A DNA stretch of 64,000 nt, from positions 21,176,001 to 21,240,000 of the forward strand of contig OU452198.1 in the NCBI GenBank assembly GCA_911728435.2, in the 5' to 3' direction. The translations under genes were made by a program, and so were the position numbers. This stretch comes from Apoderus coryli. Its lineage: Eukaryota; Arthropoda; Insecta; Coleoptera; Attelabidae. The notes under the pieces are model-generated. The model saw only the letters and a list, made by a program, of their open reading frames with translations. It had not been told where the DNA came from and ran no database searches. Positions 1-64,000 of this stretch are shown one piece after another (positions within the stretch are counted from its first letter, which is position 1; every line of letters begins with the position of its first letter).

Positions 1-168
1 AGTTTCCTTAAACTGATTTAATAGTCTCTCAAAAGCAGCTGGTCTTGGATGATTTCGTGTGGGAAACCTTTCAGCATAAACTCGAGAAGCCAATAAAGAA
101 TTTTGATGACATTCTCCAAGGATCAATATCATATCAATACGTTCTTCTTTTGAATAAATAATATTCAT
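1..168 (-). CDS. N-terminal fragment of DUF4817 transposon protein
   Basis: On the minus strand an ATG at 168-166 opens a frame that stays open to the window edge (56 codons), so the C-terminal part lies outside. The protein starts MNIIYSKEERIDMI and continues with a short-helix pattern (LGECHQNSLLASRVYAERFP, then an RP-rich turn and FERLL). This is the pattern I know from insect DUF4817 proteins, a helix-turn-helix-like N-terminal domain often found on mariner-type transposases. The start is supported by the upstream AT-rich, stop-containing DNA and by the family's usual beginning. Element E1 begins about 40 bp upstream of the ATG. Function is inferred from family resemblance only; the catalytic region cannot be seen. 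Confidence 0.7.
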   Translation of the reverse strand, partial: MNIIYSKEERIDMILILGECHQNSLLASRVYAERFPTRNHPRPAAFERLLNQFKET

Positions 169-292
169 TTTAACAAAACAACACCAAAACTAACAATTGT
201 ACATCAATAATTACATATAATAACGAGCGTACAGTCCGTTTCTTTCTAAAATGGGGAAAAAAAGCACAAAGTTGTGTGCGAATAAACGCAAA

Positions 293-311
293 GGAACGCC
301 GGAGGCGTTCC
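293..311. repeat. 5' subterminal GC hairpin of E1
   Basis: Perfect 8-bp inverted repeat GGAACGCC / GGCGTTCC with a 3-nt loop, in otherwise AT-rich DNA. It is conserved at the same place in E2 (6,319-6,337). Confidence 0.8.
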
Positions 312-1894
312 AACAGTGTTTCCTATATGGCAACTTTATTTTTTGCATCACCCGATAGGCTATATATCAAAGCTGATTCAATGCATTAAAATTATGTATT
401 TTATTCATTTATTTACCTGTGCAGAAACGATATTTTAGCGTGACAAGGAGGTGAATACGATTTTCTACGAGGAAATTCAAGAAAAAAGCATTATAAAGTA
501 CTGCTATTACTTTGAAATAAATACCTGTTTTGGTGCTGTGTTTAGGTACAAAAACAATTTTAAAGTTACGTACAAGCATATTTGGTACGCCACTGTGCCT
601 TTTCCATATCCTATATTTTCAATTATTGCGTTTTTCGTTCATTTTTATTAATCTATCAAACCTTAAATGCGACTGGTATATTCCTTAAAATTGACAAATC
701 TAATTTAGTTCAGCTGTCACACATAACGTTCTTTTACATTTTTCCAAATAAATATACAATGACACTCTTTAAAAACACATGTTAAATATAAAGAACAAAA
801 TTTAAAAGACACTGATATACGCAACATTTGCAAAATTACTTACAAAATGTGCGAAAAACCACATAAAATCATACCGATGACACCCATTTTTGCCTTCAAT
901 ATAGAGGCGACACTAACGACCACCACACAGGAAATGAACATTATGTTTCATTTGGCTATGATGCCTATCCTTTTCACAAACAAACACATTCAAATTCTTT
1001 CATCCATTGCAATTGAAAATAATACATACATACATAACCTATAAAATACTGCCATGAACAGTGAAGGCTTATCTAATTTTTTAACAACTGCTTTAATTCC
1101 AAATCTAATTATCCCAGAAAGTGATTTTGTAGAATGTGGCCCAATATGGCAACAATGGCGCACATCGTTTTCGACTCGACTAATTCCGTGACCAGTCACT
1201 CCAATTTTGCAAATGGCCACTCATCATAAACTTCCGCAAAGAACAACAACAATAAACACAAATTATCGAAATGAGTAAACAACAGTAGTAAATATAGCAA
1301 AAAACACTTGCACAGTAAGTAGTTTAATACAAACACATAATAGGTATTCAATATTTCAGGCAAACATTTGTTGTTAGCTACCTACTAGGTATATTACGAT
1401 CAAAACAAACAGGTTAATATTTTTAAAATTAAAACATTATACCTACCACATCACAACCGTAAGTAACAAATACAAACAACATAATATTGTTATTCCAAAG
1501 TGATAGATACAGAAATATACAAAAACAATGCAAGTAAGGAAGTACCTACTTTTACCCGAGATCTATCACTGGCAACAAACAATTACAAGTAGAGTTATTT
1601 TTTTATTAATGAAGTCTATAAAAAGGTCACAATACAGACAACATTTTTTGCATCCAGCTACATAAATATGCTTTTAACAACGTGAGTACTTTGTAAAACT
1701 AAGTATCTACTATTTACTGAAACTTATTCTCGATCAGAAAATACCAACAATTACAATTTACAGTTTTTATAATCCATTTATCAGGAAGAATTTGAGATAC
1801 CTAGGTAGGTATGTCGTATATGTTGTACTTATTAATGAAGTTTATAAAAAGGAAGGTAGGTACATTATTATTATTATTTAGATTTGTTTGAAAC

Positions 1895-2192
1895 TAAACT
1901 AAAGGTTACTAGGTCAATTTCATCTTATTGATCTCGGTCAGGGTTGTTTCCAAATAACTAATGACGTACGTACTTAGCTGACTAATTTTATTATAGATTT
2001 ACAATTTTCGTATTATACCTAACTTTACCTGTTTAATTAATTAATTAAATTTAGTATATTATATTAATAAAATAAATGTTGTACTATTTTAAGACAGCTA
2101 AAATAAAGGTTACTAGGTCAATTTCATCCGGTCAGGGTCAGGATAGTTTCCAAATAACTAACGACGTACGGTACTTAGCTGGCTAATTTTAT
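1895..2192 (+). repeat. Direct repeat pair, about 95 bp each
   Basis: Segments 1,895-1,990 and 2,098-2,192 share a block beginning AAAGGTTACTAGGTCAATTT and ending with TTAGCTG.CTAATTTTA. Both include a GACGTACG-type palindromic core. The pair is found only in E1. Confidence 0.75.
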
Positions 2193-3613
2193 ACCAAAGA
2201 CCTTACTAACACAGTATTATTATTATGTATGTATGTATTATTAAGGTCTTTGTTTTATACAAAGGTTCTCCATTCGTCAAGAAAGTAGATATTCATACGT
2301 ACGTCGTTACTACATTCCTATAATAGATCAGGTGGTGAAGGGTAGCATAACCAACTACGTACATTAGGACAGTGTTGCCTACGTTATCTGTTATATAAAC
2401 GGATTTCACAATATCTGTAGGTGCATACTTACGTTGGCTGCATGTGAATTAAAGCAGTATTATTTGTCTTTGTTTATCTCATTGCGTGACAAATTTTGCT
2501 TCACTTTATCACAAATATTCGCAGCTTGATATAAGTGGACTTATTGTCATCTGTGGAACAATGCTATTATTTAAAATGACGTCATACGTACGACGTACGT
2601 ATCTAAGCTAAGACCGAGAGAATTTGATCATATGTTTTGGATGACGACATATTGTTTATCTTACGATTTATTTACCAAAAAATTAGGGTTTCTTTTTTAA
2701 TTTACAAATTCCACTACTAAATTAAATTAAAATGCCTACATTTAGTTTTAATTTCCTGATACCGAATTTATTCTTACGTTACAAATAACTGGATAAAATA
2801 CAAGTCTCATTACCTACCTACCTACCTGTTTTTGTCCAAAAACTAATTACAGATGATAACCTAGATCAAAAACATTCAATGAAACAAAATAGGTACGTAA
2901 TTTTGTTAAGTTTAAGTCTTAAAGTAAGTATAGCCATTATATATATTCATATAAATAGCACAGAATAAATAATATTCTGTGTAAATAGTACTTATCATGT
3001 TTTTATACAAAAATTATAAACCGTAAACACAACAAATCAATATAGAATTAACTACACTTTTTATTTTATACACCACGTATTATTATTATTAGCGGATGCT
3101 GACGACCAAATTTCCATTTCCAAATTGATTTCTGTCTCTTGCCTGTAGGTCCATATTTTGAATGCTTCAAGTTATTTCGTTTTTTTTTTAAGTTACCGCC
3201 TAAGCGAGTACTAACTATTATTGGCCTCTTGCCCTTTCACAGTAGGATACAGCCAGCACAGTTTATTTTTATCAAATATAGTTACAATGCATACTACTAC
3301 TGTTTACTTTTAACCTCCAAGCCCCATAATATAACCTATTTATTTATGACGTGAAATAGAAGTGTCAACCAAACAAAAATAAGGGACACCAACGTCAGAA
3401 CAAAATTCTGCCAAATTATGACAAACCAACGAAGCCAAAATAGATAGACAGATAGTCCTAAAATCAACGTCCGCCGCTATTAACGTTAACGTTAATTGAA
3501 CACCAACGATTTTCAAATAGAAAGATGTGGTAGGTTTATAAAATGATGATCGGCAGCCATTTTTAGGCTAGCAGATTTAAAATACCAAACTAATATATTT
3601 ATAGTAGGTATTT

Positions 3614-4500
3614 ACCATTTTTTTTAACACGATAGGTGACTTTATTTTCTTTAAAAGAGAAATTTTTAGCATAGGTTTTAAATTTATATACGGGGTGAAT
3701 CAAAAATGTATTTCTCTATTTTTTTACCATTTTTTTTAACACGATAGGTGACTTTATTTTCTTTACAAGAGAAATTTTTAGCATAGGCTTTAAATTTATA
3801 TACAGGGTGAATCAAAAATGTATTTCTCTATTTTTTTACCATTTTTTTTAACACGATAGGTGACTTTATTTTCTTTAAAAGAGAAATTTTTAGCATAGGT
3901 TTTAAATTTATATACGGGGTGAATCAAAAATGTATTTCTCTATTTTTTTACCATTTTTTTTAACACGATAGGTGACTTTATTTTCTTTAAAAGAGAAATT
4001 TTTAGCATAGGTTTTAAATTTATATACGGGGTGAATCAAAAATGTATTTCTCTATTTTTTTACAATTTTTTTTAACACGATAGGTGACTTTATTTTCTTT
4101 AAAAGAGAAATTTTTAGCATAGGTTTTAAATTTATATACGGGGTGAATCAAAAATGTATTTCTCTATTTTTTTACCATTTTTTTTAACACGATAGGTGAC
4201 TTTATTTTCTTTAAAAGAGAAATTTTTAGCATAGGTTTTAAATTTATATACGGGGTGAATCAAAAATGTATTTCTCTATTTTTTTACCATTTTTTTTAAC
4301 ACGATAGGTGACTTTATTTTCTTTAAAAGAGAAATTTTTAGCATAGGTTTTAAATTTATATACGGGGTGAATCAAAAATGTATTTCTCTATTTTTTTACC
4401 ATTTTTTTTAACACGATAGGTGACTTTATTTTCTTTAAAAGAGAAATTTTTAGCATAGGTTTTAAATTTATATACAGGGTGAATCAAAAATGTATTTCTT
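3614..4500 (+). repeat. Satellite A array in E1, about 8 copies of a 112-bp unit
   Basis: The unit begins ACCATTTTTTTTAACACGAT and ends TATATACGGGGTGAATC followed by AAAAATGTATTTCTC. AACACGATAGG recurs about every 111-112 bases from 3,626 to about 4,409. Copies are nearly identical, so the array is young or homogenised. It passes directly into satellite B, which keeps the same 3' half-unit. Confidence 0.9.
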
Positions 4501-5915
4501 TATTTTGTTAAGGTGAAATAGTATTGTTTTGAATAACTTTTTGATTTCTTTAGATTTCAAATCAAGATTTTTTTAAAAGTTAAACTATAAGCTCAAATTT
4601 ATATACAGGGTGAATCAAAAATGTATTTCTTTATTTTGTTAAGGTGAAATAGTATTGTTTTGAATAACTTTTTGATTTCTTTAGATTTCAAATCAAGATT
4701 TTTTTAAAAGTTAAACTATAAGCTCAAATTTATATACAGGGTGAATCAAAAATGTATTTCTTTATTTTGTTAATGTGAAATATTTTGAATAATTTTTTGA
4801 TTTCTTTAGATTTCAAATCAAGATTTTTTGAAAGTTAAACTATAAGCTCAAATTTATATACAGGGTGAATCAAAAATGTATTTCTTTATTTTGTTAAGGT
4901 GAAATAGTATTGTTTTGAATAACTTTTTGATTTCTTTAGATTTCAAATCAAGATTTTTTTAAAAGTTAAACTATAAGCTCAAATTTATATACAGGGTGAA
5001 TCAAAAATGTATTTCTTTATTTTGTTAAGGTGAAATAGTATTGTTTTGAATAACTTTTTGATTTCTTTAGATTTCAAATCAAGATTTTTTTAAAAGTTAA
5101 ACTATAAGCTCAAATTTATATACAGGGTGAATCAAAAATGTATTTCTTTATTTTGTTAAGGTGAAATAGTATTGTTTTGAATAACTTTTTGATTTCTTTA
5201 GATTTCAAATCAAGATTTTTTGAAAGTTAAACTATAAGCTCAAATTTATATACAGGGTGAATCAAAAATGTATTTCTTTATTTTGTTAAGGCGAAATAGT
5301 AATACTTGGAATAATTTTTTGATATCTTTAGATTTCAAGTCAAGATTTTTTGAAAGTTAAACTATAAGCTCAAATTTATATACAGGGTGAATCAAAAATG
5401 TATTTCTTTATTTTGTTAAGGTGAAATATTTTGAATAACTTTTTGATTTCTTTAGATTTCAAATCAAGATTTTTTGAAAGTTAAACTATAAGCTCAAATT
5501 TATATACAGGGTGAATCAAAAATGTATTTCTTTATTTTGTTAAGGTGAAATAGTATTGTTTTGAATAACTTTTCGATTTCTTTAGATTTCAAATCAAGAT
5601 TTTTTTAAAAGTTAAACTATAAGCTCAAATTTATATACAGGGTGAATCAAAAATGTATTTCTTTATTTTGTTTAGATGAAATAGTAATATTTTGAATAAC
5701 TTTTTGATTTCTTTAGATTTCAAATCAAGATTTTTTTAAAAGTTAAACTATAAGCTCAAATTTATATACAGGGTGAATCAAAAATGTATTTCTTTATTTT
5801 GTTAAGGTGAAATAGTAATATTTTGAATAATTTTTTGATTTCTTTGGGTTTCAATTCAAGATTTCTTTGAAAGTTAAACTATATGCTCCTAGAGGTTTTC
5901 TACGGGGTAACTCAA
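4501..5915 (+). repeat. Satellite B array in E1, about 11 copies of a 120-130-bp unit
   Basis: The unit runs from GGTGAAATAGTATTGTTTTG through TTTCAAATCAAGATTTTTT and AAACTATAAGCTC to TATACAGGGTGAATCAAAAA. Small length variants exist, for example a lost GTATTG stretch. The last copy degrades into the conserved element tail around 5,880-5,910. Confidence 0.9.
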
Positions 5916-5979
5916 AAATGTTTCTATTTATTTTCAATAATAGATAGAAACATTTTCAGATTTTCAGCTCTGGCAATAC

Positions 5980-6165
5980 TTTTTTTTAATTAATTTTTGA
6001 ATTATTTTTTTTTTAAATTTTTTTTTTTTAATTTTTTTTTTTTTTTAAATTTTTTTTTTTGAAATTTTTTTTTTTAAATTTTTTTTTTTAATTTTTTTTT
6101 AATAATAGAAACATTTTTTTCCTTGAAATTTTTTTTTTTTTATTTTTTTTTTCATTTTTTTTGCC
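5980..6165 (+). repeat. Poly-T ladder before the 3' end of E1
   Basis: Runs of 8 to 12 T separated by AAA, AAAT or GAAA form an irregular homopolymer array. The same ladder lies at 10,620-10,765 in E2. It is followed by the conserved tail GCCACCCTCAATGACTTTTT. No coding content. Confidence 0.85.
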
Positions 6166-6318
6166 ACCCTCAATGACTTTTTTCATAGATAAAACTACCA
6201 CAAACCAACTGGGAAATCCCGCAAGGGATTTCTTGTTAATATATAATAACGAGTGATCTTCGCGTTTCTTTCTAAAATGAGGAAAAAAAGCACAAAGTTG
6301 TGTGCGAATAAACGCAAA

Positions 6319-6337
6319 GGAACGCCGGAGGCGTTCC
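6319..6337. repeat. 5' subterminal GC hairpin of E2
   Basis: The same GGAACGCC-GGA-GGCGTTCC hairpin as at 293-311. Both copies are preserved, although neighbouring bases differ slightly. Confidence 0.8.
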
Positions 6338-8407
6338 AACAGTGATTCCTATATGGCAACTTTATTTTTTGCATCACCCGATAGGCTATATATCAAAGCT
6401 GATTCAATGCATTAAAATTATGTATTTTATTAATATATTTAGATCTACAAAACCGAAATTAAAGTGTGAGAAGGAGGTGAATAACTTTTTCTACGAGGAA
6501 ATTCAAGAAAAAAGCCCTATAAACTACTGCTATTACTTTGAAATAAATACCTGTTTTGGTGCTGTGGATAAATACAAAAACAATTTTAAAGTTACGTACA
6601 AGCATATTTGGCACGCCTCTGTGCCTTTTTCATATCCTGTATTCCCAATTATTGCGTTTTTCGTTAATTTTTATTAAGCTATTATACCTTAAATGCGACT
6701 GGTATATTCCTTAAAATTGACAAATCTAATTTTAGTTCAGCTGTCACACATAACGTTCTTTTACATTTTTCCAAATAAATATACAATGACACTCTTTAAA
6801 AACACATGTAATTATTAGCGCACATAATTTTAAACACTTTCATACCAAACACATTTGTAGAATTAGTTGAAAAATACGAGAAAAATCAAAAAAAATCTTA
6901 AGAATGACAAACACTTTTTTTCTAAGATGTCGCCCTGTTCACGGAAAGAGGAAATTAATTGTTGTGTTATTTTACTGTGTTGCCATGCTCCCACATAAAC
7001 CATTATTAAATAATTTTACTATTTATTATTATTTATAAATATTACAAAATTTTTCCACAGGTGTTATCGATAAAAAGAGGTTAGGTTCTTATTCTGCATT
7101 ACAACATCTAATAGGTTATTTTATAGAGTTAGAAATTGAAGTGAGTTACCTAGGTGATAATATGCAAATTTAGCTCAGCTGAATTGAGTTGTAGTAGTGA
7201 GTTCTGACGGATTTCACAATATCTGTAGGTACATACTTACGCTGGCTGCATGTGAATTAAAGCAGTATTATTTGTTTTTATTTATTTATTTAATTTTGCT
7301 TCACTTTATCACAAATATTCGCAGCTTGATATAAGTGGACTTATTGTCATCTGTGGAACAATGCTATTATTTAAAATGACGTCATACGTACGACGTACGT
7401 ATCTAAAACCTAGAGAATTTGATCATATGTTTTGGATGACGTCATATTGTTTATCTTACGATTTATTTACCAAAAAATTAGGGTTTCTTTTTTAATTTAC
7501 AAATTCCACTACTAAATTAAATTAAAATGCCTACATTTAGTTTTAATTTCCTGATACCGAATTTATTCTTACGTTACAAATAACTGGATAAAATACAAGT
7601 CTCATTACCTACCTAACTACCTGTTTTTGTCCAAAAACTAATTACAGATGATGACCTAGATCAAAAACATTCAATGAAACAAAATAGGTACGTAATTTTG
7701 TTAAGTTTAAGTCTTAAAGTAAGTATAGCCATTATATATATTCATATAAATAGCACAGAATAAATAATATTCTGTGTAAATAGTACTTATCATGTTTTTA
7801 TACAAAAATTATAAACCGTAAACACAACAAATCAATATAGAATTAACTACACTTTTTATTTTATACACCACGTATTATTATTATTAGCGGATGCTGACGA
7901 CCAAATTTCCATTTCCAAATTGATTTCTGTCTCTTGCCTGTAGGTCCATATTTTGAATGCTTCAAGTTATTTCGTTTTTTTTTTAAGTTACCGCCTAAGC
8001 GAGTACTAACTATTATTGGCCTCTTGCCCTTTCACAGTAGGATACAGCCAGCACAGTTTATTTTTATCAAATATAGTTACAATGCATACTACTACTGTTT
8101 ACTTTTAACCTCCAAGCCCCATAATATAACCTATTTATTTATGACGTGAAATAGAAGTGTCAACCAAACAAAAATAAGGGACACCAACGTCAGAACAAAA
8201 TTCTGCCAAATTATGACAAACCAACGAAGCCAAAATAGATAGACAGATAGTCCTAAAATCAACGTCCGCCGCTATTAACGTTAACGTTAATTGAACACCA
8301 ACGATTTTCAAATAGAAAGATGTGGTAGGTTTATAAAATGATGATCGGCAGCCATTTTTAGGCTAGCAGATTTAAAATACCAAACTAATATATTTATAGT
8401 AGGTATT

Positions 8408-8745
8408 TACCATTTTTTTTAACACGATAGGTGACTTTATTTTCTTTAAAAGAGAAATTTTTAGCATAGGTTTTAAATTTATATACGGGGTGAATCAAAA
8501 ATGTATTTCTCTATTTTTTTACCATTTTTTTTAACACGATAGGTGACTTTATTTTCTTTACAAGAGAAATTTTTAGCATAGGCTTTAAATTTATATACAG
8601 GGTGAATCAAAAATGTATTTCTCTATTTTTTTACCATTTTTTTTAACACGATAGGTGACTTTATTTTCTTTAAAAGAGAAATTTTTAGCATAGGTTTTAA
8701 ATTTATATACGGGGTGAATCAAAAATGTATTTCTTTATTTTGTTA
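8408..8745 (+). repeat. Satellite A array in E2, about 3 copies
   Basis: Same 112-bp unit as in E1. The first copies match the first E1 copies down to shared variants (TTTACAAGAG and GGCTTTAAA in copy 2), so the arrays have a common origin and differ by copy loss or gain. Confidence 0.9.
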
Positions 8746-10515
8746 AGGTGAAATAGTATTGTTTTGAATAACTTTTTGATTTCTTTAGATTTCAAATCAA
8801 GATTTTCTGAAAGTTAAACTATAAGCTCAAATTTATATACAGGGTGAATCAAAAATGTATTTCTTTATTTTGTTAAGGTGAAATATTTTGAATAACTTTT
8901 TGATTTCTTTAGATTTCAAATCAAGATTTTTTGACAGTTAAACTATAAGCTCAAATTTATATACAGGGTGAATCAAAAATGTATTTCTTTATTTTGTTAA
9001 GGTGAAATAGTATTGTTTTGAATAACTTTTTGATTTCTTTAGATTTCAAATCAAGATTTTTTTAAAAGTTAAACTATAAGCTCAAATTTATATACAGGGT
9101 GAATCAAAAATGTATTTCTTTATTTTGTTAAGGTGAAATAGTATTGTTTTGAATAACTTTTTGATTTCTTTAGATTTCAAATCAAGATTTTTTTAAAAGT
9201 TAAACTATAAGCTCAAATTTATATACAGGGTGAATCAAAAATGTATTTCTTTATTTTGTTAAGGTGAAATATTTTGAATAATTTTTTGATTTCTTTAGAT
9301 TTCAAATCAAGATTTTTTTAAAAGTTAAACTATAAGCTCAAATTTATATACAGGGTGAATCAAAAATGTATTTCTTTATTTTGTTAAGGTGAAATAGTAT
9401 TGTTTTGAATAACTTTTTGATTTCTTTAGATTTCAAATCAAGATTTTTTGAAAGTTAAACTATAAGCTCAAATTTATATACAGGGTGAATCAAAAATGTA
9501 TTTCTTTATTTTGTTAAGGTGAAATAGTATTGTTTTGAATAACTTTTTGATTTCTTTAGATTTCAAATCAAGATTTTTTGAAAGTTAAACTATAAGCTCA
9601 AATTTATATACAGGGTCAATCAAAAATGTATTTCTTTATTTTGTTAAGGCGAAATAGTAATATTTGGAATAATTTTTTGATATCTTTAGATTTCAAATCA
9701 AGATTTTTTGAAAGTTAAACTATAAGCTCAAATTTATATACAGGGTGAATCAAAAATGTATTTCTTTATTTTGTTAAGGTGAAATAGTATTGTTTTGAAT
9801 AACTTTTTGATTTCTTTAGATTTCAAATCAAGATTTTTTGAAAGTTAAACTATAAGCTCAAATTTATATACAGGGTGAATCAAAAATGTATTTCTTTATT
9901 TTGTTAAGGTGAAATAGTATTGTTTTGAATAACTTTTTGATTTCTTTAGATTTCAAATCAAGATTTTTTGAAAGTTAAACTATAAGCTCAAATTTATATA
10001 CAGGGTGAATCAAAAATGTATTTCTTTATTTTGTTAAGCTGAAATAGTAATATTTTGAATAACTTTTTGATTTCTTTAGATTTCAAATCAAGATTTTTTG
10101 AAAGTTAAACTATAAGCTCAAATTTATATACAGGGTGAATCAAAAATGTATTTCTTTATTTTGTTAAGGTGAAATATTTTGAATAACTTTTTGATTTCTT
10201 TAGATTTCAAATCAAGATTTTTTGAAAGTTAAACTATAAGCTCAAATTTATATACAGGGTGAATCAAAAATGTATTTCTTTATTTTGTTAAGGTGAAATA
10301 GTATTGTTTTGAATAACTTTTTGATTTCTTTAGATTTCAAATCAAGATTTCTTTGAAAGTTAAACTATAAGCTCAAATTTATATACAGGGTGAATCAAAA
10401 ATGTATTTCTTTATTTTGTTAAGGTGAAATAGTAATATTTTGAATAATTTTTTGATTTCTTTGGGTTTCAATTCAAGATTTCTTTGAAAGTTAAACTATA
10501 TGCTCCTAGAGGTTT
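8746..10515 (+). repeat. Satellite B array in E2, about 14 copies
   Basis: Same unit as 4,501-5,915, with more copies. Variants such as GGCGAAATAGTAAT.TTGGAAT recur in both arrays, which shows shared ancestry. Ends in the same tail (CTCCTAGAGGTTTTCTACGG). Confidence 0.9.
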
Positions 10516-10852
10516 TCTACGGGGTAACTCAAAAATGTTTCTATTTATTTTCAATAATAGATAGAAACATTTTCAGATTTTCAGCTCTGGCAATACTTTT
10601 TTTTAATTAATTTTTGAATTATTTTTTTTTGAAATTTTTTTTTTTTTTATTTTTTTTTTTTGAAATTTTTTTTTTTGAAATTTTTTTTTTAAAATTTTTT
10701 TTTTTCATTTTTTTTTAATAATAGAAACATTTTTTTCCTTGAAATTTTTTTTTTTTGATTTTTTTTTTCATTTTTTTTGCCACCCTCAATGACTTTTTTC
10801 ATAGATAAAACTACCACAAACCAACTGGGAAATCCCGCAAGGGATTTCTTGT

Positions 10853-12159
10853 TAATAATTATAAATTCTGATAGCGCTATCTTTGTCGTCAAAAAGCTGC
10901 AAAATTGGCAAAAGTTCGGGTAAGCGATCTGCGAATCCGCTGCCAGGATGGATCGCACCACAATACAAATGGAAAACTTATTTTTTTCTCATGGGAACTA
11001 GGAACTTTTCAACTGTGATTTAATGCGGTTTCACTATTTAATCAATTAATTTAATTATATCTACATAGTTCATTTAAGTGTGTGACGCAGAGGGAGATAT
11101 CAACTATTCTTCTTGAGCTATTCACAAACATTTGATCACATCCATCCATCTGACGGCTTTCATGGCACTGTCACTTTAGGTTATTTAGGTTATTATCACT
11201 TTTTCACTAAAATTACTTTAAATACACAATGACAACTTCTAAATTTACTACAACTATATCGAATAACCTTTTTATAACACTACAGTATACAACATGTTGA
11301 TAGAAATTGATCTTAAACATGAAAATAATGCCGAAAACTTTTAGACTATGAATGTAAACAAAGAAAATAATAAACTATTTGACACAAGCAATTTGTCTGA
11401 CGCGTTAGAAAAAACATTCTGACCAAAACCAAATTATGACGTGAAACTAGAAGTGTCAACGAAACTAAAATAAGTGACACCAACGTTAGAAATATTAGCA
11501 AATTATGACGTGAAACTAGAGGCGCAACTATATTGGAATTTGTCGATTTTTCTTTGAAAACCATTTTCATGACTATATTCTTAGAAAAACATATGGGAGA
11601 AGCAATTTCGTATATTTTTAGTCGCAATCGTGTCAAAGAATGACGTACAAATTCATAAATTCTATTAATCTTTAAAAATATGACTCACTTCACACATATT
11701 TCGATATCAATAAATAATTGTTTGTATTGGAAGTACCTAGCTAACAAACCTTATATGAAAATTTCCAGTCAAAACTGATACTTATCTAAAAAATAATGCA
11801 AATACACTGAACTCCACCACCAAAGAAGTAGAGGTTTTCCATAGTGTCAAATTATAACATAAATCCATCTGTCATAATAATTAACATGTACTATACTGTC
11901 TATAGTAAAACAACGTAAATACAATAATTTCCAAAAATGTGCAAAAATATTACTGTAAAAGACAGAATGGAACTTGAAAAAGAATATATACCGGAAGATA
12001 AGTGTACAATCATATAAAATAATTATTTGTTGACATGCCACAACGACTTAACTAACCATTATTTGTAGGAAAAACTTATTTTTTTTGCCACCCTCAATGA
12101 CTTTTTTCATAGATAAAACTACCACAAACCGACTGGGAAATCCCAAAGGGATTTCTTGT
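10853..12159 (+). mobile_element. E3: short derivative sharing its 5' end with the giant element
   Basis: It begins TAATAATTATAAATTCTGAT directly after E2 and ends with the family hairpin and CTTGT at 12,159. Its first about 840 bp (to 11,695) match, in reverse complement, 51,475-52,231, the 5' end of the giant element. Near the start is a perfect 12-bp palindrome GATAGCGCTATC (10,870-10,881). Block 11,430-11,530 also resembles 3,345-3,420 of E1. Frames of 60-96 codons here have no recognisable domain. It looks like an internal-deletion derivative of the giant element. Confidence 0.7.
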
Positions 12160-15100
12160 AATAATAATAAATTACTAAAAGTTACTTTAATGAGAACGTT
12201 TTGAAATGTAGTCAGGAAAACAAAACATGGGCAAGACGGTCGCCGGTGACGTAGATTGCTTGTCGTAGGTCAAGATCAATCAAGGCAACTAGGTGCCTAT
12301 TTAGTTAATGCGCCTTGGGTGGCAATGACGTTTTAATAAAATCTAAATTTAAAATCCACGTCAATATGGACTACTTTTTTAAAATTTTTCATTTATTTTT
12401 GAGTTAATTTACGAACATAATTCAATAAACATTAATAATTAGCACCCTTACTGCTTTGTCTAAGGTACTTGTAAATAATACACAATATATTAAAATTTGT
12501 ATTTTTTTAATAATACGAAGACAACAATATAATAATAATAATATACAAATAAAAAGACAAACTTAAAAAAACATATTATTACAGATAAAACAAATTATTT
12601 GATTTTTTGATAATAAAACCATTGCATTATTTAAATAAAATTTATACAAAACACAAACATTAATATTTGCACTTTAATATCTTAATAATAGATTAAAATA
12701 ATATAAATAATAATAAAAAAACAGATAGAACAATTGGGAATTATTTAAATATTTACAATATTACAAAAAAAAACAACTTTTTGCACCAGCAATTTGTAAT
12801 CGTAATTCAATTACTTCCTCTCGTCTTGAAGAAGTTTGCGTGTAGTAAACGAAACGTCGCCGTAGGCTGAAATTTAGGTTGTTTAATTTATAGTCCTGTA
12901 CATACAATTATTTTTATGGATACACCTAATAATATTTTGCATAATTTATCACACTCAGAAAACAGTTTAGGTACCTACATATCGTCTCGTCGTGTTAGAT
13001 TTTTAATAGACTCCAAGTACACAACATATGGGACGCGATAACAAACATTACCCCCTTTTATTTGAAGTGGGTCCTTCAATAGAGAATAAGAGGCATCAAT
13101 ACATATAATAAAAAAAACCTTTCATCACCCTGCCTGTCGTGGCACTTGAACGAATATTGTCAAAATAATAGATCCCCGTGCTCATCCAGCGATCGTGATA
13201 TAGATAAATAAACAACGTATTAAATGTTCTGCCATGTGGTAATATTGTTATCGATTGCTCTATCTATTGTTTATCAATCGAGTTTTTAATTATATTTCTT
13301 GAAGAATTTAATAACTTTTTTTTATAGAAAGTCAACTTGCAAATTTACCTGGAATAAGTTACATGGTCCTTCGAGCCGGATTTTGTAAATACTCTTATTC
13401 CAGGTAAATCTGAATAAGTTACAATTTGGTATAAGAAGAGGTCAATCCAGGAAAAAATTATAGTTTTTTTTCTCATTTCTTTTCTATGTTTTTTTTGGGA
13501 TCGCATTCACTATAGAATGCCTGCTTGGTAGATCTTTGCTTTCGATATCTATATGTGGATATAATCGGTGTATACCTACAGGAATTGCAGAATTAATGCC
13601 TATTTGGGATAAGAAAGAATAATCGGCAACTTCTCTAGAAGAAGTACAATTTGGATTTAGGATGCATTGGCGTCGTTGTTATATATGACTATTCGCGGTT
13701 TCATTGGGCATTTCCTTGTTACACTAGTAAAGCATGAACAGTAAATTAAATTGACAGATAAAATAATTTATTTGACATTTCCATAGGCGACTAGATACAT
13801 TAAAACATTTATTTAAAAACACCAAATGGTGTACAAATCAATTATTTGGCGATTTTTTCCAAAACCCACAGACTTAGCTATAGTACACCCTAATACCATT
13901 CGACAGGTAATTAGTAAATACATTGCTAGGTAAGTTCAGAAATATGACGTTCCATTTACATTAATGAAGTTATAGCAACTTAAGTTCTTATTTGAGTAGT
14001 TTTAATTTTTGGACACCCTGTATAAGATTGCAAGTTTATTGCAAATGGAATATCAAATATGATCTATTTTTACACTTTAGTGTTCATTTCGTCAACATGA
14101 CTTTAATAGTTCCTAAGTATTTGAAAGATGAATATGAGGCTAGATTTTGAGAAAATTCAATTTATTTAAAAAACCTTAAGGTTTAGGTATTATAAACCTT
14201 AATGAAACACACACTTAATTTGATCAGAGGATCTAAAAGTGTAATAATATACGGGGCATTCCATTTAAAAAACATAACTTTGATAGTTTTAGGTTATTTG
14301 GGACACCCTGTATAATACTAAACCAATTTTAAAAAGTAGCCATAGTAGATGCCCACATGTCCAACAAATGAAACTTTTTAAAAGCCACGTAGTTTGTCCA
14401 CAATATTCCGCGCCATAAATCGTGAATAACCCTGTATTTGCTATGAATAGTTTCTAATACTGCAATGTTTTTCATATTAAGTAGCTATACGTGCTGTCTG
14501 GAATGTTTTTAATGTAGTTTAAATTGTTTTGGAAGACATTTGTGTCCAGGGTTATAAACGTCATTGAAGGCCCTCTTCTTGGAAGTACCTACGTAGATAT
14601 TTTGTACCAGTTGCACTGTACCTAATTCATTAGCCTAAAAGAGGTATTTTATATGTTGCTTATATTAAAATATGTACCTACATTATATGTGGTTAATGCT
14701 AATTTTTTGAATATGTTTTTGTGTTGTTAGACATTTGAACGATTAATATATATCAATATAATATATTAATGATGCTGCTTCAACTCAATTGAGTCTAGTT
14801 TCTATTTAGTAATACGTCGAAATATCATTAGTGCTATTTAGGGATAATAGGTAGTATTTTCTTATTATTCTAATTAATATGTAGTATCTGCAATGTCAAA
14901 TATTAATGAAAATTAATGATTAACATACCGGTTAATTGATTCTGTTCATAATATATAATAAAACTAAACCTAAATTTTAAACTGAAGACTACAAACAGGA
15001 TCCAAAAGACAGTAAAAACTGATATAAATTTTTAGACCCTATATAACAGTATAATAACAACAATATAAACAATACCATCGTACAAGCTAAGAAGATGGAG

Positions 15101-15547
15101 AAAGAAAGAAAAAAACAAGGTTACAGTGTGAAAGGGGAAGGTATTTTTTTTATTTTTTGTATTGGGATTGATTTCATCTACAGAGACTCAGGGGCCAGAG
15201 AATAAAAAGCGCTTAAAATGTTTTTTAAACTGAGACATACTTAATGTTTTAAAATGGGAAGGTATGCCATTATATATCAGATAAATATCATATGAAATTT
15301 GTTTTCTTTTCTAATAACTTTACTTTAATGGAAAATGTGACGATTTGGGAACTATTTTAAAAATGTTTCCCTTGAAAGGAGCATCACGAAAAGTAACCTA
15401 CCGCCTATTCTAAATATTTAACTGTATGTAAAAACACATTACATATTTTACAATTAATTAGCTAGCGTTTTATTATAGTTAATTAAGTTTAGAAAGTAAT
15501 AGATGTATTAGTAAACTATTCCAAGTTTCAACGGGTTCCTTTAATTT
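12160..15547. other. Gene-free AT-rich stretch
   Basis: I see no convincing coding region on either strand. The stretch is AT-rich, with two GGACACCCTGTATAA-type motifs (near 14,010-14,025 and 14,290-14,305) common at insect short-element ends. A TTGAAGAAG...GAAACGTCG motif near 12,830-12,860 resembles 3' ends of retroelements. Confidence 0.5.
13344..13408. repeat. 15-bp hairpin enclosing a primer-binding-like motif
   Basis: Arms TTTACCTGGAATAAG (13,344-13,358) and CTTATTCCAGGTAAA (13,394-13,408) are perfect inverse complements around a 35-nt loop. The loop carries ACATGGTCCTTCGAGCCGGA, which matches the LTR/primer-binding-site junction of the BEL element (near 29,728-29,748, minus strand) with one difference. 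Confidence 0.8.
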
Positions 15548-15950
15548 TACTTTCCCGCAAAATAATTTTTGAGATAAAGACGGATATAACCATTTTGAAG
15601 TTCCCTGAGACGATTAAAACCATTTCCAGATGAAAGTCTGTCTGTCTGTATGTATTCTACTACGATAGCGTCCAATCGCTTTAACCAATTGAGCTAAATT
15701 TTGGTATATGAGTTTGAGGCAGTCCTAGGATGAAGCCATTAGCTTTTGGTTGAAGTCGCTTTAGCCCTGTGATAGGGGTGGACACAACCACTAAATTTCC
15801 ATACATCAGTAGGGGTCGAGTGATACGTCATTTCAAAGCATTTTTATCTGCTTTACAGCGATAGCTCACTTTTGATATATGCCCCCATAATTCTCGAGAA
15901 AATTGCGTTTAAATTTTCAGTTAGGTAGTTGAAACGTATATATATTACAA
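15548..15950 (+). repeat. Dispersed repeat, copy 1
   Basis: About 400 bp closely related to 53,574-54,005. Shared landmarks are ACTTTCCCGCA at the start, TTGAAGTTCCCTGAGACGAT, CTTTAACCAATTGAGCTAAA, GGATGAAGCCATTAGCTTTT and GAAACGTATATATATTA at the end. No coding frame is conserved. The element class is unknown to me. Confidence 0.8.
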
Positions 15951-16202
15951 ATAGAATATTATTTCTTGAAGTAATCCATATTTGAGACGTAGTGTACTGC
16001 GTACTAACCAAATGTTATACAATCTGCGCTTGTGCCTCTACAACAAAGTCATCTTACTAATTCGCCATTACATTTAAATCAAGATCTCCGAAGACTGTTC
16101 TCTAAGTATGAAAAAGAAACTACCGAATAACAATAAATTGTACGTTTATTACTTGGCTATACACATGTATAATATTTGACTTCTTATATCGCTAATTAGT
16201 TA

Positions 16203-18243
16203 TTATTTAAATAATTTTAATAGCTGAATTCGACCACTTACCTTTTTTGTTAGGCATGGCCCATAGACAGCATCCGCAAAATTAAAATGCGATAACACTA
16301 GGGAATCACACAGTACTTTCCTAGTTTGGTAATCTAAAACCCGTCTGCAGCCATATATCATTTTCAAATTACAAAAAGCATTTTTGACACATTTACTTAC
16401 ATGCTCCGAAAATCGCAGGTCATTGTCAAGAATCAGTCCCAAGTTACGGGCTGATTTTACGCTTTCTAGTTTGGTATTGCCCACTCTTATATCAACCAAA
16501 TGACAAAAATTGAATCTAAAATTCTTATTTCCAAACAATAAAAGTTCGGATTTTTTGGGGTTTATTTCTAGACAGTGATCCTTAGATGCTTTAATGAGTA
16601 AATTTAAATCTAAATTAATATTTGCAGAGGATTCCATAAATTTTTCCGGTGAGAAAGATATATAAAGTTGGGTGTCATCCGCATATATATGTGTTTTACA
16701 ATAATTCAATTTAGATGTTAACTGGGATGTATATAAACAGAATAGTATTGGAGAAAGAATAGAGCCCTGGGGCACCCCTTGAACAAGTTGTCTTTGTTGT
16801 GATATCCTTTTATCAAAAGTAACGCACTGATATCGTTCCGAAAGAAAACTACTTAGCAACTTCCGTGCCAAATCACCGAACCCCTGATATTTTAAAATCG
16901 CAGACAGCAATTCATGATTTAGACGGTCGAATGCCTTACTGTAATCTAATAGTATTAAGGCCGTAGCATGACCTTTGTCCAAGGCATAAAAAATATCATC
17001 TGTGACTGATAGCAGCTTTCGACAGAATTATAGTTGCTGTACAGCACGCAACTATAATTCTGTCGAAAGCCGGACTGTGTTTTAGGTAGCAACCCAGAAT
17101 CAATTACATATTGTTTTATTTGATCGTTAAGAATCCTCTCCAATATTTTACTCACAATATGCAGATACTAATAGGTCTTAAATCTTTATGTGACAATATT
17201 TGTTTTAGGAATTGGAATAACTTTACTGATTTTCCATTGTTTGGGGAATATATTGGTCTCTATACAGAAATTGATCAGGTGCAGTAATATAGGCAATATG
17301 TAAGGGCAACAGCGTTGTAAGATGTTAATGCTTATTTTGTCAAGCCCAACCGCTTTAGTTCTGACTGAACACATAGCGTTATGTACATCCTCAATATCAG
17401 CCATTGTAAAATTAAATGCTGGAGCATCAATGCGAAGATTGGTATTGTAGAAGTTCAGTGTTTCAAGGTCGGGAGCTATATTTGTAATATTGGTAAAGTA
17501 GTGGTTTATTTTATCTACATCATTGAATTCTTTCGGTAAGGAGATTTTACTTTTCTTATATACATCCAAATCCCTCAACAATTTCCAGTTTTCTCGGTTG
17601 TTATTAACCCTGATTTGGTTGTTTAAGTATTGTTTTTTGGCTTGTAATATTTTATAAGATACGGTATTTCTTATTCTTTTGTATGTTTCCCAATCATTAG
17701 GCAGTTTTTTCTTTTTATATTTACTGAGATATTTATTTCGTAACTTCTGAAGATTTTTGATTTCTGGTGAGAGCCATGGAGCTTTCTTTTTAGTTATTCT
17801 TACTGTGCGAATAGGAGCATGCCTGTCAAAAACGTCCAAAAGAGAATTGTTAAAAAAATCAATTTTGTCTTCGATATTATTTATATAAAATATATTGATA
17901 AAAGGAACATTCATTAAGTCCTCGTAGAATAACTCTTGATTTATTTGTCGAAAGTCGCGAAATGTGTAGTAAAAGGGCTCTGGTTTTTTATAGGTAGGTA
18001 TTTTGAGTAGACAGTATATTGGGAAGTGATCAGATAGGTTTAGTGACTGATCCACATGCGCTCCGCAAATGAATTGGTTATCGGAGCCAATTATCAAATC
18101 TATGATGGAGTAACCAGCAGAATTATAACGCGTTGGTTGGTCAATCATTTGTTTTAGATTATAATCTGCTAGCATTGATAGAAATGTCTCAGTGTTTCTA
18201 GATTCAAGATTTGCTGCATTTATATTGAAATCCCCCAAACAAA
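16203..18243 (-). pseudogene. LINE ORF2 (Jockey/CR1-like) endonuclease-reverse transcriptase, broken
   Basis: Reading right to left, the piece at 18,238-17,186 starts in the AP-endonuclease core (GDFNINAAN, later DLIIGSDN and LSDHFPI) and runs through the linker to the start of RT (WKISKVIPIPK). 17,155-16,203 carries the RT core: SKILERIL, QSGFRQ, LLDYSKAFDRLNH, GVPQGSILSPILF and the catalytic YADDTQLY. The product would nick DNA and prime reverse transcription on it. It is dead: frameshifts near 17,160-17,185, a palindromic insertion at 17,015-17,070 inside RT, no endonuclease N-terminus and no complete C-terminus. A Gypsy element abuts its truncated 5' side. Confidence 0.85.
17015..17070. 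repeat. 23-bp perfect palindromic duplication inside the LINE RT
   Basis: Arms 17,015-17,037 (GCTTTCGACAGAATTATAGT plus TGC) and 17,048-17,070 are exact inverse complements around a 10-nt spacer that is itself part of a palindrome (GCTGTACAGC). It lies just after the QSGFRQ motif and disrupts the reading frame. Confidence 0.9.
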
Positions 18244-18426
18244 CAATTCATTTAACAATTCATAATAAGCGTACTATCACTATTATTTCACTTTTTACCA
18301 CCTCGCACCGCTGTCTCTCTCGTAATGCCTGGTACCCTTTCTTATTTTCAACCCGACATTTCTATCGACCGAGAAATACGTCATTTGCGTTTTGTCATAA
18401 GACGCTATTTTCTTGTGTTGATTACA
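18244..18426 (-). repeat. Gypsy 3' LTR (left copy)
   Basis: Shares ATTCATTTAACAATTCATAA, CGACATTTCTATCGACCGAG and GCGTTTTGTCATAAGACGCT with the copy at 22,219-22,354. In element orientation it begins TGTAATCAACACAAG. Confidence 0.75.
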
Positions 18427-18720
18427 GTCGCCCATGCTACCGTTTTCCACGTCCTCGTGGAACCCCATCAATTTTAACCTATTAAAAAAACAAAAATTCA
18501 TTAAAGTGGGGCTATGCCTTGAGATAATTAACTTTTTTTTTAAAACAAATAATATATATATTTCAAACCAAGGGATCCCTTTATATCAAAAAATATATAT
18601 AAATAGTAACATTATACAGACACACATATACCTATGTTGCAATTTCCTGCTAGAAACAATAAATAACATAACAATATCCTACACTAAAAGCCAGCCCAAA
18701 ATCGTATTTAAGCTACTCAA

Positions 18721-19486
18721 TTAGTTGTCATCAGAATCCACTTCGGATTCGGAGCTCACATTTACTTCGAAGGCCTTCAACTTATCGAGGGATACAACTC
18801 CTCTATATCTTCTCTGCGATCGAGAAGAACCCTTTAGATCCTCGACAATATAGCGATCATGGTCAAGGACCTTTGTAATTTCGTACGGGCCACTAAACTT
18901 AGGCAGAAGTTTCTTGCTTGCGCCCTGATTACTTGGAAACGTTCGAACTAGCACTTGGTTTCCTACTTCAAATTTTCGACCCAAGCATCGTTGCTTATCA
19001 AACCTAGCCTACGTTCGCCTTGTTTTTGGTCGATCTGTTCTTTAGCCGTTTTTCGTATTTCCAGCAAGTTTCGTTCAATGTCAGAATCTAACCCTACCTC
19101 GTTGGCTAGTACGGCATTGGCAATACCTCTAGGAGCATATCCAAAAAACAACTCATAGGGTGACTTTCCTGTAGTTGAATTCGTCGTAGAATTCAAACCC
19201 CATCGCAACTTCGATACTGCCTCATCCCATCTATCCTCTTCGTCCGTAGAAGCGGATAGGGATGCTAGAATCGTGCGGTTAAATCGTTCCACTTGTCCAT
19301 TTGCTCGCGGCGTAGCGGCAGCATTCAGAACATGTTTAATATTCAATTATATGCAGTACTCTTGAAATTGTTTGCTCGTAAAACAACTTCCTCGATCAGA
19401 GATCACTCGTCGTGGAACTCCAAAATTTTCAATAATATTTTGCAAAAAGTTGACAAGCGGTCTAGTCTTCGTTGACTGCCTTGACA
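18721..19486 (-). pseudogene. Gypsy integrase, C-terminal part
   Basis: The frame at 19,346-18,963 carries the end of the integrase core (ANGQVERFNRTILASL, with the third catalytic glutamate, then TGKSPYELFFGY). Sequence just upstream to about 19,480 has a broken VISDRGSCFTS-like strand, the second acidic motif. 18,984-18,721 encodes the C-terminal GRKFEVGNQVLVRTF and PKFSGPYEITKVL module that follows integrase in Gypsy elements, ending in an acidic tail. Frameshifts occur near 18,970 and 19,346. The first catalytic Asp region and zinc-binding domain are deleted. It is non-functional as it stands. Confidence 0.8.
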
Positions 19487-20045
19487 CTAAAATTTTCTTG
19501 AGGGTGTTGAAAGCTTTACGTTGTTCAACATCCCAGTGAATCTGGTATGTTTCTTAGTTAATGAAGTTAGAGGCCTAGCGATCGTAGCAAAGTTTCTCAC
19601 ATATTTCCTAAAATAACTAGCGAGACCTATGAATTGGCGAACAGAACGAACATCTGAGGGAACTGGAAATTTATCAACTGCCTCAGTTTTCCCTTTCCCT
19701 GGCTGTACACCCTTGTTGGAAACTTCGTGACCAAGATATTCAACCCTTTCTTTAAAAAAATTACATTTTGACAAAACTTCCCTTAGATTTGGTAGTCCTG
19801 TTTCAAAGTCCTTGCTAAGCAGCAAAATATCGTCCATGTACGCTATGGCCTTCCCATACCTCAGATTTCCTAAGACTTTGTTTATGGTCCGCTGAAATAT
19901 TGCAGGCACGTTACACAAGCCAAATGGAACACGTAGGTATTCATAGTGGCCATCTGGCGTAATAAAAGCTGTTTTAGGAACAGAAGACTCCTCCATTTCA
20001 ATCTGATGGTAGCCGTTAGCCAAATCATCAGCTCTTGACCTGAGA
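19487..20045 (-). pseudogene. Gypsy reverse transcriptase fragment
   Basis: The frame opens in the middle of RT at DLANGYHQIEM and continues through KTAFITPDGHYEYLRVPFGL, the catalytic YMDDILLLS, and the connection motif VRQFIGLASYFRKYV to RPLTSLTKK. RNase H should follow but is absent; after about 19,490 the sequence jumps to integrase. Upstream, the N-terminal RT fingers are missing because the protease region joins straight into DLANGY. Two internal deletions therefore shaped this copy. Confidence 0.85.
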
Positions 20046-21596
20046 AGTTTACCATAGAGATAACCCCATCAGCTGCGTTTGTGATGCAGTCCTCTAGACC
20101 ATGTTCTTTACCGGGAAACATTCGTAGTCCCCCTTGAACAAAAACATCCCCGTCGTAGTTGTCACGGGATGTGACTGCAAGAAGGGCCTTGGTTCTTGTT
20201 GGAATAACCGTAGAACACTTTGCCCACAACGGTATTTTTCTGGGTTCGATGTCCGTGCAACGGCTAACCTTTTCATCAGCAGGTAGGAGTCTCAAAGTTT
20301 TCCCACAGACTATCATGGCAATGTGGGGTTGATTAAGGAAAGACTGCCCTACCATAACGGCCACATCTTGAACGTCGTCTGGAACGACCAACATTTCGAC
20401 ATCCGCTTCAGCACGATCTACCTTTAAATGCGCGTTTATGGAGCCAACAACCTTAACGTGTGACCCTCCATAGCCGGAAATTGTTATTTTCGTTGGAAAA
20501 ATCGTTTGATTTAGTACTTTAACTACTTCTTCTTTGCCAAGTACCGCACTACAACCCGAATCGATGTAACATTTGAAAACAATTCCATTAATCCAGCAAT
20601 CAAAATAATACGTTTCGTTAGTAGATTTTGACTGCTGCCCTAAACGTTTACAACTTGTACATTCAATCTTAGGTTTGGGACATTTGTTTGCATAATGCCC
20701 TTCACCCTTGCAGTTATAGCATCTCATCGGCTTATGGCTTAGTCTGTGTTGCACGTTTTGGAGCCTCAGTGCGTATGTGTTCGTTTCGTTGGAACACACC
20801 AAAACGCAGTCGCTCTTTAAGCGGTTTTGAGGTACTAGGCTGTGATACTTCTGGTACAAGTGAGGATAAATATTCAGCATATAGTTGATCAGGCGTCTGG
20901 TATCTCCCCGCTCTAGCACCTGCTTGGATACTCGCGTCACCGATACCATCAATAACACATGGCACTGCCTTTTTGCCTGTTATTTCACAAGCGCTGATCA
21001 ATTCCATTTTGTCGCAATAATATCTATCCCATGATTCCTCGGACAACTTGATTCGATTTACAAGCGTTCGCAAGGTCGCTGCAAAGTCTTGATGTTCAGG
21101 GAAAGATTTAAGCAACACACCTTTCCATTCGGTCCAAGTAAATTGATAAGATGGTAAATTGTCATACCATCTTCTTGCTACTCCGCCTAAACAATTTTGC
21201 ATAACAAAAACCATGGTTGTTTCGTCCCACTCATTTATTGTACCTAGTTGTTCGATTTTCTCGATCCATTTTGCTGAACTTAGATTTGGGTTCCCTGGTG
21301 CATATTGGAATACATTCGGGTTTAGCCAATATTTGACTCCTCCTGGGCTTACTTTCAACTTGATGACTTATAAGTTTCTCTACTAATGCCTCTAATCTAC
21401 CAACTTTGTCTTCGGTGATAGGTGGTGTAAAACTACGGCTAGGGCCTGGCGTGTTAGATTCTTGTCTTATAGTTCTAAATTTTCTGTTTTGTAAAGTATT
21501 ACACCGTTTCGTTCTTTTACTCCTTTTATAATTGCCGTCCGATGAACTAGAGCTACTAGTACTACTGGCTGAAGACAAGTGTCTGTTTTTACCCAT
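20046..21596 (-). pseudogene. Gypsy gag and aspartic protease, frames broken
   Basis: The gag start is a serine-rich ORF at 21,596. The body (21,358-20,732) has capsid-like YWLNPNVFQYAPGNP, KWIEKIEQLG and WYDNLPSY. After a further frame change comes a zinc knuckle CYNCKGEGHYANKC (near 20,720-20,680) and the protease active site YIDSGCSAVLGK (near 20,560). Gag packages the RNA and the protease cleaves the polyprotein. Frame changes near 21,300 and 20,750 break it, and a deletion at about 20,045 ends it in RT. Confidence 0.8.
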
Positions 21597-22218
21597 TTCT
21601 AATCAAGAATTAATTAATATTTATAATTAAAATCAATTTAACTTAATAAACAAATAAAGAAATATTTTAGTCTACGACAATATAAATAAATATAAATAAC
21701 TAGCTTAACTTTTCGTTTGCTAAGCAACTTTTAAAAAACTTAATTCCTAAGTAACCTTATAACCAATCTAAATGTGATAAACAATCCCGTAAAAGAAAAT
21801 ACACAGCACTTTTGGTCGCGATCGCCGACTGTTATAATATATTATGTACGTAAGCGTAAAAACAAAGACCGAACACCTTGAGTTTACGATCGCTAAAATC
21901 TCAATTGTAACAAAAAAAAATATTTACGTAGGTACTACGTTTAAATCTAACAACTAAAATTTGCCTATTTTACCGTTTCGTTAGGTAAACAATCAAAATT
22001 ATTATTTATTATATTACATGATATAGTTTTTCAATACATACACTTACACAAGAAAAAACACATCAACTTTTATTTCACGTTATTATTATTTTTTGCGCAC
22101 ATGAGTAGATCTCGCCGCTGCTTCTGTAAAACTACTTTAATTCTGTTTTCTCAAATTAAACAATTACATTTAGAAATGACACAACTTTATTATTTTATCC
22201 AAAACACAATTAATCTAA

Positions 22219-22354
22219 TATTCATTTAACAATTCATAATAAGCGTACTATCACTATTATTTCACTTTGTACCACCTCGCTCGACATTTCTATCGACCGA
22301 GAAATACGTCATTTGCGTTTTGTCATAAGACGCTATTTTGTTGTGTTTATTACA
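22219..22354 (-). repeat. Gypsy 5' LTR (right copy)
   Basis: Counterpart of 18,244-18,426, shorter by one internal deletion. Ends at TTTATTACA (22,354). Confidence 0.7.
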
Positions 22355-22631
22355 TAGTTTTTAACATTTATTTTACGTGATGTAATTTTCCACAAATGGT
22401 GAGTTTTACATAAATACTTAATTTATTACCATGTTCTAAATACCAACATCCTTTTAGTGTATATAGATGTTTAAATGCTAAGCCATAAGTTTGTAGACAT
22501 GAATGCGTGACTATGTTAATCTGAGCCACTGATGATGGAAATTTGAATTTCCGAAACATGTCTGGCATCTTTAAACATATTTGAACGTATATATAAGTAT
22601 TTTGTGGAGTAGACTTCGTTTTATTTACATA
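22355..22631. other. Short unassigned segment with a hammerhead-like motif
   Basis: Lies between the Gypsy LTR and a LINE fragment. On the plus strand 22,525-22,566 reads GCCA-CTGATGA, a 7-bp stem GGAAATT/AATTTCC, GAAAC-ATG-TC, TGGC. GCCA and TGGC can pair as stem I. This is the order of a type I hammerhead ribozyme, but an extra U follows CTGATGA. The rest is unassigned. Confidence 0.4.
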
Positions 22632-23285
22632 TTAAATAGAATATTGTAAAAGTTGGTGTGGCGTCGCGGGTATGTTACTCATCTGGAGTTCATTGGTATG
22701 ACGTTCAAAAAATTTCGCTCTATCCATCCTGCGCCCAAAGACTATAGAAACCGTCTTCTCAGGATTAAGCACCAGGCAATTATCCGCAGAAACCCGAGAA
22801 ACATTATTTAGATCCGTATTAACCGATAATATAGCGTCATGAGCTTTGTTCAGCTCGAAAGACAAGTAAAGCTGGGTATCATCCGCTAAGTAATGCTGCG
22901 TACAACTTGTCACATGCGAACGAAAATTCGAAGTATATATGGTAAACAAAAGTGGACCCAATATCGAACCTTCTAGTATTCCCCCCGTTACATTTAAGTA
23001 TCTCGAGACATTACCGCCATAGACGACAACCTGCCTTCTATTTGAGAGGTAATCTGAGATAAGATTGGTGGAAGATGCTGAAAGCCCGACGTATTTTAGA
23101 ATGGATACCAGGAGAGCGTGATTAAGTGTATCGAACGCCTTAGAGTAATCAAGTGATGTCAAATAGTCGGTTTCTTTTTATCTGTTGCATCAATGATGTC
23201 GTCAGTATCTTTTGTAAGCGCGGAGACACAATCTTATCCCGGTCTAAACCCAGATTGCATTTGGGGTAGTAGTTTATTAGTTTCT
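22632..23285 (-). pseudogene. LINE RT, C-terminal half of a split copy
   Basis: Minus strand. Next to the right junction the sequence reads TNKLLPQMQSGF, then after a stop and a frameshift LDYSKAFDTLNHALL, SILGPLLFTIY and the catalytic LADDTQLYLSF, ending at about 22,632. The first codons continue the reading of the other LINE half at 52,232. The intervening 23,286-52,231 is inserted DNA. The stop after GFRPG and the frameshift near 23,165 show the copy was dead or decayed. Same broad Jockey/CR1-like group as the copy at 16,203. Confidence 0.85.
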
Positions 23286-23355
23286 ACAAGAAATCCCTTT
23301 GGGATTTCCCAGTCGTTGTGTGGTAGTTTTAACTATGATAAAAGTCATTGAGGGT
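23286..23355 (-). repeat. 3' terminal hairpin of the giant element
   Basis: In element orientation: CTCAATGACTTTT, CATAG, AAAACTACCACA, then GAAATCCC-AAA-GGGATTTC directly followed by TTGT and the LINE. Same as the ends at 6,236, 10,852 and 12,159. The stem reaches to within four bases of the element end. Confidence 0.85.
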
Positions 23356-24040
23356 TGCAAAAAAAACTGAAAATATGGGTTGAAAACCTAATCAAATAAG
23401 TAGAATTACATATGAGACACCCTGTATATGTAAATGAGTTTTATGAGCCCATTCTTAGAAACTAAGAAAACTTAAAAGTTTTCCTATTAATTAGGTTTTG
23501 TCTTGCCTAAAAATTTTAAAAAATAAATGAAAACATTTTTGAGTTCCTTTGTATGTAAATTGTTTAACTACACAACTTAAAAAAAATCCTGTGCATAGAG
23601 TGAAGCTCTAAAAAATTAATTTTCTACTTCTTACATCGAAAAATTTATTAAGGGCATTAATAAATGAGTGAAATATTATGAGTTATCCCATAGATAATTT
23701 CTAGAAAATATATAGTTTAATAATTATAAAGTATTCTTAATTGAAAATAGAAAAATATTAAAAAGTTGCTTAAAAAATAAAGAAAAATAGAAACATTATT
23801 GAGTTAGACCACTTCTAGGAGCCTATAGTTTCACTTTTTTAATTTGAGATCTAAAAATATCAAAAAATTATTCAAAATTTAACTTTTTTGTTCTTGTAAA
23901 AATAAAGAAATACGTTTTTGCCTCCACCCCGTATATAAATTTAAAGTGCTTATGTTAAAAATTTGTAAATATTTAAAAGTTATTTAAATTGTACTCATAT
24001 ATTAATTTTGTGCATTATTTTCATTTTTATTTGTTCTTGT
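23356..24040 (-). other. 3' region of the giant element with degenerate satellite units
   Basis: No gene. 23,890-23,965 in reverse complement reads CATAAGCACTTTAAATTTAT, then ATACGGGGTGGAGGCAAAAA, a diverged unit of the satellites in E1/E2. The upstream TAGGAGC and GAGTTAGACC blocks match the E1 tail (CTCCTAGAGG, GGTAACTCAAAAATG). This links the giant element to E1/E2 beyond the hairpin. Confidence 0.65.
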
Positions 24041-24295
24041 TGTTTTTAATTAATATAACTTCTATTATATAATATTGTAAATAAATATTTACAACGAAAA
24101 ATTATAATAAACTTATCTTTTTGACAAAATTCATAATGACATTATATTTTTAAAAATTCTTATTATTTTCTTTTTATACAATTTATGTTGCTATGGCAAT
24201 CTAGGTAATGGTATTATTTTTAACAAATTGAAGCACATAATTAAATTAATAATAAAATTAATAAATTCCTATTAAATTATAAAGTGTCTTTAACA
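24041..24295 (-). repeat. BEL 3' LTR
   Basis: 255 bp, TGTT...AACA. Next to it (24,296-24,312), in element orientation, is GCCGGGGAGCA, the candidate polypurine tract. Confidence 0.9.
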
Positions 24296-24323
24296 TGCTC
24301 CCCGGCTTGAAGTGTCTGCACCT

Positions 24324-25832
24324 TCAAACCACACTACTATTCGCTTTGTTCACTGCTTCTTCTGGAAGAGGGCAAATTTTCGCAGTTCGAATTGTTGCAA
24401 CTCTGGAGCGATTGTCACGACCAGGATGTACGCCAATAATTCTACCAAGCGCCCATTGCATTGGAGGTACATTATCTTCTTTGATAACTACCATCATATT
24501 TTCTTTCAATATTTGTATATTGGAAACCTTCCATTTTACACGATGCTGAAGCTCAGATATGTATTCTTTAGACCATCGTTGCCAGAAATGTTGCTTCATT
24601 TTTTGTATTTGTTCAAAAATATCTAGCTTATTTTCTGTTAGATCAGTAAGTTCTGGTTCTGGTATGTTGGTTAAAGGACAACCAATCAAAAAATGTCCAG
24701 GCGTGAGGGGTATAAAGTCATCAGCAGACGATGAAAGGGGAGTCAAAGGGCGAGAGTTTAATATTGACTCAATTTGTGCAAAAAGTGTATATAATTGTTC
24801 AAAAGTTAACGGTTTATTACCTGACACTCTAACAAGATGGTGTTTGACACTTTTTACACCAGCTTCCCACAGACCACCAAAATGTGGGGAGCTTACAGGA
24901 ATAAAGCTCCAATCAATATTTTGATTAACAAAATCATAATTAAAATTATCCTTATTTTGCGTAACAAAATCATACATTTCTTTTAATGCAGAATTTGCTG
25001 ATACAAAATTTGATGCATTATCAGAATAAATTTTAATGGGTGTTCCCCTACGTGCAACAAATCTCCTTACACTCATTAAAAATGAATCTTTTGTCAAATT
25101 AGCTACTAACTCCAAATGAATCGCTTTCGTTACAAAACATAAAAATAAACACAAATATGCTCTTGAATTTCGACTACCTCGACCATGTCTGTCTTTGATT
25201 ATAAAAGGACCTGCGTAATCAACTCCTACAACTTCAAATGGTCGTCTGCAGTGTAACCTAAGCGTTGGTAAATTACCCATAATAGGAGTTATGGTTTTAG
25301 CTGTATAACGGAAACATCGAATACATTGTCGAACAATATTTCTGGCTAATGACCTGCCATGAGTGGGCCAATATCTTTCACGAAATGAATATAATAATTG
25401 TTGTGGTCCACAATGACATAATTTTATATGTTCGTATTTTAATAATAATTTTGTTAACTCGTGATTACCACTTAATAAAATTGGATATTTTTTATCAAAA
25501 TTAAAATCAGAGTTACTTAATCTACCACCTACCCGAACTAGACCATCATTATCCATGAATGGGTTTAAGTTTAAAATGTTGCTCTTTGTAGAAAGTTCTC
25601 TTTTATCTTTCAAACATTTTACTTCTGTATAAAAACTTTCAAGTTGTGATAACTTTATTAAAATATTTGTAGCATGTTTTATTTCTATAATACTGTATGA
25701 TCCATATTGGCGATTATCTTTTTTGAGACAATTATGTAAAAAACGGAACATAGCACAAATAACATGTATTAATTTTAAAATATGCGAATATTTTTTTAAA
25801 TATAGAGAAATCTGTGGTATGTGCAAAAGCAA
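24324..25832 (-). pseudogene. BEL/Pao pol: integrase and C-terminal domain
   Basis: Domains in order: the end of the pol linker, an H2C2-type zinc-binding region (HIKLCHCGPQQLLY ... RQCIRCFR, about residues 130-175), the rve integrase core with its three acidic motifs (VGVDYAGPF, IYSDNASNF, GGLWEAGVKSVK), then the DUF5641-type C-terminus (FWQRWSKEYI and GRIIGVHPGRDNRSRVATI). Integrase inserts the cDNA. The domain set itself is complete. It is out of frame with the upstream RNase H because of a run of seven A (minus strand) at about 25,793-25,799. Confidence 0.9.
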
Positions 25833-26730
25833 ATGTATCTTTAGTTTTTAATTCAATTAAGTCTTTATCAGATATACGTCCAAATGTTTTATTTGGCCAT
25901 TCATGTGTATCTTTGGAAAGCCATACAGGGCCATTCCACCATAGATCTGACTTTATAATTTCGCAGGGTTTCATACCACGCGATAATAAATCAGCAGGAT
26001 TCTCTTGAGAAGGAACATGTCGCCAAGAATCAATATCAGATAACTGTTGAATTTGTGACACCCTGTTACTAACGAAGGTCTTTAGATGAACTGGTTCTAG
26101 TTTTAACCAACTGAGAACTATTGAAGAAGCTGTCCAGAATACTTTCTTATCAATATTGATCTTTAATGCATTTGTTACCATATTTGATAATTTAGCTAAC
26201 ATAAGCGCTCCACATAATTCCAAACGAGGTAACGTGACAGATTTAATTGGACTTACTCTGCTTTTAGCGCATAACAAATTCACAAAAATCGTACCATTTT
26301 TATTTATGGAACGTAAATAAATACAAGCACCATATGCATGTTGTGATGCATCTGAAAAACCTTGCATTTCAACGAAAACTCTATTACAACAGAGAACATG
26401 CCGTGGAATTTTTAATTTATTTAATAAATGAAGTTCATTCCTAAAATTTGTCCACAATGTATGAAGATGCAAAGGTAAACTTTCATCCCAAGACAAATTT
26501 TCAAGCCATAATTTCTGAAGTAGAATTTTTGCAATAACAATGCAAGGGTTAACCAAGCCTAAAGGATCAAAGATCTGTGAAATCGTGGATAAAATTGATC
26601 GTTTCGAAATGTTAGTTTTCAACTTTAAGTCAATCGAATACATTAAACAATCAGTGGGAGGGCTCCAAGTGAGACCCAAAGTTTTGGTATGTTCTTCATG
26701 TCCAAAATTAATTACTTTGGAAGGGGATTA
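25732..26730 (-). pseudogene. BEL/Pao pol: RNase H and connection region
   Basis: Begins after a frameshift near 26,715-26,725, where the RT frame meets a stop and the sense continues in another frame as INFGHEEHTKTLGLTWSPPT. Then the Peptidase A17-type/connection segment (QIFDPLGLVNPCIV), RNase H first strand GFSDASQHAYGACIYLR, AKSRVSPIKSVTLPRLELCG and the ENPADLLSRGM motif. It is cut off by the poly-A frameshift at about 25,796. RNase H would remove the RNA strand during reverse transcription. Confidence 0.85.
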
Positions 26731-27475
26731 CTCTCAGGAACATGTTTTGTAATTTCAGGGTTATTAGAATAGAATTTCCTCAGTTCAAAACAGCCTTGTT
26801 TTAAGATATTGCAAAGACCATGACAAATGTCAATACCAGCTTCCACAGTTTCAGCGCCAGTAAGCAAATCATCGACATAAAAATCTGATTTAATTATTTC
26901 AGATAAACTAGGAAATTTCTCTTGATTTTCTAAAGCTAACTGGTATAGACAGCGAATAGCAAGAAATGGAGCCGATGCTGTCCCGTAAGTAACCGTTTGC
27001 AATTCATAAATTGACATTGGTTCATTAGAATCAACTCTCCAGAAGATTCTTTGTAAAGAATGTTGCTTAGGATCAATTAAAATCTGACGGTACATTTTTG
27101 CTATGTCAGCAGAAATGACAAACGAATGCTGACGAAAGCGCAATAATATAGAAAACAGAGTTTGTTGTATAGTAGGTCCAACCATTTGTAAATCGTTTAA
27201 CGAAATACCAGAAGTAGTTACCGCGGAACCATCAAACACTACCCTAAGTTTTGTAGTTAGACTCTCCTCACGAAATACTCCATGATGCGGAAAATAATAT
27301 TCAAAATCTGATTTATTATTAATATCAACCTTTTTCATATGCCCTAATGAAATGTATTCAGCCATGAAATAATTGTATAAAGTTTTAAAATTACTATTCT
27401 TTTGTAGTCTATTCTTTTCTAATGACAAGAATCTTGTTTTTGCCTGTCCAAATGAATCTCCTAACTTACTCGGAG
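26712..27475 (-). pseudogene. BEL/Pao pol: reverse transcriptase
   Basis: Carries RFLSLEKN (the pre-RT segment), YFPHHGVFRE, LRVVFDGSAVT, SLNDLQMVGP, the ADIAKMYRQI motif with the first catalytic Asp, FWRVD and the catalytic YVDDLLTGA. Fusion to gag-protease is broken at about 27,465, where the gag frame ends IPLRVS and the sense continues out of frame as PSKLGDSFGQAKT. This suggests a small deletion. Confidence 0.9.
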
Positions 27476-29494
27476 AGGTATAGATACGATGAATCGGCCA
27501 TCTGAGGAACGTTTTGTCGTTTCAATAAAATGTTTTTCACATTGCATTTCTTCAGAAGAACGTGGTTGACTTGTTGGAAATTCTTCCAAAGTCCAAAATT
27601 TTGATAATTGAGCTTGGATTTCATGTTCAATATTTTGTGAGAAATTGCACATCGAAACGGTTGGATATTTGACATATAATGGACTAGAAATGATCCATCC
27701 GAATCTAGTTTTTTGCAAAATTGGTTTATTTTTACCTAACGATATTTGACCATTACAAATGAAATTCCAAAATACGTCACAACCAAGTAACATGTCAATA
27801 CGTTTTGGAATCGAAAAGTTAGGATCAGCTAATTTTAAATTAGGAGGTATTTGTAGTTTGGAGATATCCAATTTTATATTAGGTAAACTTCCCGTGATTT
27901 CAGGTAAAACCAAACAATCCACATTTGTACTATATGAATAGTATTGAGATTCAATCTTCAAATTACACTTGCGTTCAACAAGAGAAGACATTTGATTTAA
28001 TCCTTTAACTGATAAATTAATTTTATCAGTATGTAAATTCAACTTTTTGCATAAATCAACAGTTATGAAACTTGACTGCGAACCGCAATCTAATAATGCG
28101 TTTGCTACATGTTTAATTCCAAATTTATCATAAACATCAACAACAACTGTTGACAGTAAGACATTGTTAATTAGTCCAAAGGCCGATACAGATGAATTAT
28201 TTGTATGCAAGCCATCAATGCTGGAAGTACTAGCATTTTCTGAGGTACTTACCTGTGCTTCAACAGATGTTGTAGCAGAATTATTAAAATCAAAATGCAA
28301 TAATGTATTGTGTTTTTTGTTACATTTATTGCAAGAACCTTTTTTGCAAACTTTACTTGCATGACCTGGTCGAAAGCAATTAATACATAACTTCAAATTT
28401 TTTATTTTTAAAAAACGATCATTTGGTGTTAAATTTAAAAATATAGAACAGTTTTGAAGTTTATGATTATTATTACAAATATCACATTTACTAGGTATAT
28501 TATTTGTATTTTCAACCGATAAAAATCCTTTAGTTGAGTTATTTTTGTTTTTAGTATTATTATGATATTTATTCTCTATCTGTTTAGCTTGAGAATTGAC
28601 TTCAATGCGTTTTAAAAATTCAATTCTATTATAAAGAAAAGATTCAAATTCCGTAAATGTTAAAGGTGAAGATTTAGATGTTTTGAATTTCTCTAATTCA
28701 TAAAACGTATTTTTGTCTAATTTTTCTGAAGCTAAACAAATAATTAGAGTATCCCAATATTCAACTGGCTGACCAAGTTGACGTAATGCACGCAAATGCT
28801 TTAATATTAAATCTATAAATCTTCTAATGTTTTGTGAAGTGGCCTTAATAACAGGTTCCACATTAAGTAAAGCTTTAGCGTGATTATCCACTAGTGAACG
28901 AGAATTATTGAATGTTTTAACAACAGTTTCCCAAGCACTCTCATAATCACTTTCTGAAAATTCAAAAGTTTCTAATATTTGAGCAGCTGCGCCTTTTAGC
29001 GACTCTCTCAAATAATGAAACTTCTGAATTTTATTAATTGATTTATTGTTATGAATAACGGACAAAAATGTGTCCCGAAATTTCAACAAATTCAAATCAT
29101 CACCTTCAAATATTGGCAATGGCATTTCAGGCAATTTAATACATTGTGACGCACAAGATGAAATATTATTATTATTATTTTCAATTACCTTATCGATATC
29201 ACTATGCTTTTTAATTATTGACTTCGCCCGTGATAATGCATCAAAATATGTATTTTCAAAAGCTTCTCGCTCTACATAAGCATCATTTAAATCATCATCC
29301 TCATATGATGATTCAATGAGGGTCTGTATTTCATCAAACTTACAGTAAGTATCCTGTATTTGATTTATTCTTTCATTTAACTCTAATAATTTTAAATCTG
29401 TCAAATCTGACACATTGTCAAATTTAGATAAATATTTAATAAAAAATGTTAATTTAGTTTTAATAGTACCACGTTTTTTAATTAAATCAGACAT
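27461..29494 (-). pseudogene. BEL/Pao gag and aspartic protease
   Basis: A frame is open from 29,542, but MSDLIKKRGTIKTKL at 29,494 is the family-like start. Domains: coiled N-terminus; DUF1759 capsid-like region (LPIFEGDDLNLLKFRDTFLS, YLRESLKGAA, about residues 140-290); zinc knuckles (CDICNNNHKLQNC, CINCFRPGHASKVC, CNKCNKKH, about 350-405); then a retropepsin (DUF1758) with ALLDCGSQSSFI, whose DCGS replaces DTGS as is usual in the family. It ends prematurely at the gag-pol junction. Gag forms the particle and binds RNA; the protease processes it. Confidence 0.9.
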
Positions 29495-29727
29495 TTTGAT
29501 TGTGGTAATATTATATGACGAAAGGAATATACACAAGCACAAATAAAGACAATATTAATAATCAATAAATGTATTATTATTGATTATATTCACTCACAGT
29601 TTAAGATCCCTTACACCATCAGCAAATGAATCATCCCTGTGTACCAATACAACACTACTCTGGATCCTCGCACCAATATTTTTGTAAAGTGGCAACAAAA
29701 GGTTCCAAATTCGTACTTTTGTGTATA

Positions 29728-29745
29728 ATCCGGCTCAAAGGACCA
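29728..29745 (-). promoter_or_regulatory. BEL primer-binding site
   Basis: TGGTCCTTTGAGCCGGAT on the minus strand directly follows the 5' LTR end (AACA). It starts TGG, the complement of a tRNA CCA end. I did not identify the tRNA. Confidence 0.75.
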
Positions 29746-30000
29746 TGTTTTTAATTAATTTAACTTCTATTATGTAATATTGTAAATAAATATTTACAAC
29801 GAAACATTATAATAAACTTATCTTTTTGACAAAATTCATAATGACATTATATTTTTAAAAATTCTTATTATTTTCTTTTTATACAACTTATGTTGCTATG
29901 GCAATCTAGGTAATGGTATTATTTTTAACAAATTGAAGCACATAATTAAATTAATAATAAAATTAATAAATTCCTATTAAATTATAAAGTGTCTTTAACA
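29746..30000 (-). repeat. BEL 5' LTR
   Basis: 255 bp, same boundaries as the left LTR. Followed on the right by the CTTGT target duplication. Confidence 0.9.
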
Positions 30001-30005
30001 CTTGT

Positions 30006-30929
30006 AATGAATTATAGTTTTGTACATAAATAAAACACATTAATTTTTTTTTTCATATTTATTTGATGTTAATTAATGAATAATAGTTTTGTACATAAAT
30101 AAAACATTAATTTGTGTTTGTGTAATTTTTATTTTATTTTAAATAGGAAAAATAATAAAACACAGGTACGGACTTTAGGGACAGTAAATTTTTCTCTTTT
30201 TTTTATTAGTAGGCTAGCATTTAACATTTTGCGTTAAAAGTATTATTTAATTTCAAAATGAAAATTTATATTCCATAATACATGGCAACTACGTGGTTTC
30301 TGTCAATTTTAGAAGATAAAATGTAACGTTGTCAGATGGTAATAATAAGACATCAATATATAAATCTGAAAAAATATATTTGTATTAATAATGCCACATC
30401 TATAGTCATTATTTGACTAAGACAATGCTATAGTTGATAAAATATTGCTGATATATCATATTTCTATTAAATTGTTATGGAAAAAGTGATAAAATTACTG
30501 TCCCTAAAGTCGTTCGTAACCTTTAAACAAATTTATAATTATTTTTTATTCATTGAGTCTAATATCTTATTAAGTAAATTATATTTTAAAATCTGTAAAA
30601 AAAAAGTATTGTTTAGTAGGTACAGTATTAATTGTATGTTCTTTATAGCCTAATTAAAAGTGATAGTAGTGTATGGTCAGATATTAGTTTTAACCTAATA
30701 TTTTGCTAGTAAAATAATAATTTTTAAATGAATTAATTAAATAAAAAAAAAGAAACTACGAAGTCATCTTAACAAAGTTTTTTTATTAATATTCTATAAT
30801 ATTATTAGCACGTTAGAAATATGTTTCAAAATATAAATTTGCATCATCAGTTAAATTAACTAAAAGGGAACAATGGTATGCAACAAACAGTTTTAGTGTT
30901 CAATTTTGTTTTGTTAAAAAATGTATGTG
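30006..30929. other. AT-rich spacer inside the giant element
   Basis: No gene seen. GTACGGACTTTAGGGACAGT (30,165-30,184) and ATTACTGTCCCTAAAGTCGT (30,495-30,514) form an inverted repeat about 310 bp apart, so a small fold-back element may lie here. A minus-strand AATAAA at about 30,782 could be a poly-A signal for the gene at 30,930. Confidence 0.5.
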
Positions 30930-33412
30930 TTAAATTAGTAATATATAGAAAAGAAAAATAGGAAGAAATATTATAAATTGTTCATGTCTAAAAAATGACC
31001 ATTTATTTTGATTGATGATAAGGGGTTTATAGTTCCGAAACATATTTTTGATGTGTTGGTAATGTGATACCAATAAATGAATTTTGTGCAGATGACGTTG
31101 TAGTTTGTGGTAACGTAGTGCATTCCATTGTGAAAATGGACTATTTTTCAATATTAATAAGGTAATATTACTCTGATGACATTTGTATTTCTTTTGATTG
31201 TAATTTTAATATTTTGTTGTATAATAAATGTTTTTTCAACATAAATAATTTTGCAGATAATTTTTGTGTTTTTGTAGTTGATATATTAGATATTATGTAA
31301 ATTTTCTAGGTATTAGAAATATTAAAAATATTTACCGTTTCCTCATCCGCCCTTCTCGGCGCATTCTGAAAAACAAAATAATATAAATAAATTTATTTAT
31401 GTATGCTATGCGAGTTGTTATATTGACATAATATAATATAAATAAATTTATTTATGTATGTTATGCGAGTTGTTATATTGACATAATATATAAATAAATT
31501 TTAGTTTTTGTACATTATTAATACAATGATGGGCTACTTAAAAAGAAGTAATTAAAAAAAAATTGTTAATTTATAATTTTAAAATATTTAAATTAATATC
31601 ATTTGATGTAAGTGGAAAGGGAGAGATAGTGGTGGATGGTTGCTAAGTAATTGAAAACTAATTAAAATTTATTAATATTAAAAGTTAATATAAACTTACT
31701 TCTCTATAGTGTTGATGTTGATTGTACTGGAAATAAAAAGTATACATTAGGATATGTTGGAACTAAATGTAATGACATAATATAGGCAATGATATAGGTA
31801 AAATATAAGTATTTTTTATTCACTTACAGGATTATGTCGGCGCCGGCGACGGTGGTTCTGCCGATTGTTCCTGGTGTTGTTCTAAAATGTACAATTTATT
31901 AAGTAACTTGAAAGGTAGAATTAGCTTTAAAATAGGTTTAAAGCAAATTTTGATTGTGTAGGTTTTTACATAGGTACTGACGAGTTTAATTTCTTTGTGT
32001 GTGTTTCAGTGTAATTATATTGAATTATAATAGGACATTGTTAATTTAAAGAAATTATTATATTATCGGGGAGATCAATAATTAATGTTTATTGCTGTCA
32101 CAAAAATATTTATATCTAATTGTACTGACGGATAGATTTTTGTTGTGATTGAAAATATAATATTAAAAAATAATATAAAGCAATTCACATTTCTTAGTTA
32201 TATATTATCAAGAATGGGCTGAAATGGAGTTGATTTAATTATTAGTAACAAAAGTAATACATATTTAGTAATTACAGTATATTAAATAGAAAGTAACTCA
32301 CATTTTCTTGTCGTTCCGTGGTGGTAGGCTGAAATGAAGTTGATTTAATTATTAGTAACAAAAGTAATACATATTTAGTAATTACAGTATATATTAAATA
32401 TAAAGTAACTCACATTATTTTCGCGTTCTTTGGGAACAGGGGGAATAGGCTGAAATGGAGTTGATTTAATTATTAGTAACAAAAGTAATACATATTTAGT
32501 AATTACAGTATATATTAAATATAAAGTAACTCACATTATTTACGCGTTCTTTGGGAACAGGAGGAATAGGCTGAAATGGAGTTGATTTAATTATTAGTAA
32601 CAAAAGTAATACATATTTAGTAATTACAGTATATATATTAAATATAAAGTAACTCACATTATTTACGCGTTCTTTGGGAACAGGGACAGGCTGAAATGGA
32701 GTTGATTTAATTATTAGTAATACCAATTTAGTAATTGCAGTATATGTGGTGGAAGTTAGCATCAAATACAGATTCAAGATTCACTTTTTTACAGTCAATC
32801 AGATAAGTAAGGAATATGTTAAAATAAATTTATTAAATATTAATATCTCACACATAAGTTCAGACTAAGTTTTTATTTTTCAAATATTAAGTTTGTTTTT
32901 AATCAAAATTTGTCAAAATCTAGCAAAATTGGACAAATAGAGAAACATTGCATTCATTTTACCGCAAAAGGATAATTATATTATTTATTATTTTTATACT
33001 AACAAATAATTTCTACCAAACCAACCTTTGTCCCAGTTTTATATTTTAAGAGTAAATTTATATTCAAAGAGCAAATATGTGGTTAAAATTAATTTCCAAA
33101 TTTTCTCTTGCGGCGGTCTGTAAGTGATAGTGAGTATATACTTTACATTGTCTAAGTTTGGTTTGATAAAAATAATTTTTTTAAATAAAGAAGTTTTATG
33201 AAAAGTATAATATAAAGCACAAAGTAATTCACAGTTAAATGAAAACCCTATAAAAATGTAAGTTGTTTTAGAGATATTTATCGTTATTAATATGTTACTT
33301 GTATGGTACATTTGAATACTTTGGTGGCGTCTATTTTTTTTGTGAAAATGAAATGTTAAAATATTATGATACATTTAGTTAAAATACTCACTTTTGCTGA
33401 TTCTTCTTCCAT
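30930..33412 (-). CDS. Unrecognised microexon gene carried by the giant element
   Basis: Predicted from splice sites on the minus strand. Exons in order: 33,392-33,412 (ATG, MEEESAK), 32,658-32,690, 32,535-32,570, 32,414-32,449, 32,302-32,328, 31,828-31,881, 31,700-31,726, 31,336-31,365, and terminal 30,930-31,172 ending TAA. The first eight are 21-54 nt. All have lengths divisible by three, with AG acceptors and GTGAGT/GTAAGT/GTAAAT donors, giving about 168 residues. The product is acidic at the start, then has repeats of PIPPVPKERVNN, a basic stretch NNTRNNRQNHRRRRRHNP, and a His/Lys-rich tail. I recognise no domain. A possible extra exon at 32,189-32,218 has an in-frame stop and a weak donor. 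Upstream donors near 33,490-33,570 may be 5' UTR exons. The weakest call is the terminal exon, whose acceptor has a poor pyrimidine tract. Confidence 0.45.
31384..31500. repeat. Two direct copies of a ~55-bp unit
   Basis: AATAAATTTATTTATGTATG.TATGCGAGTTGTTATATTGACATAATAT occurs twice in a row in an intron of the microexon gene. Confidence 0.85.
32189..32720 (-). repeat. Tandem exon-intron modules (~120 bp, about 5 copies)
   Basis: Each unit holds, on the minus strand, an intron end CTCCATTTCAG, a Pro-rich microexon (27-36 nt) and a donor AAT|GTGAGTTAC, followed by an intron with TAAATATGTATTACTTTTGT. Acceptors are at about 32,691, 32,571, 32,450, 32,329 and 32,219. The three middle exons encode nearly the same peptide. 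The last copy (32,189-32,218) is degenerate. Confidence 0.8.
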
Positions 33413-33744
33413 TCTTAAATCAATTAATCTAATATATTGTTATTAATCTAAAAGAATAACTAATGTAAAAATTTTTATTCTAGTTAATAATTGTAAATGT
33501 ACTTACATGCTTTTTTGTACGTAGGTATATTTATAATATTTTTAATGCGTATAATTGAAATACTTACCTTGGTTACTTACCAAAAACAAAAAAGCATCAA
33601 TCTATTGTTAGAATTTACATAGGTATCTTGAATATTTATTGAAAGAGCGAGTTATTGTGATTGGTTATTGCAATATACTTACAAAAAATCGTATTGGTTA
33701 ATTACCTCACTAAAATTTTGTAGTATTATAATAATTTATCTATT

Positions 33745-34400
33745 CGGGTTATTTTATTTTTTTTAAATGAGTATGTAAGAAGTTTCAACAGTAGTTTTGT
33801 TTGTGTATATTATTAAACATAATATCTCCAATGTGAATGATTATTAAGGTTATGCTTATTTGTTTTTTTACTAATTAGATTCTTCTTCTTTTTTTCAAGT
33901 TAGGTTGCCTCTTGCGATTTAATAGCAAACAGCCAGTGTTTTATCAATTAGATTAGGGTGACATTCAATATTATTATTTGTCACTGATATAATTTGCATT
34001 TTTCTATTAAATGGAATGTAAAGCTATCAAATTCATCATTGGATATAATATACTTATTCTACTCAGTTAATTCTTGATTAATATTTTAAAAGTATTATCT
34101 TTTTATAAAGGCAATGACAGAAGTGTATATAACGGAAGTTATGCAATATCTTTAAACAGTGTATTAATGGTTGTCTATATATGTAATTTATTGGGACCGA
34201 ATATTTTATGTAGCACCTAAAATTAAAGACAATTTCTTTTTGGCTCCCTAAATTATTTTAGAGATCTCTTAACTTAGCGTAGAAATTCGGGCATCGGGCA
34301 CCTAAACCTTACGTAGTGAGTTGACGCAAGCGCGGTATTAACATAGAGAAAATGAACAATTTTGTTAGGTTATTTCGGGTATTTAAATTAAAATAAAGTA
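33745..34400 (-). promoter_or_regulatory. Upstream region shared with the RepHel gene
   Basis: Collinear similarity to 49,790-49,995 (ATGAGTATG..A, TTAATTCTTGATTAAT against TCTCGATTAATTCGTT, ATCTTT.TATAAA, GACAGAAGTG.ATATAA) and to 50,930-51,120 (GTAGAAATTCGGG, GACGCAAGCGCGGT.TTAACAT). It lies about 330 bp and more upstream of the microexon ATG. On the minus strand TATAAAAAG occurs near 34,100. A shared promoter is inferred. Confidence 0.45.
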
Positions 34401-37400
34401 TTATTTATATGATAATGTTGGTATTTATGTTTAGTTTGTAGAACCATAGTTTAAAACTTAGGGAATAAGTATAAGCGAGGCTATTTACTTTACGTTACGA
34501 AAAATATCAAATTTGTTTTTTTGCATATTTACAATTTACGCATGCGTTATGATCAACTCAAAAATACCCTAATAAACCTTTACTAATCTTCTTATATAAT
34601 AAATGTATACTGGTGATTTATAAACTTTAGCTGTACTGTACGGTCACGCTCAAGCGCAATATGTTAAATACATTTCAACTTTCAACCGAATGATGATCGT
34701 TCATTTTCAAAATGGCCAACGTAGTAGTAGGGTCTCATGATATTGCTATTCTCTTACTATAAATTTCTCATTATCCAAATACTCGAATATCCAACCGTTT
34801 CTCGCACAAAAGGCAGTTTTATTTTTTGATGCTTTACACAACATAAGTTTTTGTGAGGTATGAAATATTAATAAGTTTCACTGAGTTGTAGATTTTTTCT
34901 CACAAATTTTTTTGACAGTTAAGAAATAAATTTGAAAACTATTCATTGCCGAGAATAATTTTGAAATATGTTGGTATTGTTTTTAATAGAAAATGCAAGT
35001 AAGGTGAGTGGTAGGTGATTATGTTCGAACAGCTCAGCTGGAATTTGAGTTAGGAAAAGATAATGTTTTAGTTACTCATTGTTTTATAAAGCTAAAATGA
35101 TTACACTAATTATATAGATTTTTTATTCATTTTTTTAAATATTCAATTTTAGTTAATATTAAAAGCTAAATAGTTATTGTCTATGATTTGTGATGACTAA
35201 AACAGCATTGGTAGATAGATCTTATTTGTTATAGTGATATTTTTAATATGTTGAAATTAGTATTAATATAGCATACAGGGTTTTTGAACATAATGTCAAA
35301 ATTATAAATACTTTTCATTTTCATATGAGATAATTGATGTAGTTTATTTAAATTAAAAAAATAATTTCAATGGTATATTTATTTGGAATAAATCAAATAT
35401 TGATATTTGTTAACATTTGTTTTATTATTCAAAATGGTATTATCAATGTAGGTACAATAACACTATCAATTTTTTTTTTAATTTTAATTATAAAATATAT
35501 ACATTATTGAAATGAATTTTTACGAAACAATGATAAATGAATATGAAATGAACTATAAATATCTATGTATTACATGTTTTTAATGCAAAAAAGTCTTGAG
35601 ATATACATCGTTAAATTAGTTATTTCAGACGGTGGATGATTTTTAATTTTAATAAAATCGATTCGTTTAGAGAAATTTCATGTTGAGTTTTTATTTGAAT
35701 TTGTTTTATATTTTAAAAATTATTTAGTTTATATTTGTTATATCAACATTATTTTAATTTAAAAAGTTAATATAAAATTGGAAAATTTATTTAAAGCAAA
35801 TCATTAGCCTTCTGAAATAATCTATACATTATGATGATTTATATTGTACATATATGTTCAAACTAATATCATAATTAAGAAAAAAATTGGAAGTTAGATT
35901 ATACTAAACAGAAATGGTCTCTAATAATTAAAATATAATATTCACTACCTGGATATAATACAAAACGAAATAATAATAATAGTGGTTATGTAATTAGAAC
36001 AAAATATTTCACTCAACGAATCTGTGGAAAGGATTTATTTTTGCAAAGTAGTAATTTCTGACAAAATTGGTGATCCATACATTTCTGAAAGTGTATATTA
36101 AACGTTTGCATGAGTTTACACTGTGTTCCAGATAAGAATGGAAAGCATTGGAATTTTGGAAATGGTAGGAGGTACAATATCTATTAAATTAAAGAAAAGT
36201 TGTATAATTTAAACATCTTTTAAATGGAGTTTTAAAAAGTAAACTAATTCTAGTTGTTTTCGACAGTATTTGAAACAACGATATTTTGTATTTTAGCTTT
36301 TATTTATGACATAACATATAAATTATGATAATCATTTTCTCATTGTTATTTTTTGAAGATAAAAAGATAGTGTTTTTAAATTTTCACTATGACGTTTCGT
36401 TTTTGGAAAACCATAATCAAGTTGGTTTCTTTAAATATGGCCTAAACTATTTTATTATTAAATTTAAATGTAATGGTTTAATTATTGAAGAAAAATGGTT
36501 TTAGTTTGACACGTAACTGACTGGACTGAATGCAAATTAGTAGGCTTTTTTTTGTTGGTATTTAGAATTAATTAATTATTATTTGACAATTTATTTCTGT
36601 TTTAGTACAACATTTTATTCGGTTCTTTAATTTAGGTGAAATAGTTGTGCTCTTTGAAGTTATTAAAACACGCTTTACTCAGATGAATGTTGTATGCAAA
36701 ATAAGTGCCAAACTATGGTGAATTTTCTTGTATAATGTGAAATAACAGCTAAAAACACTGAATTTTTTTTTAAACTATTATATGTGATATACTACTTATT
36801 TGAAAATAACTTTAAATTTAATAATAAAAAATTAAAAAATTCAGTGCCGTATTTAACGAAATTAACATGATGATGGAATTTAAAAAACGAAACGTCTTAC
36901 TGAAAATTTGTTAATGCTATCTTATTTTTCTAAATTAGTTGATATTGTAATTCTTATAGTTTCCAAGATTTCAATGAGATTGTTCTCTTATTTTGGACAC
37001 AGTATATGTAAATATAAAAGTAATGAAATAATTTTTACAATAACAATTAGATCATTGATTTTTTTGTCTGTAATTATATTAAAAATTAATGGTATACCTT
37101 TTTTGTTGTTGGAATTGGGTTAAATTTATTCGTTACCTAAACACAAATTAGGTATATAAATGACAGCATAATCATAGAATTGTTGTGGTATTATTGTCTT
37201 AGTCATTCAATGTTTGGCATCCTAAAATTCAGAAGTATATCAAATTGTAAATTTTTAAAATTCAATATTGTAGAAACGGTGTGATGTTTTGAAAATTTAA
37301 ATCATTGACGGTGATTGAATATTTAAAAAAAAACAATTATTTTAACAAATTGATTGATACAGTTACAGGGTAGTAATAAACTGTATAATATACTACTAAA

Positions 37401-38865
37401 AATAGACATAAAACAGGTTTTTCTGAAATAATAATAAGTGTTTAGAAAAATTGGATTATACTTGTGTATTTATTTGTTATTTTTTAATCATAAAATATAA
37501 TTTTATGCAAAGTGAAAGGTGAAGGTGAAAGTAGTGAAGGTGAAAGTAGATATTAATTTCCGGTATAAGTGGAAGTGGCTGAAATATTACAATATCATAG
37601 AATTATACATACTGGATTGTTTTAAGCAAACATTTAAATTTTCAAAACAATTGTATGTTTAGTTTTGCCAAAATTTCGAATATAGCATTGATCAATACCT
37701 ATGTACAATGTATTATTATACCTTATTATAAAATGTTGTTTCATTAATGTTTGTTTGGCAGCTGAAAATAATTATATGAATAAATTTTAAGTTTTACATA
37801 ATTATTCGAGGTAATATTATTATCGTGGAATTTTTAATTGTCCATACATTTTTCAATTGTGTAGCATGCACACAGAAGAATTTTTGTATTATATCTGTGA
37901 TGATATATTGTGTTTTGTCGTGGATATCTTTTTCATTGAATATGTTTTCTGTACTGTGGGATATCTAAAAACAAATAATAATATGAGTATGTTGTGAAAA
38001 TTGAATAAATATATTTACTTTAGAATTTTAACGCTTAATAATAATTGGCATAGTATAATATATATACAAAATAACATGTTGTATTATCTTTATGACGATA
38101 TATTATGTATTTGGAGTCGACATCATCTTCATTGAATTTGCTTTGTGTGTTATGGTGTATTTTGGGAAAATTTTTTGAATATTACTAAAAAGCAATATGT
38201 CATGAATATTTTGACAAAAATTCAAGAAATCTATTACCTTGGAATTTTAACTGTTAATTAATGTTGGAATGATGTATTATATTATTATTATGTACTATCC
38301 TTTGGAGTCCATTTCACGAATATGTGATTGAATCAATTGAGTGAAACTAATGAATACATTTTGTTAGAACTATACAATATTATTTGTATTTGAATGTGAA
38401 TTTCAAGTGTTGATTATAATTGTATTTAGAATCCTTTTTTACAGTATAATAAAATTTAAAACTAACTCAAATGTGACAGAATAATTTAATTAACAAATAT
38501 TGAAAATTTAGAAATTGTGTGTAAGTTAAAAATAGTTTTACAAATATATAGATATTTTTTTATTAACTTTTTTGCATTTTAATTAATTCATTATTGAAAT
38601 ATAAGAACAAAATAAAAATTATAATTCTGTGGTTGGATGGCAACATTATTGAAGTGTTGAATTTTTGGTAATTTGTAGCGTCAAAACAATTATACAATAG
38701 AAATAAATATTTGAAATAATTATGCTTGGAATATAATATTGAAGTATAAAAGTATTTCCATATGGTTTTATTTTTTTGATTTAATTTTTTTAAAAAAAAT
38801 AATTTTCATTGGGAATGTCATTCAACCATAGAATTATAATTTTGGATTTCATAATAATAATATAA
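34401..38865. other. Long AT-rich spacer, no gene seen
   Basis: Apart from the fold-back element at 36,118-37,006 and imperfect direct repeats at about 37,860-38,270 (two copies of a block with TTGTATTAT, ATGA.GATATATTATGT and TTCATTGAAT.TG), I find no coding signal. A short GGTGAAGGTGAAAGTAG repeat is at about 37,515-37,545. Confidence 0.5.
36118..37006. mobile_element. Fold-back (long inverted repeat) element, copy 1
   Basis: Left end ACACTGTGTTCCAGATAAGA and right end ...ATTTTGGACACAGTATATG are imperfect inverse complements. Inner arms carry the complementary pair GACGTTTCGTTTTTGGAAAA (about 36,391) and AAAAAACGAAACGTCTTACT (about 36,881). No ORF. Related copies lie in RepHel introns (41,237-41,864 and about 47,000-47,400). 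Confidence 0.6.
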
Positions 38866-38869
38866 AGTA

Positions 38870-39205
38870 ATTATCTGAGGAGGATATAATGAAATAGCAC
38901 AACTCGATAATGACAACATAATGTATGTTAACCAATAGAGGTCCATATTAATGATCAACTCAATATTGGTATCAAAATGTCAATATGTCAAAAGAGGCGC
39001 TTATTATTATTATTATTATATTTTTTGTTAATATGAGATTTTTAGAAATACCTTAATTATTAGAAGAAAATTATCTGAGGAGAATACAAAGCAATAGCAC
39101 TACTCGATAATGACAACATAATGTATGTTAACCAATAGAGGTCCATATTAATGATCAACTCAATATTGGTATCAAAATGTCAGTATGTCAAAAGAGGCGC
39201 TTAAA
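38870..39205. repeat. Direct repeat pair of ~135 bp downstream of RepHel
   Basis: 38,868-39,003 and 39,068-39,204 share ATTATCTGAGGAG, GCACAACTCGATAATGACAA, GGTCCATATTAATGATCAAC and CAAAAGAGGCGCTTA with few differences. They lie 300-600 bp beyond the RepHel stop codon. Confidence 0.85.
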
Positions 39206-41236
39206 TTTTTTTGTTAATAAGAGATTTTAGAAATATCTCAATTATTAACAATTTTAAGATATTCTCAACTCAAATTTTTAATGTTTTATTTAAATGGTCA
39301 AATCAATATTGATAACCAATTGTAAACATATCATTAGACATGCAAACATATTAATGTTGCCAATAAGAGACTAAAAAATCTCAATTATTAGCTAAATTTA
39401 TGTAATTCTCAAGCTGAAATATTGATAAAAAGAGTATCTCTAAATATCAACAGCGAAATTGCATGTTATTAATGTGATATTACTGGAAATATATACTTAA
39501 CGTACAATTTCCGTAAAAACAATGTTTTTAGTGTAGATCTCATCAGAAGTAGGGCGTAATTTACCTTGTGAGCTGGTGTTCTCTACACAAACATGTACAC
39601 AATCGAAACCTTTCGTACGACTGAAGGCAGTATACATCATCCCATGGGTAAATACAGGATAAGGTAAATAAATACCTATCTTGTCAAATGTTTGACCTTG
39701 GGATTTATTAATTGTCATAGCGTATGCAACTTTAACTGGAAATTGTCGACGTCGCAACTTGAAAGGAAGAGAGGCGACAGTCTCAGTTAAATCAATACGC
39801 GGAATTAAGACAGTATGATCAGTTAAGGTACCTGTCATATCAATTCGCCTTGCTTCAATGCTATGTCGGAACAATCGAGTAATTAGTAACCGAGTGCCGT
39901 TGCATAAACTCAGATCGCAATTCATATTGCGCAAAAGCATAACTACAACTCCAACTTTTAAAATCAATTTATGTTCTGGCATGCCATTTGGTTGGAGTGA
40001 ATTGAGCGTTTCAACAGGATAATTGGCTGCCTCAATTTCTTCATCATTTTCATAAAAAACTTTGTCCGCACTATAGTAGGTACTTGCAGGCCCTTCCATA
40101 CTTTGAACAATTCCAAAATTTATGGCATTGCAATGTTCGTTCAATGGTGCGAGAATGGCACATTTAGGAACAGTTCCTGGTTGCAAATTTGGAAAACAAA
40201 TTGTCAACAGTTCCTCTTTAGAAGCCACCAAACATTGTGCTGGAATCACGAATAGATTTGGTGTGGAAGGAATATTGACAGGAGGTAAAGTATTGTTTCC
40301 CAAGTGTAGCAACCATTCGGAAAATTCACGTTCTTCTGGACGTGCTCGCACGTTAGTGACTAATTGCAATTTGGTAAATGATTCCCACAGATAGCTGTAT
40401 TTAAGGGTTTCGGCAACAATCTGTGACCTGTATGCATTGGGCATGACAGGTAATGTTTGACGAAAGTCACCTCATAGTAGTATAACTTTTCCACCGAATA
40501 GTTTGTCATTTCCGCACAAATCTTTTAAAACTCTGTTGATGAGTTCTAACGCTAATCGAGGTATCATTGACATTTCATCAAAAATGATGAGCTTGGCATT
40601 TCTGATGGAACGACCGTCTTGGCTATTTGCCCGTAGTTCTGAGACAGACGTATCTGTAAGGGGAACTGGAAGTTTGAAGCGAGAATGTAAAGTTCTACCT
40701 TGTTTCATTAAGCTAGCAGTAATGCCTGTCCAAGATACAGGTATTACTGGAAGTTCTCTGCCATTCAAATAAGTAATTAAAGCGTTAAAAACAAAAGTTT
40801 TTCCCGCTCCAGCGCAACCGGTGACAGCGAAGAGACGTGGTTCCACATTGTCATCTTCAACAGCTGCTATAACTCTGAAAAGAAAAAAAGTATATACATT
40901 AATTGTTATTGCATAAGAAGTGTAATTGCAAAAGTACTTTATTTTTACTAAGAAATTGTTTCTGTAATTTTATATTATTGTTTTCAATAAAATCAGCTAG
41001 AATTGTAACATTGTCGACTACACATTGTACATAAATATTTAGTGACAAAGCTTTTTTGTTTGACGTTTTTGTTAGCGGAAGAAATTAAAAAGAAATTATT
41101 AGAAACTGCAACAAAAATGGTCAAAAATTTGCTCTCTTCAAAGAACAACGCATGCTCGAGAATAAATATTTTTATTTTAATTAAATGAATAGACATTTGA
41201 GTTGGGCGTTATGCGCGGACGTTTTATGAAATATAT

Positions 41237-41864
41237 ATAATGTGTCGAAAATAAGAATAGGATATCATTGGAATATTGGAAATGATTGGAGTTAAAATGT
41301 CGGTTAAATTAAAGATTAGTTTTACAACTTAAACAATTTTCAAATGGCGTTTTCAAAAAGTAAATTACGTTTAGTTGTTTTCGAAATTGTTTGAAAACAA
41401 AATGTTGCGATTATAATTTTTAATTATTTCTGACATGATATTTATAGATATAAAAAAATGAAAGGCACTATCTCATTGTTACTTTTTAAGTAGAATAAGA
41501 TAGTGTTTAGAAATTTTTACTACGACATTTCGTTTTTGAAAAACCATCATAAATTTCATTTTTTAAATATGGCCCTGGATATTTTTGTTGTTAAATTTAA
41601 ATATCTGTGGTATATTACACGTAGGTATTAGTGTAAAGAAGTTTTTAGTATATTTTTTATTTTTTCGTCGTTACTGACAATTATTTATTATTTTATAATT
41701 TTTTTCTGTCTCAGTCAGTTTTTAATAATAAACAATGCAGGGCCGTATTTAAAAAAACAAAGTTAATGATTGTATAGCTTTTTGCCAATTTCAGCGATAT
41801 TGTAAGTTACACCGTTTTCAAGATTCCAATGCTACCCCATTCTTCTTTTGGATACAGTGTATAA
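41237..41864. mobile_element. Fold-back element, copy 2, in RepHel intron 6
   Basis: Left TGTGTCGAAAATAAGAATAG and right CATTCTTCTTTTGGATACAG are imperfect inverse complements. Inner arms share TAAATATGGCCCTGG / CAGGGCCGTATTTA. It is a diverged relative of 36,118-37,006 and explains most of the large intron. Confidence 0.65.
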
Positions 41865-44800
41865 TGCTCGGAAATATTATTCACGGTTGTTATGGATATG
41901 TTAATGCATGCCGTTTGCAATACAGTATGAAGCAATAACATCTAAGTAGAAAATAAATGAAAAAGTAATGTAATTTGTTGAAACTGTATTCGGTAGCATT
42001 CAATTATTTATTTAAACATTAAAAGAAAATAAATTTAAGAAATTTACCTGTCAAAAACGTTGCGCTGATCTTCATTTAATTGATCTCGCATTTGAATTCC
42101 TGCGAGGAGCTCATCTTGAGGATTTACTGGAACCTCATTTAATTCCAATCTTTCTTGTGGTTCTGGAAGATTGAAATCAGATAAACGTTTGTTGTTTCTC
42201 AACATAATGCTTTGTATAAATGCAAGCGTTTAAACGTTGTTCCGCCCTGTTGTTATTGTAACCGCGATGAATGTAATCTTCCATCATACAGTCACGAAAC
42301 ACTTCCCACAATTCCAATGGATTAGTTACTTCTCCGAAGGTCAAGATGTGAGCAAAAAGTCTTCTAATAACTTTAGGGACTTGGTGCTCTCGAGCTTCTT
42401 GTAACGCTCGGTGCCATTCTTGATCGTCTTCAAGAAGTAATCGTGCGCGGCATGCGTCAAGGAATGTCTCGTACAAAGTGTCTGAAAGTATGCATAAAAA
42501 AAGTTTAGCTGAATGAAATAATTGAAACAAAGAATTCTTTACCATCAACAGTGCGAAGATCTTCGTATGATGTGGCTCCTCTAACATGTAATAACAACAC
42601 TCGGAGATAGTATTGTTCTGTGTTACGAACGGACACATTGTACATTCTAGCAACCATTTTGTCAACTCCTCGTTGCCGTTGTTGCCAACGTTTTTGAGGA
42701 GTTTTCCAGACATAATGTTGGGGAATGTCTGGGTAACGGTATTGGCGAGCGCCAACATCTTCTCGGTTCAGTCTAAACCAATCTGTAAGCTGTGTTATTT
42801 CATTTCTCTCAACAGCTTGCTGTTCATTGCCCCTTTCGAAATGAACAATATTCCTGTGTGGTAAATGCACTGGAAGACGATAGACAGTATGGGTTATATC
42901 ATGAATTTTAAATTGATTAATATGATATGCAGCCTCAGGTGCAGTTACGTATCTGCCAGCCAAATAAGTTTCAGTCTCGTCATAATTTAGTACGTTGCGT
43001 ACTTCCAAATGAAGGAGGGCACGGTCAACGCCTTTGAAAACATATTTATGGAGATATTTCACGACCCTAGTATTAGCACAAACATCAATGTTAATGTGTG
43101 TTTGATACCTAAGTAGAAGATATCGATTATACGGAACAACCCATTTGTTATCAACAACATGAGTGTTTCTAATGAATGCTTCCCTACCATTGTTTGGTCT
43201 TTTGTAAGTCACTCTACCATGAGGATCAATAGTAGTTTCATCACAAAAGTTATGGGGATACTTTCGTTTGCAGCGACCGTCCTCCATGCAAGAAGCATTA
43301 GGATTTTCAGGGCCACATGGAGAGTGTATCATGTGTTTTACAACCAAACTAAATAGATCTGGTTCTAAATCACGATCTGGAAGTTCAGCAGAAACAGCCT
43401 GGTTTATCCGCTCTGTATCTAAGAGTTTGTCTTCTGCTCTTAGAGTCAAAACTATATGCGCATGGGGTAAGCCACGCTTTTGGAATTCTATAGTATAGAA
43501 CTGACATACTGGTACGCCAAAAATATAGTCATCTAAAATTTCTTTTAGTAACTGATTTAATTTGGTATTGAAAACTCTTGCTACCAACATAGGATGATTA
43601 TTAGGATCATCATTTGGAGGAATGTTCTCCACAATCTCTCGCCAATTAGGATTGCAAGTGACTGTAATGAATAATGTTGGAGTTCCAAATTTACTATTTA
43701 GACAGAGACTGTCCTGAAACAATTGATGCATGTATCTGGGTCCACCCACATACGATGAAGGCAGAATGACCATTCGGCCTACTTGTTCTGCTTCGTTGTC
43801 GACAGCTACTCGATGGAGATAGTCCATGAGTCCTTGGTAATGTTCAGCACGAAGGCGACCCTGATTTCGTTTGATGTATTCAATATTATTTGCTTCCATG
43901 CGAATAAATGCAGAAACAATGAATTGTTGGGTTAACTGAGCAGCATGTTTAAATCGGTCAAATGAATTTTCGTCATTTTCACGCCTGTATGCTAATCGAT
44001 ATGCATAATATTGACACAATGTCACTCTTCTATTGGTATTTCTGTGCGTTAGATCTAAAGACCATCCAAATTCACCGTTTGGAAATAGTAATGGAAAAGA
44101 TAGAGGATCAATTTTTGGGTCCAAGTGCGAGAGCTGGCGAAATAATTCACGCCTACCTGGACCTTCAATTTGATTACAAACGAAAATTCTGATATTTGAT
44201 GTAGGAGGAAGTTCATTGTTAAAGGGATATACAGCTGCTACTTCATTTACTGTAGGTAAATCGAAACGCCTGTCTCCTCTAACAGCTAACAATTCTAACA
44301 CTACATTTGGAATTTCGTTATTATGTTGTTGTTCTCTTTCGACCACTTCCCGTAGCATCATATATCCGTTAGCATATAGATTAAATGTACGCATGGTATT
44401 TTCCAGAATTTGAATCAAATTGACATTCAGATTATAACGTGGTTGATTGGCTATGCGTTGAGCTATGGCAGCATTAGGATCCAAATAGTAGATTGGACCA
44501 CGATTGGGCTGTGGATTAGCTATATTAACATTTGAATAATGATAATAAACTTTGCCTTGCACAGAATATGTGAATGGGCCAGGGTTTCGAAATTCTCGAA
44601 GATTTGCCATCATGCTAGCAAATTGAAATGCATTGTTATAGCGAATAGCATTTCTTTTTAATTGTCTGGATAATGGATGACGACCTGTAAATAATTGTTG
44701 CAAGACTGGTGGAAAAGGCTGTAGAGCAGGTAGATTGTCAACATGAATTTTACCACCTTTACAACATTTACTATAATTTGATCGAGTTGTACGTTCCAGC

Positions 44801-45200
44801 AAAAAATGCAAAGCGCCACAAAACGTGCATTCTCTATCCATAGCTCCAAGATGAAGAGGTTCTGCGTTCCTTTCAAAACCACGCAAATATCCACGTTGAA
44901 GTTGTCTAACATTTCTCAGGCGAGCCAGGTCGGCCATAAGAACATTGGCTTCTTCTTGATATTGAACCAATCTGTCAGCCAAGTTATTTTGATTTTGGTT
45001 ATGAGGATTGTCATTATTGACAATTTCCAAATCAGCAACAACTTCTACTGGAACATTTTCCACTTCCGCTTCCAGTGGAACATTTTGAATTTGAAGGTTG
45101 TCGTCAGTGGCATTTTGTAATTCCTCATTTTCCATAGGTTCCAGTGGAATTAAAGGAATTATTGGTTGACTTTGAATCTCTTCTTCGTCATTATCGTGAA

Positions 45201-46430
45201 CTGAAATATAATAATATTAAAAGTATGTGCAGAATATAAATATCAATGAGAATAGTATTTTTTTTCTTATGATTTAATGTTTGATATTTAAAAGAATATA
45301 GAGAATTAACAAATTTTTTTTATTCAAATTGAGTACAGGGATGTAATAGGAAAAAAAATTATATTTACTAATTATTTTCGCCAATGCAATGGTGTTAGAA
45401 CATATACGTAAAACAACACAACATTGGAATTTTAATATATTTGTTTTTGTTTTAAATTTCATGTTATTTTTTGCTTAAAACAGTCGAACTTATTATGGGT
45501 CTAAAATGAACAGTTTTGCAGAAATTTGTCTCTAAACAAAAGTTTTGAAGTAAAGATTCCTACATTCAACTGTGTGTACCTTAATATGCACTCTTTATTT
45601 GTAGACATTTGTTTAAAGACAAATGTTTGCAAAACTTTACAATTATCACTTTTTTAAGCCAAAATGAACAGGGTATTTTAAAAAAATATATTTACTTCAG
45701 TGGCGTAAAAAATAGAGGGATAAATACTGTCACTAATTTCTATAGCATGGAACTGCTTAATCTTAAAAAGATGGTTTATCAAAATATAATTTTTTAAATA
45801 ACATAATCGATACGTAATTTACAATATATATTTAAAAGCGTTTTGGAATTACCTATGGCATATATTTGGAGTTTATGCAATGTTACACAGGCAATCGCAG
45901 ACTTTAATTTAAAGGCAAATTCCTGCAAAACCGTTCACTTCAGACCCATAAAAAGCCATTACTTTTTTAAGCAAAAATGAATATGGATTTAAAAAAATTA
46001 CAAATTACAGTGGCGTAAAAATATATAAATATAAGCACTAACTTCTATAGCATGCTACTGGTTAATTTCTTAAAGATTATTTATTTCAAAATCAAAACAA
46101 AATATTACTTTATTAAAGAACATATTGGTCATTAAATTAGAAAAAAATATTTAAAGAACTTTTTGAATTATGGCAAAATTTCGATTTTAAATGTTTGAAA
46201 CCCTGTATCTAGATAAGTAAGCCCTTTAAGGGTATATGTCCCTTTATCAAAATACATGAATTAGCGAGTGTTTTTTGTGGTAAAACGTTATCGGTCGAAT
46301 ATAGAAACATCCTGTAGTATAGGTAATGCTTTGAAAAAGTAAATACACACAATTATTTTAGGTTACATAAATTATAAATAAAAAAATAATATAAAATGAA
46401 ACGGCTATTTTTTAATTGCATAATTATTAC
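45201..46430. repeat. Repeat-filled RepHel intron 4
   Basis: 45,640-45,800 and 45,960-46,130 are diverged direct copies (CAGTGGCGTAAAAA, CTATAGCATG.AACTG.TTAAT). TATGGGTCTAAAATGAACAG and the inverse CTTCAGACCCATAAAAAG also occur. No gene inside. Confidence 0.6.
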
Positions 46431-46999
46431 CTGGATGGGATGATGCTATGTCAGTTGGTGGCAAATTAATTATTAGAGCATCATCTACCTCAATATGTTC
46501 AACGGATTGTGATTGTTGTTCTGAAACAGCATTTTGCGAAGTAGAGATTCGACGGAGCCGTTTGTTTCCAGGTAGAGGATTAGCTAAAAATTAAATGAAA
46601 ATTTTTTCACTCATACCATATTTGCATATAAGATAATAAATTAAATATTATCGATATGATAATTTATTTTAAAACTCGAAATTTCATGTTTATCTTTCCT
46701 ATGTTCATCCATATACCAATCTAAATTATTTCCTATCATTTACATGTAAGATAAGTACGTCGAAAATCATTTATTCATGCACACCCCCTTTTAACTGTGT
46801 TATTTCACCCTGTAGAAGAAAATGTTAAATACGAAAGTTTTCTGTTTGAATTTAAACTACTTATATATATTATTATTAAAGATTGTTTTCTTCCAAAATT
46901 AAAATATTTGATTGGTCTATATCAAACGGATCAATAAATATTCACACAAAACTGAGAAAAAAACCAAAATATTTACAATTGATGTTCGAATCTGTATCT

Positions 47000-47400
47000 G
47001 TTTACTTCAATGCATTTTTCGATGTTATTCCTTAAGTTGTTAATAGTATTTATTAAAATTACGCTTTTCTTGGATGAATGTTTTACGCAAAATAAGTACC
47101 AAACTATGGGAATGTTTCTTGGATAATTTTACATAATAAGAACAGTGATAATATCCACCACCTAGTTTGGAATTGAAAATTGCTCTACATATAACAATAA
47201 AAATTCCAGGGCCGTATGGAAAATAACCAATTTGATGATGGTTTTTAGGAAAACAAAACGTCGTAGTGAAAATTTGTAAACGTTATCTTATATATCTATA
47301 AAAATAATGTCAGTAGTAAATAGAAACTAAAATTTTCAAAAAAAAAATTTATCAAAATTTCTAGAAAACGCCTAAAGTTATTTTACTTTTCAAAACAACA
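47000..47400. mobile_element. Partial fold-back element, copy 3, in RepHel intron 3
   Basis: ACGCTTTTCTTGGATGAATG, CAAAATAAGTACCAAACTAT, CCAGGGCCGTATGG and GATGATGG...AAAACGTCGTAGTG match the right half of 36,118-37,006. The left half is not clear. Confidence 0.55.
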
Positions 47401-48965
47401 ATTAAATGGTGTTTAAATTAAACAATTAATAAATTTAAAATATATTTACCATTTGTATTATTGGTAAAATCACCGATTGATAATCTACTCGGACCTGGAA
47501 GTTGGCTAAAATGTTCAGCATTTCTTTTGTGCCGTTGATTTCCATTTACATTGGAAGTAGCTAGGTATAAAACAAAAAAAAACAGTATATTATTTTGGTT
47601 TGTCTGTTTCCAAATTGTCTTAGTGTTCCAAGTTGTACTTTTATAAATATTTATCGTGGTCTTTACTAGAGGTACATTCTGTATGAGGGAATGTGTGTGT
47701 CAATAAATTTGAGTACATTGTAAAAACGGATGTAGCATATTGCAAATGAGTTTTTCGCATAAAAAAATTCGATATTATTATTATTGTTTTATTTTCTTAG
47801 TGTTTTGGGAAAACTGCTTGTGCGATAGTTCAAAAACGTACTAAGTTCAAATATGATGAGCGAGTCGAGGGTAGAAATATATGGTACGAAGTGCTGGACT
47901 CTGTATCGATGTGGCTATGTGAATTTAAAACAACTGAAGCATTTGTTTTGGTTTTCTAAGTTCAAGTTGTAGTTTTACTTATATTTATCACCGTTTTTGT
48001 GAAAGGACATCGTGTATATGAGAATGTCTACCAATACGTTTAATTACATTTTAGAAAATATTCGAATAAGGATGTCCCTTATTCCAAATGAATGAATTTT
48101 TTGAGTATAAACCACTCGATATTAATTTTTCTGTATTCTTTATAGTTTATAGTACATAAAAATTATATATTTATAAGTGAGGGTAGAAAGGCTGGAAATT
48201 ATATATTTGCTTTGTTTTTCTTGGTGTATGTGAATGTGCGGTGTTCTATTGTGGCTGCCTACTAAATTATTTTTCTCGATAAAATTTTTACAATGTAAGA
48301 TACACCTACCTATATAGATTGAATTAAATAAAAAAAAATAATTCTATAACATACCATTCATATCATCAACTTGAGGTTCATCAGTATCATCTACGGTGCC
48401 ATCTGCATTTTTGCTACATTCAACGGCATTGTTATTTTCAATGATAGCACCTTCTTCAACTAATTGTGCATTTTCAGCAACTACATTTACTTCAAGTGGT
48501 GCTCTACTACAACCTGGGACCTGGCTTTCCCTAGGAGTATTGCGTTCTTGACTTATTTGTGTTGCAATCAATTGGCTGCTCACATTAGTGTTGGTTGATA
48601 CTATACATGTGAAAAATTTCATACTTAGGTATAACAAATGTAAAATGATGTTATGAAGTCACATACAAAGGAATTTTTATTGGCAATATTCTTATAAAGA
48701 GAAAGGATTTTAATAGTTCAAAATTGGAATATTTCCAAGATCTAATGAAATGTATAAGATCAAAACGAGAAGAGTTGAAAAGAATATAAAAATATTTGTA
48801 GTTAAGTAAGGGTTATTAAAATGTACTGAAGTACTTATGTATGAATTACTTACCTGTAGTTGATTGGGAATTAGATATCACATTCCCATTTTCCTTTTTG
48901 GTATTTCTACCTCGACTATCGCGTCCTTTTTTTGTAGAAAAATTAGTTTTCTTCCTTGGTGGCAT

Positions 48966-51474
48966 ATTATTCAAAATGAAAAAAATTATTAACAATATCG
49001 AAATCTTACTTGCACTTTCTATTTCTTGAAATAGAAAATTATTTGGCGTGGCTTCTTTTTTAAACATCATGATATTCACTTGTTTTTTCAAATCCAGATA
49101 TCTAGATTTTATACCATATTATATTTCTAAGAATAAGTCCAGCTCATAACGAACACCACATTAAAACTAATGGGTCTATACCATTATAAAAAAAAATTAT
49201 CGTTTGAAATGTTAAATTGTTGATTGATCAAGAAATATATTTTCCAACTATTTAAATTTTATATCAATATTGTAATGATGATTTTGTTATTTTGTTTATA
49301 AAGAATTTAATTTTGGTTTGAATAAACGATAACAAATATGACGTCATTAATAACAATAATAGTATTGTTCCACGTTCCACTATGACAGTATTTTTATAAT
49401 CATAACATCAGTTCACGCAGTGTGATAAAGTGAAGTATAATCAAAAATTTATAGTAGTACATAGGTAGCATAATTTAGAATTTTATTATTACTACAACAA
49501 TATAATAATAATTCTTTTATTAAAATCTCCATAAAATTGAGGATTATTTAAAATTGTATCAAATAATATAGAGAGAGACTGAACTGTATTAGAAATAGAA
49601 AACTTACAAAATAGATAAAGCTTGTAGTGGGAATAATAACTTATCCATGGTATTTAGCTTTTTTCTTTTTAGAACTGACAGTATTATAAATATTAGATTT
49701 TATTATTTTTCGCTAAATCTTAGCATTTTGCTATACCTGTCTCTTATGCATGTTCCTTTTATAAATTTCGTTATATTTTAATAACTTACTCGGTTTTTTT
49801 TTATAGTTTTTTAATGAGTATGCAATAAGCATACCTAACATATTACTCATTGGTTAATAGCCATCTATTAACCTTGCTACTCACTTATTTCTCGATTAAT
49901 TCGTTAAAAGGATCATCTTTCTATAAACAATGATAGAAGTGAATATAAAATATATATAAAAAATGAAGTAATGGTTGCCTATATATTTGTAATGTGTGTA
50001 TGTTTGTAATTCATTTGCATAGTCTCTTTTTTTGCTTTCGACCACATAATATCACATACATATAAGGGAAACTTAAATGTATGACGTAGAAAATTAATAT
50101 TAGTTCTGTATATAAAAGTTGCATGGCGTTGGAGTCGAAAACTCTTTAACTAAATCTGCCTGTCGGTAATTGCGTTCTGTTTTCTGTTCTGTCATTGTCT
50201 TTATAAAGACAATGCTCCTGTGTTCTGTCAGTCCTGTCAATTGTCAATACAGAAGAAGGTTAAGATAAAATTCGTTGTTTGTCTTGTTCTTAAAATAGCC
50301 TCTTCATATTCTCGAAAAGAGTCAACAAATTATTAGTAGGAGCTTATAGGCTTATAATATAATAATTATGTGAAATATAACCGTGTGGGATTCTGAATTT
50401 AAAACGGTATAAACTCTAAATTACGAAAAAGACACCTACTCATCTCGAATAACCGTGAAATTGCACAAATAAGTTTATAACTACACAGGTAAACGAACCC
50501 CTTATTGTTTAGAATATTTGGTTTAGATTTTTAGAATATTCTGCAATTTTGTGGAAGAAGGTTGTTGTATACACTGGTTGTTTGCGTGCCTCCTGCTGCA
50601 ACTTGAAGATGGTTATAATAGGTGTGAATAAGTTTAGTGCCTGGGTGTATGGATATAACCAGTAAACGATATAGATTTCGTTATAAGGATTCATAACTTA
50701 TGCGTGTATGGCTTACTAATATTAATAAAATTCACATTTCAATATGAGATAATCTTGCAGTCCTTGTTTTTTTATCACGATCCTCATATCCAATTTAGAA
50801 ATTCCTGCCAAATTATTTGAATTAAATTTGGCGCCATCTATCTATTAATGCACAAACTTTCTTGTTTGCTTACTTAATCACGATTCCTGTCAATTATAAA
50901 ATAGGTTCGACAACCGTTGCAAAGTTTCCAGATCTTAGTGAGACAGTATTCATTATATTATATTGTATGTGTTCCTAACCTAGCTTAGAGATCTATAAAT
51001 TTAGGTGTAGAAATTCGGGTAACTGAACATATGACCATATCTAGTAAGTCGACGCAAGCGCGGTTTTAACATAAAAAAAAGTAAAATTTTATTAGGTTAT
51101 CTCTTTGTATTAAAATAACCAATAGGTTCACCTGAAGTAACCTTTATATTTAGTTTCAAGCTGATCTAAATAATAATAATAGGTAATAATAATAATGTAC
51201 CTACCTACCGATGTTGCCCTCATAATAGAAAATTTAATTAGATAGCTTTTCCTCGGTGCAGTAGGTATAACTTGAAAAATGGATTCAAGTTTGCTCTAAA
51301 GTAAGAAATAAAACACTTAGATATTGTTATTGAAATAAATCTAATGTTCATTGAGTAAGAATAGTTTAAAGTCGATAGGTATTAAATTCTTGTTATGGTT
51401 CTTGGAAAGTTTTTATTGAGTATAGATAGATGCTTTTCAGTGGTGGTTAGAGATTGAGACGTCTATCTGGTAGT
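48966..51474. other. RepHel upstream region
   Basis: No gene seen. It holds the block shared with 33,745-34,400 (49,790-49,995 and 50,930-51,120) and a 22-bp perfect palindrome at 50,193-50,214 containing TATAAA. Confidence 0.5.
50193..50214. promoter_or_regulatory. Perfect 22-bp palindrome with central TATA
   Basis: Half-site CATTGTCTTTA followed by its exact inverse complement. The centre gives TTTATAAA on both strands. It is about 1.2 kb upstream of the RepHel ATG; a variant (TCTTTTTATAAAGGCAATGA) lies upstream of the microexon gene. A TATA-box or protein-binding role is conjecture. Confidence 0.35.
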
Positions 51475-52231
51475 ATGTGTGAAGTGAGTCATATTTTTAA
51501 AGAATAATACTTTTTCAATAGAATTTACGAATGTTTCATTGATAGGATTGTCACTAAAAATATAAGAAATTGCTTCTCCCATATGTTTTTCTAAGGATAT
51601 AGTCATGAAAAAGGTTTTCAAAAAAAAATCGACAAATTCCAATATAGTGCACCTCTAGTTTACGTCATAATTTGGTTTTGGTCAAATGTTTTTTCTAACA
51701 CGTCAAACAAATTGCTTGTGTCAAATACTTTATTATTTTCTTTGTTTACTTCATAGTCTAAAAGTTTTCGGCATTATTTTTATGTTTGAGATCAATTTCT
51801 ATCAACATGTTGTATATTGTAGTGTTATAAAAAGGTTATTCGATATAGTTGTAGTAAATTTAGAAGTTGTCATTGTGTATTTAAAGTAATTTTACTGAAA
51901 AAGTGATAATAACCTAAAGTGACAGTGCCATGAAAGCCGTCAGATGGATGGATGTGATCATGTTTTTGAATAGCCCCAGAAGAATATGTACCTCTGCGTC
52001 GCACACTTCAATTAACTGTGTAGATGTAATTAAATTAATTAATAAAATAGTGAGACCGCATTAAATCACAGTTGAAAAGTAGCCTATTTAAAAGTTTCGA
52101 AACTAAAATTGCCTTTTAGACTGCACTGCGGGTACTTGGTACGGCGTAACTTTAGTTATGGTGGCTTTAAATTTGACCTTTTTGCAGCTTTTCGACGACA
52201 AAGACAGCGCTATCAGAATTTATATTTATTA
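51475..52231 (-). repeat. 5' end of the giant element (E3-like)
   Basis: Reverse complement of 10,853-11,695. Includes the 5' subterminal palindrome (52,203-52,214, one mismatch from GATAGCGCTATC) and shared GTGTG.GACGCAGAGG, CATCCATCCATCTGACGGCT and GTTGTCATTTTA-type blocks. 51,780-51,860 matches 11,260-11,330 closely. Confidence 0.85.
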
Positions 52232-53262
52232 ATATACTTTCTAAGCTGCTCTTGAATGACTCTCTCCAGGATCTTTGAAACGGTTGGAAGTATGCTAATA
52301 GCTAGGGCGTATATGTTTAAACTCAGAAAGGTTCGATACCTTAGGAATAGGGAGCGCTTGAGATATCTTCCAACTATCAGGAAAAACAGAATGTTCTAGG
52401 CTAAAATTTACTATGTGAGTGATATAAGGGAGAAGTTGAGGTATGAACAGTTTTATGGTATCTATATTCACACAATCCACTCCTATGGCGTTTGATTTAA
52501 TGTTTGTTATTACTTGTAGTACATCAAGTTCCGTGACCAACGTGTACTCGATGTGGTTACCATTTGTCAATCGCAAATTGTCAGAGTAGAACTGAAGCAG
52601 TTCATTATTAGATTGCAAGGAGGGTAAAGAGGTCAAGAGATAATCATTTATAAGATGAACATCAGAAATACCAATAGGTAGTGATGTACTATTCTGGTTT
52701 TTAATGTTTAACAACTTTAACGTCTTCCAGGTCTGTTTCGTATCTTTATCATTTAATTTATATGTAAAAGATGCCTTCGTTTCCCTTCTCAGGTCCATAG
52801 TGAACATATTCTTCAGAGCTTTGTAGTTATTGCGGTCAGCTTCACGTTTCGTTTTTTTTACATTTGCCCAGCGCTTTATCCCTGTCTCTCTTGATATTTC
52901 TCAATTCATCAGAAAGCCAACGCGCATGCGCTTTAGTTATTCTATATTTCCGAAAAGGCGCGTGTATATCCAACAACATATTTATATTTTCTGTGAGAAA
53001 CGCAATCTTGGTGGCTATTGAATCATAATAATATATGTTCCTCCAAGGAATAGGACTCAGATTATCACAAAATGCCGAGTAATCTAAGTGCCTAAAATCT
53101 CTGCTGGTTTTAAAAATAGGAGCTGGTTTTTTATGAGCAATGAGCACTTTACAAGTAACCATCTCATGATCACCTATCTCAGATATTGGCTCAACTAAGA
53201 TTTCATTCATTCGAAAGAAGTAGTCCATATCGAATTGGAGTAGAATAATTAAATATTCTTGA
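52232..53262 (-). pseudogene. LINE ORF2, N-terminal half of the split copy
   Basis: Reads from the end of the endonuclease domain (EIGDHEMVTCKVLI, PIFKTSRDFRHLD) through the linker (HAPFRKYRITKAHARWLSDE) to the RT start (DSWKISQALPIPK) and SKILERVIQEQLRKYI at the junction. Its other half is at 22,632-23,285. There is a frameshift in a poly-A run near 52,855-52,862 and another near 52,300. An inverted repeat AAATATTCTTGA / TCAAGAATATTT at 53,251-53,288 marks the 5' truncation. Confidence 0.85.
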
Positions 53263-53573
53263 GGTCGACTTTTATTTCAAGAATATTTAAGATTTCATTC
53301 ACCACGTCCTTGTCAGAAGTGACAACAATCTATTAGCGTACTTGATTTTTGTGTTACTCTTGTTGGCCAAATAATACAATTAATATTATTAAAATTCTGT
53401 TTCGTTACGCAGGTCATATATTTTTAATTATATCTTGTCGGGGAAGTTTTGGGGCGACACAACTGATTTTTTTTTAAATGATTTAGAAAATTATCTAGAA
53501 ATGATCTCAAACATATAAATGAATCTTTGTTAACAATGTGTAATATGCTTAACATGATTTTACATTATAAATT

Positions 53574-54005
53574 ACTTTCCCGCACAGGGAAAGTATGGTG
53601 AACGCGCTGAAAAAATATAAAAAAAATAAAGACGGATATAATCATTTTGAAGTTCCCTGAGACGATTAAGACCATTTGCAGATGGATGGTATGTATTTCT
53701 GTATGTGTGTCTGTATGTATTCTTCCACGATAGCGTCCAAACGCTTTAACCAATTGAGCTAAATTTTGGTATATGAGTTTGGGGCAGTCCTAGCATGAAG
53801 CCATTAGCTTTTGGTTGAAGTGGCTTTAGCCCTGTGATAGGGGTGAACACATCCGCTATATTTTCAAATAGCAGTAGGGATTGAGTGATACATCATTTTA
53901 AAGCATTTTTTATCTGCTTTACAGCGAAAGGTCACTTTTGATATTTACCCCCATAATTCTCGAGAAAATTGCGTTTAAAGCAGTTAGGTAGTTGGAACGT
54001 ATATA
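53574..54005 (+). repeat. Dispersed repeat, copy 2
   Basis: Same sequence family as 15,548-15,950, with about 30 bp extra near the start and a CAG-for-TTTTCAG change near the end. Confidence 0.8.
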
Positions 54006-54037
54006 TATTAAATTAAAATACAATACGAGTATATACC

Positions 54038-54115
54038 GCAGGTGGTGCCGTGGCCTCATTGATAGCGCCTTCGCTTCATATGCAGAAGGTTAGGGGTTCG
54101 AATCCTAGCTCTGCT
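54038..54115 (+). tRNA. tRNA-like sequence, CAT anticodon loop, degenerate stems
   Basis: Box A-like GTGGCCTCATTGATAGC, anticodon arm TTCGC-TTCATAT-GCAGA, and a perfect box B GGTTCGAATCC, followed by a run of seven T, a pol III terminator. GCAGG can pair with the 3' TCTGC. The anticodon stem has a mismatch and the T stem pairs poorly, so a pseudo-tRNA or the head of a tRNA-derived SINE is more likely than a working tRNA. Confidence 0.5.
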
Positions 54116-54319
54116 AAAACTTTTTTTCTTCTAAATTTTGCATAAAGTAGTTAGCTTGTTCCTTAAGTTTATTGGAAATAATGCATATAAGACAATCATA
54201 ATAATAATAATTATTATTAAAATTCTGTTCCGTTACGCAGGTCATATAGGTATTTTTAATTATATTATATCTTGTCGGGAAAGTTTTGGGGCGACAGACC
54301 CGATTTTTTTTGTTTTCGT

Positions 54320-55555
54320 AGCGTTCTTGTAGCAAATTCTAAGCTAACATATAGTTTGCATCATTAATTTCTAATGAATGTATAACGTGCGCAGCATCAC
54401 CTTTAAGAGAAACTTGCAAATATTATTTATACAAATTTATATTATTACGTATTAAAGCAGAAAAATAGTCAAAAAATGACGACCGCTTCTCGTAACACCC
54501 GTCAAATTCTGGCAAACTCAAGGTAGGCAGTTGTCCGCTACAGAATTGATTATTATTTGTAACAGTAGGACTGTGTTAATTTCTAGAATTATAACTATCA
54601 ATTAACTGTTTACCCAATGCTATACTCTCCAAATATTTATCTTCAAATGCAGATTGTTCATTATTATCAAGCTCAGACAAGTCACAAACTCTATTTCGGA
54701 TTGTACTGAATTAAATTTATCAAAAACGGACTAAATTTTTTCAATTCTGGCAAAAATTTAGATAGGTTGTGGGAAATAAGATGAAAGAGCGGCGTGTACA
54801 ACACATATATATAGTATTTATAATGAAGGAATCACTCAAAAACTACCATCATACTTATATCAAAATATCAAATTTCGTTTTGACGTACACAACTTGGATC
54901 TCAGACACAAATTTTAACGCCCCCTAAACACAAGACGGCTCAGTTTTAGAGGAGGTTCTCTTACAATGTGGCCGATATGTACAACATGGTCCCAGAGGGA
55001 GTAAAATTATTATCGGGGCGAAAATTTAAATTACGTATTAGAAACGATATATCTAATTTGGTCTAGTATCTTAATTGTTGCAATGTTGGTAATGTTGAAT
55101 GTTTTTTTGTTTGTTCTGCTGCCAATAATTTGTTTGTTTATTAACTTGTTTTTATTTTTTGCGTAGAGGTAAATGTGTATTACGTTATATATTATGCATA
55201 CGCCTCATCTTCGCCTTTTGTAATTTTATTACAATAGTCATTATTATTTGTGAAAATTTGGAATGGTTATTTAAATCGCTAATAAAATGTTCAAATCTTG
55301 TCAACTGTGCCCTAAGTTGACCTCGTCGAGCAACTAATTTCCTTAAAATTTGCTCCTCTGAGTTAGATTCCATTTTATTATATGCAAAATTATCGTTTTT
55401 ACCTACAAGTACAGCACTGACAACCGACAAAATACCAACACTTAACTCAGATTGGGAGAGTGATTTTGAAGATAGTGAGCGTGAGCTAGAAAGCACAGGA
55501 ACCAATGGGTCCTTTACATCATCAATAGTATCTTGTTTATCAAAAAGCTGGACAG
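54320..55555. other. No gene seen
   Basis: AT-rich. A 130-codon minus frame at 55,185-55,577 has no recognisable domain and overlaps the presumed hAT upstream region, so I do not call it. Confidence 0.45.
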
Positions 55556-55599
55556 TAGCAATACCCGCCACACACAACCTTGTATCAGTACAAAAAACT

Positions 55600-56515
55600 A
55601 AGCAACCAATAATCGACTCTACTTTTGAAATATAACGTCATTCACAAGTACTTAAATTTAATCAGGTCATCTAAGGCATTTAAATATTTAAAATTATACT
55701 ATTTTAGGAAGTTATAAGGCTTCAGCAGTTACTAACTCTATTTTGTTCATGATCGCGAAAGATAACTTGAGCCTCAATTTGACAGAAAAGCAAGGATTTA
55801 CGAATTTAATGAATGTAACTGTACCTCTGTACAAAGTACCTGTCAGAACGAAAGTTACACAAATTCTGGACGAAAAGTATGAACTACTTGTCGCCATTGT
55901 AAGGAATAAGTTGAAGACCGTTAATCACATGTCGCTTGCGACAGATTGCTGGACTGAAACAATGAACACGCAGAGTTTCCTTGGTATTACGTTGCACTAC
56001 ATTTTTGATGAGAAGTTAGCTAATACGTTCTTGGGTGTATATGAGCTAGATGAAAAACATTTTGGCGATTATTTAAGGGGAACATTGATATTTGCTTTGG
56101 CGCAATGGGAAATTCCTGACGAGAAAATTGAATGTGCAATAACTGACAATGGTGCTAAAATAGTGAAATGTATATCTAACATCTTCGGAAAAAACAAACA
56201 CCTCCCATGCTTTGCACACACCCTTAACTTGGTTGCCAGTAAAGGGATTATTTTTGGATCCGTCAAAACAATTGTAACCTTCTTTAAGCATAGCGTTGTT
56301 GCATCTGATGAACTTCGTAAACATCAAAGTAAGTGTAAGAGAGATTTACAGTTAATCTAATCTGTTCCGAACAGGTGGAATTCAACGTACTATATGTTAG
56401 AGAGATTTATTATTATGAGTGAAGCTCTAGGAGCTGTACTTTTAAAATTCCCAAAATCGCCTGTAATGCTACATGCTGACCAACCACTAGACTTGAGGTC
56501 GATCTCAGGTAAAAA
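55600..56515 (+). pseudogene. hAT-family transposase, broken
   Basis: The main frame 55,743-56,360 carries the hAT core: MSLATDCWTETMNTQSFLGI (first acidic region), CAITDNGAKIVKCIS and LPCFAHTLNLVASKG. It then meets a TAA at 56,358-56,360, after which the same frame continues with VPNRWNSTYYMLERF to about 56,510. Upstream, LSNQ..STLLK-type remnants at 55,600-55,640 are in other frames. The C-terminal dimerisation domain is absent. The enzyme would cut and paste DNA; this copy cannot. I found no terminal repeats. Confidence 0.85.
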
Positions 56516-57072
56516 CGCATCTTTTTTTCTTAATTTAAAATTCTACCAACACTCGTATGGATAAATAACATCTTCAGATGGATAGTTGGTGCTCCGAATG
56601 ACTTCTTTAGATGACCACCCTGTATATTTTCAAGATTGATCACCCTCTATGTTTTCAAAAGGGACCACTCTGTATATTTTCAAATATATAATAATGTATA
56701 GATAGACCCTCCTGTATATATTGGTGTGACGTCAGAACCGATTTCCCATGTTATTTTACATAAGAAATAAGCCAGAACCGCTAGTATAGCCGAGATGAAT
56801 CTTGGAATGCTTAAAACACTTTGACCTCATATTGATGTTATGTAAGTCACGACGAAATCGTAGCTTTTTCGAAGATAAGGTGGGGTGGATGCACGAATCA
56901 CACGATAGACAAAAGTTGGGTAATGAAAGTTAACGGTATTATTTATTTTCAACCATTTCAACCGATTTTGGGTAAACTTATCTACACAAGGAAATTAGCA
57001 GAGGTCGGCGTAGTTTAAGATCGATAAAACCAATGATTCACATAATGTTTTCCTAATTTATAATGTTAATAT

Positions 57073-58508
57073 TTGACTAGAGTAACTTCAGTCACATGTA
57101 CCACTTTTTCACAAGAATTGTCACATGCTCTTCAAAAACGCAACTTTGTATCAACAGTAACACCGAAATTCTTAGCACTATTCACAATATCAATGGGCAC
57201 GCCATTTGATTTAATAATGGGACACCTAGAATTAAAAGACGCTTTCGATTTCGATAATGATTTGGATCAGGATGATGCTAAAGAAATTCATGATAATATT
57301 TACCAATTAGAAAATAATCAAAATAAAATTATAACGAAGGTTAACAGACAAATTTCTATTACAACTCAATTGATGTCAAATATTAATGAAACTTTTTCTG
57401 AATTTAGTTACAATCAAAAACTAGTTGAAGATAAATTAAACGAAATTATCGATTATCAAAATAAGTATGATTATGTACATCAATATGAAGTATTAGAAAC
57501 TTTAGAACAAATAAAATTCAATATAGATTTAATTTTATATTTTTTGACAGATCTTGAAAATGCTATAAGTTTCGAGAATCTAAAAATTCTACATCATAGT
57601 ATTATTAATCCCACAGATTTAAAAGAGATTATTATTGCTCTATAAATCGCATACTCACTCTCAATTACTATTTTCAGAAAAAGATTATTTAAAATATTAC
57701 AGTATAGTAAAAACGTTTATATAATTAATGAGAAAATCATATTTTCGCTAGAATTTCCGTTAGTGCACCCTAACACCTTCGAACATTATCACCTTTATTC
57801 TGTTCCTAACCAAAACCAATCAATTATTATTGCTCCTCATACTTACCTTACCTTAAGCAACAATGAATACAGTACGAAGATGAAGAATGTGTCGATCTCC
57901 AACCAAACTACCTATGTAAAGAAAATCCAGACTGTATAACGTCGCTTTTGTCAATGAAGAAAAATCCAGAAAATTGTGAACAAATTCCAATTCAGTTAAT
58001 AAGTTCAATTATAGAAGAAATCAACCAAGCTCATTATATTGCAATTTTTCCAAAGCCTCAAAAATTCCAAACCAATTGTGTCGAAAACGATGTTGCTATA
58101 TTAAAAGGCACATACATTTTAACGATTCCACCCGGATGTTCATTGAAGACAGAAAAATTCTTATACAAAAACGAAAAGAAAATTTCTCATGGCCACCCCA
58201 TAACTTTTGAAGATATCAAATCAATTGATTTACCAAGACATCAAATGAAGAAGCTAAAATTAGAAAAATTACGTCTCGATAAACTTCACCAACTCCAGTT
58301 AGAAGACATGGACGAGGAAATGTTATCGACAATTAAAATCAATCAGTCAACAAGCTACGCACAAGCATACATATCTATAGTCATTATACTTTCAGTATTT
58401 ATAATGGGCTACATCACTTTCAAATTATTACAACGATATTTGGTAACTAAGAAGACGAAACAAAACCTCAACGAAACTCAAGTGGTTCCACCCTCGAGTT
58501 CCTTCTAA
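57073..58508 (+). pseudogene. Errantivirus-type envelope (F-like) relic
   Basis: Two frames, 57,073-57,645 and 57,948-58,508, with the stretch between them readable only in another frame. The first has the heptad-rich segment after the fusion-peptide area (GHLELKDAFDF, KEIHDNIYQLENNQNKI). The second has a cysteine-bearing ectodomain part and, near its end, one transmembrane segment (AYISIVIILSVFIMGYITF) with a short basic tail. This is the layout of baculovirus F-like Env of insect endogenous retroviruses. The receptor-proximal N-terminus is missing and the frame is broken at least twice, so it is non-functional. No matching gag-pol lies next to it. Confidence 0.7.
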
Positions 58509-58785
58509 GGGATGGAGGAGTTATGTATGGTTCATCCTGTATAAATATAATAAGAAGATTCCCACGACGACAAGTTGCTGATCCATCATTTCCAGTAAAA
58601 TATCAAAAGTGCATATGTATCAAAAGTTACTTAGTTATGTACAACAACATGTTCAATTAGAATAGACATAGACACCAACAAGTTAACATTAATAATTATT
58701 GTATTCCTTTGCTTTTTCTAAGTTGTATTTTGAGTTTGAATAAAGTTGAATTAAAAGATATTTTTTAAAAACCAATTCTTTATGT
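58506..58785 (+). repeat. Start of the 3' LTR after the env relic
   Basis: Purine tract AAGGGATGGAGG (58,507-58,518) directly precedes AGTTATGTATGG, a Gypsy/errantivirus-like LTR start. AATAAAG near 58,739 may be the poly-A signal. The LTR end is not determined. Confidence 0.5.
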
Positions 58786-60182
58786 TCCAAAATATAAAGG
58801 GGCTTTATTTAAATCATCTTCAATGAAAGCATGTGATTTCTTTGGACACAAGAATATTAGTTTACTCTTTGTAGGAATGAAGTGTAGGTTATGTCGCTCT
58901 GCGTACTTATGGATACGAACCAAATCCTGATTTGAAGGGTTGAAAACAAAAGAAACTTGTGAGACATCGGCGAAGCAATTTATTTGACACCACCAAAAAA
59001 ATCCGCAGTGTATAGAATAAATAAAATGGGTCCCAAAATACTTCCTTGAGGAACTCAAGAACCCACAGATCCAATATGGGAAACTGTTTTTTTTTCAGTT
59101 TTGGTAACCTGATGGCGTTCGGATCAATAAGAAAACAGGAAATTAACAGAAGTATAATCAAAACCAAAATAACGAGCCTTTGAAATTAGTAAAACGTGGT
59201 CAAGCGTATCAAAAGCTTGGAAAAAGTCCTTCAAAGTGAAAGCTGAAGCCGGCGTATTATCGAGTGATCTAAGAATATCATCTGTCACATTTAGCAACAG
59301 AGAGGTTCTTCCTAAACCCGGACTGGTGATGTGAAATAATAGAATTTTCCGTTAGATAATTTGAGAATTAATTACCTTTTCTAGGACGTTAGAAATACTT
59401 GGAAGCAAACTTATAGACCGAAAATCACTATAGGAAACCGAGTTAGGGAAGGGAAGTAGTCGTTTTATAAAAAGTGCCATATGTCAGGGTGATATACTGC
59501 TTCTAAACAGCATATGAGTGAGATGCGGACAGACGACAGGGAGACAGAACTTCAACATTGTCGCATTAATATTGTCGTGACAGTACGCATTTGATTTTAA
59601 AGAACTAACAATAGAAAAAACCTCACTCTCTGTTGCCAAATTAAAAAAAAAGTTCAAATTTGCACAAAATGTCTTTGATGAGTAGTCTAAACTAGCACCA
59701 GAACACATATTAGCACTAAACACCAACAGGAAGTACCCATTGAACTCATCAACATTCTTCAGATGGGCGGAATATCGCAGAATTTTTTTTTTATTTTGCA
59801 TATGTAGATAACGTAAAGCATTCCATATATCATTCTTGTTGGTACTATTTTGACAAAAGTTCAAGTACGCATCTTTTTCACGTCTAACTGCTCCAACAGT
59901 ATAATTACGCATATTTTTATAGTGTATCCAGTCAGATAGATTACACGATCTTTTGTATTTCAGGAGTGGTCTGTCTCTAATTTACATCATATCTTTTATG
60001 ATATGTGTTAGCCAAGGAGCACACGGTTGGGTTATACGAGATATCTTCAATGGTGCATGTTTATTAAAAAGAGTCAGAATTAGGCCATTTGTTATATTAA
60101 TCTTTTCATTTATATCGTCACAATAATAGACGCTATCCCAGTCTAAGGAATTCCAATTATCATAAAAGAATCTTGACAAAAA
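58770..60182 (-). pseudogene. Third LINE ORF2 copy, broken
   Basis: From right to left: end of endonuclease/linker (WNSLDWDSVYYCDDINEKIN, HAPLKISRITQPCAPWL), the pre-RT segment (59,912-59,484, NKNDIWNALRYLH), then RT in pieces: SNVLEKVINSQ, HHQSGFR, FQAFDTLDHVLLISKARYFG and VPQGSILGPILFILYTADF. The catalytic region reads FADVSQVSFVF where ADDTQLY is expected, so the active site is lost. Several frameshifts. Same group as the copies at 16,203 and 52,232. Confidence 0.8.
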
Positions 60183-60339
60183 TTAACTATTAACTCAATA
60201 ACTATTTTATTACTGACAATTCTCCAAAATCAACCATCGAAAAACAGGGAATCATTATAATATACAATATGTAGAGATTCATAATATAAGGCAAACTGGG
60301 TGTTCATAAACTAACATTTCTCCTTGCTCAAATTGTCTC

Positions 60340-60835
60340 ACTCGTGTTTTCTAAAAAATCTACAGGACATATTTTTCCTATCGCTCGTTTATAACTTCCC
60401 ATACTTGTTTTTATATCCACTACTCTGGGTACTTCTCCAGTCTGTATGTTCTTTTACTCCATTTTACTCTTTTACTGAGGGTCGGTAAGTACTCTTTAAC
60501 CCATCAATTCCAAAAAAATTTCTGATAACTGGTGTGCATAGCTCTATTGTTTTCGAAGTTCCAATTTAGTGTCAAAAATTCCAAAAGGTTTTGCTGAACT
60601 GGAAGTGCCAATTCGAAAATTATTAGGTATTAGGCTTTCATTATCCTTGTGATCAGAAGATACGTAAGTTAGTGGTCTACTATTTAGATACTCTGTTTTC
60701 TACCTCAACTAATAACGTCTGTGTAACCTCAAATTTCGGTATTTGTTCTTTCAAAATTATTTTAGGAATATCTTTTACGCTTCGGACCATACGTTCCCAT
60801 GCTCCTGCCGTTGTTAGGACCTAATTTTGCTGTTG
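60340..60835 (-). pseudogene. BEL/Pao integrase C-terminal relic
   Basis: Minus strand, in pieces across frames: AGAWERMVRSVKDIPKI and TQTLLVEVENRV (end of the integrase core, with the last catalytic Glu), TYVSSDHKDNESL, YAHQLSEIF, WVKEYLPTLSKRVKW and RVVDIKTSMGSYKRAIGKIC (DUF5641-type end). It belongs to a different BEL lineage from the element at 24,041. No LTR found next to it. It adjoins the third LINE. Confidence 0.75.
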
Positions 60836-62389
60836 AGTAGGGCAAACTCAGTAATTAACTAACTAGAAATATTTTCATTGGTTACTTACAATTTATACGA
60901 TTTTATCGGTTACTTCTTTGTGAAATCAATTTTGGTCAACAGAATAGTTCACTTTGTTCACTTATTTCATATTATATCTAGATTTATTATTGCTGGAACG
61001 GTTTTCACAGATAATTACAATAACCGGTTGGAGTATTCTGGAAAGAGCTAGTTAACCTAAAAGCCACCCATCATCAACGTAAGTTAATTATACAAGTTCC
61101 TATGTCACGTGTTTATTTAATTACACGTTAAAAGGGTGGTATTGGATCCTAATAACGTTAAATTATTAGAGGGCTTTTACCTTTACCTAGTCATTCATTT
61201 ATCAGGCCTTATTTGTAAGGCTTTTACTTACTTCATGCATCTGAAGAGATAGGCTCTTGATGTGAAACCTCTGTATGGAATAGCCTCCCAGTTTTAGTAC
61301 CAGGTGAAGCTTTCTCGAAGCATTGTACGTGTAAAGATTTATTAACTTTACGAGTTTGCTGCTGGAAGTTCGTCACAACGTGAGTTGAAGTGGCTGGGTT
61401 GGTGTTTGGTCATTATTGGAAAGTTGAGACGTGAATGGTGTGCGATTACTGTACGATTGTAAATGGGCGAGCATGAGTCCTACTACTAATTATCGTTACT
61501 TATGAATCTTTAAAGTTTACTTTAGTCGCGTCGCATTTAATCAAGATTTGTGGTGGTGCGTTTTTAATTTTCACGCCACACATTTAGTGTTCTATTTTAT
61601 TTTAATTACACGCCACACATTTAGTGTTCTTTAAATTACATTTAATTCAGTCTTGATTTAACAAATGGGGAGTAAAATCGATTAGCTGACTCAAGTGACA
61701 AGTTTGATTACTTTAGAAATAGAAGTGGCGAATTCCAATCAGCTCAATGTTGCATCTTTATTTACATATAGGCTTTATGTATTGATAATTGTAAATTTCG
61801 AGATCTGGAAAACTTATTTTCTGTTTTAAATAATATTGCAATTTAATGTTTATTATTAAGTGTATATATTTTGAAGATACTGATAACGTTTAAACTTTTA
61901 CCGTTATTTTAGTTAGTAAAATTTAACTGATTGGTTTTATATTTATGACGGTTTAACCGATTGATGATTGAACAGTGATTGGTTGTACAAGTTGTTGAAT
62001 AATGAGCTTAGCGATTATTTTCAGTTGTTTTATGATTACATAATTAGATGGGTAAACTTAATGTGAATTGATCAGATAGTCTTGTGTGTGATCTTAACCA
62101 ATTAAATACTCTTTGACCATTTTAACTTGAGTGATAATTTAATAAACTTTAACCTTTACCTTTTTTGTGATACTTGTGATGAATATAGTTAGCAATTGGG
62201 TAAAAATTATAGTGTTTTATTTATTGAGCGGTAGTTGAAGGGTGAACACAAGAACGTTGGTTTCTGGTTTTGACTGCCCATAAACCAGTATGGACTAGCT
62301 GGTGCTACATATTTTCAGTTTATTTCTTCAGCAGGTAATTTTCTTTGAATAATGTCATTATCTATATTTGTAAGTGTACAATAAATCAA
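60836..62389. other. No gene seen
   Basis: AT-rich. The only structure noted is CACGCCACACATTTAGTGTT, twice, at about 61,573 and 61,610. Confidence 0.45.
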
Positions 62390-63405
62390 TAGATTGATAG
62401 AAATTAATCTTAAACATGAAAATAATGGCTCGACTATTAATGTAAACATAAACTATCTTCACAAAAGGAACTGCTTGACAGTAGCAAACTATTCGAAAAA
62501 TAAGTGACACCAACGTTAGAAAAAAATATTATCAAATTATGACAAACCAACGAACCATAATAGAGAGATATGGTATGGTATGGTCAAAAAATAACGTCCG
62601 CCGCTATTAACGTTAATTTAATACCAATGATTTTCAAATAGAGATATATGGTAGTTCTAAAAACTAATGTCACCTATGATGATAATCATATTATAGGCAG
62701 CCATTTTTAGGCTAGCAGATTTAAAATACCTATCTAATATATTTATAGTAGGTATTTAGTATAAAATTTTATAAGGTTATTGAATTTGACAAGTGGATTT
62801 ATTATTTAAACAAGTGGATTTATTATTTAAATTAAGTATTTATCAGATCATAACAACATTAATTAATAAGCAGCATGTAGAGGGTGCTGCAAAAAAAAAA
62901 CACTAATTAGCCGACATTTAACAAATTTTCCAGATTGCAATCGAATAAATTTTAAATGTTTAGAAATTTTTAGCAAACACTTTAAATTTATAGACGAGGT
63001 AACTCAAAAATGTTTGTATTTATTTCTCAAGACTTTTAGACACGGCAGGACCCAATAAATAGAAATTTTTTTATTTTTTTTAGTTTGTTATAATGGTCTC
63101 ATACATTTTTAGCATAAGCACTTTAAATTTATATACGCGGTGAGTCAAAAATTTATTTATTTATTTTGTTAAGGACAAAAAAGTAATATTTTCAGTAATT
63201 TTTTTATTTCAATTCAAGATTTCTTTAAAAGTTAAACTATAAGCTCCTAGAGGTGATCTACGGTGTAACTCAAAAATGTTTCTATTTATTTTCAATATTT
63301 TTAGTTCTTTAATTATTTTCTTTAATTTTTTTTACAACCCTCAATGACTTTTTTCATAGATAAAACTACCACAAAACGACTGGGAAATCCCAAAGGGATA
63401 TATAT
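62390..63405 (+). mobile_element. E4: fourth hairpin-family copy, truncated at its 3' tip
   Basis: 62,390-62,440 matches E3 11,300-11,340 (TGATAGAAATTAATCTTAAA). 62,500-62,760 matches E1 3,380-3,620 (ACGTCCGCCGCTATTAACGT, CAGCCATTTTTAGGCTAGCA). It has only one or two diverged satellite units (62,985-63,260), no array. The tail ends ...GGGAAATCCCAAAGGGAT and stops before TTCTTGT, because a Gypsy leader begins there. Confidence 0.7.
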
Positions 63406-63686
63406 GTGCGATGCGCATGAACGCATATATGTGTGATTGTGGTTAACGACAGGTTCACTCGGTTCTGGGCTGTCGTACAAGAACACAATAATAGCTTCGC
63501 GTCAAAAAGTTAACTTGGCATTTATCGATAGGCTTTAAAAGAAGAAGAAATAATTGGCGGTTGTGATATTTCTGATTGGTTGAAGACAAGTGACAATATC
63601 GACATTTGACGCACGTTGTTGGTTATATCTATTTATAAACAACATTTTTTGTTTCTCTGTTCTTTTAATTTGCAACGTAATTAATA
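63406..63686 (+). other. 5' leader or LTR of a Gypsy element
   Basis: Sequence from ATATATGTGCGATGCGCATG up to the gag ATG shows a composition change (more GC) against the flanking repeat. LTR limits cannot be set because the other LTR is outside the window. Confidence 0.4.
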
Positions 63687-64000
63687 ATGACATTAATAGG
63701 CAGTATATCAGAGTTTAATCAGAGAGCAGATGATTGGAACTTGTGGCAAGAGCGACTTGAGCAATATATGAAGGTCAATAAAATCGCGGAGGATCTCAAG
63801 GTAGCAGCGATACTAAGTTTAATCGGTAATTCAACCTATAAAATTCATAGGGACCTATCAGATCCGCAGTTACCTAAAGACAGAACGAATGAAGATTTGT
63901 GTAACATTTTAAACCAACAATTCGTTCAACACTCTTCCATTTGGAGGGAAAGTATAAAATTTTATAGTGCAGGTCAGGAAGAAGGGGAAAGTGTATTATT
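63687..64000 (+). CDS. Gypsy gag, N-terminal part, runs off the window
   Basis: ATG at 63,687, open to the window end (about 104 codons). It starts MTLIGSISEFNQRADDWNLW and has the capsid-like features WNLWQERLEQYMKVNKI, AAILSLIGNSTYKIHRDL and FYSAGQEEGESV, as in Mag-type Gypsy gags. Gag would form the retrotransposon particle. No disruption seen in this part, unlike almost every other element here, so the copy may be young. It sits inside the 3' end of E4. Confidence 0.75.
   Translation, partial: MTLIGSISEFNQRADDWNLWQERLEQYMKVNKIAEDLKVAAILSLIGNSTYKIHRDLSDPQLPKDRTNEDLCNILNQQFVQHSSIWRESIKFYSAGQEEGESVL

Follow-up and report, generated by a model that had tools for sequence, protein, structure and literature searches.

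A probable Helitron with non-canonical termini inserted into the reverse-transcriptase region of a LINE

Within the window (the whole 64-kb stretch of Apoderus coryli DNA analysed here), a 28,946-bp insert on the minus strand, from 23,286 to 52,231, interrupts the reverse-transcriptase (RT) region of one LINE copy. The 5' part of the LINE, up to the start of the RT, is present at 52,232-53,262 and the 3' part, which contains the RT, at 22,632-23,285 (both on the minus strand). Each part was assigned by protein comparison, join spacing and trees; the 3' part also matches Pfam RVT_1 (E 6.7e-12), and a Pfam search with the two ORFs of the 5' part alone gave no match. When minus-strand bases 52,232 and 23,285 are joined, SKILERVIQEQLRKY/IETNKLLPQMQSGF is restored in one frame. 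The LINE nucleotides on either side of the insert read ...AGAAAGTATAT and AGAAACTAATAAACTA... on this strand, and the site with the insert removed reads AAGTATATAGAAAC. The LINE copy carries further frameshifts besides the insertion.

Relatives of the LINE were collected with a composite protein of both halves, against which 7,987 candidates were scored. Of the 2,879 relatives with E<=1e-3, the best 120 cover 72-100% of the query, and the named matches among these are beetles. The alignment spans 25 residues across the join, both in the query and in 120/120 of the best relatives, and by eye the join spacing is equal in a further LINE copy of the window, at about 16.2-18.2 kb (SKILERILNDQIKQYVIDSGLLPKTQSGF). 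FastTree, run on each half separately, places the query with the same 13 relatives in a 14-member clade (supports 0.988 and 0.982), and the 14 relatives with the highest left identity share 8 members with the corresponding 14 for right identity (chance overlap p 8e-6). As a counterpoint, the best 120 relatives show no correlation between their left and their right identity (Spearman -0.04), a result that can arise because relatives were selected on the joined score; all of them, including those in both trees, were collected with the joined query. Judged by spacing, frame and trees, the two halves are one element. The original prediction had them joining inside the RT with no clear overlap or gap, which agrees with these results.

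The junctions leave the assignment of one T ambiguous: the element ends at 52,231 and 23,286, or at positions that are both one base higher. The LINE frame is kept only when host and element each receive one T. This can be done in two ways that fit equally well, insertion between A and T with element ends TT...CTTG or insertion between T and A with ends TA...CTTGT. From the sequence, insertion between A and T (AAGTATA/TAGAAAC) is most likely; this is the canonical Helitron target in the available text of two papers (PMC4067079; PMC4778049). Such an insertion is compatible with 2/2 sites in the window, the LINE and an array of copies at 212-12,159 with the same host context (CATCAATAA/.../TAATAATAAT), again with one T ambiguous and with T-A fitting equally. 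A Helentron-like TT target would shift the LINE frame, which argues against it; the argument is strong rather than absolute because the LINE copy has other frameshifts and its frame may have been lost before the insertion. With LINE spacing preserved relative to all of the best 120 relatives, no target-site duplication is apparent.

The insert has the orientation of a minus-strand Helitron (5' end at 52,231, 3' end at 23,286), whose termini are common to other copies in the window and coincide exactly with the LINE junctions. The 5' terminus, (T)TAATAAATATAAATTCTG at 52,214-52,231 (minus), recurs in the window, since TAATAANTATAAATTCTG is found both there and at 10,853-10,870 (plus). The 3' terminus at 23,286-23,312 (minus), which is defined by recurrence, profile and folding, is a hairpin with an 8-bp stem (GAAATCCC/GGGATTTC) followed by TTG(T). 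Its pattern, CTGGGAAATCCC-(3-4 nt)-GGGATTTCTTGT, occurs with 0 mismatches at 6,209-6,236, 10,825-10,852 and 12,133-12,159 on the plus strand as well as at 23,286-23,312 on the minus strand. A 3'-end profile built from five copies recovers those five at E<=3.5e-26, one of them being the insert edge, and finds nothing further below E=4.3, hence no second 3' end inside the insert. Inside the insert, the 5'-end profile matches at the edge and otherwise once, at chance level. Because there is no second internal 3' end, one insertion is the simplest reading. Folding of the 3' hairpin gives a z of -2.9 (1/200 shuffles equally good), and for the 5' end 182/200 shuffles fold equally well. Thus both inner junctions are element ends known independently, as had been claimed, the 3' end from three other window copies and the 5' end from one, and the claim of exact boundaries holds to one base, given the ambiguous T. 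The 5' region of the insert is 83% identical to 10,853-11,455 over 603 aligned positions, and the insert's first 767 bases and its last 81 find collinear matches in the copy at 10,853-12,159, to which the reversed insert gives none; as counter-evidence, ~370 bp in the middle of this copy match nothing in the insert. Repeats lie at both junctions of the LINE, as they might if unrelated contigs had been joined in assembly. Such an artefact is nevertheless highly improbable: the 64 kb contain no N, and a misjoin is not expected to break exactly at transposon termini and to keep the LINE spacing.

At 212-12,159 (plus), three related Helitron copies (X, Y and Z) lie head to tail with zero bases between them (CTTG/TTAATA at 6,236 and 10,852), in a host context that is split between A and T. 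X and Y have a similarity of about 90%; Z differs. Copies X and Y hold tandem arrays of 112-bp and 130-bp units, at 3,611-5,888 (8+11 units) and 8,406-10,505 (3+14 units), and units related to the 130-bp one are also seen in the 3' part of the insert (23,785-23,972) and at 63.1-63.3 kb. Elsewhere in the window, at 57,070-58,508 (plus), two ORFs resemble by eye what we take to be the envelope-type gene of an LTR element. As an element that starts with T and inserts between A and T renews this target at its 5' junction, later copies can land there, head to tail. From the three copies we infer that the array arose by such repeated insertion; rolling-circle read-through is an alternative. Self-insertion that yields composite elements has been described for Fusarium Helitrons (PMC5148889).

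The insert has its own RepHel gene, as originally predicted, here modelled from Pfam, a match to Helraiser and splice sites as seven exons at 39,497-48,965 on the minus strand (48,965-48,854, 48,600-48,355, 47,560-47,450, 46,583-46,431, 45,200-42,543, 42,481-42,048 and 40,874-39,497, designated A to G). Splice sites were picked by eye and then checked computationally; the introns are GT-AG. Exons A-E together read through 1,093 codons without a stop, and each of the four introns between them is in phase 1. Exon F contains a frameshift near 42.22 kb and exon G an in-frame stop at 40,472-40,474; because of these two lesions, the copy has probably lost its autonomy. Pfam identifies Helitron_like_N (E 1.2e-54) and PIF1 (8.2e-29), and the HUH motif (RGLPHAH) and two-tyrosine motif (KYLHKY) are present. 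Two long pieces are 40 and 45% identical to P0001. The two longest ORFs match Helraiser (PDB 7lcc), the 903-aa Rep ORF at E 3.8e-181 and the last RepHel ORF at E 2.2e-80, reaching residue 1,495 of 1,496. In Rep motif 2 (EFQKRGLPHAH) the residue before PH is L (Helitron-type), not S, a position that is diagnostic according to Thomas et al. (PMC4067079). There is no C-terminal endonuclease; the ORF ends at the end of the helicase, as in P0001 and Helraiser. Three named relatives come from one beetle, one thrips and one plant, and a scan of viral contigs for relatives of the Rep ORF found none.

Short family copies in the window lack RepHel, and the outer termini are unlike canonical TC/CTRR ends. 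Both observations would suit a different, nested Helitron to which RepHel belongs, the outer ends then being those of a non-autonomous element. This arrangement is quite unlikely, given that RepHel is oriented as the outer ends would predict and that the only family 3' end of the insert is the one at its edge. Moreover, a scan for canonical ends (hairpin with a perfect stem of at least 7, CTRR and T) found 0 on the minus strand from 39,496 to 30,006, where 0.065 are expected by chance and diverged ends would escape, and 0 in the last 755 bases. No nested canonical Helitron around RepHel was thus seen in this one strict scan.

The element is about four times longer than Helraiser. Part of the insert is a nested BEL/Pao LTR retrotransposon at 24,041-30,000 (minus), in which LTRs, a target duplication and BEL-type domains are all found. 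Its 255-bp LTRs (24,041-24,295 and 29,746-30,000) are 98.4% identical with TG...CA ends, the duplication CTTGT is present at 24,036-24,040 and 30,001-30,005, and the Pfam domains are DUF1759, DUF1758, DUF5641 and Integrase_H2C2 (gag plus integrase). Among the best 120 relatives of the integrase ORF, the named ones are nearly all from insects, with one spider; the best named include the beetles Callosobruchus, Dendroctonus and Euwallacea. Together with the named LINE and RepHel matches, these relatives suggest that the host is probably a beetle. On the opposite strand, CTTGT is also the pentamer that ends the Helitron itself, which is probably a coincidence. The BEL/Pao element (5,960 bp) arrived after the Helitron insertion; without it and one CTTGT, the insert is at most 22,981 bp long. 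Repeat comparison, with boundaries set by eye, further indicates that RepHel intron 6 probably holds a nested inverted-repeat element (41,232-41,863), which has an inverted-repeat relative at about 36,119-37,010, and that RepHel intron 4 probably holds a second one (45,439-46,005). All three (~0.6-0.9 kb each) look nested, and their removal would leave about 21 kb. Consequently, of the prediction that a ~28.9-kb Helitron-like element splits one LINE, the event stands and the size that moved does not, 5,960 bp being later BEL/Pao.

Downstream of RepHel lies a 9.5-kb AT-rich stretch (30,006-39,496), defined by composition and mostly C-poor on the plus strand. In 500-bp steps its GC content is 19-29%, and the plus-strand skew is 0.20 at 30,006-36,118 and 0.22 at 37,011-39,496 (z 5-8 by simple count); the steps at 34,500 and 39,000 are not C-poor. 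Pfam was run on 10 of its 16 listed ORFs, none of which passes the cut-off. Over the whole interior, none of 20 ORFs searched among 43 (at least 55 aa, outside the main RepHel ORFs) reaches it, and four of these 20 are RepHel exons; the cargo proposed originally was therefore not found in this set. Rfam and tRNA scans across the window were empty. A spliced-exon scan of 30.0-39.5 kb, made without a shuffled control and so suggestive only, yielded 7 overlapping candidates for the minus strand and 4 for the plus strand. At 32,190-32,745 (minus) there are tandem 121-bp units with a 27-36-bp core that resembles a phase-0 micro-exon (CAG/PIPPVPKERVNN/GTGAGT). Between units 2 and 4 the intron-like flanks match at 59/60 and 57/58 positions and the core at 16/27; this pattern could have arisen by diversification of the exon, by homogenisation of the introns or by insertion of introns.

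The 30,006-39,496 stretch may be non-coding DNA that belongs to the Helitron, DNA that it captured, or additional insertions. Its composition, unlike that of the rest, and the head-to-tail copies at 212-12,159 lend some weight to a composite, made either of tandem Helitrons whose inner ends were lost or of foreign non-BEL DNA that forms much of the 23 kb. The latter version overlaps the best explanation where that DNA arrived later. A composite nonetheless seems unlikely on the whole, with a single 3' end, 5'-profile matches confined to the insert edge apart from the chance-level one, and a similar skew in RepHel intron 6 outside the nested element (0.19 and 0.26; few bases, z 1.8 each). Tentatively, and with some doubt, one can also imagine an autonomous insect Helitron lineage of ~20-23 kb, with TT/CTTG ends and an intron-rich transposase, in which the 9.5-kb region with its spliced-looking micro-exons moves as part of the unit; such a Helitron would carry a second gene, either host-like or its own.

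Very probably, then, the insert stems from a single integration, with no target duplication, of a broad-sense Helitron into the RT region of the LINE, and this Helitron later took up the BEL/Pao and inverted-repeat elements. The broad-sense assignment follows from an HUH Rep with two tyrosines and a Pif1-type helicase in one gene. Canonical Helitron ends are 5' TC and 3' CTRR; those found here are TT (or TA) and CTTG (or CTTGT), and for this reason its ends are not classed with the canonical ones. Judging by sequence, the protein is Helitron-type and the ends are not canonical. The hairpin is 19-20 nt long and 3-4 nt from the 3' end, and the canonical palindrome is 16-20 nt long and about 11 nt before the end. 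A Helentron/HINE was ruled out by the Rep residue L, the missing endonuclease, the absence of 12-15 bp subterminal inverted repeats and the break that a TT target would make in the LINE frame. Helitron2 was also ruled out, there being no exact inverted repeat >8 bp between the ends (the longest, in the first versus the last 120 bp of the insert, is 8 bp) and no 5' hairpin better than shuffles.

The locus itself displays the precise insertion, the lack of a duplication, the family termini and the Helraiser-like gene, and the preceding steps may be supplied by analogy with the available account of the Helraiser model (PMC4778049). The transposase would nick the 5' end, and one strand would be peeled off while the helicase unwinds the DNA. 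The 3' hairpin would act as a pause or stop signal, followed by cleavage after CTTG, and the released circle would integrate at a new AT site. After insertion, the BEL/Pao element and the short inverted-repeat elements would have been acquired, and the transposase gene damaged. The order of nesting at the locus is clear (Helitron into LINE, BEL/Pao into Helitron), and the frame of the interrupted LINE fixes both Helitron junctions to one base. A RepHel like that of canonical animal Helitrons is here combined with TT/CTTG ends, and searches that require TC/CTRR would miss such elements. Any further full-length copies would reveal the maximum size of a moving animal Helitron.

The event is of a known kind, and ordinary in kind; the ends are variant and the size is large but partly acquired. 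In common with Helraiser/Helibat1 (PDB 7lcc; PMC4778049, as far as its available text goes) are a RepHel homologous in both ORFs tested and up to the C-end, the HUH and two-tyrosine motifs, an AT target (compatible here) and a hairpin near the 3' end. In the same account Helraiser differs in having TC/CTAG ends, compared with TT/CTTG (or TA/CTTGT) here, and a hairpin 11 nt from the end instead of 3-4; the gene described here has six modelled introns. Each end has its own precedent. HELPO2 of Pleurotus ostreatus, in the portion of its description available (PMC4289320), shares the CTTG 3' end, AT insertion (compatible here) and a subterminal hairpin, but is fungal, 3.9-10 kb long and has a 5' T[C/G] end. 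Proto-Helentron-Pi of Phytophthora infestans (PMC4067079) shares the 5' TT end, A/T insertion (both on the A-T reading of the site) and the lack of an endonuclease domain, but its Rep groups with Helentrons, its 3' end is CTAG and it is about 14 kb long. TT and CTTG together were not met in the literature as partly available. The phrase "giant Helitron" was not found among the literature matches listed, and a multi-term query on insect Helitrons returned no matching paper. As for size, the longest element in a survey of the insect Hel1 family is 8,065 bp (PMC6544945, available text), and maize Helitrons, in sources likewise available in part, range from 128 bp to 20,874 bp (PMC3288121) or are cited up to 35.9 kb (PMC4289320). 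Hence the size, singled out in the original prediction, is indeed notable for an insect but not unique for a Helitron; the large maize elements are of a like size class, although they are from a plant and their published lengths may include nested sequence.
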